A stretch of DNA of 64,000 bases from the NCBI GenBank assembly GCA_004194705.1, contig SADC01001380.1:62001-126000 (forward strand), written 5' to 3'. The translations under genes were made by a program, and so were the position numbers. Source of the DNA: Ditylenchus dipsaci. Lineage: Eukaryota > Nematoda > Chromadorea > Rhabditida > Anguinidae. Shown here piece by piece: positions 1-64,000 of this stretch. The number at the start of each line of letters is the position of its first letter. Position 1 is the stretch's first letter. The notes under the pieces were generated by a model. The model was not told the DNA's origin. It was given only the letters and a program-made list of their open reading frames with translations, and did no database searches.

Positions 1-604
1 TTTTATACAACCCTATGCTGAAAGTGACGGCGAGAAGCAGGGCTACATTTTGAGTGTAAGGTTGCAAATGAGTATGTAAATTAAAATTGGGGAAAAACGT
101 CAGTTCCAGGATACTACCGAAAAGTACTGGGATAGTCTTATTGAGGATTTCATCGAATTGGTCATGGTTCAATTTTTTTTCTGAATTTTAGCTCTAACTG
201 TATACAAACTTTTTATCTGTATGATAGCTCAAATTAAAGCCCAGAACCTTGGCTACATTTTGACCCTAAACTTGTAAATAAAAGAAGGTGAAAAAAGGGT
301 ATGCACCCAGTGGTAGTCGAACCTGTGACCTAAGGCGATGCGTATATGAAGTGTACCCCCCCCCTTTAAAGTTTAAATTGATTTTGAATCCTATTTAAAC
401 TTTAACATTACCCCATTTCAGCCTTACCCTATTTAAACTCAAACCCGAGTTTTTGTGCGGCGCGCGGTGCGGTGCCGAAATTCCAAAATTTACAGCACTG
501 GATTCTAGTTTCTAACGAGGTATAGATCAGCGCAAGTTCTATAAAAAAATTTAGGATAAACTTTGGTATACCCCAGCAGTAAACTTTGGTATACTTAATT
601 GGTA
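1..604. other. Intergenic, no gene seen
   Basis: No coding exon, RNA gene or element with paired ends was recognised. It holds homopolymer runs (C-run near 357, T-runs) and a short GC-rich patch near 458-475. The stretch near 560-600 repeats the phrase 'aaactttggtata' twice. Confidence 0.5.
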
Positions 605-770
605 CAGTCGAAGCACTCTATAACGACTCTCAAGGGACCGGCTAAACCGAGTCGTTATAAAGAGCGTCGTTATAAAGAGCTTCGTTTTGACTTGAATGAC
701 TTAGCTCAGGACCAAATAGTTCTTTTTTCCGGATCGTTATAAAAAGCGTCGTTATAGAGAGCGTCGACTG
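605..770. repeat. pogo/Tigger-like MITE
   Basis: Short element bounded by TA on both sides (603-604 and 771-772), with ends CAGTCGAAGC and an inverted GCGTCGACTG. The interior repeats a 'tcgttataaagagcg' motif four to five times. CAGTCGA ends plus a TA target site match pogo/Tigger members of the Tc1/mariner superfamily. Related ends occur near 31.2, 48.5, 51.7 and 58.6-61.2 kb. No coding capacity. Confidence 0.65.
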
Positions 771-772
771 TA

Positions 773-1614
773 TACTTAATTTTTTGAAGTAATATTATTG
801 AAAAAGCGTAAAATTGGTTAAAAATGGTTTTTTTCGTTCATCTTTTGCCATTGTGGGGTTTAACAAAGTTCACACCCTTTCAAAATTTGAATTTCCTTGT
901 AGTTCAGCTCAAACAAAACGCCAAGAATTAAGTTGCCGTTTTTACGCGCCTTTTTAAATTTTTTGTCTTTTCTTCACTGAAATGTACTGTTTTTTTGCGA
1001 AAAGCACAGGGTCTTTTACTCCAAAAGATCTTTTGTTTAGAAATTTCATCGTATGTCCGTAACATGAGTTCCTATTAGACTGAATCAGGAACTTTTTTTA
1101 ATGTTTTGGTGAACAAATAGACTTTTGAAAAAATATTGGTATTGGGATATATATTGAGGTCCACAACTTTGAAACATTGGTATTGGGTCTAGAGAGAACC
1201 AAAAAATATCAGTATTGGTATTAGGCAAATGCAAACGCACATCTCTAGTTACGAACCTAATCAGCTTCATTTAAAACTTCAACACCTCAAACATCACAAA
1301 TCAAAGATTTTTGCCATTTCACAATTGGTTAAAAAATTGCAAAAACACTAAAATTATAGGTATTTTAACCGAAAAAAGAGAAGGGATCTAAATCTCATTC
1401 ACTATGACATAATTCTGACAATCCACTTGACTACATCACATCACCTGATAACACAGAAAAAGTAAGAATCCGAATACAAAAACTTCATAATAAATAAATT
1501 TATTCAGAACAACTTATGAGAAAGACAAAAACAAAGTGGTTCTTAGAAGAACCTTTGGAGTAGCTGTAACGAGTATGACTGTGTAACGATTGTGTTGCAA
1601 TTTCTTCCAAAGCC
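773..1614. other. Intergenic, no gene seen
   Basis: AT-rich sequence without a supportable exon. Around 1115-1210 a loose repeat of 'attggtattggg' appears. On the minus strand an AATAAA near 1500 could be a poly(A) signal left from the H3-like gene that ends at 1615. Confidence 0.4.
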
Positions 1615-2075
1615 TCAAGCATGAAATTGACCACGAAGACGACGAGCCAGCTGAGGGTCCTTGCACATGACGGTGACCCGCTTGGCATGGACGGCGCACA
1701 AATTGCTGTTTTCGAAGAAGCATGTCAACTACATTTCCATGGCTTCCTGAAGAGCAACAACAGCAAACGCCCTAAAAACAAATAGGTTATTGGAGGACAT
1801 ATACGATGATCGGAAGAGGAACGCACTGATAGCGAAAAACTGTCTTGAACTTTTGCGCAATTTCACGGACAAGGCGCTGAAAGGGAAGCTTACGGAGCAG
1901 CAAATCAGTCGACTATTGATAGCGGAGCATCTCACGAAGAGCAACAGTGCCAGAACGATAGCGACGCGCCTTCTTGATTTCACCATCAACTCCGGCACGA
2001 GCATGTCTTGACACCTACAGACTTTTTCGGAGCTTTTCCGGCCACAGTCTTATGCGCATTTGCTAAAGTAAAAAA
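1615..2075 (-). pseudogene. Histone H3 (H3.3-like) pseudogene with a retained intron
   Basis: Conceptual translation of the minus strand follows histone H3 nearly end to end. It gives a KAPKK-type tail, then [28 protein letters not shown] and, after an intron, [22 protein letters not shown] and ARRLRG. A GT-AG intron of 55 bp (1772-1826) falls after the residues matching 'FQ', so this is not an intronless retrocopy. Breaks seen are a frame slip in the tail near 1990-2000, TAG at 1913-1915 where H3 has Lys, and TAG at 1729-1731 where H3 has Tyr. The stop lies at 1615-1617. No start codon is visible; an acceptor near 2075 suggests a missing first exon. Many substitutions set it apart from canonical H3. 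Two in-frame TAGs make it a pseudogene unless TAG were read through, which nothing else here suggests. Confidence 0.85.
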
Positions 2076-2404
2076 TAAGTGTGATCACTGAAGAGGTACC
2101 AAACGCAACCTGTTACACCTGCTAAACCTGCTTCTCAATGATTCTTGATTTCTGCCCTGCTCTCTGCTTCTTTGATAGCTTGGATTGCAAGTCCTCATCA
2201 TCATCAATCATCATCAAGCAAGCGCAAAGAAGTGAGAAGTATGGAAAGAACAATTAGTGAGAAATGATTTGAGAGGTTTCCCTGATGTCTATTGTTGTTA
2301 TGCGAATAAATATGTTAAGTCCAGCTTTTTGGAGATTTTTTGGTTAAAAATACTGCTTTTGAATACAAAATCCTGCTTTTGTGATTTTTGATCTGTGCAC
2401 CCTG

Positions 2405-2432
2405 ACTAGAATGCAGATTTTGAGGGGCCGTG
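2405..2432. repeat. Isolated CACTA-like terminal repeat
   Basis: This 28-bp stretch begins ACTAGAATGCAGATTTTGAG and ends GGGGCCGTG. It matches the terminal inverted repeats of the complete CACTA-like element at 28437-30707. It abuts the left end of the P1-carrying element. No partner end was found further left, so it is a solo or truncated terminus. Confidence 0.7.
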
Positions 2433-3213
2433 GTCTACGGCCACGGAAATTTGGACTTTTTGAATTGGTGGGGGACAGCTAAATTACTGCGAAAATATTT
2501 GTTGAACTATTTTTAGTTTGCAAATTAAATTTTTCCAAAATTTTGAACGATCTACTAGTCGAGCCCATCGTTGCTTGACATTGCCAGCACACCCCCCCCC
2601 CCAAAATTCAAAATCATAATCACTTTCGAAATTTCGCGCCAAACATAAAAATTCGAAAAATGGTCAATTTTGGACCCTAATTGTTTTGTATGTCAGATAT
2701 GATTTTTTAAAACATTTTTTGTGAAATGCTGTTGACCAAAAAATTCCTCATACTCAGGGCTTTCGAATAAGCCATCACGTACCCACAAAACCTGAAGAAT
2801 TTCAAAAGGACAATTTCGGTCTGTTAAAAAAGTTCAAACATTTTCTTTAACTGGTTGACTTTATTGAGACCCTAGATTATTTTTTTGTCGATTTATTCTC
2901 AAACAAAACCGGAGACTTGAGAGAGGAGTAAATTTTCTACATTATGGTACCAAGGAAGTATGCGAAAAATACAAATTTTGGGTGTCTCATACAAAAGTAA
3001 AACCCCTATTTTTACTCGGAAAAATGCCACTTGTTTGCTTTAAACGGTCTCTAGTTTTTAAAATTCTGACTTTACAAAAATCGGTCTGACTTTTCTGGTT
3101 CCTGAATGTACAGGCTACATTTTGGTACATGGATTGCATTAAAAAACCGTGGTTTTGCATTTTTTGTCCGTCGAATAAGTCATGAAACTTTTTTGCTATT
3201 TTAGGCAAGCCTG

Positions 3214-3520
3214 ATGGTTCAAACAAGACGTGCCGCTAAAGTGAATAACAAAAAATCGTCTTGCCAGCAAAACCATCTGCTCACCAAGTGTCCTTGTCGC
3301 CAATGGAAGATGTGCGGTTATGCAGCGGAAAGCTATCAGGTCAGCAACGTCGTGAGCGCTTCAACTAGCATCTGCGAGGATATCTCACCTTGGTAGGGTT
3401 TGCTTATTCAGTTATTCGATGCTTAACTGTTATTTGAACTCAAGACAAGCGCAAAGCAGCATCACAACTGAGTGAGCAGCAGTCTAAGCAATCATCTCAA
3501 GGACTTCTGTTTTGCTGGTG
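3214..3520 (+). pseudogene. 5' remnant of the CACTA-like transposase gene
   Basis: The reading frame begins MVQTRRAAK, like MVSTRRMCAK at 29060 in the related element. In a shifted frame it continues with a KPSAHQVSLSP...QQRRERF stretch resembling the KPNGLSLSEIR...KRWEKERL region there. A later piece (3440-3495) matches the KRKQA segment at 29400. No transposase core follows. This is a decayed remnant, possibly supplying upstream exons to the P1 copy. Confidence 0.55.
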
Positions 3521-3526
3521 GGAAGG

Positions 3527-3979
3527 ATGGTCGGCAAGTGATCGATAAGTACAGAGAAGGTTTGTAATAAAGTTGTCATTACTATGAAGATAACCAGTCT
3601 TTTAGCTGTGGAATAGGACGACTGCAGCTCTCGCTCTTCAAGATGATTGTGTCGCCATTACCGGAGGCGAGATTCAGATGATTCTCACGGCTGCTGATGT
3701 CACTGTCGAGCCGTTTTGGCCTGGTCTATGTGCAAAAACTCTCAATGGAGTTGATGTCAAGGTGGCTCTCCGATATCTTTGCAGTTAAATTATGTTCCAA
3801 ATTTTCAGGATTTGGTCTCTAACATTGGATATGGTGTTGCAACTGCGCCTAGTGCTGCTTTCGCCGGTGATGGTTCCAAGCCTGAAGTCGCTGCCGCTCC
3901 TGCCAAGGAAGAGAAGAAGAAACAAGCGCCCAAGGAAACAAGTGAGGAAGAGGACATCGGATTCATCTTATTTGACTAA
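3527..3979 (+). pseudogene. 60S acidic ribosomal protein P1 copy, frameshifted
   Basis: P1 is the stalk protein that recruits elongation factors to the large ribosomal subunit. Exons 3616-3761 and 3809-3979 encode the family core: AALALQDD, then VEPFWPGLCAKTLNGVDVKDL, an Ala-rich hinge, a KKK/acidic tract and the terminal EEEDIGFILFD, close to the conserved DDMGFGLFD tail. The 47-bp intron shows the copy is DNA-derived. One extra base at about 3659-3662 (ACCCGGA where ACCGGA is expected) breaks the frame. The usual N-terminus (MAS...ELACVY) is missing. An 11-nt exon at 3527-3537 starting MVGK could splice in phase, but this is speculative. AATAAA follows near 4026. It lies inside a CACTA-like element. 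Confidence 0.85.
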
Positions 3980-4799
3980 ATTCTGCCTTTAAAGTGCTCC
4001 TCTTCTTCTGTTGTTACATGTTAAGAATAAATTTGCTTTTTTCTTAACGCTCCTATTTTCCACAAAAATGTAAACGGATATTATAAGTCACAACGTTGGA
4101 TGGTGAATAGAGATTAACGAAGGTTTTCATCATTAGGAAATAGACAGAATATCTTACAGAAAATTATTGGAAAATTTTGTGTAAGAAATGTTGTTTTGAT
4201 TTTGATGTAGAAATTGATGTTAATGTCTATAAAACATTAGCTAAAAGTGGTTCTAATTTTGAAAAGAAGTCAAGAAAACATATCCATGTCTTCAAAAAAC
4301 ACGTAAAAAGGCTATAGCGACAAAAAAAACTCTTTTGAATTTCTTGGCGTTTTGTTTATTTTAAAGTAATTATGATTTTGAATTTGGGGGGGGGGGATGG
4401 TGTGCCAGATCGGACAATGTCAAGCACAGCCACTGCACTACAACTTAATTATAGTTCCGGAAGACTCGCTTCGACCAATACACATAAATTATAATTTAAA
4501 ATGAAAATAAATAAATAATTCAAAAAATATTTTCGCAGTAATTTAGCTGTCCCTCGCCAATTCAAAAAGTCCAAATTTCCGTGGCCGTGGACGGCAATGG
4601 TCCTTTAAAGGTTGATAAAATGCAATTTTAGGTTATGCAATCTCGGCTACTTTAGGCTGCTTTTTTCATTTCGCACATCTAACAAGCGAAAAGCTAGCTT
4701 TTTTGAAAAGACTCGTCTTCTAACGTACTTTTTACTATGACTCAATTTTTTTGCACTCATTTTTGTCTGCAACAAATGTCGTGTAAGGATTGTTGTAAT

Positions 4800-5821
4800 T
4801 AGAGATAGAAACGCCGTTTTGCGATGTTTTTGAGTTCCGCCTATTTTTTAGCCAACTTTTGTGAGCCAGAGCTTAATTTTTATAACACACCTTCCTAGCA
4901 ACTTTTAATGCTTAACAACATGCTATTATTGGATTTTTGTAGTTAAATGTTTCATTTCCCGAAAACAGCCTCTCAAAAAAACATCGCAAAGAGGAATTTC
5001 ATTTTTCGGCTTGCGATGTTTTTGCGATGTTTTTTTGAGAGGTTTTTTCATAAACATTTTGTTATAACTTTCACTAGATGTTATGTACCAAAATGTAGCT
5101 CAATTAAAGTTAGCTGAGAAATGTGAAGTTTGTTTAAACATACCGTATTCTCTCTACTAGTTCCACACTCTATATTAAACCCACACCCCAACTTTGAGGA
5201 CCTGTATCTCAGCTCAGAGAAAAAATTTAACAAAGCTGTTTATTGCATTTTCTTAACTCCCACGAGCGCTACTGATTCCGCTCTTTAGATTTTAAATTTT
5301 CACCAAAAATCTCTAGATCGACCCCAAATTTTTCCGATTTCGGACAATTGAAAAATAATCCCACATGTGGAACTAATAGAGAGAATACGGTACGTTTTCA
5401 TCATTATCGTCAAAATTGAGCCGAAAACAATCAAGAAAATAATTTTACGTCATGTTTCGGCTCAGTTTTGACGATAATGATGAAACCGTATGGTTAAACA
5501 AACTTCACATTTCTCAGCTAACTTTAATTGAGCTACATTTTGGTATATAACATCTAGTGAAAGTTATAACAAAATGTTTATGAAAAAAACCTCTCAAAAC
5601 AACATCGCAAGCCGAAAAATGAAATTCCTCTTTACGATGTTTCTTTGAGAGGCTGTTTTCGGGAAATAAAATATTTAACTACAAAAATCCGATAATAGCA
5701 TGTTGTTAAGCATTAAAAGTTGCTAGGAAGGTGTGTTATAAAAATTAAGCTCTGGCTCACAAAAGTTGGCTAAAAAATAGGCGGAACTCAAAAACATCGC
5801 AAAACGGCGTTACTATCTCTA
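4800..5821. mobile_element. hAT-like foldback element, 1 kb
   Basis: Two arms of about 350-370 bp (4800-5141 plus 5391-5425, and about 5455-5821) are near-perfect inverted copies. The ends are TAGAGATAG and CTATCTCTA. An 8-bp duplication, gttgtaat, flanks it exactly (4792-4799 and 5822-5829). An 8-bp duplication with TAGAG ends is typical of hAT transposons. The interior has no open frame, so it is non-autonomous. A MITE sits inside the left arm. Confidence 0.85.
5143..5390. repeat. MITE family M1 (CCGTATT ends, TA target), nested copy
   Basis: 248-bp element with CCGTATTCTCTCTA ends in inverted orientation, flanked by TA (5141-5142 and 5391-5392). It interrupts the left arm of the hAT-like foldback. 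The opposite arm keeps the uninterrupted site 'ccatacggtt', which confirms the insertion and the TA target. The same family recurs at 18910, 52167, 57583, 58239 and, degenerate, 38295 and 40791. TA target and short inverted ends suggest mobilisation by a Tc1/mariner-type transposase. Confidence 0.85.
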
Positions 5822-5984
5822 GTTGTAATCTGTCGAACGGCGTTTTCAGCCAAATTTAGGCTAATTAGTGACCCAATTTAAACCTATTGCAGCCTTAAAT
5901 ACAATAGATTTCAAATAACGAATTCCAAGAGGGATTTGTCTCAGCTAAATAAATCCCTAAATTTATCTAAATCTCCATATTTAG

Positions 5985-6240
5985 TTAGTAAAGGGAAGTT
6001 TCAGCAAATTTTTTCATTCAATGATTGCCTTGGGGAAAAAATATTTAATTTGGACGGTGAAGAAGACGGCCAAAATTTTTTCTGAGACGGCCTTTGAGAC
6101 GGCAAAAATTTGGACGGGGCAGAAGACAGCCGAAAAATAATTCAGGACGGAGACCGAGACGGCAAAAATTTAGACAGGGCGGAAGACGGTCAAAAAATTA
6201 GTAAGATGGAGACGGGGACGGCCGTCCTATTTTTCAGATT
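5985..6240. repeat. Imperfect GACGG-rich tandem array
   Basis: Three to four imperfect units of about 60 bp built on 'gacggcaaaaatttggacggg...agaagacgg'. The GACGG/CCGTC motif and its reverse also form the arms of the foldback at 53105-53505, so this may be one decayed end of that family. No gene. Confidence 0.55.
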
Positions 6241-6502
6241 TGTCCCACTATGACCGAAGCACACAATTTTCTGATCCACTATGTGATATTAATGCTGAAA
6301 AATTATGCTCAACTTTCAAACACATTATTCTACCTCGACTTTTCAGCAGAAAAGGATCTCTAAGTCCAATAAGTATTTACGGAGCTCTTTCGACTGGTAT
6401 ATAGGGTTTTTCCACATCGCATGGACACTATACGTTCCCTTGTAAGCGGAAAACAGAATTTAATCGTATTATGACTATAGCTTATTGTTAAAACAAAAAT
6501 TT

Positions 6503-7270
6503 GGCGCTACTATGATATACCCCCCCCCCAAAAATGCTTCTTTGATATACCCCTCCCAATCCTCGGACCTACTTTGATATACCCCGCCGAAAAATGGACT
6601 TTTTTTTATGAATGGTCAAAAATTATTTTCAAGTTATAATTTTGCTATATAAAGGCTGAAAAGCAATATAAAGAGGGACAAAGGGCTGTACAGGGAGGTG
6701 AAGGGACAAAATAGGGGCCACTTTAGTGTATTTTAAGGGGGCCCACTGGCAAAAAAATAAAGATGTTTAACATAGTTTTGAATACTGGGGCCTACCGCTT
6801 AAATAAACTCTGGTATGCATGCTTTTTCATGCATCCAGAGTCACTTTCGAGTGATTTGTGTCTAAGGTATGTGGATGTGCGCATCTCAACTCCAAGCCCC
6901 CCAGCCCTCTGCGCCCCCGAAGGGGTCGCAGGGGGCTTAAGAGTTAGAGATGCGTGCACTCACTTACCCTAGACATGATTCCGAGAAATACTCTTGTTCA
7001 TGAAATGCACATAGAGTTCTTTTTTTGCCACGGCCCAGGTTGAAAAACATGGTAGAACAATCAAGAATGGCTAAAAGGCTTCAAAAAAGCGGCCCCCAAT
7101 CATTCCTTCCCGTCCCAATCCAGCCCATAATCCCGTTAAAATTTCTTTTTTGGCTCTTTCATATCAAAATTATAACTCATAAATGCTTTCTAGACACTCC
7201 TGAAAAAGACAATTTGTGGGAGGGGTATATCAAAGTAGCCTTTTTGGCTGGGGTATATCATAGTAGCGTC
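6503..7270. mobile_element. hAT-like foldback family F, copy 1
   Basis: Ends GGCGCTACTATGATATACC and its inverse (one mismatch) flanked by aaaaattt on both sides, an 8-bp duplication. The centre has a GC-rich palindrome near 6893-6940 around 'aagccccc...gggggctt', shared with the F copy at 36014-36721, where it lies in the opposite orientation. A third short copy is at 32468-32615. No coding frame survives. The 8-bp duplication in three copies supports a hAT-type mechanism. Confidence 0.75.
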
Positions 7271-7285
7271 AAAAATTTAATTCTA

Positions 7286-8057
7286 ACTGGTGACCATAAA
7301 GTTCGGAGCGGACTTTTGAACTAATTTTTAGCAATAAAATTTATTCCCCAAAAATATTCCAAACATAGGGTTTTGTAGGCCTTTCCTTCCTCTTTCGATT
7401 GGTATATTCACTTTTACTCTATGAGGAAATTTTGTTTCAAAATTTGGACAAAGAATGAAGGGAAGGAAAAATAATTTATGCAGGGCATTTGTTCCACTAC
7501 TTAAACTTTATTTTCACTTTAATCTTCAAAGGCTTTGATTTTCAATTCGTTTATTTTGTCTATTGAACACGAGTGATTTGCGGGCAGGGATTGTGCGGCT
7601 TTACCAGGAGGGCCATGCTGTAATGGAGATATCCAGACTTCTCAACGTGCAGCACCACAAGAAATGATCCAGAACGCCATTGATGCCTTCCCGAAACGAC
7701 TCCGAAAATGCATTGAGGCAAATTGAGGTCTTTTCATAAATAAAAAATAATTTTATATATCGTTTTTTAGAGGAATAAAAATGCTACAAGATCATATATT
7801 TGGATTTTTTTTTGGCAGAAAAGAGCATGGTCATGCCGAAAATCAACACAAGATATGCCCTGCATAAATTATTTTTCCTTCCCTTCATTCTTTGTCCAAA
7901 TTTTGAAACAAAATTTCTTCATAAAGTAAAAGTGAACATACCAATCGAAAGAGGAAGGAAAGGCCTACAAAACCCTATGTTTGGAATATTTTTGGGGAAT
8001 AAATTTTATTGCTAAAAATTAGTTCAAAAGTCCGCTCCGAACTTTATGGTCACCAGT
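7286..8057 (+). mobile_element. Tc1-like transposon deletion derivative with long inverted ends
   Basis: Inverted ends of about 210 bp starting ACTGGTGACCATAAAGTTC, flanked by TA (7284-7285 and 8058-8059). Between them, 7575-7725 encodes a helix-turn-helix start (VRLYQEGHAVMEISRLLNVQ) joined directly to the last residues of a Tc1-like transposase (IQNAIDAFPKRLRKCIEAN, then stop). The whole catalytic DDE core is deleted, so only binding-end and tail codons remain. Confidence 0.8.
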
Positions 8058-8065
8058 TATTATAA

Positions 8066-8185
8066 TTAGTCGGAGACCATTGTGGCCCGAGACTTTTGTG
8101 ACCTAAGACTATTGTGGCCGCGAGACTATTATGGCCGAGACTATTGTGACAAGGTTATTGTGGCAGCGAGAATATTATTTCACGT
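8066..8185. repeat. Short tandem array of 'gagactattgtggcc' units
   Basis: About seven imperfect 15-17 bp units built on 'gagactattgtggcc'. Such arrays form the ends of several inverted-repeat elements elsewhere in this window. Here no inverted partner was located, so it may be a broken end. Confidence 0.6.
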
Positions 8186-8410
8186 ACCAAGCCATTCCAG
8201 TAAGTACGATATTGGCGCTAAGAGAAAGTAAATTTGGCTCATCGAAAATGGTTATCCAATTTACATCTCAAATTCACCCCTGGAAAAACTCTAAGCCTAA
8301 CAATTTATTATGACAACAAACCTGCCCATAAAGCAATAGATTAGCGTCTAACAAAAAAATACCGGTATAACAATGGTCTTGAAAACTAGTCTTTAGAATA
8401 TTCAATTCTA

Positions 8411-9596
8411 CTAGGCACTGCTGGACTTCTGCTTTCCGTGTTTAAACCCCTTGTGATATCCAGCATAATAACCTGCGAATGAAAAATTTGCATATGGTAT
8501 TAAGCTAGGTGAAAATCACAACGCAAACCTGCATTGTAGTAGGAGCGAAGCAACTGGTCAAACAACACATTCTCGTCTTTACCTTCTTCATTAGGCATAA
8601 CTGGAGCAGCTGGAATATCGAGAGCGGAGTCACTTGGAAGCTGAAGGCAACTAGTATGATTTCAAAACTACGACAAACAGCATTACGTGTTCAAAATCAT
8701 CCCTTTTTGGCTTATTGACATGGTCTGGCCCATCGCCTTCGTCGGAATGCTTGACTTGCTTGGACTCCTTGCTCCCCACCTTCTCCGTAGCTCCAATCCC
8801 ACTCGCCTCCAAAGACAACTTGCGAAAAAAACTAAATTTTTTAGTGATACCTCAACATCGGCAGTTAAGCTAGACATCAAGCGCTCATGATCTTCAGAAG
8901 GATCAGCCTAGAAATAGCTGTAGAAAGATGTAAAACAGTACGTACTCACGGTAGAGTCATCCACGATATCGTTATCCTTGCAATCCTGCGAGCCGCCACT
9001 CTGAAAATGGCAAATTTCAGAATGGGAAGACACAGCGAAAATCTACAAACCTGAGCCAACTTAGCGATCTCCGGCGATGTGTCCTTGTGAGGCAGGGAAT
9101 CAATCTCACTGAAAAAAACAATAGTAAAACGGCGTGCATTTATCGTATTCGCTCACATACACGCTCTCCACAACAACCTTATCAGCCACATCCTCCAGCT
9201 CGCCCACATCAGCATCCCCTAATAGGCAACCAAATTACAAATGAAGGATCTCAGCAAAACAAAACCTTGGTGTTGTCGTTTTCAAACTTGGCATCACAGC
9301 GAGACATTGGCACAACATCACTCTCCCTAAAATGAGATGACAGAAAATGTTAAAGGATATGGAGAAGATCAACCTGAGCAAACCACTCTCTTTCACGCAA
9401 GCGAAGTTGTTATAATCAGAAAACTGGACTTGAAAAGTAAATGCGTCAACGCTCCTGGTGATTTTAGCGGGATAGTATTGCCCGTCTCCCACAAAAAGAG
9501 CCATGCATTTATCACCGACCTTCCAAGGCTGCAAAAATAAACACATCAAATTTAATGGGAACAAGCTGGGCCAACCTTCGAAGGATCACACGCCAT
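8411..9596 (-). CDS. smn-1: Survival motor neuron (SMN) protein
   Basis: SMN is the scaffold of the complex that loads Sm proteins onto spliceosomal snRNAs. Ten short exons can be followed: 9576-9596, 9374-9528, 9266-9326, 9161-9218, 9051-9108, 8950-9000, 8851-8907, 8687-8818, 8529-8640 and 8411-8472. The start reads MACDPSK, then the Tudor domain (PWKVGDKCMALFVGDGQYYP...FSDYNNFACVKESGLL). An acidic low-complexity middle follows, then the C-terminal YG box (LLRSYYNAG / YYAGYHKGF) that drives self-association. About 255 residues are expected. One base seems missing in a G-run at the start of the exon at 9161-9218: without it the frame breaks, with it all ten exons agree. The usual N-terminal Gemin2-binding helix is not seen, so it is short, divergent or in an unseen exon. 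The symbol follows the C. elegans orthologue. Confidence 0.88.
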
Positions 9597-9652
9597 TGTT
9601 GCAGCAAATATTTTCTTTTCAATGCAAATTCTAGCCAACTAAAAGAGTTCGA
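9597..9652 (-). promoter_or_regulatory. Probable spliced-leader acceptor and short 5' UTR of SMN
   Basis: Read on the minus strand, a pyrimidine-rich 'aactcttttag' acceptor lies 42 bases before the SMN start codon, which has the context AACAATGG. No upstream coding exon was found. In nematodes such an acceptor close to the ATG usually receives a trans-spliced leader. An ordinary upstream exon remains possible because the frame stays open to the acceptor. Confidence 0.45.
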
Positions 9653-9769
9653 GGATAAGGTAGAGAGTAAAATTTTGCAAATCAACACATCAAAGATATC
9701 ATCAATAAAGTAAAGGTCCTACTCGCGAAATATTCAAAACTTGGTCTAAGCTACCTTTATATAGTATTT

Positions 9770-10135
9770 GGGGTAAAATCCCAACTGGCGGCCATTCCAA
9801 CTGGCGGCCCCGACTGGTGGCCATCACAACTTATACCCACCAAATACAAGCGGATATGAACAATAGCTCCTGGCGCCGATAGTTTCCGGCCTGTATAAAA
9901 GGGAAAATTGTTCCTGGTTTATAAAAAAGCTATTAGGTTTCGTACAATGGGTGGGTGTAGGTGCATGTGTTGGTTGATGTCCGTGGGGTAAAATATCAGT
10001 TCGCGGTACTTTTGATTCGTGGTAATCGATTCGTGGCAGTATCGATTCGTGGTAATCGATTCGTGGCACTATCGATTCGTGGCACTATCGATTCGTGGTA
10101 CTATCGATTCGTGGTACTTTTCATTAGGGACTGGT
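9770..10135. repeat. Two short-motif arrays with a small inverted stretch
   Basis: Near 9785-9825 there are three units of 'actggcggcc'. Near 10010-10125 there are about seven units of 'atcgattcgtggcac'. Both follow the short-array-end pattern seen at other elements here. 'ggggtaaaat' occurs at both 9770 and 9985. A complete element could not be delimited. Confidence 0.5.
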
Positions 10136-10212
10136 TAAAATACTTTTCGACCCTGAAAAGGCTCCTTTTCAAGGTTATTGAAGTGCATCAGATTCACATC
10201 ATTTTGTATCGG

Positions 10213-10328
10213 ATGGCGGTTTTATTCCCCTTGATCTTTCTTGGAATCGTTGGCCATCGCGAGCACTGTTCGGAATCTCTCGACATTGTTCCAATCAAGG
10301 ATGCTGCAAGTCAAATCTTTACCACGAG
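10213..10328 (+). CDS. First exon of an unidentified secreted protein (partial)
   Basis: ATG opens a signal-peptide-like sequence (MAVLFPLIFLGIVGHREHC) followed by a short polar stretch ending in IFTTR. It runs straight into a consensus donor (AG|gtgagtaa). No continuing exon was recognised; a large MULE complex begins 350 bases downstream and may sit in the intron or have removed the rest. Function unknown. It could be a chance open frame, but the signal peptide and donor together argue for a real 5' exon. Confidence 0.45.
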
Positions 10329-10329
10329 G

Positions 10330-10648
10330 TGAGTAAAATTAAAGTAAGGGTCACTGGTGCCATAAATACCGGCTGAGGCTGATCAATCAACCGTTGATCA
10401 GAGAGGTTTCAGGTTTTCAGGACTATTTTGAAAAGTTTGGAATGTTTTGGGATGTTTTTGAGGTTGGAAAGTGTATATCTGATGCAAAAGAAGTAATTAT
10501 GATGCAAACAGATCTGATACAAAGCACCATGCGAATGATTCCACACATTTCTGGTCGACCACCTTGGGGTGGGTAGATACCCAGGGTATTGAGATTCTGA
10601 ATTTTGGTCTTTACAAAGAATTTTTTATTTGTTTCTTCTGGTGCGTAG
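10330..10648. other. No gene seen
   Basis: AT-rich sequence after the signal-peptide exon. No second exon could be supported. It ends at a palindrome that begins the MULE region. Confidence 0.4.
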
Positions 10649-10694
10649 ACGTTTCGTCCAAAAATTCCCAAACGGGAATTTATGGACGAAACGT
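10649..10694. repeat. Palindrome of two facing MULE-type termini
   Basis: ACGTTTCGTCC, a spacer 'aaaaattcccaaacgggaatttat', then GGACGAAACGT: a near-perfect 46-bp palindrome. The same structure recurs at 15833-15876, and half of it ends the MULE at 13963-13973. It looks like two element ends facing away from each other across a conserved palindromic spacer. Confidence 0.65.
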
Positions 10695-12581
10695 CTTAAC
10701 AGAACGCCAAGTTTGTACATGTTCAAATTCATTCTTATTTTTGTCTTTAATAACATCTGCTTCGTTAGAATTTTTGCGCTTTTTTTTATTTTGCGTAAAT
10801 TTAACTGTGTGGTTTCCTGAAATTTCTATGGTGTTATAACCTTAACTTTTACATGATTTTGCTAACTTTTTGGCAGGACCAGCTCAGGACATTAACTTTT
10901 AGGAAAGTAATAATGCTAGGAAGGTGCTTTTCCAAAGACATCATTGTCCTAGAGTATATTGTCCTAGCGCTTTTCCAAAAAGGCCATTGTCCTAGAATAC
11001 ATTGTCCATACCTTTAATTTTTCCTATACGCGCGTTTTCCTAGAAGGGGTTTTTCCTGTCAATATTACTTTCCTAGAAGTTAATGTCCTGAGCTGGCCCT
11101 GCCAACTCTTTATCCCTTGAATAGATTATCATCTATTAATAAGTTATTGAAACCAAAACTGATGAAGAATCGCTTTATTCTGAAATTTTACTATAAAATA
11201 TAAAAAATTAACGTTTTTCGTCTACTCGTCAGCTAATTTTCCAAAAAATACACATGCAAATTCCCATTTTTCCCTGCTTACTTTTATTCAGTGAAGACAA
11301 ATATTACAATCCGGAACAAAAGACAATTTTCAATTAATAATTTCGATCAAATATTTTTTGCAACAACATCAAAGTGATTCATCCTGTATCGCAGCAATGA
11401 AGTTTCACATCCATCTACCAAAGGCGTTCTTACCTAAAAGAGGGATGCGATTTCAAATCAGGAAATTTTCTAAGAGACTTACAGATTCGTATCTCGCTGA
11501 AAAATCAAGAAATTTCCACCGTTCATCTGGTTGAAATAGCATTAGTTGTTCTGTGTTTCAACCGGTAAAAGTTCCAAAGCGAGGCTTTCTTTTTCATCCA
11601 TGTGCTGTTATAATAGTCGCAAAAACATTTGGCTCCAGCTTTCAATAGATTACCTTCCAATTCTTCTTTCCAAATATAGGCAGCTTGATCCTTTGGGAGT
11701 AGTGGCAGCGCCATTGTCATTCTGATAAGTAGCCGAAAACCAATTTCTTGTTTTTGGTACTGCGACTCAAAGCCAAGCTAAGCCACGTTTCGGATAATTG
11801 CCTTTGAGTGATGAAAGAGACAACCACGGACCTTCTAAAGAGTTTGGTAGAAAAATTAGGGGATAAAATAATATCATGTTAACCTCTATCCCAAACGCTT
11901 TGATCACGGAGTTTATTTCGGCTTGTTCGTAGTCGACATGGATTGCTTCAAAGTCTGGTAGCACATCTAGAAGTCTCCATCTTAGCTTAAAATGCTCAAA
12001 ACTGCATCATAAGAGGATTCCACTCTATTTTGCATCAAGAAAGTGCCGAAAGCGATCCATTCTTTTGGTAATGAATTCACTAACCAATTTTTGATGCCGG
12101 AAAAATCATAAAGTTACCAGTCCATAAATAGTTTAGATTTGAGCAAACCCTTTTGGACATAAATCGAATGTCCCGTCAGCCATGATCAAAGAGCACATAG
12201 CTGCCGCTTTCAAGTCATCGTTTGACGAAAAGACCACGATACCATTCCTCTTGTCGATCAGCGAAATCCATCTTAACACAAAACTTTCAACAAAATAAAT
12301 ATATCCCGGAACTACCTTTCTTCGTTTTCCATCACGTAAGGTCGGTAAGTGTTATGATAGATAGCAGGCGGATTAAAAGGATCTCTAACACTGCTGGCAG
12401 CATTCTTATGACGTCTGTAGTATTGATTTCGCACATCGTGCCAAGAGGAATAAAGAATGGCTATTGGATCACCTTCTTTGCCTGTTTCTCCTGCTTTTTT
12501 AAGCTCTTAGGGCTAACCGTTGTCCCTTTTCATGTGCTTCCTAGAAAGAATCTCGAATCAAATACAAAAATTCTTCAAATA

Positions 12582-13538
12582 TTAGGTTGTAACATAAGTT
12601 CCCAGCGTTTTTTTGGAATTTCAAAATTTTATTGGTGTTTCATAAAAGAAACATACATCAACAGTTGCATATCATTCAGTAATGTAGTCTCCATCGTTAT
12701 TTACCACTTCCTTCCATTTTTCCGGCAATTTGTCGATTCCCTTCCGCCAAAAGTCACCAGGTCGAGAGTCGAATTAATCTTGAAGCCAATCTTCGAGTTC
12801 CTCATTATTTTCAAACGTAACTCCGCGCAAATCATTGGAAAGGCAGAGGAAAAGATAGTAGTCACTAGGGGCCAGATCGGGAGAGTATGGCGGGTGCAGT
12901 AACACTTCCCATCCGAGCTCAAGAAGAGCTTTTTTGACAAGTTTAGCCACGTGTGGTCTGGCGTTGTCGTGGAGCAGGATCACTTGTCCTTGGCGATCAG
13001 GTCTCTTTTCTTGGATTGCTTTATTCCACTTTTCCCATAGCCGCAAGGTGACGGGAAATGGTCATTGCATTGCTGTCCATCTTCTCAGCCAATTCCCGAG
13101 TTGTTTGACGGCCATCCTCCTTCAAAAGAGACTCCAGACGGTCCTCATCAAACTCGACTGGACGGCCGGAGCGGGAAGCGTCTTCAAGGTCAAAGATGCC
13201 CTTTTTGAATTTGTCAAACCATTCACGGGCAGTGCTTTCGCCAATAGCAGCCTCTCCGTACACAGCGCAAATGTCCCGAGCAGCTTGTGCAGCTTTTTGG
13301 CCTCGATTGAAAGCAAAAAGAAGAAGGTGTCGAAAATGTGATTTTTTGTCAACTTGACAATCCATTTCAATTGCCTATAACTGATTAAAAATTAAAGCAC
13401 ACAAGGGTAAATTATAGCGCGTATGAAAGAGCAAATACAGGGCTTCATTTTGGTAAATAACATGGCACAAGGCCAGCAATCATTCGTGTCAGGAGATACC
13501 GTCAAATAAAAACGCTGGGAACTTATGTTACAACCTAA
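12582..13538 (-). mobile_element. mariner element, internally deleted
   Basis: 957 bp with ends TTAGGTTGTAACATAAG in inverted orientation, flanked by TA (12580-12581 and 13539-13540). It lies within the coding region of the MULE transposase. It encodes a deleted transposase on the minus strand. The better preserved frame compared with its host suggests it is the later arrival. Confidence 0.9.
12672..13365 (-). pseudogene. mariner transposase missing its middle third
   Basis: Begins MDCQVDKKSHFRHLLLFAF with the paired helix-turn-helix region (STAREWFDKFKKG, SGRPVEFDEDRL, TISRHLAAMGKVE). It then jumps to KWNKAIQEKRPD, LLHDNARPHVAKLV and PPYSPDLAPSDYYLF. The last two Asp of the mariner DD34D triad are present. 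The block with the first catalytic Asp (the GDEKW region) is deleted, with a frame change at the join near 13030. A TAA also interrupts the tail before GIDKLPEKWKEVVNNDGDY. About 215 codons remain of the usual 340-350. Confidence 0.85.
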
Positions 13539-13973
13539 TACCTGTGGTTTCATGAGCGGGTTATGCTCAATTTCTTGTCGAGCACATCTGTCGATATTCC
13601 TTGCCATCAATTCGTTTACCTTACGTAAGCGGCAACCAGAAACATGAACACCTTGGTTAAGCATGAAGCGATCACCTTTTTGTTGCAAAAATGGCAGCGG
13701 ACTTGGTCTAAGATCTTTTGTGGCTCTTAAGAAAAAATTTAAATTTTCACAATATTACTCTTTGCAGTCGATACATACGTAAAGTCCTTCTGAACGCTTT
13801 TGGAACACGCGAAACTCATTTTCGTCTTTTACTGCCATCATCTTCTTGCCAAATTTAATATGTAAGGGACTAGAATAGCATAATAAGAAAAGTTACTAAA
13901 TAACCGACTGTGAAAAAAGTAAGAATGAATTTGAACGTGTACAAACTTGGCGTTCTGTTAAGACGTTTCGTCC

Positions 13974-15842
13974 GGGCGGCGGTAAATTGAACCTATACAA
14001 ATTGAACCTATACAAATTGAACCTAGGTAAATTGAACCTGAGGTAAATTGAAGCTCAAAATTTGTCTTGAAAGGATTTTTTTTATTTAAATGAGATTTTT
14101 TCCCAGTTGGGTTGCCAGATCACAGTGTTTCAAGGGAGGCAGCATATTCCAGCGTGGTGAATTCCTCGTCCGGTAAATTTACCCGTGGTAAATCCGCGCA
14201 CTAAATTTCTGAAGTCACAGTTTCGAATCGTGGTGCTGGTAAACATCATTTTTTTCTGGAATAACAGTCCTAAACTAACTTTCATAAGACCAGTAAGCCT
14301 CTGTTCTGTTAGCTGTTTTGGTCCACTCAATCTATGTCCGAGTACAGGTGGTGAATCAAGATGACCACCTGGAAAATTTTTTATATTATGTTTCCAAACT
14401 ACTTTCTCTCTCTAATTATTTCAATACTTATATCTAGGGTTTCGTTTGGTCGGCTTTTTGGATCAGTTGGTTTGAAAAAACCGGTTATTTTAAACCCGGT
14501 TTTCGGTTAACCGACCGGTTCGGCTGATCGGCCGAATGCGACCCTACTTAATTTTTTCAAAAATAAATTTTATTCAAACCACTTCTTAACATTCAAACAT
14601 AAGGACAATCGTACCACCCAAGATTTCTTTATTCATTTATTTTCGAATTTCGTCCATCTGTGCTTCAGTGAAGTGAAATTGCTCGCCATGAGATAAGCAC
14701 TTTGAGTATTGGCAAATGAAAACTCCACTATCAAATGTATGCAGGAAATTCACTGTAAACTTTAAATTGTCAACCAATGGAGAAATAAAACGCATACTTT
14801 TGGGCAAAATTCTATCCAGTTAGCAGGATCCAAAGCTTCGTAGCCATTCTCGATCGCATATTTTTGCAAGAACTCCCTAAATTATTGTTGGTCAAAGTAA
14901 ATGCTTCCAAAAATTTTACTTGAGTAGGCTAGTGTTTTCTGTGCCAGCCCCGAGGAGTGAATCATAATAAACCAATCTTTCCATATCAGTGTTCACCCCC
15001 TGAACAAATCTATTATGCATATTATCATCTGAAAATGAATACCACTAGACACCAGTGACCCGAGGATTTCTTTGGCCTTCTTCTGCACTGCCCCTTGCAT
15101 TTGATTTAGTTCCACCTTGATCTTCTCAGCGTAATGATTGTGAGACATCGTTACTTTCACCATGCCATCGAAAGTTGAAGCTCTTCCTATTCGAATATGC
15201 CATGAAAACCAAAAAATATACATAAGGTTTTAAAAATACCTGGGAATTTGCTATTCACTTTTCCATCCACTCCAAGCTTGTAAAAGATGCAGTGCCAGTA
15301 AGTTTGCTTTCCTATTTGCTCTTTTCGCCAGTATAAATATTCCTCAAAATGACTTATCGGTTTTTTTCTTCTCGCTTAAAAGCATCTCCATTTTGAACTA
15401 CTAAAAGAAAGTTCAACAATTGGCCAAAAAGTGGAATGGGACTATATGTACAAATGATGACCGACACTTAGTTGCCAGCACTTCGCGATCTATATATACT
15501 TCAACCACTAAACTACCACGAAACTATCACCCAAGTAACACTATCTAGATGAGAGAGACCTGGGTAGCGCAACCAGAAAAATGCTTTTAGATATTAGGTC
15601 GAGCCCATACTATAGGGTCGACCTAATATCCTTGGGGTATTCCTCCCTTTTCTGGTGCTTCACCGAGATGGTTACGTTTTATACGCCGGAAAAATTAAAA
15701 TAGTTCTGATAAAAAATCTTCTCAAGACAAATTTTAAGGTTCAATTTACCTCAGGTTCAATTTACCTAGGTTCAATTTGTATAGGTTCAATTTGTATAGG
15801 TTCAATTTGTATAGGTTCAATTTACCTAGAGCCGTTTCGTCC
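13974..15842 (-). mobile_element. MULE-like unit with 'aggttcaatttgtat' array ends
   Basis: Both ends carry tandem 16-bp units: 'acctatacaaattgaa' at 13985-14050 on the left, and the inverse at 15740-15832 on the right. A further shared stretch 'aaaatttgtcttga' lies inward. The inside encodes, on the minus strand, a FLYWCH-type exon and a Ulp1-like protease remnant but no DDE transposase. The right end runs into the 15833-15876 palindrome. No target-site duplication was identified. Confidence 0.65.
14630..15345 (-). pseudogene. FLYWCH-domain plus Ulp1-type cysteine protease remnant
   Basis: Minus-strand pieces in order: a FLYWCH-like exon (15240-15345, YLYWRKEQIGKQTYWHC); a helical exon with MSHNHYAEKIKVELNQM (15055-15186); and a Ulp1/SENP C-terminal half (14640-14990) spread over three exons. 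The last has RLVYYDSLLGAGTEN with the family Asp, FLQKYAIENGYEALDPANW, then DSGVFICQYSKCLSHGEQ and FTEAQMDEIRK. Family members read D-C-G-V-F at the nucleophile; here codon 14727-14729 encodes Ser, so it would be inactive. A TAA follows EIRK. Ulp1 proteases remove SUMO and are carried by some MULEs in other lineages. Introns of 38-45 bp are inferred. Confidence 0.65.
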
Positions 15843-15876
15843 ATAAATTCCCGTTTGGGAATTTATGGACGAAACG
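15833..15876. repeat. Second facing-termini palindrome
   Basis: CGTTTCGTCC, the spacer 'ataaattcccgtttgggaatttat', then GGACGAAACG. It is the counterpart of the 10649-10694 palindrome, so the same structure bounds the 10.7-15.8 kb MULE complex on both sides. Confidence 0.65.
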
Positions 15877-16061
15877 CCCCTATGCCGTTTCTTCTCAGGT
15901 ATTTTTGTATTAGCATTGTAATGCTTCCATACTGTCATTTCAAGAGTTAAAAAATGATAAAAAGAGGCAAATTAAATGGCATTGTAAGGGTAACGAAATG
16001 ATATTGGAAACATTGAAATGATCGGTAAAGTCGTGTCATGTCAAATAAATGGGACACGGAC

Positions 16062-17728
16062 AATTTGCCTCCAGGACAATTCGCCTCTGGGCCGCTTCGC
16101 CTCCCGGGACAATTCGCCTCCAGGACAATTCGCCTCCGGGACAATTTGCCTCCCGGGACAATTCGCCTCCCGGGACAATTCGCCTCCAATTACATTTTTA
16201 TCTCCTGTTCAGTCTGTCCATTCACTCCATGAACAATAAGCTTATCCTTAGTTTGTATTTTTGCAGAAAGGGTAATATTGTAGTTGTATTGTATTAATTT
16301 TTATATCATTTTGTTAATTTATCACCTAATCGCCCTTATTTTCTCATGTTGTTGTCCACCTGGTTTATTTAGGTGGTCCACTTGAATCATGGAGGTCTCT
16401 AGCTAGTCAAAAAAAAATTCAGCCACTAAAACTACTCAAATTTTAGATATGTTCATTAAAACTGCTAGATAGATAAAATATCTGAGAGTTATGAGGTTTA
16501 GATAAACTGACAAACTTGACAAAGTGGACACTCTTATGAACCAAGTGGATATCGACGTGGTGTGGTTGGTGTTGCATCTCTTTTTTAAATTGAATTTTAT
16601 ACCACGTATTCACCGAAAACCTGTATAAAATGGACAATTGCTCCCTGTTCATAAAGGCATCTTACCCTGCTCAGATAATAGAGACAACAATTATTTGACT
16701 TCAAAATTGATCAGGCTATAACCAACTTTAGCTGCCTTTCTTTTGATCCAAGTGGACGACCACATGGTTTAGTTAGTGCATGGATTGTCCAGTAGAATTA
16801 AAGTTGGATCATAAATTTTAAAAGTTCTTTACAAGACGAAAATATTACTATCCGGGTACCACTACACTACCTGAGTACAACAAAATCAAGTGGTCGTCAA
16901 TTTGGTGCAAAATTTTTTTTACGTTTTTCATAAACCTGTTTTCTGGACCAATTTGGTCATGCTGAAGATGGTTCGATAATAGTAAAAGAAGGTTTTGTAT
17001 GGTATTTTTAAATTTTGGGAAATAATTGAATTTGCCAAAACTAGAAAATAGCTTACAAAACGGCATTTCACCACTATCAAACCATATTCAGCATTCCCGA
17101 GTTAGTCCAGAAAATAGGTTTTGGAACCCAAAAAAGTAAAAAAAAACTCCAAGTGGACGAAAAAGTAAAAAAAAACTCCAAGTGGACGACCACTTGGTTT
17201 CGTCGGTTCAGACTACAAAATTTTTCAAAATGTACGAATTTGAAAAGTGTGGACCATTTTGTGTGTGGACCAATTCGTTATGGATCAGTTTGGTGTGGAT
17301 CGATTCGCTTAACGCCCGTAAATGAATATACACCTGGACGAGGGATACATACCTCTAATTGTGGGGATCGGTTCAGTGAACTCAAAATTTTGATATTATC
17401 AAACCTGATTCACCACATGATTTTACATTTGATAGCATGGTTGGTTTTCGATTTAATTTTTTTTCAAATTTTCAGGCCATCCACGTGAACATACACCTGA
17501 CCAGAAGGTACCTACCCTGGGTTTTGGGGTTGGGCTGGGTGAAATCGCAGTTTCGGTCCTATCAAACAGGATTTACCACACAATTTCACGTCGAAAATAA
17601 GGGTTTGAATGTGACTTTTTATTAATTGAATATGACTGTGACTTTTCAAAGATTACTTTTACTACTTTTTTGTACCGGAGGCGAATTGTCCCGGGAGGCG
17701 AATCGTCCTTGGAGGCGAATTGTCCCGA
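16062..17728. mobile_element. Inverted-repeat element with 'gggacaattcgcctcc' array ends
   Basis: The left end has about eight copies of a 16-18 bp unit, 'gggacaattcgcctccc' (16062-16190). The right end has three inverted copies (17676-17728). The interior holds foldback-like sequence (16900-17130) and repeats of 'aagtggacgaccacttggt' near 16750, 16890, 17150 and 17180, also seen at 27866. No transposase. The right array abuts the truncated LINE, so the two insertions touch. Confidence 0.6.
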
Positions 17729-18621
17729 CTCAATTTCCCACACAATTTTGCTTCAAAAACTTTATAATATTGGTGTGAGAGGAGCGCTATTAGAATGGAT
17801 AAAAAGCTTTATAACTGGGCGGTCTTTTTCAGTTAAAGTAGGTGATTCTTTTTCAAACGCTCGACCTTTTTCAAGTGGGGTACCCCAGGGTTCAGTTTTA
17901 GGGCCACTATTGTTTCTTTTTCACATCTCAGATATATCGACTGAATGCTTTTTATCCGATGTTACTCTCAAGTTTTTTGCTGATGATCTAAAAGCTTACG
18001 TCATTTATTCTGATCCCACATTTTCAACTAAACTACAAAACTTCATTAATTCTTTTTCAGCTTATTGCATTAAGAACAAATTAAAAATCGCTACGGATAA
18101 ATGCTCAGTTCTATACCTTGGTCGAAATAATCCCCACTATCAATATCTAGTTAATGATTTTAGCATACCGGCTGTTACCGACTCTATTAAAGACCTAGGT
18201 ATTAAAATCACTCCTGACCTGAGATGGAAAGTGCAAACGATTACGCTCGAAAAATTGCATCGTTGAACTTATTTTCTTTATTCAAGGCTATCCGATCAAA
18301 CAATTCGAAATTCCTATGCCAAATGTATGCAACGTACGTTCGACCAATACTTGAATTTAACTCTATTATCTTTAATCCCAGTTATGCTAAGGAAATTAAA
18401 TAATTAGAAAAAGTTCAATCGATGGCAGGTAATCTAATATATTAACGATCTTTGAAAACGAAGTACCCAGACAAACCGTCATATGAAAAATTGCTAAAAA
18501 TATTGGGTTTAAAATCTCTTCAATATAGACGAATAGTGCTTGACTTAGTTTGCTACCACAAAATTGTGCTTAAGCTTGCCATTGTTAATTTGAGACATAT
18601 GCCAATGTTAAGAGCCTCTAA

Positions 18622-20498
18622 AGCTACGTTCACATACTGCGACTCCGCCTTCGCCTCCGCCTCCGACTACTCGTGAGTATGTGAACACCTCTGCCTCCGA
18701 CTACGATTCGTGCAACTGTTCACATACTGTGACTCCGACTCCGACGCCATTGTGAACACACTGCGACTCCGACTCTGTTTTTGGTCCTGTGTTCACAATG
18801 GAGTCGCAGTCAGAGTCGGGAGTCGGAGTCGCAGTATGTGAACACCAAATTTTTAAAATTTTCCATTTTTCTTAACTTTCATATTAACTTTTTTTTATTA
18901 AATAAATACCGTATTTACTGTATTAAGTCCCATGGGGAGTTATTTTTCAACCCTTAAAAAATCGAAAAAAAAATATTTCGATTTTGATATTTTTGGGTGC
19001 TCAACCAAAATTTGGAAAGTGTAATCAGGTAAACTCGCGGCAACTAAGAAAACGCAAAAAACAGATTTGCGAAATGTTCGCTCTAGGCTGAGATATAAGG
19101 TCCGTAGGGCGGGCACTTATTAGAGGGTGGGGAGTTAATACAGTAAATACGGTATACAAAATTTTATGCTATATGTAAAGCATTTGGGGCCGTATTCAAG
19201 TGGATCATTACAGTTTTAGATAAAAGTGTAAAGAGTGAGTTGCTTGACCGAATTACTTTGTACCTAATCGACTTGTTTTAGACACCCAAGTAGAGTTATG
19301 GATCACGAGTTACTCGTGATTTTTCTTAAAGGTTGAGTAATTGTTGACCTAATTGAAGTTTTATTCGCCAATTTTAACAGCTTTATCACCTCAATCCACC
19401 CAAAACCTACCACTAAACGGACGAGACTCAACTCGTATATCTTTTTGAACAAACTTTTCCAGAAACTGAATATGTTAAGATCAGATCAAAATATTTTCTA
19501 GGAGTCGATAAATAGCCACTCTGAGTAGATCAATCAGAAAACTCACCTACTTCAGTATGAATTTCGACGCACAGAAATTATTCTGAACTTATCTCAAATG
19601 ATCCAAATTCTAGAAGAAATTTTAGTATTATGAGTTACTTTCCAAAAACTTTTGTCTTAAAAATGGACGATTTTCAATGGAAAGTTTTTAAAGTTCGTTC
19701 AAAAATCTATACGAGTTGGTGTTTTACCCCACTAAACAACCGTCCTCTCCCAGACCATTAACCAAACATCCGAAACTGCACCAACTTGGCCTTAATTTCT
19801 TAAAAATGCCTTTAATTACCTCTTTAATTACCTAAACGACTTAAAATTAGTGTATAGGTTGGTTTAAAAAATTTCAAGGTGTTTTGGGGTGGCCTTGCGT
19901 GATTTAAGACTCTTTGCAATTTTAGGGGTATTTTAACATATTTTAAGGTAGTTTCGGATGATTTATGGTGATTAAGGACGTTTAGAATAGTTTGGTGTAT
20001 AGCTGGCACTCATTTTAGAAATGGCTGTTTTTACTCGTAAAACTCGCAAAAAAACTCCGCTTAGCTCAAAAAATTGGGTTTTTCACTCAAATTTAGCCTT
20101 AGGAATATCAAAATATGCAGAAAAATTTTCTTTAGTACACAAAAAAATCAAACATTTTGATATGCAAAAATCGAGTAGTCGGAGGCGCGCCTCCGACTCC
20201 GACTACTGTATGTGAACACGCAAGAATCGGAGGCGCAGTCGGAGGCGGAGGAGGGTATGTGAACACGAGTGTTCACATAGGTAGTCGGAGTCGGAGGTGG
20301 AGTCGGAGTCGCAGTCAAAGTCGCAGTATGTGAACACGAGTGTTCACATAAGTAGTCGGAGGCGAAGTAGTAGTCGGAGGCGCAGTCGGAGGCGGAGTCA
20401 CAGTATGTGAACACCTGCGCCTCTGCCTCCGACTTTCGTGTTCACATAGCTAGTCGGAGGCGGAGGCGGAGGCGGAGTCGCAGTATGTGAATGTAGCT
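18622..20498. mobile_element. PIF/Harbinger-like element with GGAGGC-array ends
   Basis: 1877 bp inserted in the LINE. Ends AGCTACGTTCACATACTGCG and its inverse, followed inward by arrays of 'gactccgcctccg' and 'gtgttcacata' (18630-18845 and 20172-20490). The 3-bp duplication TAA (18619-18621 and 20499-20501) is the TWA target of PIF/Harbinger elements. The intact LINE copy at 24490-24510 shows the unoccupied site. The middle holds a MITE (18910-19152) and about 1 kb of AT-rich DNA without a transposase. Confidence 0.75.
18910..19152. repeat. MITE family M1, copy
   Basis: 243 bp, CCGTATTTACTGTATTA end and its inverse, flanked by TA (18908-18909, 19153-19154). The interior 'ctcgcggcaactaagaaaacg' phrase is shared with the copies at 52167 and 58239. 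Confidence 0.85.
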
Positions 20499-20760
20499 TA
20501 AGACTAGAGGATTAAAATCTAAATTAAATATTCCAGTGTGTAAAACAAATGTAAGATACAACCATTTCTGTATTAGAGTCTCTAAGCTTTGCTATAATTC
20601 GCCTATTGCTGTGATTTCTTCCGGAACTATCCAATTATTTAAAATGAATTTAGAGAAAACAGATCTTATAAAACTTGTAGATTTGTAATAGTTGCGTGAT
20701 TGTATTTGTTATTGCTGTGTGCTTAACTTACTTTCGCGTTAATAAATAAATAAATAAAAT

Positions 20761-20949
20761 GACGTTGGCCAAGAAGTTGTGGTGGATCAACAAGTAACCA
20801 GACGCGAGAAAAGAGATTATATTGTGCAGCAGTATTTTTCATAAATTTGTTTGCTATAATCTTTTAACTTAGACTAATAATTCTCATAATTGTGCTTACT
20901 TGTCACCATTGGTTTTTAACATTGATTACACAATATACATATAATAAAT
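20761..20949. other. Short spacer between LINE copies
   Basis: AT-rich sequence with no gene. It leads into AACTTTAAC-rich DNA that also follows the second LINE copy. Confidence 0.4.
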
Positions 20950-21194
20950 TTACACATTAACTTTAACTATATGGTGTATTACAATAAACTCTATCTTTAA
21001 CATTAAACTTAAACTTTAAACTTCAAAATTCAACCCTAAACTCTAACTTTGAACTTTATATTAAACATTATCTGGATCATGGATCTTAACATGGATCTTT
21101 CCTGCTGCTTGTTTGAAAGTCGGCTGCACAGTCTATTTCTCTCTAAAAATCTAGACAATATTTTTCCCTTTCTTTTTGCTGGTGAATCATCAAT

Positions 21195-21896
21195 ATGTCT
21201 ATCAATGCACTCCACCAGCAACTCCAAGTTCTGCTTCCAAAAGCTAAGAGGACCCGAAATACCCAAAACACCCAGAAGAATTTTGAGCCAACTCTAGATG
21301 ACATCCAACAGACTATCACCCAAATTGACTTCAAGGACAATCCACTTGGGCCGCTGGTCACTACTCCTTGTCTCATGGTGGGTGGTCTGAGCCAAAGAAT
21401 TGAAGAATTTTTGGATCATGGTGCCAAAAACAGCAAACCTCATGACTCTTCTGCTGAAGAAATGGAGCGCCGACGATCAGTGGTTATTGCTGGTGTTCCT
21501 GAGTCAAAAGAAACTAGTCGTGCAAAAAAGTGGGCAGAGGACAATGGGTATGTTGACAAGCTGATCGAAGAGCTTGATCTGGAATGCCTCCAAACTGCTG
21601 TGTATCGGCTAGGTAAGCCGGATTCTGAGAAGAATCGTCTTATTAAGGTGGTCTTCCCCACTTCCTATTTTGCTACACAAGCTCTTATTGGCTTCAACCA
21701 GCTCAAAAAACATCCTGAGCACAAGCAACATTATTCTAACATCTATATTCGACCTTCTCAGACTAAGGAACAGCGAGACAGTGACTACAAACTGCGCCAA
21801 GAAGTCCGACGTCTGAATGAAAATGGACCTACTGTGCGTATTTACCGTGGTAAAATTGTTCCTATAAGCAAAGACCGACCAGGCCAGGGAAACTGA
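21195..21896 (+). CDS. LINE ORF1-type protein
   Basis: 233 codons, uninterrupted, immediately upstream of the endonuclease. The N-terminal third includes a short stretch with heptad-like spacing (QQLQVLLPKAKR). The middle has RRSVVIAGVPES and VYRLGKPDSEKNRLIKVVF, the look of an RRM-like ORF1p fold (the 'vvi.gvpe' and 'kpRplkvvf' strands). The C-terminus is basic (KLRQEVRRLNENG). ORF1 proteins bind element RNA. Assignment rests on these strands and position. Confidence 0.75.
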   Translation: MSINALHQQLQVLLPKAKRTRNTQNTQKNFEPTLDDIQQTITQIDFKDNPLGPLVTTPCLMVGGLSQRIEEFLDHGAKNSKPHDSSAEEMERRRSVVIAGVPESKETSRAKKWAEDNGYVDKLIEELDLECLQTAVYRLGKPDSEKNRLIKVVFPTSYFATQALIGFNQLKKHPEHKQHYSNIYIRPSQTKEQRDSDYKLRQEVRRLNENGPTVRIYRGKIVPISKDRPGQGN

Positions 21897-21949
21897 TCCA
21901 GTGCTCCACACCAGGTCTCTCCTTTTTATCTTTTAACTCACGTAGTTTA

Positions 21950-24690
21950 GTGAACAAAATTAATGAGCTTTCTTTAGTGTTAGATTCTTATAAGTATCAT
22001 ATTATTTCTATTAGTGAGACCTGGCTGCAAAAAAATGTAGACAGCTCCTTAGTATGTCCTAATCCAAATTATACTTTGTATCGTTCTGATAGAGCAAGTA
22101 GAGGTGGAGGCTCTGCTATAATTGTTTCTTCATCCTTTTTTTGTGTTCAAATTCAAACACCTACTATTAAGCACGTTGATTTAGTTTGCCTAGATATTTA
22201 TGATTCTAATCTTACTAACATAATGAGAATTGTGAATATTTATGTTCCACCCGCTAGTACACCACCTATTATTGAAGAGATTTGCAATGTCTCAAGCAAT
22301 TTGGTAACTGTTTCGTACCCTAAAATAATAACCGGTGATTTTAATTTTCCTGGTATAAACTGGTCCAAACCTTTCGAAATTCAAATGAGTTCGTCTGAAA
22401 AATTATTTTTTAATTTTTTACAGGAGTCTAAATTGTTCCAGCTTATAACAAAAACACTAGAAATAATTCGATACTCGACCTTGTGATCACTGACTTCCCA
22501 ACAATTATTAATAATCTGCAATTGCATCCACCTTTTGTGTCATCTGACCACTGTCAAATTACTTTTTCTGCATCATTTAATCATAAAATTTGTAAGCCCA
22601 AAAGAGTTCTCTGTTTTTCGAAGTGCGATTTCCACATGTTAAACAACAAGTTTGCTAACTTCCACTGGTCAGACACTTTTTCTCACACTGCTAATATCAA
22701 CAGCATTTACTCTGTGTTTAACAACATTCTCTGCCATCATATAAAACAGTCAGTGCCCCAATTGACTATCAAAAAGACGTATCTCCCATCTCACATCAAA
22801 TCGATTCTCTCCTACAGAGAAAAGTTGTGGAAAAACATTAAACATGCAAAGGTCATGGAAAAATTTCAAAAAACCACAACTGATCTCCAAAAAGAGACAC
22901 TCAAATATTTCAGATCAAAAGAAAACAAATTGCTTATGAACAAATCAAGCAAAAAAATTCACTCGTATATTTCTTCTCAAACAGCATCTAAAAACACCAA
23001 AATTTCGGCCCTTAAAATAAAAGATTCAACTATTTTTTCTCCAGCTGATAAAGCTGAGTGTTTTGCGTCTCATTTTTCATCTGTTTTTCAACAACCTGAC
23101 AGAAGCTTTGTAGCTTCACCTAAACCTCAGCTAAACGTCAATCACATTTCTTTTGTTGATATAGATAAGATCCAAGTATATCGAATGCTTCTTAATCTAC
23201 CTGCCAAGGTAAACTCGTCTCCTGACTCTATTCCTTATATTTTTCTTAAAAATTGTGCCGAAGGGTTGGCCTCACCAATTACCCACATCTTTCAATATTC
23301 GATTATGAGTGGTGAAATTCCGGAAATTTGGAAATTTTCTCAAGTCCTGCCGCTGTATAAAAAGGGGCTAGTATCTGATCCAAACAACTATCGACCTATA
23401 AGTCTTACATGTTCTTTATCAAAAATAATGGAAAAAATAATCCACAACAAATTGAGCGAATTTTTTGAAAAAAATAAGGTTTTACCTTCTTCTCAGCATG
23501 GTTTCCGTTCTCGAAAATCTGTTACGACCCAACTACTTGAAAATCTTGACGATTGGACAAATGCTATTGAACAAAAAAAGTGGGTAGATGTAGTTTATTT
23601 TGATATTTCTAAAGCTTTTGACTCAATTTCCCACACTATTTTGCTTCAAAAACTTTATAATATTGGTGTCAGAGGAGCGCTATTAGAATGGATCAAGAGC
23701 TTTATAACTGGGCGGTCTTTTTCAGTTAAAGTAGGTGATTCTTTTTCAAACGCTCAACCTATTTCAAGTGGGGTGCCCCAAGGTTCAGTTTTAGGGCCAC
23801 TATTGTTTCTTTTTTACATCTCAGATATATCGACTGAATGCTTCTTATCCAATGTTACTCTCAAGTTCTTTGCTGATGATCTGAAAGCTTACGTCATTTA
23901 TTCTGATCCCACATTTTCAACTACACTACAAAAATTCATAAATTCTTTTTCAGCTTATTGCATTAAGAACAAATTAAAAATCGCTACGGATAAATGCTCA
24001 GTTCTGTACCTTGGTCGAAATAATCCCCAATTTCAATATTTAGTTAATGATTTTAGCATACCGGCTGTTACCGACTCTATTAAAGACCTAGGTATTAAAA
24101 TCACTCCTGACCTGAGATGGAAAGTGCACATCGATTACACTCGAAAAATTGCATCGTTGAAATTAAGGCTATCCGATCAAATAATTCAAAATTCCTATGC
24201 CAAATGTATGTAACGTACGTTCGACCAATACTTGAATTTAACTCTATCCTCTTTAATCCCAGTTATGCTAAAGAAATTAAAAATTAGAAAAGGTTCAATC
24301 GATGGCAGTTAATATAATATATTACCGATCTTTGAAAACGAAGTACCCAGACAAACCATCATATGAAAAATTGCTAAAAATATTGGTTTAAAATCTCTTC
24401 AATATAGACGAATAGTGCTTGACTTAGTTTTCTATCACAAAATTGTGCTTAAACTTGCCATTGTTAATTTGAGTCATATGCCAATGTTAAAAGCTTCTAA
24501 GACTAGAGGATTACAATCTAAATTAACTATTCCAGTGTGTAAAACTAATGTAAGATACAACCATTTCTGTATTAGAGTCTCTAAGCTTTACTATAAATTG
24601 CCTATCGCTGTAATTTCTTCCGGAACTATCCAATCATTTAAACTTAATTTAGAGAAAATAGATCTTATAAAACTTGTAGATTTGTAATAG
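21950..24690 (+). pseudogene. LINE ORF2: endonuclease and reverse transcriptase, broken
   Basis: Endonuclease at 21950-22450 (ISISETWLQK, YRSDRASRGGGSAIIV, ITGDFNFPGINW), an APE type. After a frame change near 22450 it continues at 22483 with LDLVITDFP and the SDHC motif, then reverse transcriptase: NNYRPISLTCSLSKIMEK, HGFRSRKS, VDVVYFDISKAFDSISH, GVPQGSVLGPLLF and FADD. Near 24165 a deletion of about 30 bases relative to copy 1 and a stop end the frame; the tail resumes from about 24280 to 24690. The order fits CR1-clade LINEs. Confidence 0.85.
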
Positions 24691-24757
24691 TTGCGTGATT
24701 GTATTTGTTATTGCTGTGTGCTTAACTTACTTTCGCGTTAATAAATAAATAAATAAA

Positions 24758-25185
24758 TTATGTTTAACTTTAACTCTAAAATGGTGCATTCATTTTAGAA
24801 ATAACTTTAACTTTAAACATGAACTCTAACATCAACTTTGTGGTATGCACCAATAAATTGGTGCATTTAACTTCAAACAATAACTTTAGATTATAACTAT
24901 AACTTTGAACTCCATAGTGGTGCATTCCGGCACTGGTTTTGCAGCGTGCACACTGCGGTTTATTAAGATTTGCTCGAATCGCCTAAATACGTATTGCCGA
25001 CGGCACATATATCGAGTACTTTCAAAACTAGTCTGAATTTGCACCCTTGACAAAGCAAATGTAGAATACATTTCCGAAACTCAGGTTTTTGCGGCGACGC
25101 TGCAAAACCTGACTCAGGATCTGTAGCGTCACTGCAAATCCTTACTCAGGATCTGCAGCGTCACTGCAAATCCTGACCATTGTTT
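24758..25185. repeat. Low-complexity AACTTTAAC tract and a 33-bp tandem repeat
   Basis: 24760-24910 is built of 'aactttaac'-like units and repeats 'gtgcatt'. 25089-25185 has about three units of 'gcgtcactgcaaatcctgactcaggatctgca' type (written here as positions because the unit exceeds 20 bases). No gene. Confidence 0.5.
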
Positions 25186-25379
25186 CCGAAAATAACACCT
25201 ACAGTAACACCTACACCTACTATCTAAACCCTACACCTACATTAACACCGAAAAGTAAACATACCCTACACCTACCGTTTGGCAACAGTACATTTAAGTG
25301 TTAAAAATAATACACAAAGCAAGAAACGTGAATTGAGACTATTGAGAATATTGACTTCGGATCCTTCACCGCTTTTGTT

Positions 25380-26200
25380 TTGAGAGCATTGCACAGCCAC
25401 ACTACCATCTTGAAATTCTTGCACAGAGGGACAAACATCGCGATTTTCCTGAAAATCAACAAATCATATGACGACCACCATTACAAAAACGACTTACACT
25501 TGAGCATCTGCACCTAAATAAGAAAAGATAACCACCGGAATGATAAAGCCAGGCCAAGAATAACTTACAATGTGTCACTGAGCCCATCTTTATATAAGAC
25601 CACGACATCCAACGGCGAATCTGCGCCGCAAGCAGTTGCAGAAGCATTGACTTGACATCACCTCCGGTTTGATATTCATGCACTTGATCATCCAGCTGGC
25701 CACACCATCGTAGGAATTCCTGAGACGTTAACAGAATAAATAAACCAAACTGCAAAAAAATGACTTACTGTCGAGCACCCGCATTGACTCAGCACTACCT
25801 GCTTCTTGATTGCCCTGCATAGCCTCACTGCATAGCATAGACTCCTAACGACCATGAAATAATTCTAAGCACATCAAAAACAAAAAACGACTTACCTGTA
25901 AGCGTTTGAATCAAATGCTCCACCTTGCTGCCATCTTCATCCTGGTAAGGGATCGAGCAACTGAAATTAAACGTAAAACACCGCAAAAATAATGACAATG
26001 AACGAACACAAACCCAATTGAATGGAATAAATAATTAAATGACTTGGCGCAGACACGCCAGATACAGAAAACACTGATTAACGGCGGTCCTGCGCCAAAA
26101 AAATTCACCCCATTCACAATAACCGAATGACTACACAAAAAACAAATAAAACTGCTAAAGTTTTCGAGTTCCCTAGTAGACAACAAAAGATTTGAATGCC
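25380..26200 (-). pseudogene. Argonaute/Piwi-like gene fragment
   Basis: Several short exon-like frames with GT-AG borders lie on the minus strand. One exon (about 25568-25720) reads LLQLLAAQ then, after a one-base frame change, PLDVVVLYKDGLSD, which resembles the Piwi-domain strand with the first catalytic Asp (…IIFYRDGVSE). Upstream frames include CSIPYQDEDGSKVEHLIQTL (25915-25970) and CSEAMQGNQEAGSAESMRVL (25775-25840). No MID or PAZ region was recognised. It may be a decayed or highly divergent worm Argonaute. The call rests mainly on one motif. Confidence 0.4.
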
Positions 26201-27004
26201 AACTTGAATTAGACTAATGTTTCGGAGAACCTTCATGAAGATGCCCTCATCCCCTAAAAATCCGCTTTTTTTCGCCCGATCTTTTTTTTTATTCGACGCG
26301 CGAGGAGCTTGCGCACAGAATGAAGTATGCAACACCCACTTTTTCCCGATCCCAACCCCTGTAAAAATCCCAAAGAAGCCAAAAATCGGCTAAAAAAATT
26401 TGGCGAGAATTCAAAATCTTAACACACTCGGTCCAAATACTATATAAAGATTTGCGCCATGAGAAATGATTATCCGGTTGAAATCGAGTACCACCGAATT
26501 TCCTTTTTTTTTCAAATTCAGATTTTTCTTGTCTCGAAAGAAAATTTGAAATTTTTCAATGATCTCCCAATTCAAAGAGCAGTATCTTATATAAATCGAC
26601 TGTGCTTAGTCTAAATACGGTGTCGGAATCTTGATTTTGTAAGACCTCGCACACAATAGCGGACTGTAAATTCAACAATCTTCACTCGGGAATGGTCATA
26701 ACTTTTTTTAAAATTTTCCAAAATTATTCTTTTGTTGCCCTTTGTAGCTGAAATTCAGGGCTACCAAATAGGCTACTATTTTGCACATACTCAAATTTTG
26801 CACATACCACTGCGAGCAAAAACCATGGTCCTTTAAAAAAAGTTAACAATCCTCACTTCGGCCGATTGGGGATTGTGAGTGAGAATTGTTGATTTTTTTA
26901 ACATTTTTTAATTCATACCTACTCGACCAATAGCAGCCCTGAATCTCAGCTACAAAATGGCAGAAAAAGAATAATTAGTTTTATTAGAATTAGTTTAGTT
27001 AGAT
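26201..27004. other. Repeat-like intergenic DNA
   Basis: A weak inverted repeat pairs 26740-26760 ('agctgaaattcagggct') with 26935-26955, and 26660-26680 with 26875-26900 ('caatc.tcact'). It is probably an old foldback element. No gene. Confidence 0.4.
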
Positions 27005-27249
27005 TAGTTTATTGGGTCCACCCCGAAAGGTCCCCGCTGAAAGATCCCCGGCCGAAAGGTCCCCGCCAAAGGTCCCCGCCGAAAGGTCCCCGGCCAAAAG
27101 GTCCCCGCCGAAAGGTCCCCGTCGAAATGTCCCCGGCCGAAAGGTCCCCAAATATCAATTTTCACAATATTTTGAGAAAAAAATGTGTCTGTGATCTCCA
27201 TTTCAAGTAGATCATTTGTAGCATCATCTTGTTTGTGCTTAGCTGCTGG

Positions 27250-27850
27250 GTAGGTCCCAAAACCTATTTTCTAGACTAATTCGGTCTTGCTGAAGATGGT
27301 TTGATAGTGGTAAAATGCCGTTTTATAGGGTACTTTCAAAGTTTTTGATAAAATTGAGCTTCGTTAAAATCAATGGCACTTCTTTGGTCACCCCCCCCCC
27401 CACCATACTCGCATTTTTTGAAAAGTGACCAAAAATCACCTCTCGAACCTATTTTTTCGCATAACACTCGGATTTTTCTAAAAGTGGCCCAAAATCGCCT
27501 TTCAAACCCATTTTTTCTGCATAACGCGATAAGAGAAGCATATCTTAACAGTTTCTGATCGATAGAAAATAAAATGTTGTAAAAAAAATTGCCAACCACT
27601 CCTTGAGGGTATATGGTCTTTTAGGGTATTTTAGGGTCATTTTCGAGTGATTTACCGCATTTTTCTTGCTGGAGCTGGGCAGAAAGACTTTCTGAATGCA
27701 TTTTAGATCAAGAGTTTTGCTCGGAATCATGTCTAAGGAAAGTGAGTGCGCGCATCTCTTATATAAAACGGCATTTTACCACTATCAAACCATCTTCAGC
27801 AAGCCCGAATTAGTCCAGAAAATAGGTTTTGAGACCCGAAAAGTAAAAAC
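27250..27850. repeat. Foldback element inside the array-ended element
   Basis: The stretch 'ctgaagatggtttgatagtgg' near 27290 and 'cctattttctagactaattc' near 27263 recur inverted near 27780-27830. The same segment appears, also as a foldback, at 16935-17130. A C-run lies at 27390. Exact ends were not fixed. Confidence 0.5.
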
Positions 27851-28027
27851 GTTTTGAATACAAGTGGACGACCACTTGGTTTTAATGGTATGATATGCAA
27901 TTTAGGCACTGCTGACTGAGTACTACCATTTAGATACCACTACCTAGAAACTACATTCTACTAGCACCCGCGTATCACTGCGCCATGAAGGGTGTATTAA
28001 GACAGATGAAGATAGATCAGGACTATT

Positions 28028-28268
28028 TAAAGGGCATGCCCGTGCGTTTTAAAAATTAAGGCGGGGGTCAGCAATTTTTTTTGAATCGTTCTATTTTTCA
28101 CTTGTTTTGCGTCAAATCTAATATTAATGACCCTATACTACTTTTAAAAACTAGGCAGAAAACTTAAAAAATCTGAATGCGTATGCATGTAAAACTTGAT
28201 CGAGAAAGAAAAAAAGTGCTGGTCCCCCCGACTTTTCTCCGTGTCGGGCACGGGCATGCCCCTTTAAG
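28028..28268. repeat. MITE with AAAGGGCATGCCCGTGC ends
   Basis: The ends AAAGGGCATGCCCGTGC and GCACGGGCATGCCCCTTT are inverted copies enclosing AT-rich DNA. A relative with GGGGCATGCTCG ends lies at 54192-54500. No clear target duplication. Confidence 0.55.
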
Positions 28269-28436
28269 TTAGTTCTGGAGCATTGACGAGGCATCGAATG
28301 TACAACACCATTAAGGGTATGTCTGGATCACTAAAGGTAGATAATAACTTGTGAGGATAGATCCGGACCATTGACAGTAGTTCAGGACCATTAGAGGTTG
28401 AAGTTGGGCGTAAACGCAACAAGTACCGAATATACT

Positions 28437-30707
28437 CACGGCCCCTCAAAATCTGCATTCTAGTGCATTAGCAAAATTTGGCGCCAAATCAAATTTTTTA
28501 AAAAACAGTTGTTTTTTAGTTTATTTTATCCAACACTTCTGGTTTTACTTTTTTCGTCGTACCTTATGTAAGTTTATTGTCAAAAAACTCACCACATTCA
28601 GCGCTGTCGAATAAGCTATCACTTGCCCGATAAACTTAACGAATTTCAAAACTAGAAGAGCTTTTCATGAATATTTCCGAAATTTCGGTTCGATTTGTTT
28701 GACTTGATTGATATTAGCGATGTTTTTTGACAATACATTGCTGAAGCAAGACTTATACCTGATAGAGGAGTGAATTTGCTGCATTTTGGTGCCAAGGACA
28801 TATACAAAAAATACAAATTTTGGGTGTTTTATACAAAAGTTAGATGGAAAACGCAAAAACCCCTAATTTTACTCGGAAAAATGGCAGTTGTTTGCTGTCG
28901 ATGGTCCCTCGTTTGCAAAACTCTTGGTTTTAAAAATTCTATTTTGGTTAAAAGATAGAACAGATTGTTAGCTTTCTTTTGGTATATAAAGATGCTGAAA
29001 AAATACAAAATTTGGAGTTTTCGATACAAAATAAATTCAAAATAATTTTAGATCTGAAGATGGTTTCCACCAGAAGAATGTGCGCTAAGCCAAATGGACT
29101 GTCTCTCTCCGAAATTCGTGCAGCCGCAGTCAAGAAAAGATGGGAAAAGGAAAGGCTGAAGATGCAGAAACTAGATGAAAGCAAAATTCAAGCTGCCGAA
29201 CGAGCAATGATGATGCGTAGAGTTTGTCTATGTAAGTAAATTTTGGTCATCGTAAGCTGTTTATTCTTGTTGAACCTGATATCTTGGAAGAGCTTTTGTT
29301 TAGTAAAGCAGGCTAATGAAAAGCTCAGGATAGCAGAAGAAGATAAGGCCACACAGAATCAGCTGCAACTGGAAAAAAAAGCAAGGCAATTCGCTCAGCC
29401 AAGCGCAAGCAAGCGATAGCTGCTAGATGGAGCAAGTCAATCAAGAAGAAGACCCGAAGAGGGGAAACAGTTAACAAGACAAGTAAATTTTCTATCTGTC
29501 AATTTTACTTTCGGACACATTCGTGTTTAGGAAGCGTCCCACCTCGTTGGAAGAGTGTCAGTGTCCAAGTCGATTCTACTAGCGTGGTCACTAGCCAATT
29601 GAACCGAGACAAAGAAGTCCTTCTCAATCGTCTGACTAAACCGAAAAAGCGGAAACCCGTACGTCACATCATTAGTTGTTGCTTTTACAGTGTGTGATTT
29701 ATTAAGGACCAGCGGAAGCCTTTGCAGTGCTTAGCAAGACGTGCTTCCTTGTCTAGAATTGATGAAGTGATCACTTTCTTTCGCGGCAAAGATGGCCAGC
29801 TTCCAAGCTTTGAGAAGTACCAGCAGTTATCAGCGAAAATTCGACTTCAAATGGGTATCGGTAATGTGAAGCAGGCCAACAGTTCTGATTCTTTTCTCAT
29901 GATCTCTATCTTCGATGATGATGATAGCTACGTCAATCTGTCAAGTCTATCGGCGGTGTTCAATCAGCTCAATTTCAGTAAGATCAATGTTGGTGAAGCG
30001 GTGAAAGAAGTGAAGTGGTAAAGTGAATTAATATTTTTCCTCCTGCTATACGTTTCCCGTTTGGGTATCTAACAGGAGACTTGAAATTTGTGGATACGGT
30101 TTACGGTCATCTTGGCTCAAGTGCAACTCATCCTTGTCCGATTTGCGAATGTCCTAAAATGTCCACAAAATGCAAGTTATGGCAAAAGGTTCCTTCCTCT
30201 CAGATGCTGAAATTGCAAAATTCAAAATGTGGTCTAAAGAATACTTTGAAACAATGACGGTACGTCTTACATTATTTATCTAGTTAGCGTATAAAAACTG
30301 TCTCTCTAGACTTGCTTTCCTCAAATGCCAGTCACTCCAAAGTGCCACATTCTTCGCCAACACGTTAGTGAGTTCATGGATAAGCATCGTTTCTGGGGTC
30401 TTCTGTCTGAGCAGTCAACAGAAGCCTTGCACTGCAAAGTTAATGGTGATGAAAGGAGGCTTTACTGCATGCGTGAAAGAATGAAGACACTCAAGAAAAT
30501 ATTGGAAGACTCTTTTGTGAGAAACATTTTCTTTGATGTGAAAGTTTTTGATTTGTAATTGTCCAGGTTTGCAATAAATTTTTCTAAATTGAAGCAAAGT
30601 ATCTGAAAGCTAAAAATTATTTAGAAAACGCAGAAAAAGTTTTTTTGAAATTCTTGGCGTTTTGTTTATTTTTAAATGTACTAGAATGCAGTTTTTGAGG
30701 GGCCGTG
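28437..30707 (+). mobile_element. CACTA-like DNA transposon with a transposase gene
   Basis: 2271 bp. The ends CACGGCCCCTCAAAATCTGC and its inverse (28 bp, one mismatch) are flanked by a 3-bp duplication, act (28434-28436, 30708-30710). CAC-starting ends and a 3-bp duplication are the CACTA/EnSpm signature, though the termini read CACGG rather than CACTA. It encodes a multi-exon transposase-like gene on the plus strand and is the apparent coding relative of the P1-carrying element at 2437-4588. Confidence 0.75.
29060..30558 (+). CDS. CACTA-like transposase (multi-exon, possibly broken)
   Basis: Exons include 29060-29231 (MVSTRRMCAKPNG...KKRWEKERL), about 29308-29480 (KRKQAIAARWSKSIKKK), 29531-29659, 29709-30020 (DEVITFFRGKDGQLPSF), 30075-30260 (GDLKFVDTVYGHLGSSATHP then CPIC) and 30310-30558 (MPVTPKCHILRQHVSEFMDK, FWGLLSEQSTEALH). 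The 'D.kf......G...s...PC..C' block and the 'K.H.L..H...F......SEQ.tEa.H' block resemble CACTA-type transposases of worms. An A8 run near 29372 shifts the frame. Intron borders are GT-AG. The family name is an inference from ends, duplication and these blocks. Confidence 0.6.
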
Positions 30708-31159
30708 ACTCACGGCCCGTGAGACTATCGCAAACCGATAGTGTTGCGAATCGATTTTCGCGAATCAAAAGTGTCGCTAACTGATAGTCGTTCAACAAAA
30801 TAATGAACAAAACCTTTTTCACGCAGAACAAAAGCAAAAAAAGGAACATTTTTTCTCAAAATATTGTGAAAATTGAAATTTTGGGGACCTTTCGGCCGGG
30901 AACCTATCGGCGGGGACCTTTCGGCGGGGACCTTTTGGCGGCGACCTTTCGGCCGGGGACCTTTCGGCCGGGGACCTTTCGGCGGGGACCTTTCGTCCTG
31001 ATCCCTAGTTTATTAGTTTTTTTTTAGAAACCTGATCAAAAACTATTACGTAAATCCAACAATTAGGAAATAAATTTGAATTGGTAGGGGACCACCAGAC
31101 CACTGTGAGCATGGTCTTTTCAAGAGGACAATGCTCACAATTCAATTGATTAAAAATTA

Positions 31160-31590
31160 ACGTACAGTTGAACCTCTGTATAACATAACTCAAGGGACCG
31201 CCGAAAACCTTATGTTATATAGAGGTTATGTTATACAAAGTAGCCATCCCGAAAAAAAAATCAACCATCGAAAACAATAGATTCGAAAGAAAATGGTAAT
31301 TTTGATTCCTTACTACCTTAATGTAAACAAATTTCTTATATAGACTGGATGAATCTGATTTTTAGAGAAATTAACTGATTTTTTGAGAAATTTAATAGAT
31401 TTATGTTATATAGAGGGGCGTTTATTCGGCTAGTGCCAGAAAAAAAATGTATGTTATAGGGTGTTTTATGTTATATAGAGGCAAAAGTTATGTTATATAG
31501 AGGTTCACTTTGGCTTTATTTTAATCAGACCAACCAAACTGATTTCTGAGTTATGTTATATAGAGTTATGTGATAAACAAGTTCGTCTGT
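31160..31590. repeat. pogo-like MITE rich in 'atgttatatagagg'
   Basis: Starts TACAGTTGAACCTCTGTATA at 31163. 'ttatgttatatagagg' recurs at about 31210, 31400, 31470, 31490 and 31553, and 'atgttata' again in the first intron of the next gene. The right end near 31505 (agaggttcact) is an imperfect inverse of the left. It is decayed and its limits are approximate. Confidence 0.5.
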
Positions 31591-31679
31591 ACTCCGTTTG
31601 AGCCGTTTGTTGTTAAAAGGTTTCCGTAAATTGGAGCGTGCATTATTGGAGGAGACGACTGTAGTAACAAAGATATGTA

Positions 31680-31708
31680 GTCCGGTTTTTAGTTTGCTAT
31701 TTCAAAAC
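31680..31708 (+). promoter_or_regulatory. Probable spliced-leader acceptor of the RRM gene
   Basis: 'ccggtttttag' lies about 20 bases before the ATG at 31709, with a short AT-rich leader ending AAAACATGG. It fits a trans-splice acceptor; a cis-spliced upstream exon is the alternative. Confidence 0.45.
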
Positions 31709-33369
31709 ATGGCTAGCGAAAAATCAGCGGATATCAATAGTGGACAATCTTCTAAAGAAAAATTGGCAGACATCAGTGGTGGACAATCTCCTAGCGAGAA
31801 GTCGGTGGATATCAGTGGTCTGCAATCTTCTAGCAATCAAATCTCTCCAAGTCATGAAAACGTCGTGCACATTGAAGATCCAAAGGTATTGATACTCCTA
31901 TTCATCATTTCTCAAAAATTTATGTTATAGGGAGTTTTATGTTATAAAGTCATTGCAATTATTTTTCAGGAGCAAATTGATTTGCTGCAAAAGTCCGAGC
32001 ACAGTCAAGAGAAGCCAGATCGTCACTCTAAGTTCGACGAGTCTTCCTCAAACTGCATTTGACGGAGCAAGAGCGCAAGGTCTTGGATGAGCGTCTAGGC
32101 TTTGTAGGCAGATTATTATTTTCTTAGTTTTCTGTCTTCTGTATTCAACATTTTAGGCTGTTACTTTGGTGGAATACTTCGGGAGTGAGGGAACTGCTCA
32201 AGCGTCTGAGTCATTGAAGAAAGCACTTGGACTAGGTCTAGCTGAAATTTCAAATGTTGCCACATCTCCTCGTAGTATCAAGTTTGACGATCAGAAGAAA
32301 GTCTATTCGCCCCCTGGCATGAAAATCAGCAGCCGCAGAGACCGTTGCCTTCAGCACCTCCTTATTTCATATACGTCTCCAACATCTCCTACAATGCCAG
32401 CAAGTCACAGATCAAAGATTACTTTGGCGGCGACAAGAATGTCAGTAAATTTAATTATTGTAAACTCGACCCTTCCGGAGTAATAAATTTTTTATTGACT
32501 AAAACACGAAAATAATGTCTTTTTTGAGCTTCTGAGGCAATTTTAGGTCGATACAGGGTGTTTGGAAACACTTTAAAAAAATTCGTTTGGGGAGGGGGTA
32601 TACTCCGGTAGCGCCGTAAACTCCTATGAACTTTCTGGATTAAGGTGAAGGACATCTACATGTACAAGTATGGAAATGGAAATTTCGCGGGAGATTGTTT
32701 TCTGGAGTTGGTTAACTGTCGCAAGGCCTTGGACCATGTGATCTCGTTGGATCACAGGGTAGCTCCACTTCTCTTGTTTTTCATTTAATGTTTTAACTTT
32801 TAGCAATTCATCAGTCGTCAGCTTACCGTTTCCGCCATATGTGATGAGAAAAGTCGCAGATTTTCGTTGAATGCCATGGCAGAGAACTACAAGTCAAGGT
32901 TTATACCGCAGACCAAGATGCAGCGACCAATGGGTGATAGAAGAAGTTCTCTGAGCTATCGTAGTTCTCAGGGCTCTCCGCGTCGTTCTCCGTTCACCAA
33001 GTCTCCAGGGTCTCCACGACGTTCATCTTTCAGCAACTCCCAGGATGTCAGACGTATGTGTTCTGTTCCTTTTATTCGTATATTTTGTGTCCATTCTTTG
33101 TTTAGGCATGCCTCCCAGACTCTCGAACGCAAACACCAACCGAAGCTTGTACTCGACTCCACCTGTTGCGAACCGCCAATTCTCCCGTTTCTACTCCAAC
33201 AACAGAGGCCATCATCGTCCAATTGACATTGTATGTGAATTTTCGATTATAAAACTATTAGGTCAAGTATGTTTTTAAGCCTTCGCCAAGTCCAGGTAAT
33301 CAATCCAAGAAGAACATGATTAATCAGTCAAATTCCAAGGAATATGGATCCAAACGCAGAACTTTTTGA
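31709..33369 (+). CDS. eIF4B/eIF4H-like RNA-binding protein
   Basis: Exons: 31709-31885, 31970-32103, 32157-32440, 32645-32758, 32804-33053, 33106-33230 and 33262-33369. With two single-base corrections this makes about 397 residues. The N-terminal part is Ser/Lys-rich with three 'DI.gGQSsseK' repeats. A central RRM follows: PYFIYVSNISYNASKSQIKDYF is the first strand and helix, and NFAGDCFLELVNCRKALDHV covers the RNP1 strand and second helix. The basic tail has SPRRSPF/SPGSPRRSSF repeats. In eIF4B/4H this RRM helps the eIF4A helicase unwind mRNA leaders. Assignment rests on the RRM style (PP-Y-yVsNisY) and the basic tail. One base seems missing near 32040-32050 and one near 32318. It could instead be another RRM/RS protein. 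Confidence 0.7.
32468..32615. repeat. hAT-like foldback family F, short intronic copy
   Basis: 148 bp with ends GACCCTTCCGGAGTA and its inverse (GGTATACTCCGGTAGCGCC), flanked by an exact 8-bp duplication, gtaaactc (32460-32467, 32616-32623). It sits in intron 3 of the RRM gene; without it the intron would be about 48 bp. Confidence 0.8.
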
Positions 33370-34265
33370 AAATTTGTTGTTATTTATGAAAAGCTGTTCT
33401 GTTATGCTGCTGCATCATTCCACAATCATGTTAAGCTGCATCACTTTTGTTCTATTTGTGGGGATATAAAGAATTTGTTTATTGGTCATTTTGTTAACGT
33501 CTTTACCTTTGAAATTTTTGGCTAGGTTGGGTTGTGCTCTTTCATTTTTTGATTAGGCGAGCAAAACTTGAGACGGTGTTGAAAGTGTATTTAGGCATTT
33601 AGGGGCATTTAGGGTTGTTAGCGGAATGGCGTGACGGGATGTATTAAAGTAGGTCCAAAGTCAAGACGAGAGATCCCGTGCGATTTGCGAGATACCGTAA
33701 TATATAGATTTTATAAAGTTTACTGTGATGAAGTTGTATGAATAAATGCAGCTTCGCTACTGTAGTATAGCTTTTAGCGCTGTGTTCAGGATGACCAACT
33801 CAATTTTGAAATTTCAGGGCATTTTTTCATGACCCCGGGCATTCGTTCTTATTTTTTGGCCAATTCCGGGCAGCGTTACATATTGTGCTCGGATTTTGGA
33901 AAAAATCCGAGAAATCGGGAAAGTTGATCACCCTGGCTGTATTACAGTTACCGTATCCTCTCTAATAAGAGTTTGCCTAGTAAAGTCTTTGTTGTATGAA
34001 ATGCAATGAAGCGGACGCTAATATGGAAATTTTATAAAATTTGTGTTCACCCAAATCGTTAAAATAAAATTATTTGACTCTTTATATTTGTGCACCTTTA
34101 AACCCTTCAGACTACTTGGTTTGTTCGCCTCTGCTCTCTTGTGACAGATGACCAATCCATGTGTCCATATTTTGAGAGCAGTCCAAGCTTTTCTTTCCAC
34201 TTCCCGCAATATGGATCGATTTTGGCGGTAGTGTAAACTTGTTTGTTAAACTATATGTTTCTGAT
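33370..34265. other. Intergenic, no gene seen
   Basis: 3' flank of the RRM gene (AATAAA near 33741) and 5' flank of the astacin gene. Near 33950 a single M1-type end (TACCGTATCCTCTCTAATA) occurs without a partner. 33590-33620 repeats 'gcatttaggg'. Confidence 0.4.
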
Positions 34266-34283
34266 ATGATATATATTCATCTA

Positions 34284-37200
34284 ATGCGATTTTTTACGCT
34301 TCTTATTTTATTACTTATTAGAGAAATGCAACTTACTGAATTACATATGAAAGATGGATCAAAGCCTAACTTATTGACTGAGGATGATATTCGCCTTTTT
34401 AATAACAAAATTAACTCTAGTATGCCCAAAGAGACAGACGGTATACATTATACAAACCCCTTGAATACAAACTTGTTGGATGGGGATGATGAATATGGCG
34501 TAGAAGAGTTGACTCAGCAATGGGATTCTGGGCAAGTGCCCTTTGTAATTGCTGATGATAAGACACTCAACGAGGAATTCTATGAGCAATTTAGTATTTG
34601 GCGATAGTTATTTCTTGATATTATTTATCGATTTGATTTAGGCGAAGCAGTGGAAGATTTTCACCAAAATACATGTGTGAAATTTCGACCAAAACTCGAG
34701 CTTGATCATTTCTTCATCAAAATTTTTAGCGGAGAAGGGTAAACTTTTTATTGAACTAGAATTTTATCATACAGAAGAGTCTGGATTAAAAACGTTAAAA
34801 AATCCAAATATACATAGAAATAAAAATTCTTTTCTGGTATGTCTTATTATACTCGTTACTAATCCGGGTAGCACAAATTCTGGTGTGCGTAAAATCTTTG
34901 TCTTCAACGATTATGGCTCTTTTCAAAACCCTTAACTTTTGATTTCTTTATTAAAAATTTCACAGTAGGTGTACTCTTGTAGCTGAGGCAGAGGGCTACA
35001 GAACGAGCTATTGATAAAGTGAATATTTTTTTAAAAATCTGGATGAAATAGGTCAGATTCGCACTCCGGAGGCAGTTGGATACTCTGGTAGATAATCTGG
35101 AGGCATGGAACCTAGAACGGTGCTCAGTACGGATACAATCGGTTTTATCCACATTCTTTAATCAATACCTAATTCGTTCTTAGCTCACTTTTGAGGCCTG
35201 CTCATTAGCTACAATATGACACCAAGGAGAAAATTTATGGACATTCCGGAGAGAGATGGCATGAAAAAGGCCGCATTCAGCGTAAGGGTAGCTTGAATCA
35301 TGGGGTTTTGATTAATATAGAACCTCCGAAAATTTTCTTGGATTTGTATTAAAAGAGCAAAAAACGTCATTTACTTCCTAGTTTTGGCCCTAAGGAGTGG
35401 CCTTCTATTAGAGACTGGCCTTCAATTAGAATAAATACGATATGTACTCATAGTATAATCCATAGATAGCATAATCCATGACTGAGGGTTTCTCGTTAAC
35501 TGGTTAATCTTCCAGATGTTGGTCTTATGTAGGAATGCAATCGGAGTTAATTTATGAAGGTCAAGAAGTTTCCTTAGGTCCAGAGTGTTGGCGCAAAGGA
35601 ATTATACTGCATGGTTTACTTTTAAATTTGTAACGTGGTGCGCAGAACAGATAAATTTATCCGAACAGATAAATTTATCTATCAGATAAAGTTCAAATAA
35701 TTTCTACCTGGCAGATAAAATTTATCTGCCAAACAAAATTTTATCTGACAGATAAAATTTTATCGGTCAGATAAAATTCGATTTTTATATGAGAATCATT
35801 ACAAAATTTAAAAAATGGGTTCCATACTTACAAACCTATAGAAACTTTAAAGAATAATAGTGACTGAAATATTTGATGGGTTTCGCCAGAAAGCCTGGCT
35901 GAAAATATGAGAACCCATTAACTATTTTAGTCACTATTATTCTTAAGTATTTGTATAGGTTTGCAAGCATGAAACCATTCTTTAATTTTGTAATGATTTT
36001 TATTAAAAAAATCGACCCTACCGGAGTATACCCCCCCCCCCCCCCAAATGAAATTTTTTTCAAAGTGTTTCCAATCACCCTATATCGACCTAAAATGGCC
36101 TCAGAAGTTCAAAAAAGACATTATTTTTGAGTTCTGGTTAATTAAAAACTGAGTTTTTGACATTTTGAAATTTCGACCATTTGCCTGTTTTGGCATGCTT
36201 TGGTCACTGCAGCTGGGCAAAAAGAGCCTCTAAATGCATTTTTGTTCAAGAGTCTTGCTTGGAATTATGTCTAAGGTAAGTGAGTGGGCGCATCTCTAAC
36301 CAACCAAGCCCCCTGCGCCGCCGAAGGGGCGCAGGGGGCTTGGTTGCTTGGGGTTGAGATGCGCACACCCACATACCTTAGACGCAAATCACTCGAAAGT
36401 AACTCTGGATGCATAAAAAATGTATGCATACCAGAGTCTCTTTATGCGGTAGGCCCCAGTCAACAAAACTATGTTCAACATCTTCCTTTTCACACAAAAT
36501 TAGTCTATTTTTGGTCCTTTCCCACCCTTATATGGCTCTAAACCCCTTTAAAAATGGTCAAAATAGGTATTTTTGAGTGGTCCCAAAACTCAATTTTTAT
36601 TGACTAGAACACAAAATAATGTCTTTTTTGAGCTTCTGAGGCGATTTTGGGTCGATATAGGGTGTTTGGAAACATTAAAAAAAAAATTTCATTTGGGGGA
36701 GGGGTATACTCCGGTAGCGCCAAAAAATCGAATTTTATCTGACCATAAAATTTTATCTGTCAGATGAAATTTTATCTTGCAGATGTATTCTATCTGTCAG
36801 ATGAAAATAATTTGAATTTTGTATGATAGATAAATTTATCTGTTCTGCGCACCACGATTTGTAAATAATTTTGTAATTTTTTTTCATTTGGCAGAATTGA
36901 TGCATGTCCTGGGCTTTTTTCATGAACATTCTCGGTTTGGTAAGAAAAATAAATTTTTCTACTTTCGAAATCAAAATATATTGTTAGGATTATAGACCGA
37001 GATCAGTTTATTGAGCTCAATGTGCAAAACATCCAAAAAAGTAAGAATATCATAAGAAATATGTTTTTTTCTTTACTATTAATCTGTGGCTAAACTTTTA
37101 TTAGAGTCGAACGTCTCATTTACGGCAAAAAGATCACATTGGCAAAAGTTTCATTAGCAAAACGATTGGCAAAAATTCGATTCGAAAACATTATGGCAAA

Positions 37201-40200
37201 ATTAGGGTGGTCCCGTGCGAATACGAGTTCCGCAAATTGCCGTGCTTATCAACTTTCATCGTCCTTTTATTGCACGACAAGTCTTTTTCTATTTCTGCAC
37301 GAATGAGTATTGCGTTAGAAATTTTAGTGGGTCAGAATGCCTACATCAATTTAATTTTTCTCTCTCGCATATAACTCGCAATCGACTTTTCACCCAATTA
37401 GTCGACCGTTTTAGGTTTCTTAAAACAGTGAGCTAAAAATATAAGACTGGTTGCAAGTGGCGACAAGCATTTATATGTTTTTATTTTCATATCGCATTCG
37501 GCAATTTGACAAACGTTCAAAAGGTCATGTTGACGAAGTTGGATCCTATGATTTTGGATCAATCATGCATTATGAAGGCAATGCTTTTGCTGTTGACAAG
37601 CGCACACCCACAATACTGCCTAAGCTGCACAGGTAAAAGACAATTTTTGTCATCTAGTTATTTCCAGCTCTATTTCCCGTCGGGAGATTACTGTCTTTTA
37701 CCCCTCCAAAAAGTTAAAATGCACCTTTTGGAATGTTTAAAATGCTTTCTTTCGAGCCGATTTATTAGAGACTTCGTGCGTTCATGTGTGAAAACAGCGC
37801 CAGGAAAAAACTCTAAAATAAGTAACAGTTCGGAACACATGAATTGAGTCCCAGCTAAAACCCTGCATAGAGCGTCGCTTAAAAAATAGCCTTTGGGACT
37901 GTTTTTGCCCGTTACTCTCTGTCATCTTAGGGTTTTTAAATTTTGCGGCCATCTTTCTTCTTCGACTTTTCCTTCCACTTTTTGTAATTCTTGTGAGACA
38001 TTTTAATTTAAAATAGGTGCATTTTGCCATTTTTGGGATGGGATTTATTGTGGGTTATAAGGCGGGGTTAGGAAAAAGTTAAATTTTAGCAATTGCTAAA
38101 ATCTCTACAGGATTTTATAATTTTCTGTGATTTTTTCATGTGTATTTTTGTGGAACATATCTTCCTTAGTAAAATGCAAACTTTTGCAGGAAATCCAGCT
38201 CTACAACTACTGTTTTACAGAGGAAGAAATGTTCGAAGAAAGAAATGTGAAAAGACCGAAGAAAATTGAAAATTTTTAAAAAGGTTTTAAAATACCGTAT
38301 TTCCTCTAATTGCTGCCCGGGGTGGCAATTAAAAGCATGCAATTTTGTCAAACTTCAATTGGTTCAAAACTCGTGTTTTAATTTACTGTTTGAGTTGTGT
38401 TAAAAGTGCCTGTTACATTTTCGAAACCCCGCGCAGGCACTTTTTAGACAGCTCAAACAGTAAATAAAAACATAAATTTTAGACCACTTGAAGTTAGGGG
38501 GGGGGGTGGCAATCAAAAGAAAAAACCGTATGCTAAAATTTTAATAGGTTTTCCTAACCCTGTTTTTTCACCAATTGTTGTTATGATTTTAGCGAAGGCA
38601 CCACAGAAATGGGCCAGCGAGTACGGTTAAGTGTTATTGACATCCAGAAAATCAACCGTTTGTACAACTGCACAATTAATGAAGAATACAGGGTGGACAG
38701 TCCACATGCTCATCATCACCATCGCTTCTCCAAAACTGAACATAAGATGAAAGAGAGAAATGCTGTGAACACCAACTTTCCCTTCACTCAAACATTCATT
38801 TTATCTGGCAATAATGTTCAGCTAGCGCAAAGTTATTCGGCTTATTCTCAGATTCAAAAAGAACCAAAAACCAATCCAGCTGCTTTTAAAAGCAGCCAGG
38901 ACTTTTTTGTTAGAACAGGTAGTGTTAAATTCAGTGTGGATTAATTAAATTTTGGGATTTTCCGCATTTTTGTACAAAAGGGAATTGAAATTTTTGAGAG
39001 ACATTAGCATCGAAACATAATTATTACGGAGCAGAAAATTGAGACTTTTCAATCTGTGTCTCTTCAGTCTGTGCCCTTTTTGTACGTGAAGTTTTTTTTT
39101 TGCAAAAAGAACCTATACGAAAAAGGCACGATTTCCTTATTGCCCAACAATCGAACAAAGAGAAAATCGCATATTTTCCATATTTTTGTTTTTTATAGTA
39201 AATTATCTCTCAGGAAAAGCTTTATATAGTGTCGTTAAAAAAGCGAGTCGAGTTTTGAAATTCTGTACTAATTTAGCTCTACTCAGAATAAAAAAATCGA
39301 TTTTTTTCATTATAGCTTTATCATTAAATAAGTTCCGAAAAATTGATCCACCCTGTATGCGAAAGGCATTTTTCGTTTGGAAAAATCGATTATTCGTGTT
39401 AGATTTAACTAGGGTTAAGCAATTGTTTGAGCAAATACTTCTAGAGCAATTGCTTGAGTAAACAATCTTTTTTCAAGAAAATACCTAAAAGTAGTTTTAC
39501 TCATAAAATAACTCAATTGTCTGCATTATACATGAAAAATTGTTCAACGTGTTGTTTTCTTCTAGTATTTGTTTAATTGAGCAACTTAAGCTTTAACTGA
39601 GTCTTTTTGTGATTGTGCACACGTTTTAAACTCAGTCTCAATATGTATCTGCACCATATTTCACGACATATATTCTGGTTTCTGGTGACTAGTTTTGTGG
39701 TTGTTTTAGGGTTGAAACCAGCGGGTCCAGTCAGTTACGGTGTCCAACTGCCTGACGGCAGCTACTTGCTGAGTTCATCTCCATCTTATTCCACCACTTC
39801 AAGCAAAAGTAATGGAGGAGTTGCCGAGAGTAATGACTACCTTTACCCATATTCGTCGAATATAGTGCCAGGAGCTCAATTCTCGGACAATTCAGTGCTA
39901 CCCTCTGCAACTTCGGCAAATAACCATTATGTTGTACACTCCCCACCACTCACTTCAGGCGACAATATTGTTTGTGAGAATGCGGCACAAGCCAACTGTG
40001 TGGACAGAAAGAATGTGAGTGAAATTTCTTAAACTTTTTAATTCTTATGCCCCCAAAGACGTTAAGTTACAGCATCTGACACTTTTTGTCAGTTCGAGCC
40101 TTTTTGCATTTTTTATTTTTTTTCAACTGAGGCCAAGCTTTAAATGCAGGGTGCGAGTAAAAGAAAATCACAAAAAGGGCTAAATGCCTATGAGCCTAGC

Positions 40201-40569
40201 AACACCAAATTTTTAAGGACTGTGTTGAGCTAGCAATAAAAGGGGAATGTGACAAAAAGCCTGGACTGATGTTGAGGATGTGTAGAAGGTCTTGCTGCAA
40301 TTGCGATGGTTAGTTAGCAGACTCTATTCTAAATAAATATTTTCATGAACAAATTTTCAGATAGGAAGTGCTACGACACCAAAGACGAACAAAAGTACGC
40401 AACGCTGTGTTTGGCGCAGAACAGGCAAAGCAATTCAGTGGTGCTGAGTGCTTGTGATGTGCCAGAGACAAAGCAAAATGCTTTGGACTACTGTCCTAGA
40501 GTGTGTGGCACTTGTGTTAACTATCCCTCGGGAGGACTATTACACAAAATACAATCTAACACTTCTTAA
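34284..40569 (+). CDS. Astacin metalloprotease with two ShKT domains (NAS family)
   Basis: Secreted zinc endopeptidase; worm relatives process cuticle and other extracellular proteins. Ten exons: 34284-34593, 34642-34738, 35516-35613, 36895-36939, 36996-37040, 37491-37632, 38593-38918, 39710-40014, 40218-40308 and 40361-40569, summing to 555 residues in one frame. A signal peptide (MRFFTLLILLLI) is followed by a propeptide. The catalytic domain starts near VEELTQQWDSGQVPFVI and has GEGCWSYVGMQ, the zinc site HELMHVLGFFHEHSR and the Met-turn SYDFGSIMHY. A Ser/Asn-rich linker leads to two six-Cys ShKT domains. The start at 34284 gives the better signal peptide; 34266 is possible. AATAAA follows near 40597. 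The exon at 37491 is preceded by TTTTCAT, not an AG. A transposon occupies intron 3. Confidence 0.9.
35634..36856. mobile_element. Element with 'cagataaattttatctg' array ends, in an astacin intron
   Basis: 1223 bp, ends CGTGGTGCGCAGAACAGATA and its inverse, then five to seven inverted units of 'gataaaattttatctg' on each side (35650-35790 and 36730-36845). An exact 8-bp duplication atttgtaa flanks it (35626-35633, 36857-36864). Removing it leaves a 50-bp intron with normal borders. A family F foldback is nested inside. No coding sequence. Confidence 0.85.
36014..36721. mobile_element. hAT-like foldback family F, copy 2
   Basis: 708 bp, ends GACCCTACCGGAGTATACC and its inverse (GGCGCTACC on the other strand), flanked by an exact 8-bp duplication aaaaaatc (36006-36013, 36722-36729). 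The centre carries the GC-rich palindrome 'ccccctgcgcc...gcagggggc' (36308-36342) and matches 6770-7010 in reverse. It is nested in the 35634-36856 element. Confidence 0.85.
37105..37210. repeat. 'ggcaaaa' array in astacin intron 5
   Basis: About six irregular 15-18 bp units of 'attggcaaaa.ttcg' type. No inverted partner was found in the intron, so it is probably a broken array end. It resembles in style, but not in exact sequence, the array at 50098-50393. Confidence 0.5.
37640..38592. other. Astacin intron 6, with a degenerate M1-like MITE
   Basis: A TACCGTATTTCCTCTAATTG end lies at 38293. 'ggggtggcaatt' recurs near 38320 and, in direct rather than inverted order, near 38500, with an inner inverted pair 'aaaagtgcctg'/'caggcactttt' at 38400 and 38435. 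No alternative exon is apparent. Confidence 0.5.
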
Positions 40570-40790
40570 ACTTGTTTTGTGGCTTTAAAATAGGAATAAT
40601 AAATTGGAAATGAGTAGCATATTGGTGAATGGGCAAATTACATGGAAAAAACACACAGAGTACATGTTTGTGTGCAAAAACTAGCTTCAAAACACACCGG
40701 TATGTTTAAACATTGTAAGATATTAACCACTGATGTAACGGAAACGACCCGCGTCCAAAACATGGCACCTGGTCACAATGAGAAGTTATA

Positions 40791-41126
40791 CCGTATTTTC
40801 TCTAATAACTCCCGGTCTAAGATTTTAAATCGTGTTCTTGGCATTGTGTTTTGACCCACTTTTTGAAGACTGCTCTTAGGCAACTTAGCACTCATTTTGT
40901 AGCCAGTGAGATAAACTACAAAATCAGTGTTAAGTTGCCTGAGAGCAGTCTTCAAAAAGTGGGTCAAAAACACAATGCCAAGAACACGATTTCAAATCCT
41001 TGGACCCGAGAGAAAATACTAAGGTTGTATAATTCTCCGAAAAAAATAAAAATCGGAGAATATTACGGAGAATTCTCCGAGAATTCTCCAAAATTCCGGA
41101 GAATTGTACAACCCTAGAAAATACGG
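40791..41126. repeat. MITE family M1 relative with a nested insertion
   Basis: Starts CCGTATTTTCTCTAATAACT after TA and ends in the inverse; the right TA has become TG. The interior is a near-perfect palindrome centred near 40905 ('cttgaagactgctct...'). A hAT-like MITE sits in the right end. It lies just downstream of the astacin gene. Confidence 0.7.
41020..41116. repeat. hAT-like mini-MITE
   Basis: 97 bp with ends TAAGGTTGTA and TACAACCCTA and an interior of 'ggagaattctccg' palindromes, flanked by an exact 8-bp duplication gaaaatac (41012-41019, 41117-41124). It is nested in the MITE at 40791-41126. Confidence 0.8.
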
Positions 41127-41354
41127 TGTTTAGAAAGTGGAAGGGAAGATTTCAGTATAAAACCAAAGGGAAGGTTTTTCGGAAAGTCAATTTTCTCTTT
41201 GACTTTAACTTTTGGGTGTTCCCAGTGTAAATGTTTCTTGACTTCGACTTTCCGTCACAATAGAGCCACAATGACAAGGGAAGTTCTGCTTTTGGAAACA
41301 CCGAGCTCGACTCTAAATTTTACAGTCATTTATACGTATCGGATCTTGTTTAGT

Positions 41355-41420
41355 TTGGACAGTGCTCACAGGCACTTTGTGATTCAACATTGCCAGGTGG
41401 TCTAGTTGGACCAGATCAGT
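41355..41420 (-). pseudogene. Collagen C-terminal exon remnant
   Basis: The minus-strand translation GPTRPPGNV..., then SACEHCPN and stop, parallels the end of the collagen Gly-X-Y domain and Cys motif at 42530-42600 of the neighbouring gene (GPT.., GNAGAQ, ACEHCPK). Gly is lost at some third positions. It is a fragment of a former tandem collagen copy. Confidence 0.7.
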
Positions 41421-41429
41421 AGTATTTAG

Positions 41430-42420
41430 CCACCATCCATAATTACCCTTGTTTTTCACAAAAATTGGAGCAACATTATTAGGGTTGTCAATTTATGAAC
41501 GTTTGACAAGGGTCGATCCGAAGTTCGAGTCTGAAATTTTCAAATGTTCGATTTGAAAATGTGTTATTTTTTCGAATTTGAACTTCAAAACAAGCCTAAC
41601 ATGGTTTTGATGCCTTTTTTATGATGCCGTGGACGGTAGTGGGCTGCAAGCTGTCTCGCCCGTCCAGTAAATATTTTAAGCAAAGAATTTTGTTTATGAT
41701 TGATCTATTGAAGAGAAAGGCTCGGAATTCACTTTCCGGAGTTTGGCTACGCATCATGCCGTGGGACCTCCTCGCGAGTGAAATAAATTTCTGGACTTTA
41801 TTTATTTCTAGCCACATTAAGACCACTCCACTGCCCATTAGATAAAAAAATTATAAATTGACAATCAAAAATGGCCTTAACTCTGAAATCCTAATAAAAA
41901 ATAGGGGGGGGGGCGCTCTATTAGAGTAAATGCGGTATCGTCGACGGATAAAAAACAAGCCGAGGCGTGAATTAAAATGAGGTGTGTTATATATAATACA
42001 AATGGAGTATCAATTTAGCGTTAAACAAAATTATTCAGAGAAAAGCTTTTGTTGAATGGCCGATAATTGGCCAGGTCCTATGACCTAAAAAATCTAAATT
42101 TGTTTTGCCTTGATTACCTTCTGTAGATCTTTCTTGTAAATAAACATTCCATTCTTTCAACAATGATTTAAATAAAACTTTTATTACTTGATTATTTGCC
42201 TCACACTAATACAGTTACAAAAAAGTCATGGCATGTGGACAAAAAGATGGGCAGGTACAATATGCTTCTTTTTGTATGGAATATATATTCCTAAAAATTG
42301 AGAAAAAAGCATTTGTTAACTAGTTTTTTTGTTGGTGTAGGAGTAGTATTGCTGGAGTGCCAAACGATCAGGTAGAAACAAAAAAATGAAGGACTATGAA
42401 GTGACAACCACATTTGCCAA
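41430..42420. other. Intergenic, no gene supported
   Basis: Open frames on both strands at 41596-41845 lack recognisable domains or splice context. A G-run at 41905 precedes 'attagagtaaatgcggtat', a lone M1-type end. It holds the 3' flank of the collagen gene. Confidence 0.4.
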
Positions 42421-42423
42421 GGT

Positions 42424-45181
42424 TTAGTAGCCAGGTGGAGTTCTTGGCTGAAAGGTTCAGGATTTTTATTTTGAATCTCTGATTCATTTTCTGGCATTAT
42501 AACTTCGTAATTTTTACAATCTAGTTTACCTTTGGACAATGCTCGCAGGCACCTTGAGCTCCAGCGTTACCAGGGGTCCAGTAGGACCAGGTTGACCTGG
42601 CTTTCCGTAGGGTCCTGAACTCAAGCATATTTTTTAGAAGTGCTCCCCAATCACCCATGCTAATTTTAATTTCTTGCCTGGATTTCCTTGGTCTCCTTGA
42701 GGGCCTTTGGGACCTGGCTCTCCAGCCTTGCCTTTTGATCCTGGAGGTCCGGGCTGTCCTGGAGGACCCATCTCACCTTGTCTTCCTGGTGGGCCTGGAG
42801 GTGCAACTCCTGGCACGTGCTCTACAAATGATCAAATTAATATTGACCTAAAAAGTGTACCAAAAAGCCTACTTCCTTGCTCTCCTTGTCTCCTGGTCTT
42901 CCGGGCAATCCTTGTGGCCCAAGTGGTCCTTGTTTTCCGGCTGGTCCTTTTGGTCCTGGTTTGCCTGAAAGTTTAAAATTTCGACAATTTCAAATGCAGG
43001 GTTTGGTTCTGGAAATAATCTACCTGGAGATCCTGGCTCACCCTGCTCTCCTGGATATCCTTTAGGACCCTTGTCTCCTGGACTTCCGGGAGGTCCGGCC
43101 GGTCCTGGAGGGCAGTCACGAACACAGGGTGTGTTGGAAGAGACTGCAGGTGAGTCTTGTCCAGGCTGTCCATCGGTTCCTGCTTTTCCGTCTTTGCCGT
43201 CTAAATTGCCGTTAATTGATAAATTTACAATTCTTGGATCTAATTAAATTTTGTCGAAAATTTCTACCAATTCCATCATGTCCAGGCTCTCCGGGTGGTC
43301 CTGGTGGCCCGATTTGGCAAGCACAACCTGGAAAATGTACAGTCAGATTTGTATGGTTAAGAAGAAAACCGAGCATATCCCATGAAAATTAGTTGTATAA
43401 GTTTGATATCTGACGCTATTGAAATTCGGGCACTTTCATAAAAGATTGCTTTTTAAAGCACTGCCCCATTCTGACCGTAAAAAATCCTGGTTACGGATTT
43501 TTACGGTTCTGACTACGCGTTATATGGTATTTTCTAGACCCATGAAAATTTTTTGATCGAAAGAATATTTTTAGACAACCTAGCGGAATTTGAACTTGTA
43601 ATGTGTGGACACAAAACTTTTTACGAACTTGAGAGTTGGATTGCAGCAGAAAGGTTGTTAACTATTTCTGTAGATTATTTTGGCGGAAAATAGTAGTTTA
43701 AGTTGTTTTTTCACACTGGTCATATCATTTTAAAAATTGCTTACAATCGTCTTCCTTGCCACCAGCAGCACCGGCGTCTTTTCCACTACTTCCACCAGTA
43801 GGGCCATAGCCTGGGCCAGCCCCTCCATCTGCACCTGCTCCTGCAGGAGCTTTGGATGTTTGAGCTGGACTAGTGGGAGCAGCGCCTGAATCGGCACCTC
43901 CACCATACCCAGCGGCTCCAGAGGCTGCAGCTTCAGGTGCTGTGCCTCCGTAAGGCTGCTGTCTGCGGATTTCTCTGCTGAATTGGCTGTGAGATGCGAA
44001 AGCGGAGTCTCTGAATAGAGGTTGTAGAGGTTAAAAATAAGATGAGTGACAAAAAAACTTACTGCCTAGCTCCATCGTTGTTCTGAATGAAGTGGCCGAA
44101 CAACCTAAAATTTTAAATTTTGCGTTCTTAAGTGAAAATTTTTTTCGCTCCTTTAAGTATAACCACATTTCTAAATGGGTATGGGTTCTGTAACTCTTTT
44201 AGGATTTAGCCGAACCCAATAATTAGTGCATGTTTAGCTATAAAAAGCTATATAAAGCAGGTCAATATCATAGGAAACTATTTAAGGTTTTCTGCTTTGT
44301 GGTTTTGAATGCAAAGCCGCCTAATTACTCATGTGAAAAACCTTTTTTAAATTTGTGGAAATCTGCGTTTACAGTTTATTCCCAATATCTCGGCAGCCTT
44401 ACTCAACATGAAGTTAAGCTTATCGGGTTTTTGCTTTCAGAATAGCTAAACTGCAGGCTTTTTTGAAAAAAGATTATTAAAATCGGAATCCTTGCAATTT
44501 TTTTAACCAGACATTTATAGCACAAGTGATAAAAAAAATGTCAAAATCATGGTAAAGTTGGCCCGGCTCGAAAGCTTTGGTGGTGTCGAGTTATCAAGAC
44601 TCCACTGCAGCGCTATAAAAACTGCTGTCTAAAAATTGTTTGTGCAAAAAGCTATTTTTGGCAATGGTTTTACGAGTTATTGATCTGTTTTTTAGCAGCT
44701 CATCAGTTTAAAGAGCTCTCATTGATACAAGAACAAAATTAAAACTTTTTTTGCAGCTGTGCTGACTTCAGCAAGAAAAACTAACCATCTTCCATTTCTG
44801 CTTTCTCCAGTGCTTCTCTTGAGTCTTTCAGCGTGGTTGTGTTGGCCTTTGCCATGCTGCACAGTCACTACTTCTGACCATAAGTCCCTGTTGCGGCTCT
44901 GAATTTGTGTGGATGTTCAAGCTCAGTCTATCGAAAAATAAAGTCATGAAACTAACCCTGCAGAACTCGATATCACTAGTGATGGAAGATTGCACTCGTT
45001 GGATGTACTGGTAGGAAATCGGCAAGAGGACTACACAAGCTAGCATGGTCACAGTCGACAGGGCTACTGCCACAAAAGCCACTCTGCGGAAATGCCTCAG
45101 GTCCTGCTCATCGTATTCTCCATATAACAGCTGGGACTTGTCTGCGGCTGCAGAGGCTGCTTTGGCGCAGCTCGTTGTCAT
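42424..45181 (-). CDS. Nematode cuticle collagen
   Basis: Extracellular structural protein of the worm cuticle. Exons on the minus strand: 44957-45181, 44786-44898, 44063-44104, 43745-44010, 43268-43327, 43024-43200, 42873-42964, 42678-42821, 42530-42614 and 42424-42447, about 409 residues. The N-terminus has [20 protein letters not shown] (the single hydrophobic segment) and [21 protein letters not shown] and REIRR sites fit subtilisin-type processing. [14 protein letters not shown] cysteine block opens the Gly-X-Y region, split by a CVRDC block, and ACEHCPK...PRTPPGY ends it. Two single-base losses break the frame, near 42884 (in GACAAGGAG) and near 42575 (in GGACCCCTGG); both are restored by one base. 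The intron at 42615-42677 is GC-AG. The collagen type cannot be narrowed. Confidence 0.92.
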
Positions 45182-48100
45182 TGCTTATGGCTGCAAAAGA
45201 ATTAAGAAAATTCGAAACGCTTTCAACAGAACACGCCACAGATGGAAAATTTCACTTATCAAATCGATTTAATTTTTTTGATGGCTTGCAAGAAAAAAAT
45301 ATGATTTATTATTTCGTGCCGCGTATTTATGGAAAATATTAAAATGTACGGACATTACAAACTCAGCCAAAATCATAGAAAATTGTTTTTGGTGATAAAA
45401 ACAAATGTGCAAAATACAAAAGTTGCATATGGGATGAGGAAAGGAGAAAGTTAATGGTGGGTAAATCCGCGAGTGCTGACAGTTCTTCTCTTCTTGCTAA
45501 GTCAATTAGGTGACCTCGTTTGGGCAGAACGTCACTTTCACTGACTTTTAGCTATGTAATCAAGATGCCAAACAACAAATATGGTTTGCACATGAAAGAT
45601 GTATTGCTATGATATCAAAATACATTAATTTGTTTTTATGTATCGATATAGATTGTCTATAGAAAAATAATGGTGGCTGGAATTGAACCAGCCCTTTTGG
45701 ATTACCAAGCTGCCTCCCCGAACAAATCGGGTAAAGGACTAACAAGGGAAGCTTTCTGACTGTGACCTGTGGCAATTTCGAAAATTTCTTTTCATGCGCT
45801 TATTCTTGTAGAGCGTACCCATGTTCCTTATGAATATGGCTAGCGCAGCTCTGTAGGCCAATAAAATTTTTAGGAATAACGCACGCTCAAGGGTCAGCTA
45901 TCGAAAACCATGATATGGGTATCAAGGTGTTTTTAGAACTTTGAGTGACCCTTCTACCATATTTTGTGGACCTTCGGAGCTGGGGAGTCAGATTTGTCAG
46001 GAACTTGGGCATTTCTACAAGAATACGCAGAATTTTTTTGTCATCTAAGTTCCTCCAGTCACAGTTAGGGTTCTTTCCTTGTAAAATCAAGGAGACACCA
46101 CAACTTTTAAGCGGGGTTTTAAACTTTTAATTGGGTTACATATTTAAATTTGTAGTAAATGAAGAGTATTTGTGGCAAAAAAGTGAAATTCACTTCAAAT
46201 ATAAATATATTTGCGGCAGAAAAAAATATTCCCTTATTAAAAATTAATGTAAAAGCGAGCACGTTTGCGTGATATCAAAAAAAGCAAGCATGTTTTGAAA
46301 AAGTCAGTAAAAAGAGAATAAATAACAGTGATTTGAGAATATTATCACCTGGCTACACAAAGTAGTAGGCCTACCTTATAGTATGCCAAATTTTATGTGT
46401 AACCACAAGTTTTTAGGCTAATATGCAAAAATAGGCAGAATTGACACTGAGGCTTGCAACGAGGTGAAGGGTGACGAGTACACATTCCTTGAGCTAAAAT
46501 TATTCCACCAGCAATTCACCAAAAATTGATCGAAAAGACATTAAACAAGCAGAAAAAAGATGAATGCACAAATCGCACTTCTGTCCAGCCATTTTGTGAG
46601 TAAATTAAGCAGTAGAAAGAGGAACCACCGCCCAGAGAGAATTCATCCCTCTCTCCCAAGTGGACCTCCAGGCGAGTCGCGTACTCATTGGTCATTCAGT
46701 CACTCAGTTAGCTAGCAAAAAAGCGAGGAGAGTAAGAGGAGAGTTAGTCAGTCACACACAAGGAGTCGCGTAACTCTCTTTCACAGTTTTCAGTTGAGTT
46801 CATCCACTGGCTGGATGGCTGCAAATTGATTTAGAGAAATCAACGGGCAATTTGTTCTGTCCATTATTATTGAAAGGATTCTTGCTGGTGCTTCATATCT
46901 GAGTAGAAACACACTTTTTATTTGACTGGTCCTCCAATAATAGCAATGGAAGAATGCAATAAGAAGAAAACGAGCTACAATTGACTCTTCCAGCAGCGTA
47001 CCACCTGGAGACTGGCCTCATCCGTACGTGAACGTACATCAGAGCCGATTATCTGTAGAAAGTAGGCTCTCGGAACCGACCTTCGGGGTAGGTTTTTGCA
47101 GTGAGAGAGTACATTGCCCAGGGGGGTCGACTGTGTTTTGCAGCAAATGAATACTTATTTTTTTTCACAAAATATTGGTGTCGTGCCGGCATATAATATT
47201 TATCGGAAAGTCCAGGCAATTTTTCTCAAGATCAAGAATCTCACTCATTTCTTCTTCAAGGCAAAAAGTCAAAATTTTGGTCAAATTTTTTTTGCAATAA
47301 ATGCCTTTCCGCCACCTGAAAACATCTTTTTCGGCCTAATCCCAAACAGGAAAGCTCAAAAAGGTGATCAAATCACACTTTTGGGAGGACTTGGTAAAAG
47401 GAAGATTAGCCAGAATTTTGAGACAGTGAAAATTCCATGATACTTTTAGGTGCACTTGGTTTTAGCCACTCCTTCTACAAAGCAACACAATCACCGAGAT
47501 GCAAAAAGTTATTTAATAGCAAAAAAACAATTTACTTATTGGTTTCACCCAAATTTAGTTTCAAATGAGAATTTGGGAGTGGGTGGGATAGGGCAATGTT
47601 TACTGTAAAAGAATAGGATGATCCACAGAATCACCAACAAAATGAGCTGGCTGTGTAAGGAAACAAGGAGAGTGGGCTAGCAAACTACTGCTGACTTGCA
47701 GCTTTTATATGAAGGGGTGTAAAATTCCTTTCTTTTTTTGGTGAATTTCTTTTCTCCAGGAAGCATTAGAAGAGATAAGGCAGTAGATCAGCTCAAGGGC
47801 GGGCTCTTTGCTTCCTTACATGGGTGAGGGCTAAAAGAACGGGAAGATAGCTACAGAAACATCTTTAGATTGGAGTAAAAGCAGAAGTTTTTTAGCGGAT
47901 GCTTTTAGCAGAAAGGAAAACAAGACTTGCAAAAAACGGGTGTGAGTAATGAGGATTTGTTTTCGAAATGATAACACCTCTTTTTTGCTTGTATCATTTT
48001 TATTCATACATTTTCGTAGCAGAGAGGAAAAGCAAAGAGGAATTCTGAGCATTTTTTTGAGCTTTTCAAGTAATTTACTTATTTTGAGTATTGTAAAAAG

Positions 48101-48524
48101 GAGGATTAAAAATTCGGTCACTATTTTTACAATGTGGACTTTGGAATGTATTATTTTTCATTAGTGCATTCTAGTGCTTATTTTCGCTCGCCATACACCA
48201 GTACACCTATATTTTAACTCTAAAAAGGCTCAAACTCAGGTACGTAACTCAAACTTTTTTAAAAATTACATTTGGGCAAAAATGTTTTTTTAGCGGATGC
48301 TTTTAGCAGTTGGATTTTTTCAGGCATTATCCAAAAGTAAAGTATTCTGACTGGCTCAATGACGAAGAAAGCTGAGAAGATGAGAAAAAAATAATGAGAA
48401 TGTGTAACCGAACTTAACAAATAAAGTAGACGGCGCTTAAAACTTTGTATGTGCGTGCATGCTGTGTTATGTTTGTGTAAAAACGTATCCTTAGTAATTT
48501 TTTCACGCTAAACACTGTACAGTC
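45182..48524. other. Intergenic, no gene supported
   Basis: Upstream of the collagen on its strand, so promoter elements are likely here but none is recognisable. The frame at 47114-47440 (108 codons, no ATG start) has no domain. 45665-45690 resembles a tRNA T-arm but lacks matching acceptor arms. A short ATG frame (MEECNKKKTSYN) occurs at 46946. Confidence 0.4.
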
Positions 48525-48930
48525 GAACCTGGACGGACACCCCTAAAAGTTCGTTCCTCAGCTGGGCTCGACACTTTTTCAGACCTACAGGGTGTCTCAA
48601 AAGTATTGGTATTTTTTGAAATTTTTGTGTACGTAGCCCATTGCCCGTCGATTTCCGATTTTTTTCGGAAATCTCCACAAAATATGATTTTGAGAACACA
48701 GCAAATTTATTTTCATTCATCTCATTTCAATTCAGAAGCAAATGGTTTCTAAAAATTTCAAAAAATTAGAGATTCAGACAAGTTTAGCCTGAATTTTTAA
48801 AAATACCCAATACTTTCGAGACACCCTGTATTATTGAATGCTTTTGTCAATTCTGTTCTGACAGTCTGGTCGCAAATACTGCTAGGATGCCGATAAAACT
48901 TTTACAAGTGAAAAGTTCTGGTTAAACAAA
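48525..48930. mobile_element. Left end of a pogo-like element with a mariner MITE inside
   Basis: Starts TACAGTCGAACCTGGACG and continues 'aagttcgttcctc...ctcgacactttttc', closely following 58628-58790 of the larger pogo-like element. A MITE at 48588-48828 interrupts it. No right end was found, so this is a truncated copy. Confidence 0.6.
48588..48828. repeat. mariner-type MITE
   Basis: 241 bp, ends CAGGGTGTCTCAAAAGTATT and its inverse, flanked by TA (48586-48587, 48829-48830). CAGGGTGT ends are common in mariner-like elements. Non-coding. Confidence 0.8.
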
Positions 48931-50097
48931 AAATAAATGCTACGACCTCGGGTAATTACCGTCTTGCAGCGACTACTCCCTCACATTGCTTATAATCTAG
49001 AAGTCGGCCTGTGGACGGCACCTACGGCAAAGTCAAGTTGACATCAAATAACCTTGACATTTTAAAGGGGTCTAAGGCAATTTTATTTCTATTTTGATTT
49101 ATTTAATTTTTTCTTTCAAAAACTTTTGAATTTTCGATTGCTTATAGATGGAGTTCAAGTTCAATTGCTTAACCATCCGCATTTGTTCTCTCGCTCTTTT
49201 TGCACTATTTTCAAAACTCATACCTTGCACCTTGCCCTACACCAACTTTACATGCCCTTTTCTCAGAAACTTTGTGTTCTTAGCTTAGATATTTTCACAC
49301 AATTTTGTGGCTGATATATCTTTCTGTAGATCGAATGGTAAAACAACTCAGCTATATTTCAATATTGACCATAATATGACACGTGTAAGTCGGAAATCTC
49401 CCTTTTTGGGAAAAATGTATGTTTTTAGAGCACATTGGGCGCAAGTTTGTCAATATTCAAATATAGATGAGGTGTTTGACCATTTAATTAACAGGAAATG
49501 TCTTAACTACAACAGGTGTGAAAAAACCAAGTTGAGACAGTGTGAGGTGTAAAAAAGTGTTTTTCTCATCTCAAAAATCCAAATGGCAAATGAAGAGGAG
49601 GAGACCGGAACTTTTGAACTGATTTTTATCTAGCCCGAGAATCTGGTTGCTAATTGAGGAATAATTCCTGTTCCCCAATTCTTCTTTGTATTTTACACTC
49701 ATAGATAGCCGGCTTAACAACACCAATAACCAGTAATTTGGGGGTGATGAACAGCCTAAGAGAAATGAGTCAAATACTACTTTTCACAGACAAGAACGCG
49801 TCAAGGCATGCATAATCTAGGTTTGTTTCCAGAAGAAGGGGAAACACCAAATAAAATATTAGTCGAACTACATTTTTATTTTCTTCGGCCACATTTGGTA
49901 AGTGCGTTGAGTTCGGTAGGTTGACATTTGGGTCAAGAGATGATTTCCGTCCCAAAAATAAAAATGTACCTAAAATAGCTTTATTTTCAATTTATTTTCA
50001 TTTCTCATTCAATATCGTTTTTGTGCACATTCAATTTGTTTTGCTGCCGTACTTGCCTGCCCATTGAGCTGCACGTTGCTTGCTCTTTAAATTTTGA
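48931..50097. other. Intergenic, no gene seen
   Basis: AT-rich sequence; no coding exon, RNA gene or paired element ends recognised. Confidence 0.4.
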
Positions 50098-50393
50098 GGC
50101 TAGGGGAAACTTGCCAAAAACGAAATTTGCCAAACGTATGTTTTGCCAAAACGAAATTTGCCAAATTGAAACTTGCCAAAACGAATTTTCCCAAAACGAA
50201 TTTTGCCATATCGAAATTTGCCAAACGTAGGTTTTGACTAAAACGAAATTTGCCTACCGTTAAATGGCTACAACGTATATATTTTCATTTAAATTCATTT
50301 GAATTTCGCTTTCGGCAAAACCTGCATTTGGCAGATTTCGATTTGGCAAATTTCGTTTTGCCGAATTTCGTTTTTGGCAAGTTTCCCCTAGCC
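50098..50393. mobile_element. Element with 'ttgccaaaacgaaat' array ends
   Basis: 296 bp made almost wholly of arrays. The ends GGCTAGGGGAAACTTGCCAA and its inverse are followed by about eight units of 'tttgccaaaacgaaa' on the left and five inverted units on the right. An exact duplication aattttga (8 bp; 9 if the terminal G is counted) flanks it (50090-50097, 50394-50401). Minimal, non-coding. Confidence 0.8.
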
Positions 50394-50401
50394 AATTTTG
50401 A

Positions 50402-51559
50402 GATATTTTTGTAGAAAGTCGTCATAAAAATTCCAGTTTCTTCTAATATAATCTTGGCATCCCAGCAGATTCAATAGAGACAGCTCAAAAGATTTTTTTG
50501 CATTTCTATCTTTTGCTTGGCATTTTTAGTAAAGTTTTGAAGCATTATAAAATAGGTACAGGGTGGCGCAAATTTTCGCCGGGATTTGTTTTGCTCATAT
50601 CTTCTTTAATTAATTGTGTATCGACGAGATCTTCTTTTATTTGGAAAAGCAAGTTCCGGGCAATCGTATGACAAAAAATATGCAAAATAGCATTCATGAA
50701 AAATATCAACAAAAACATCATCAAATTTTAATAAAAACTTTTTCTTATCAATTCTTTCACAAATTTACGAGTAAAAAACTCTTTTCATTTTACCCAATTC
50801 TAATAACAACAAAAAATCCTGCATAAAAAAATTCAGCCCCAATTTTTAATTAACTTTTTCTTAGTTTTTGTACAACGCCGATAATGAGACTTTGATTAGA
50901 TGCAAATCCTGGAGACTCGCACTTAATCAACTCTTTTCTATCATCTTATTTTGTGTTGGTGGTGGTGGTCACAAGCAGTGTTGTTGTTTCAACCTTTCCC
51001 AACTTCTAATCGGATTATAAAGTCGCACACAGCTGGAGGGGGGGACATTCCAGCATTTATTTATTATCTCCATTCCTCATCATCCTCATATTTCGCACTC
51101 ATTTCAGAGGGATTTTGTGTCAACTTTTTTGTTTTCTAGTGATTTATAGCGCCTCGGGCTGCACATTTCCCTCATTCCTCAGCCGTTTTTGGGGATAAAG
51201 CAATGAAAATATGGTGTTCCCTTGCTGGCTTGCTTCAAGATGAATTATTATTGGTGTTATTATCGAGGGTGGGATCTGTCTGAGAATATATGGCTGGACA
51301 GGAAGGTGGTGATGATGATGATTATCTCTGTCTCGTTATAAATTGTTGTGAAACTACAAGTTTATAGTTTAATTTTTGCATTTTCAAATGACCATTACCA
51401 TCTACACCCATAGCAATTCCGACTTTTTGAAGTCGCGGGGACAGCTTTTTACTCCGTCAAAATGTTCAAAATATCTTTTTTAACTGTTATTTTATTTGCG
51501 TTTTAAGTTTAAATTCCGGGTATTATTTGAGGCGAATCTCACTCATAAATCTGCAGCAG
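50402..51559. other. Intergenic, no gene seen
   Basis: A lone mariner-type end (TACAGGGTGGCGCAAATTTT) occurs near 50559. A frame from 50951 has no ATG context or domain. TGGTGGTGG runs occur near 50960 and 51305. Confidence 0.4.
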
Positions 51560-51645
51560 AAATCATTTATCTTGTCCGATCTGGCATTGTCAAGCAACGT
51601 TGGGCTTGACTAGTTGACGGTTCAAAATTTAAAAAAAATTTAAAA
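51560..51645. repeat. Solo terminal repeat of the P1-carrying element family
   Basis: 'tgtccgatctggcattgtca', 'agcaacgttgggcttgacta' and 'gttcaaaatt' repeat, in inverse order, features of 2545-2600 and 4395-4425 in the element at 2437-4588. It is a fragment only. Confidence 0.5.
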
Positions 51646-51653
51646 TAACTGTA

Positions 51654-51805
51654 CAGTCGAACCTGGACACTACACCACCCTAATATAACACCACCCGAAA
51701 ATGGACCGATTTGGTCAGCTTTGACTAAAATTAAGCCAAGTGAACCCTCGATGCAACACCACCCTAGGGTCGGTCCTTGGGTGGTGTTGTATCCAGGTTC
51801 GACTG
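51654..51805. repeat. pogo-like MITE
   Basis: 152 bp, ends CAGTCGAACCTGGACACTAC and its inverse, flanked by TA (51652-51653, 51806-51807). Interior 'acaccaccc' occurs in both orientations. Confidence 0.75.
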
Positions 51806-52166
51806 TAATCGCAACAAAAACAATTTAAACAATATTTTCTGAGTAATTTATCTGCTCCCATGAGTTCGGAAAGTTGAAATTGCAAGGCCATTTAAAACTA
51901 CTTTCCACGGTGGAAATGATAAATGTGGTTAACTCCTATATTAAATTTGACAAAAAAAAGCAAGGCTAATATGCGTTTAGTAAACCCTATCGATCACTTA
52001 GGATAGTGGAAACAATAAATGTTTATCAGAAGCTGAACCAACTACATAGTGACTGCCAACTACAAAGTGCTTCAGCATAGCTTGTAATTAGTTTTTCGCG
52101 CGTTCGGTCAAGTAGTCAACTAATTGAATGAAACCCACTGAAGGTTTAAGGTCCCAAATGTAGTTA

Positions 52167-52417
52167 CCGTATTTCTTCTAATTGCCGCACATGTTCGCTT
52201 ATTTTTCAATCACCCGAAAATCGGAAATTTCTGAATTCGATCTCGAGATTCTCGGGCGCTCAATCAAGATCTGAAAAGTGGAATCGGTAGAGCTCGTGGG
52301 AGTTAAGAAAATGCATCAAACAGCTGATTAACATATTTACTCTGCTCCGAGGTATAAGTCTTCAAAGTTGGGGGTGTGCGGTTATTAGAGGCTGTGAGGC
52401 AATTAGAAGAAATGCGG
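52167..52417. repeat. MITE family M1, copy
   Basis: 251 bp, CCGTATTTCTTCTAATTGCC end and its inverse, TA at 52165-52166 and 52418-52419. The interior 'agctcgtgggagttaagaaa' phrase is shared with other copies. It lies just downstream of the SLC12 gene. Confidence 0.85.
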
Positions 52418-52794
52418 TATGTGATGTGGGGAAAAAGTAATATAGGTTATGATTTAAAAAAAAGAAGAAAATTAAAGATTAAAAATTAGAGCGACATGTT
52501 TTTATAGGGCGACATACTCTGAGTCATATTGCTCAACTTTGCTTGACTATATGGTCGTGCGAAACAAAACTTTAGACTAACGACATGAATAATTTAAAAA
52601 AATTAGAGTATGAGGAGGGAGGAAACTCAAGAAGTTGTCATTTTAAGGTTTCTTAGAGAATTGCAACAACTTCTGTGTCTAGTATCTTGAAAACTAAAAG
52701 TTTCAAAAAAGTGTTTTATTTTTATCTTTTTTTCAGCAAAAAAAAGTTGAGAATTGGGTTGCCTAATGTAGGCTAGACTAGATTAGCAGTCAGC

Positions 52795-55700
52795 CTAGGA
52801 GTAGAATGTGAGCACTGAAGTTTGGTTGCCACGCACCATCAGGACTGGAGGAAGATCACGAGTCCTAAAATATAACTCACTTGTAAAAGAAAAATAAAAC
52901 ATCTGCAGATTACATTAGGTCAAGCCAGGCCATGTACAAACAATTGCTGACGCACTCTCGAGGGACTGGCAGGGTGCTGAAAAATGTAGCAAATTTTCTG
53001 AACAAAGAAAACAAAGAAATTTTAAGTTTTTAACTCTTACTTCTTCCTAAGTAAGAGCAACGGAGAATATTCACATAAAAAATTTCACGGTAAAGACTTG
53101 CAGGCATAGTGACCGCGCCGTCCTTCGCCGTCCTAATTTTTCAATCGCAGTCCTGGGTTTTAACAATATTTTTTATTATGCACAGCATTTTTTATTTTAC
53201 AACATATAATCAGTTTTTATTTTATACGTAATTTTCGGGCGACCGTCCAAGTTTTCTTTCATTTTTATTTAAAAAAAATGGGCCGTCCTGATTTTACACA
53301 AAAATTTTCAAAGAAGTCGGTTAAATTAGGACGGCCCCATTTTTTTGAAATAAAAATAAAAGAAAACTTGGACGGTCGCCCGAAAACGAAGTATAAAAAT
53401 AAAAACTGATCATATGTCGTAAAATAAAAAAAATTGTCCATAATGAAAAATATGGTTAAAATGCAGGACGGCGATGAAAAAAATTAGGACGGCGCGGTCA
53501 CTATGCTTGCAAGCAGTGGTACCCATATAGTGGTACCCCTTTTGAAAAATATCGCAACTTAGGTTAGTGGGTTTTCCGATCTAAAATAGGTATAATGAAC
53601 ATATTTCAGTCCATTCTAGTATACACTGCGTCAATCCTAAGCTTAAACTAAAAAATTACAGGAGCATCAAGGCGAAAAATTGGGGCCCATTGCTCAAAAA
53701 AGCCATGCTCAAAGCTGAAATGCAACTTACACAACAATAAGACTAGCATCGTAGGAGTGTTGAATGAGCAACTGGCGAGTGAGCAGTTGTCTATATGTCC
53801 TTTTCTTGTTGATTAGCAGTTCTTCATCAGTCACTAAAGAGGGGTCACTGCTCCCGTTCTTGGTCCTCCACGGCTTGATCAACTTGTTGAAAGCGTACAT
53901 TCTGCAAATTAGATTTTAAAAATGTTTGGTCAACAAATTCGGATTGACTGACATGTCTGGGTGGAGCTTTTGCTTGAGCACCTCTATCACTTTTACACAA
54001 CTGAATTCGATCCTGAACTTGCTGAGCAGGGCAATCATGCTTTGCTCGTCTACTTCAGCATTACTGCCACAAAGGGTCAGAACCCGAAGTTCAGCGCCCT
54101 GCAATGGGGTAAACGATGTATTTTGTATGGTCAAATATTAGAGCATTGATAAAGAACATTTGGGAGCTATGCAGGGGGACACAAAAACAGTCATACTTGA
54201 AGGGGCATGCTCGCCGCCGATGAGAATATTTTAAAAGGCGGGTACTAGGTTAATTCAAACGATAATTATTTTAAAATAAATTCAAGTTAATTACCCTGCG
54301 GGGAATAAGTAATCAAAAACACTGATATCATCTGGTAGCATTGGTGGTCTAGTGTGATAGATGTGGCGGAAGGCGAAAATCGTCGGTACGATTCCCACTG
54401 GATGTACGATTTTTCTTCGACTTTTCCAAAATTTCGTCAAATAAATTCTCGTTTGAATTTCGCTGGTACCCGCCTTTTAAAAAATTCCCATCGACGACGA
54501 GCATGCCCCTTTAACTATTTTTTAACTTTTGCAGTTTCTTATTAGTTTTTAACTCATACTTATTAAATTTTCACATTTGTTTAGCCTCAAATACAAGTTA
54601 TCTGATAGCTAACAAACTCTACTAAATAATTGTTGGAATGTGGAAATTTAGGTTTATGAATAGAGAAACCTTGTGAAAAAGCTACTTTATTAGATGATCT
54701 AAAAGCTGATATCTAAAACTGTATGATGTTATGACATTTTAGAAAATCGATGTTGAAAAAGTGGAAAAGTTAAATAAAACGGCAAAAAGAGATATAATCG
54801 TGTGTCACTTTGCAGTTTGACTGCCCTAAAACTGGCTTATCACAGGTAAATAAAACACTTGAAATGAAGAAATAAACTGTTTGGTGTTTTTGATATTATG
54901 TGATCAAAAATTTCTCGTCATTAATAACTGTGAGAGAATTTCATTGATAAAATGTTAAAATTCCAACCTCCAGATAAGACTTGGGCAGTCTTAGCAAATG
55001 TGGAATCAGCAGTGTAAGGCCACCGTCATCATATAACCACCAAACGTCAATTCTGCCGTTCCTTCTCCTTTTGCTGCTAAATGCATTCATGCGTTTAGCC
55101 AAGGCTTCTGTCTCCGCAAATTCCCTAAAAAAAATATCTACTGAAATATAGATTGAAAAAGGTTTTACTTTTCGAGTTTCATCTTGATTTTGGTGGACAT
55201 GCCAAGTGTTTCACTCCTAGATCGCCTCAACTCTCGTTGTTGTGTGTCGGTGTATGCTGTGTGAATAGTGGGTGAAGTGGCTGTAATATTGCAACTGTCA
55301 AGCACTCCATCCAAGTCTTCGTCCTCATCTTCTTCATCATCACAATCAAATATGTCGAAGATATGACGGTCCGAGAAGAATTTGGCTTCTGCAAATCATG
55401 GTTGTAAATAAATTAGCTATCCCCATTGATTCGAAAGGTTTTTAATATGTAATAGGGCTCCGAAATGTCTTTATTTATAAGATTTGTCCTTATTTTACCG
55501 AAATGCGGATGTGGTGCGAATTTTTGAAATAAACTAAATATTCGTCACTTTTTTTAAAAAGCGCTATTTTATAGAATGCTTATTGATGTTTGATCACCAA
55601 AAATAAATATTTCGACGTAAAAGCTGAAAAATTCTGAAGATTTGGGGTCCCGAATAGAGTGAAAACCTCTAAATAAAGTACAAAAAGAGGTTATATTTAA

Positions 55701-58700
55701 AAAAATATATAAAAAATCTATTTGAAGCAATCTTGGTTTACAAGTTTCTAGAACTTCGAGAGTCCGGATTTTCATTCGGCTAAAATTCAGACTTTAAATT
55801 ATATTAGGTTGTTGAGGAACAGGATACTTAGCATCTTGATTGGGTTTCTTCAAGACCTCAAGTATTATACTGAATACTCTAAGAGCGCGAGTTGACTGCG
55901 TCCCTATTTTCAAGGTCAAAGTTGAAATAAAGCCGAACTAACGAAACATTTCTCGTAAAATAAGTGGTAACCCTACTTTTGTGGTCAAAGCTTCTAGCAG
56001 TAGCATGTGGATTGAACTTTGGGATGACTTTGATGGTGCGCATGCTCAGATTAATGGTTCTTCGTTTGGTGTTGGTGCGTCTAATGGCATGTTTGTCTGT
56101 AAACCAACTATTTGAGTTCAAAAAATATACACACCAATCCCACCATTGTCCATTTCTTCCAAATCAGTGGCTGATTGTACAGACTTTTTCAAGCCATCTA
56201 TATCTTTGATGTCATGTTCTAGTAGAGCATCCGACAAGTCAAATCCATCTTTTCCATTTCGCAGAATACATACTCCATAGCTTTTCTCAAAAGCATCTCT
56301 AAAAAGATAATTGTTGAATAAATTCTAAAAAATCTAAAAACCTAATTATTCCCACATAGTTGTCGATTTCCTGCAAATTTTCCCAGCTGATTTGAGACCA
56401 GTTGAGCTTAAATCCCATCATAATCACGTTAGGACGAAGTTTTCCCAGACCTTAAAATAGTCAATTTAATCATTAATAAACTCGGAAAATCCAACATCTA
56501 ATTTTTTTCGGCTCAAATTGTTTTACCTCTCCAAATCATTCATTTATCCCCCCAAATCATAAAAATGAGTATTTCTCGGTGTTCTTATGTCGTAAAATTT
56601 TTTTCTATTGATCATCATGTAGCCCTGAATCTCTTGTTACTGATAAGCTATCAACTGATCCCTTGTTGATGAAATTTTTTTGAGAAATACCCGTTTTTAT
56701 GAAACAACTCTTCTTTCAAAAAAGGTGTATTTCTAAAAGGGTTATATTTAAAATTGGCCATAGAATTGTGAAAAATGGCCATAGAATATTTAATTTTGGC
56801 CATAGATTTTTTGGCCATAGAATATTGAAAAATGGCCATAGATTTTGAATTTTGGCCATAGATTTTTGAAAATTGGCCATAGATTTTTGAAAAATGGCCA
56901 TAGATTTCTGAAAATTGGCCATAGATCTGTGTTGGCCATAGAATATTGAAAAATGGCCATAGAATATTGAAAAATGGCCATAGATTTTTGAATTTTGGCC
57001 ATAGATTTTTTTGGCCATAGAATACTGAAAAATGGCCATAGATCTCTAAATTTTAACCATACTCGCTCGAAATCATGTTTCAACCACTTTTTAAGATGCT
57101 CTTGAACCTGAAACATACTGAAAAGATGTTTTAAGGGTGTCGATGACACTTTTCCGAGAAAAAAAATTCTGTAATTTTTCCGACCATTGGTCGTTCAGGG
57201 CGGTCAAAAAAATTTCTCGGAAAATTGTCATCGACACCCTTAAAACATCTTTTCAGTATGTTTCAGGTTCAAGAGCATCTTAAAAAGTGGTTGAAACATG
57301 ATTTCGAGCGAGTATGGCTAAAATTCAGAAATCTATGGCTAAAATTCAGAAATCTATGGCCATTTTTCAATATTCTATGGCCATTTTTCAATATTCTATG
57401 GCCATTTTTCACAATTCTATGGCCAAAATTAAATACCACCCTTTCTAAAATTTTTTAACAACAAGGGATCAGTTGGCAGCTTATGAGAAACTAGAAATTC
57501 AGGGCTACATGATGATCAAAAGAAAAAAAATTTACGACATAAAAGCACCGAGGAATACTCATTTTTACGATTTGGGCGGATACCGTATTTTCTCTACTAA
57601 TTACCCCTTCTCTATTAATAACCCCCATAGGCACCCTATATCTCAACTCAAAAAAATTATTTGCAAATCTGTTTTTTGCGCTGTCTTAATCACCACGAAC
57701 TTAGTTGATTCCACTTTTTAGATTTCGGTTGAACACCCAAAATCTCAAAACAAAATAATTTTTTTTCGATTTTTCAGGGGTTGAAAAATAATTACCCCGG
57801 GGTAATTAATAGAGAAAATACGATAAATGAATGATTTGGAGGGGTAAAAGAATAATTTGCAGGGGGGGGGGGAAGTACTTACAACCATTTTTTTCCAGCA
57901 CTTTTTTAAAATTTTTGTCAAAAATGATGAAACCTGTGCAAATAAAACTTATTGCAGCACCTAATTTGGTAAATGAGCACCGAATTTCCTATTTTCACTT
58001 ATCCAATACTAAGAAACAAGGTGGATTGGCGCCTTACAGGCGCCGGATAAAAACGTCAAAATTTTGCGACTACAAAAACAATTAGGCTTTTCCGTTATCG
58101 GGACCTCTTATAAGAGCCTCTCAGCTATCTATGTTTCAAAAATCTACCTCGCAACCTACCTAGCCTACCTGACCATTCACCTACCTTACCTGGATACCTA
58201 CCTTATCTGGCCACCTACCTACCCTATAAGACTACATACCGTATTTTCTCTAATTAGTCCAACGGTGGGTTCATTTTTCAATCACCCGAAAATCAGAAAA
58301 ATTTGAATTAGATTTCTAGTTTTTCTGTTGAAAATTATAAATCTGAAAAGCGATATCGGTAGAGCTCGCGGTAACTAAGAAAACGCGATAAACAGCTTGG
58401 CAAAATATTCACCCTGTTCCGAGATACAGACCCTCAAAGTCGAGGGGTGGGTTTATTAGAGGGGGTGGGCTAATTAGAGGAAATACGGTACTCTAACTGG
58501 ACACCAAACACAAAGAAAATTAAAAATTGAATGATAATTTTTAATTTCTTTTCGAGATAAAAAACATTTAAATTTCCGTGTTTTATGCGATCCTGATTTT
58601 CTGGATCCTAACCTTAAAATCGTTATACAGTCGACTCTCGATATAAGGACACTCAGGGGACCGGCAAAAGTTCGTTCCTGCCTTGGGTCCGACACTTTTT

Positions 58701-61700
58701 TTAGCCCGATTTTCGAAAATTTTCACCGGTTTTGTTTTGACAGTTTGGTTCCAAATATCGCAAGGATTCCGATTTTGCCGATCGTTTTTCAGAGATCCAG
58801 ATTTTTTTCCTATAAAAAGCAAAAACTCGATTTAAACACAGGCTTTTTCAAAAATCCCTGTCCTTATATCGAGTTTTTGCTTTTTAGAAGAAAAAAATCT
58901 GGATTTCTAAAAAACGATCGGCAAAATCGGAATCCTTGCCATATTTGGAACCAGACTGACAAAACCGGTGAAAATTTTCGAAAATCGGGCTAAAAAAAGG
59001 GATGGTATTTAATTTTGGCCATAAACTCGACGTGGCCATAAAATACTGAATTTTGGCCATAAACTTTTGAATTTTGGCCATAAACTTTTGAATTCTGGCC
59101 ATAAACTTCTGAATTTTGACTATAAACTCGAATGAGGCCATGAAACGCTGAATTTCGGCCATAAATTATTGGGTATTGGCCATAAACTCGGGTTGGCTCT
59201 AGGACAATTGAATTTCGTCACCAGTTTCGCTGCGTTATATAACTGTGTTATTACACTTTTCATCCTTGCAAATTTGCATGTCTTCCGCATCAATATTAGA
59301 ATTCTGTGTGTTTAGAATTATCAAGCTCAACGAATGACAATGAAGTTCACCGTGATGTCGGCTCTCCTGATGCCTTTTTCAGCGGTTGCTTGCGCTTTGG
59401 CACCTGGAGTCGCTATTCTAGGTGAGTGTCTTTGATTGACTGGTGGTTCATGTTCTGACTAGGTCTATTTTTCAGTTGGCTAACAACATGTGCTCTACGC
59501 TCCGATTGCATCAACTCCAGTGCTTTTCAAAGTAAGTTTATTCAATTGCAGGCAATTGTTCCAACTATCTCAATGGCCGTGGTTATGATCGTGCGTTCAG
59601 ACTTGGCCTTCCGTTGATCAGTGAGTGCTTAAGTGACATTAACCCATTCTGTATTAGAGTGTGCTCCTTCGAAAAAGTCTTCAGCCGAATTGACCTCCAG
59701 CAGAAGCAGCAGCAATGAAAATGGAGTATTGTTTCCCTATCACAATTGTATTTCGATGTGATCTAATGATCTGAATAAAATTGTTTTTAGTACATCAGGT
59801 TTTTTGAGGATACCGTGTTTGTTGTTTCTTTCCGTGGATAATATTATTATTTTGTAAGGTCAACATGAGTGGCGAGCTCTCTATTGGCCTATTAGTAAAT
59901 AATTGAAAAAATTGGACGGTTGCTATCTGCTATCCCTGCGCTTTGGTTGGTCATCTATCGTACCTTTCTTTGTTATAAATTTTCGGCCGGCTGTCTTGGT
60001 CTTTTTTGCACTGCACTAGCTGTATCCCAACCCTGGCTGAATGACGTGGTTAGTGTGTCTGCGGGAGTGAATTTATTAGAGTCTTTTTCCTGGAGTGGTG
60101 AATAATAGGTGAATTTCACAGAAGAGGGACCCAGGCTGTGATTCGGGGAAGTTCGATAAAAAGTGCGTTTTAAAAAATGCTTAAAGGCCTGACCTCTTCC
60201 TACTCGGTGGTCCCCCGCCAATTCAAAAATTTTCCCTCGATCATTGGACTTCTGTACGGATTTTTCCGCCACGTTTCTAACAAAACTAGGCCTGAAATCA
60301 AATTTTAGGCTTAGTTTTGTTAGAAACCTAGCGGAAAAATCCGTACAGAAGTCCAATGATCAAGGGAAAATTTTTGAATTGGCGGGGACCACCGAGTAGG
60401 AAGAGGTCAGGCCCTTTAAGGAAAGTTTCTGGGTCTTTTTTCAAATAAAAAAATTTCTGAAAGGTTTGCAGGGCCGAAAAACCAACCCACGATTGTTGGG
60501 CATCCTCCAGATGGCTCTTGAGATCTACTTACTTGAATTAGTGATATTTACCTGAGAAACAAGAAAGGAGGTGTAAAGAAAGGTTTGTAAAGAACAAAAC
60601 CTGGTTTCAACTTATCAACACCTGAGAAACTGAGGTAGTCTAAACTGAGGTACTCGACCACCTCCGAGTGTATACCCAAGGTAGACCTATCCAAGTACTA
60701 ATTAGATATTGAGATTATGAATAGTCAAAACATCAATTTGATCATAACCAACCATTTCAGTACAAAATTTTAAGTTTAATACTATAGTTCGTGCGACATT
60801 TGGAGGTGATAATACTTTGGTGGGCCGATTGACTTGTAGACCAATTGTAGACCAATGACGTAGAGCCAACTTGAGTTCAATATTTTATGGCCAAAATCTG
60901 ATAATTTACGGCCAAAATTCGGGATATGAAGGCCAAATTTAAGTTTATGGCCAGAATTCAAAAGTTTATGGCCAAAATTCAATAATTTATGGCCAAAATT
61001 CAGTATTTTATGGCCACGTCGAGTTTATGGCCAAAATTAAATATTTTATGGCCAATTTTCAGTATTTTATGGCCAGTTTTAAATATTATCCTGAAAAAAG
61101 TGTCTGACCCGAGGCGGGGACGAACTTCTGTCCTTATATCGAGTGTCGACTGTATTTCAAAGCGGAATCATCATTGTGATTCCTGTGATTTCTTTTTTTA
61201 ACGATAGCCAAAATTCTGGAGTACAACGTGACAGAGAGTTTTCGGGGTTCAGCTTTAAAAACGCCAGCCCAAATAAAAATAATGAAAAACGTGACGGAGA
61301 AACATATTACAAACACTATATAGAGATACAGTTGCGGAAAAAAGTTACGGTCCGATCAAAATTTTTTTGATTTTTTATGCAAATTGCTGTGTACACGTAT
61401 ATTTTTCGAATAAAATTGAAAATCGAAATAGACAGTCCTGTGCAGAATTTCATGCACTACAAAACTGTCATTGCTGTTTAAAATATTTTAAACAAATTAT
61501 GTTGAGCATCGCCACTCATTCAAAAGTATCCGAAAAACAAGGTACGAAAAAAGTTACGGTCCAATAACATTTTGATCTTTTTTACATGCTTGTCTTCAAT
61601 TGTGAAAGATTACAGCATACATTTTTTCAGAGCCCTGAATTTTAGCTGCAATTTAGAAGGTCAAGCTTTTGCTTTAAATTGTTCTGAGAAAACTTATGAC

Positions 61701-63511
61701 CATCAACATAAAAGTGTCGACTTTTAGTCAAAATCAAAGTAAATGTAAGGAAAATGGTTGTTCGGTCACGTAAATACCAGCTATTCTTGAAAATTTTAAT
61801 ATCAAAAGCTAGCATTCAATGCATTTTCTAAAAGCTCTTTTATTTATCTACAAAATGGCATGTCGACTGCTCTTTTAGAATTAGACAGGGCTAAGAAACG
61901 GATGGTTGAAGTTGGAAAAAACAAAAATGTACCAAAATGAAGTAAAAAGAGGAGTTTTATAACTCTTCCAACTTCAACCATCCGTTTCTAAGCCCTGTCT
62001 AATTCTAAAAGAGCAGTCGACATGCCATTTTGTATATAAATAAAAGAGCTTTTAGAAAATGCATTAAATGCTAGCTTTTGATATTAAAATTTTCAAGAAT
62101 AGCTGGTATTTACGTGACCGAACAACCATTTTCCTTACATTTACTTTGATTTTGACTAAAAGTCGACACTTTTATGTTGATGGTCATAAGTTTTCTCAGA
62201 ACAACTTAAAGCAAAAGCTTGACCTTCTAAATTGCAGCTAAAATTCAGGGCTCTAAAAATATACGTGTACACAGCAATTTGCATAAAAAATCAAAAAAAT
62301 TTTGATCGGACCGTAACTTTTTTCCGCAACTGTATAACTTGTTTTTGACTTTTTCATACAAATAATCAAATTGTTACAGTCCGAACCGAGTTAACGGTCC
62401 CTATCTCAAGTTTTGAAAATTTCACGACCTATACAAAATCTTGTTACCAAATAGCAATAAATAAATAGCAATAAATCATAAATAGCAATAATTAACCAAA
62501 AAGAATTTAGCTTTATCAAAGGCTATAAATAAAAAGATTTCTCACCAGAAAGTTGGAAAAAAGTAGCCATTCCACTGCGAATGTCTTCATGGGCCAAGTT
62601 TTGATAAAAAGCTTTAAGTTTATTTTTGCGCAGCCACAGATCCATTTCATCCCCTAGTTTTTGGAGCACATTGAATATAGAAGTGTTTAGGCGTCGGGAA
62701 TCAGGAGAATGCTACAAACACTACTTAATAGTTGGCAAAAATGATTTACCATTTTCACTGACCTTAACAATGTGAGCACATGTAAGCAAACTGTCTCCTA
62801 AAATTAAAAACTGAAAATCACCGGAATTGAAAAAGGTAAAAAAACCTTTGGTTATACTATGCGCAAAGTCTAAAAGTGGAATCCGGGAAGCAGGATTGCC
62901 CGATAACAGCATTATCTGTAGAATTTTAAAAGTTTAAGGAAAGTTTCTAACTTCTTACTTGAGGTCTGTAGTTTTTGACATGTTCCACTGAACTAGTCAG
63001 TTTCAACAAATTCGTCAATGCGTTTCGATAAATGTGAGCTAAATTTGAAGAATTTGTTAGAATCTTTTTTTGCTTAAAAGAAGGACTACGAACCTTGGTG
63101 TGTGTCTCCCCAATTCACTTCTGAAATGATTTAAAAACTGCATTTTTGCTAATAATAGCCCAGCCTTTTGAATATCCAGCACGCCAAAGATTGGGCCATT
63201 TCAAATTGGGCCAAAATAAAGTGGATGATTCAGTTGTTTTGAACTGAGTTATTCACTTTATTTTGCCCCGACTTGAATGGGCCCAATTTGAAACGGCCCA
63301 GTCTTTGGCGTGCCGAATCCCCGACCGCAAGGATTATTTTTGAAATTGTTGGTAAGATGATTCGCAAAATGTTTGCCAACCTGGATGGGAGTAGTGAAAG
63401 TAGGCCAAACAAGCTCCAAATATAAGAGAAATAGCCACAAAAGATTCAGATGAGACGATGAACATAATAAAGACACACATTGATGCACCAAACAAGGAAA
63501 TCCACATATTA
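52795..63511 (-). CDS. SLC12 cation-chloride cotransporter, NKCC type (5' part outside window)
   Basis: Plasma-membrane symporter moving Cl- with Na+/K+. Fifteen exons join without a frame break: 63381-63511, 63094-63120, 62959-63038, 62846-62915, 62763-62797, 62546-62711, 56342-56450, 56135-56298, 55977-56096, 55169-55388, 54968-55124, 53953-54098, 53731-53901, 52914-52976 and 52795-52864 (stop). The first visible exon is late membrane segment (NMWISLFGASMCVFIMFIVS). Then come VNWGDTHQ, HVKNYRPQ, KAFYQNLAHEDIRSG and the regulatory domain with [32 protein letters not shown] and the family end VRGNQTSVLTFYS. An acidic insert (DDEEDEDEDLD) lies near 55330. [13 protein letters not shown] and 'SKFRI' favour NKCC/NCC over KCC. 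Intron 6 is 6.1 kb and full of transposons. Confidence 0.92.
53105..53505. mobile_element. hAT-like foldback (CCGTCC arms) in an SLC12 intron
   Basis: 401 bp, ends CATAGTGACCGCGCCGTCC and its inverse, with arms nearly meeting at the centre. It is flanked by cttgcagg and cttgcaag, an 8-bp duplication with one mismatch. The GACGG motif links it to the array at 5985-6240. Non-coding. Confidence 0.7.
54192..54500. repeat. MITE with an internal tRNA-like segment
   Basis: Ends AAGGGGCATGCTCG and its inverse, and an inner pair 'aaaaggcgggtac'/'gtacccgcctttt'. Between the arms lies a tRNA-Gly-like stretch at 54338-54407. A target duplication was not found. It lies in an SLC12 intron. Confidence 0.6.
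54338..54407 (+). tRNA. tRNA-Gly-like pseudogene or pol III promoter remnant
   Basis: GCATTGGTGGTCTAGTGTGA resembles the 5' part of tRNA-Gly with an A box, and GGTACGATTCCCAC fits a B box and T-arm. The 3' acceptor (GATGTAC) pairs poorly with the 5' acceptor (GCATTGG), and the anticodon stem is not convincing. It is probably not a functional tRNA. Confidence 0.35.
56739..57441. mobile_element. MULE-like element with 'ttggccatagaat' array ends
   Basis: 703 bp, ends GGGTTATATTTAAAATTGGCC and the inverse of GGGTGGTATTTAATTTTGGCC. Inward are about fourteen units of 'ttggccatagattttgaaaa' on the left and six inverted on the right. An exact 9-bp duplication tttctaaaa flanks it (56730-56738, 57442-57450). 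The core is an inverted repeat around 57175 ('gggtgtcgatgacactttt'). Non-coding; same family as the 59000-61091 element. Confidence 0.85.
57583..57823. repeat. MITE family M1, copy
   Basis: 241 bp, CCGTATTTTCTCTACTAATT end and its inverse (terminal G changed to A), TA at 57581-57582 and 57824-57825. In the long SLC12 intron. Confidence 0.8.
58239..58488. repeat. MITE family M1, copy
   Basis: 250 bp, CCGTATTTTCTCTAATTAGT end and its inverse, TA at 58237-58238 and 58489-58490. Interior 'gagctcgcggtaactaagaa' shared with other copies. In the long SLC12 intron. Confidence 0.85.
59340..59761 (+). CDS. Small secreted protein of unknown function, inside a transposon
   Basis: Four exons: 59340-59421, 59476-59531, 59552-59620 and 59658-59761, with GT-AG introns of 54, 20 and 37 bp (the 20-bp intron is suspiciously short). 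The start MKFTVMSALLMPFSAVACAL is a signal peptide. The mature part has TCALRSDC, QSNCSNYLNGRGYDRAF, a KCAPSKK segment, a Ser-rich run and PYHNCISM at the end, with six or so Cys after the leader. AATAAA follows at 59774. One base is short between exons 1 and 2: with it the total is 103 residues, without it exon 2 stops at once. No family was recognised. The Cys content suggests an extracellular peptide. Confidence 0.5.
60182..60418. repeat. Foldback MITE
   Basis: Ends TTAAAGGCCTGACCTCTTCC and its inverse (GGAAGAGGTCAGGCCCTTTAA type). The arms are nearly perfect to the centre near 60296 ('aaattttaggc'). Nested in the 59000-61091 element. Confidence 0.75.
61329..62332. mobile_element. Tc1-like foldback element, 1 kb
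   Basis: Ends CAGTTGCGGAAAAAAGTTAC and its inverse, flanked by TA (61327-61328, 62333-62334). A second copy of the end motif ('cgaaaaaagttacggtccaa') lies at 61550. The arms from about 61590 to 61930 and 61945 to 62250 form a near-perfect palindrome. No coding frame. In the long SLC12 intron. Confidence 0.8.
63179..63314. repeat. Short foldback in an SLC12 intron
   Basis: GCACGCCAAAGATTGGGCC and its inverse enclose 'ttgggccaaaataaagtg' and its inverse. About 136 bp; no clear duplication. Confidence 0.6.
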
Positions 63512-63559
63512 CTGAAATCATATAAATTAGTCTAATAGATTTATCGGTTTGTTAACATA

Positions 63560-63968
63560 CTTGCACGATTTTTTACAACACCGGCGCCGGAATTAAAAAA
63601 ATTAATTTTTTTAAAGGGTGGCGCCCAATAATTTGAGAAAGGTGTCGGCTTTATCATGATTCTTGTAGATTCGCTGTTTTTTCAATAACTTTGAATTTTT
63701 TTGAAAATATTCTTCAATTTTCTTCTCAGTTAAGTAGTACTGATATAAAAAAGTACATTTTTTATTATAAAATATCAATGTAATCGCAAAATTATCAGCG
63801 TTGCAGCCGGCTCCATAATTATACCTTGCTACCCGGCGCCGAAAATTAAAAAAAGCCTAGCGCCGGCGTCAGTGCCCTAATTATGCCCTGGAGCCCGAAA
63901 ATATTGCCACCGGCACCAAAACTTTGTAAATCCTGGCGCCGGCGCCCTTTTTTTCGAAACGGGCAAGT
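63560..63968. repeat. Foldback rich in GGCGCC palindromes
   Basis: Ends CTTGCACG...and CGGGCAAG, flanked by TA. 'ccggcgccgg'-type motifs recur near 63582, 63830, 63860, 63910 and 63937. It is the last feature in the window; an upstream SLC12 exon must lie beyond it. Confidence 0.5.
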
Positions 63969-64000
63969 ATGCTTGTTAGTGCCTTTTCGTCCTTTCCTTA

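What the first reader, a model, noticed from the sequence alone, without database searches (positions are those of the whole stretch)
27014..61091. Terminal inverted repeats built from tandem short-motif arrays in several unrelated families
Elements at 13974, 16062, 18622, 27014, 35634, 50098, 56739 and 59000 each end in arrays of a different 11-20 bp unit in inverted orientation. Four of these insertions have exact 8- or 9-bp target duplications and a fifth has one mismatch. Each family has its own motif, yet the architecture is the same. Arrays could act as multiple transposase-binding sites that expand and contract, letting ends diverge fast. I know of no named class defined by this feature, though some MULEs and foldback elements have subterminal repeats.
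Basis: partly seen in the sequence, partly recalled or inferred. Interest (0 to 1): 0.88.

Follow-up and report, generated by a model that had tools for sequence, protein, structure and literature searches.

The report
Mutator/foldback transposons with repeat-array ends
[quoted passage not shown] the arrangement is real and common among the elements sampled, but the kind was already described.

Summary
In detail: eight inverted-array elements are present. Five have exact 8-9 bp target duplications, a sixth has one mismatch, and two have none of that length. "No named class" does not hold. Three array families (13974, 27014, 50098) flank MULE (Mutator-like) transposases elsewhere in the genome; 16051 and 56739/59000 have similar GG ends. 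This is the Mutator/Foldback kind described as Tm1 in root-knot nematodes and in the Muta families of Aedes. 35634 (8-bp duplication, other termini) and 18622 (TWA flanks, perhaps Harbinger-like) belong elsewhere.

Of the 20 best of 115 MULE loci, 16 are bracketed by inverted arrays, against 0 of 20 DUF1280 control loci. In 9 of 13 array families, unit variation is concentrated at a few positions. Array length changes while interiors stay 99.9% identical. Array likeness follows transposase likeness, but not its FLYWCH finger specifically. Outside the array lies a GGG cap whose positions 4-8 mostly differ between the two ends; A-type and T-type caps are shared by families with different arrays. 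I read arrays as transposase-loading sites and caps as cleavage sites; binding is untested. The host is very probably Ditylenchus dipsaci.

The parts
13974..15833 (-). MULE deletion derivative; caps GGGCGGCGG / GGCTCTAGG; arrays (AAATTGAACC core) about 13984-14050 and 15737-15826; 9-bp duplication 13965-13973 and 15834-15842
   Evidence: same ends as the MULE-bearing copy L073; weak FLYWCH remnant on the minus strand at 15190-15375 (E=0.0093, below the Pfam cut-off)
16051..17727 (.). Array element, unit GACAATTCGCCTCC(G)G; left cap GGGACACGG; right cap missing, no duplication found
   Evidence: a copy on C1326 has GGGTCCGCG at both ends and no duplication
18622..20498 (.). GC-rich repeat-ended element (CTCCGACTCCGCC), terminus AGCTACGTTCACA, flanked by TAA 18619-18621 and 20499-20501; Harbinger-like by flanks only
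27014..31005 (.). Array MULE family; caps GGGTCCACCC / GGGATCAGG; arrays 27015-27149 and 30883-30995 (unit CGAAAGGTCCCCGC); 9-bp duplication 27005-27013 and 31006-31014; carries a nested DUF1280-type element
   Evidence: copy L059 with the same ends holds a MULE and a FLYWCH domain
35634..36856 (.). Element without the GG cap of the MULE group, arrays (unit AATTTTATCTGACAGATAA), terminus CGTGGTGCGCAG, 8-bp duplication 35626-35633 and 36857-36864
50098..50393 (.). Short array element (unit GAAATTTGCCAAAAC), identical caps GGCTAGGGG, 8-bp duplication 50090-50097 and 50394-50401
   Evidence: the same array and cap lie about 1.5 kb from a MULE domain on C1197, where only the right end was read
56739..57441 (.). 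Array element (core TGGCCATAGA), caps GGGTTATATTTA / GGGTGGTATTTA, 9-bp duplication 56730-56738 and 57442-57450
59000..61091 (.). Relative of 56739 (core TGGCCATA), caps GGATGGTATTTA / GGATAATATTTA, 9-bp duplication with one mismatch 58991-58999 and 61092-61100

Best explanation
13974, 27014 and 50098 belong to Mutator-like (MULE) DNA transposon families of the Mutator/Foldback kind; 16051, 56739 and 59000 probably do too. The window copies look non-autonomous. Shown: an end has, from outside, a GG(G) terminus flush with an 8-9 bp target duplication; in most families a block at positions 4-8 (up to 10) that differs between the two ends; then a family-specific array of 14-21 bp units in inverted orientation. 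In the transposase-bearing loci examined a FLYWCH zinc finger and a MULE DDE domain lie between such arrays. Inferred: the arrays are clusters of transposase-binding sites that raise loading and specificity and grow or shrink by unequal exchange or slippage; the caps are the cleavage and strand-transfer sites, one of each type used per transposition in most families; recombination between the inverted arrays can invert the interior relative to the caps. 35634 and 18622 reached a similar look from other superfamilies.
For: MULE domain search: 115 matches, 150 of 504 candidates scored. Of the 20 best loci, 16 have an inverted array pair, all bracketing the domain; 20 have at least one short-unit array. 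Controls: of 20 DUF1280 loci 1 has an inverted pair, both arrays on one side of the match, and 13 have at least one array; of 20 window tiles 3 have a pair, these being reported elements. Duplications flush with GG caps, exact over 8 or 9 bp, in 14 of 18 testable transposase loci; mispaired ends of these 18: 0 of 306 exact over 8 bp and 1 of 306 over 9 bp. FLYWCH above the Pfam cut-off in L029, L039, L034, L048 and L059. Same ends with MULE for 27014 (L059), 13974 (L073) and 50098 (C1197). Unit variation uneven along the unit in 9 of 13 families. Array likeness against MULE-domain identity, Mantel r=0.362, p=0.001, 14 families; reversed-unit control r=-0.152. Caps: positions 1-3 never differ between ends, positions 4-8 differ in 58-92% of 12 families, positions 11-20 in at most 17%.
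Against: Array likeness does not track the FLYWCH finger once the DDE domain is accounted for (partial r=-0.23, 11 families), so the correlation may be shared descent alone. Short arrays are common in this genome (13 of 20 control loci), so only the inverted bracketing pair is telling. Loci are not independent (several share a family; two control loci overlap). Units within an array descend from one another, so the core/spacer p-values are too small; 50098 and L048 show no contrast. No MULE partner was found for 16051 or 56739/59000. Unlike caps are not universal: L033 and the window's 50098 have identical caps and a duplication. Four of 18 testable loci lack a duplication, and 5 of 12 copies of the 27014 family.
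Confidence: 0.83

Rival explanations
1. The arrays are neutral by-products: replication slippage and fold-back repair amplify short units in long TIRs, and the binding site is only the cap or a single unit.
For: Array number varies strongly between near-identical copies; no FLYWCH-specific co-variation; 2 of 13 families show no uneven variation and 2 are borderline; short arrays are frequent in this genome (13 of 20 control loci).
Against: Inverted pairs bracket 16 of 20 MULE domains sampled; near-invariant cores of 9-11 bp in three families (13974, 56739, L034) and shorter ones in others; unit likeness follows transposase likeness only in inward orientation. In Galileo (P superfamily) the repeats do contain transposase-binding sites (PMC3688188, passages read).
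Confidence: 0.25
2. Ordinary satellites into which unrelated elements inserted.
For: Some arrays stand alone in the window (8073-8178, 10000-10118); L032 has an array of at least 27.9 units.
Against: Duplications flush with caps outside the arrays in many copies; inverted pairs bracket 16 of 20 MULE domains against 0 of 20 DUF1280 matches.
Confidence: 0.02
3. Each family is a separate unnamed class with convergent architecture.
For: 35634 (8-bp duplication, CGTGGTGCGC terminus) and 18622 (TWA flanks) differ from the MULE-like group.
Against: Three window array families flank MULE transposases, and 16051, 56739 and 59000 have similar GG caps.
Confidence: 0.1

Closest known systems
Tm1 Mutator/Foldback family, Meloidogyne (PMC3169594; passages read)
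   Same: 8-10 bp, mostly 9-bp duplications; composite TIRs with a variable number of 13-15 bp tandem repeats; asymmetric terminal motifs, one type per end, outside the array; Phantom-like MULE transposase; MITE-like derivatives; one element with the same motif at both ends lacked a duplication.
   Different: One family there; here 14 array families with a MULE domain in one genome, and two end types shared between families. Unit sequences differ. The word FLYWCH occurs in that paper but its passages on it were not read.
Muta MULE families, Aedes aegypti (PMC5225508; passages read)
   Same: 8-9 bp duplications, FLYWCH transposase in 13 of 14 families, 9-15 bp subterminal tandem repeats in 10 of 12 long-TIR families; Muta1 has a terminal motif plus nine 12-bp units with 3-4 bp spacers, is called a type-2 Foldback, and moves in yeast.
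   Different: No difference between the two terminal motifs was mentioned in the passages read.
Galileo, P superfamily (PMC3688188; passages read)
   Same: Long internally repetitive TIRs; the transposase THAP domain binds several sites in the repeats.
   Different: Different transposase superfamily and DNA-binding domain.
Tetris, Drosophila virilis (PMC4079207; passages read)
   Same: Foldback with tandem repeats in TIRs, 8-10 bp duplications, placed in Mutator; its repeats fed a satellite.
   Different: Units about 220 bp; no transposase found.

Membership tests
MULE (Mutator superfamily) | MULE DDE transposase between matching ends | tested here: met
   Met for 27014 (L059) and 13974 (L073); for 50098 the domain and the right end on C1197 were read, the left end not. 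Not found for 16051, 56739, 59000.
MULE (Mutator superfamily) | 8-11 bp target duplication | tested here: met
   13974, 27014, 50098, 56739 exact; 59000 one mismatch; 16051 none, right end truncated.
Mutator/Foldback, Tm1 kind | Composite TIR of variable-number short tandem units | tested here: met
Mutator/Foldback, Tm1 kind | Different terminal motifs at the two ends | tested here: met
   11 of 12 transposase families differ within positions 4-10; L033 does not, nor does the window's 50098, which is not among the 12. 56739 family: 9 of 9 fetched copies have one of each. Copies with like caps: L054, L068 (27014 family) and the C1326 copy of the 16051 family, all without duplication.
Mutator/Foldback, Tm1 kind | DNA-binding finger with the MULE domain (FLYWCH, as in Muta1) | tested here: met
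   FLYWCH above cut-off in L029, L039, L034, L048, L059; L073 below cut-off, E=0.004. Other loci were not run.
Mutator/Foldback, Tm1 kind | Transposase phylogenetically within Phantom | not tested
   No reference tree was built; the Phantom paper is not held.
PIF/Harbinger (for 18622) | 3-bp TWA target duplication (recalled) | tested here: inconclusive
   TAA on both sides in the window; TAA or TTA next to the terminus in 12 of 12 fetched ends, one of them (L102) with a degenerate terminus. These bases could belong to the terminus itself, and both ends of one copy were seen only in the window.
PIF/Harbinger (for 18622) | Harbinger transposase with these ends | not tested
   No autonomous copy sought.
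hAT (for 35634) | 8-bp duplication with preference nTnnnnAn (recalled) | tested here: inconclusive
   Length met; the preference holds in 3 of 10 distinct duplications, window included.

The most novel reading that the evidence does not exclude
A two-part end code shared by many MULE families of one genome: a pair of unlike caps (A-type GGGA.., T-type GGGT..) joined to a fast-changing, family-specific array. The caps would impose pairing of unlike ends at synapsis; the arrays would act as an address that keeps families from mobilising one another. Inverted-array recombination would flip the interior relative to the caps without harm, which would explain why 4 of the 14 loci with one cap of each type (3 of 10 families) are reversed relative to the transposase gene.
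Probability: 0.3. Interest if true: 0.62.

Novelty: new member of a known kind. Interest (0 to 1): 0.4.

Why it matters
The genome offers 14 related array families with a MULE transposase, many sharing end caps, a natural series for asking how a transposase and its array change together, and why the two ends of a cut-and-paste element should differ. It also shows that what one window presents as unrelated oddities is mostly one superfamily with long, variable ends.

Tried and rejected
DUF1280 (PF06918) protein inside 27014: it lies in a nested element with its own 34-bp inverted ends, so not taken as the mover of the array ends; 20 of its loci served as control, one of them the window's own and two overlapping. 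The FLYWCH finger as the specific partner of the array was tested and not supported. Neighbourhoods of array matches and MULE matches were compared by eye from the printed coordinates, of which only about 40 candidates per family are scored. C364 (16051 family, 2 kb) and C922 (56739 family, 4.3 kb) were dropped because the MULE match appears to lie outside the array-ended element. By my arithmetic a chance neighbour within 3 kb has odds of roughly 0.1 per family, so the 13974 and 50098 pairings were checked by sequence. No MULE match within 3 kb was seen for 35634, 18622 or 56739 (against 12). The first duplication finder hid some duplications; redone. It requires GG caps, so 35634 and L057 rest. 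A regular-expression unit count undercounted; TRF counts are used. The automatic pair test failed for L033, L037, L042 and L046: L033 has a visible inverted pair, L037 one cut by the locus edge, L042 and L046 an array on one side only. Untestable for duplications: L032, L037, L042, L046. Of 20 regions fetched for the 27014 family, 11 with arrays in both orientations were tested; L060 and L067, first left out, were tested and have none, and the left array of L067 is of another unit.

Full report
Where. The window lies at C1345:62001-126000 of a 227-Mb, 1359-contig genome. A transposase fragment of one locus found 32 proteins, five of them named as Ditylenchus dipsaci; two of these match L044 and L034 at 100% over stretches of 98 and 74 residues. 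Host Ditylenchus dipsaci, a plant-parasitic nematode, is therefore a strong inference, not a label given by a tool.

Observation. TRF and inverted-repeat searches confirm the eight elements; at 18622 TRF gives an array at the right end only. Duplications are exact for 13974, 27014, 35634, 50098 and 56739, one mismatch for 59000, none of 8-9 bp for 16051 and 18622. Mispaired ends gave an exact 9-bp match in 1 of 1056 pairings. Other copies: 27014 family, 7 of 12 looked at have an 8-9 bp duplication, window included; 35634 family, 9 of 10 exact 8-bp, two of the ten sharing flanks; 56739 family, 7 of 9 exact 9-bp.

What they are. A MULE domain search (PF10551) gave 115 matches, 150 of 504 candidates scored. 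Of the 20 best loci, 16 pass an automatic test for an inverted array pair, and the pair brackets the domain in each; all 20 have at least one array within the 1.5 kb held on each side. The same test on 20 DUF1280 loci passed 1, with both arrays on one side of the match; 13 of those 20 have at least one array, so a single array is not telling. On 20 window tiles it passed 3, these being reported elements. Duplications flush with GG caps, exact over 8 or 9 bp: 14 of 18 testable transposase loci (L035, L036, L039 and L041 have none); among mispaired ends of these 18, 0 of 306 exact over 8 bp and 1 of 306 over 9 bp. The 27014 ends recur on L059 around a FLYWCH finger and a MULE domain; the 13974 ends on L073 around a MULE domain and a weak FLYWCH match; the 50098 array and cap near a MULE domain on C1197, where only the right end was read. 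The 16051 left cap GGGACACGG equals that of several MULE loci. 56739 and 59000 have MULE-like caps and duplications but no transposase partner was found. 18622 is flanked by TAA or TTA, in the window on both sides, which by recalled knowledge points to PIF/Harbinger, unless these bases are part of the terminus; 35634 has 8-bp duplications and the terminus CGTGGTGCGCAG and stays unplaced. No intact transposase was sought; several loci show stops or frame breaks.

Anatomy of the ends. From outside: GGG, then a block that differs between the two ends, then the symmetric array. Over 12 transposase families the two ends differ at positions 1-3 in none, at positions 4-8 in 58-92%, at position 9 in 50%, at position 10 in 25%, and at positions 11-20 in at most 17%. 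In 17 transposase loci the upstream end is A-type and the downstream end T-type in 10 (7 families), the reverse in 4 (3 families), and 3 are otherwise: L033 with identical caps, L045, and L073 with GGCT/GGGC. In the 56739 family all 9 fetched copies have one GGGTGG-type and one GGGTTA-type end. Copies with like caps and no duplication: L054 and L068 of the 27014 family and the C1326 copy of the 16051 family, GGGTCCGCG at both ends; Tm1's authors reported one such element. L033 and the window's 50098 have like caps and a duplication, so the rule is not general.

Arrays. Wrap-around alignment of units to a family unit shows uneven variation along the unit in 9 of 13 families (p=0.0002, the smallest possible), borderline in L029 (0.047) and 16051 (0.055), absent in 50098 (0.81) and L048 (0.64). 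The first nine positions of AAATTGAACC never vary among about 25 units of the 13974 family; TGGCCATAGA is nearly invariant in about 19 units of 56739; in other families the invariant runs are mostly shorter. Units descend from one another, so p-values are too small. Array length changes fast: L034 and L035 share 99.87% of 2225 interior columns but have 8.9 and 12.9 upstream units; L032, 99.2% identical to L034, has at least 27.9, running off the locus. L045 and L047, whose MULE domains are 96% identical, have different units.

Arrays and transposases. Across 14 families, unit likeness correlates with MULE-domain identity (Mantel r=0.362, p=0.0010; Spearman 0.259, p=0.0135), and not when units are compared in the opposite orientation (r=-0.152). 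In 11 families with a readable FLYWCH finger, unit likeness correlates weakly with the finger (r=0.198, p=0.11) and not once the DDE domain is accounted for (partial r=-0.23). The data fit common descent of arrays and transposases; they do not show that the finger reads the array.

Mechanism. Shown: MULE-type insertion with 8-9 bp duplication, cap plus array anatomy, array turnover, correlated arrays and transposases. Inferred: arrays as multiple binding sites, caps as cleavage sites, unlike-end pairing, inversion of the interior by recombination between arrays. Precedents: the Galileo transposase binds sites in its tandem repeats (PMC3688188), and Muta1 with nine units per end moves in yeast (PMC5225508); passages of both were read.

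Known or new. Tm1 in Meloidogyne has the same anatomy, including unlike end motifs (PMC3169594, passages read), and 10 of 12 long-TIR MULE families of Aedes have short subterminal tandem repeats (PMC5225508, passages read). A 2024 survey of plant-parasitic nematode transposons that lists D. dipsaci names MULE-MuDR among widespread superfamilies; a word search of it found neither tandem nor TIR (PMC11118728). My literature searches listed no paper on these families in Ditylenchus; the library holds open-licence papers only, and the Phantom paper is not held. Filed as new members of a known kind. What may be new is the sharing of two end types across many families with different arrays.

Noticed in passing
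28434-30708: Nested element inside 27014 with 34-bp inverted ends (TCACGGCCCCTCAAAA...) and a broken DUF1280 (PF06918) protein; 123 matches to a part of that protein in the genome. Possible transposase family without a named function.
   Followed up: partly
8073-8178 and 10000-10118: Solitary short-unit arrays (GAGACTATTGTGGCCC; TTCGTGGTACTATCGA) with no inverted partner among the pairs listed; may be broken element ends or very short elements.
   Followed up: no
L032, L035 (C1343, about 18 kb apart) and L034 (C48): L035 has the left flank of L034 on one side and, on the other, the 9-mer that adjoins L032, as an exchange or inversion between two array elements would leave; it would also explain the missing duplication of L035.
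   Followed up: partly
16882-17128 and 27253-27883: The same inverted-repeat piece lies inside two different array elements (16051 and 27014), probably a nested small element.
   Followed up: partly
21195-24213 and 17670-18266: Reverse-transcriptase-like reading frames, LINE-type by my own reading (no domain search was run); the second starts inside the right array of 16051, which may be why that end is incomplete.
   Followed up: no
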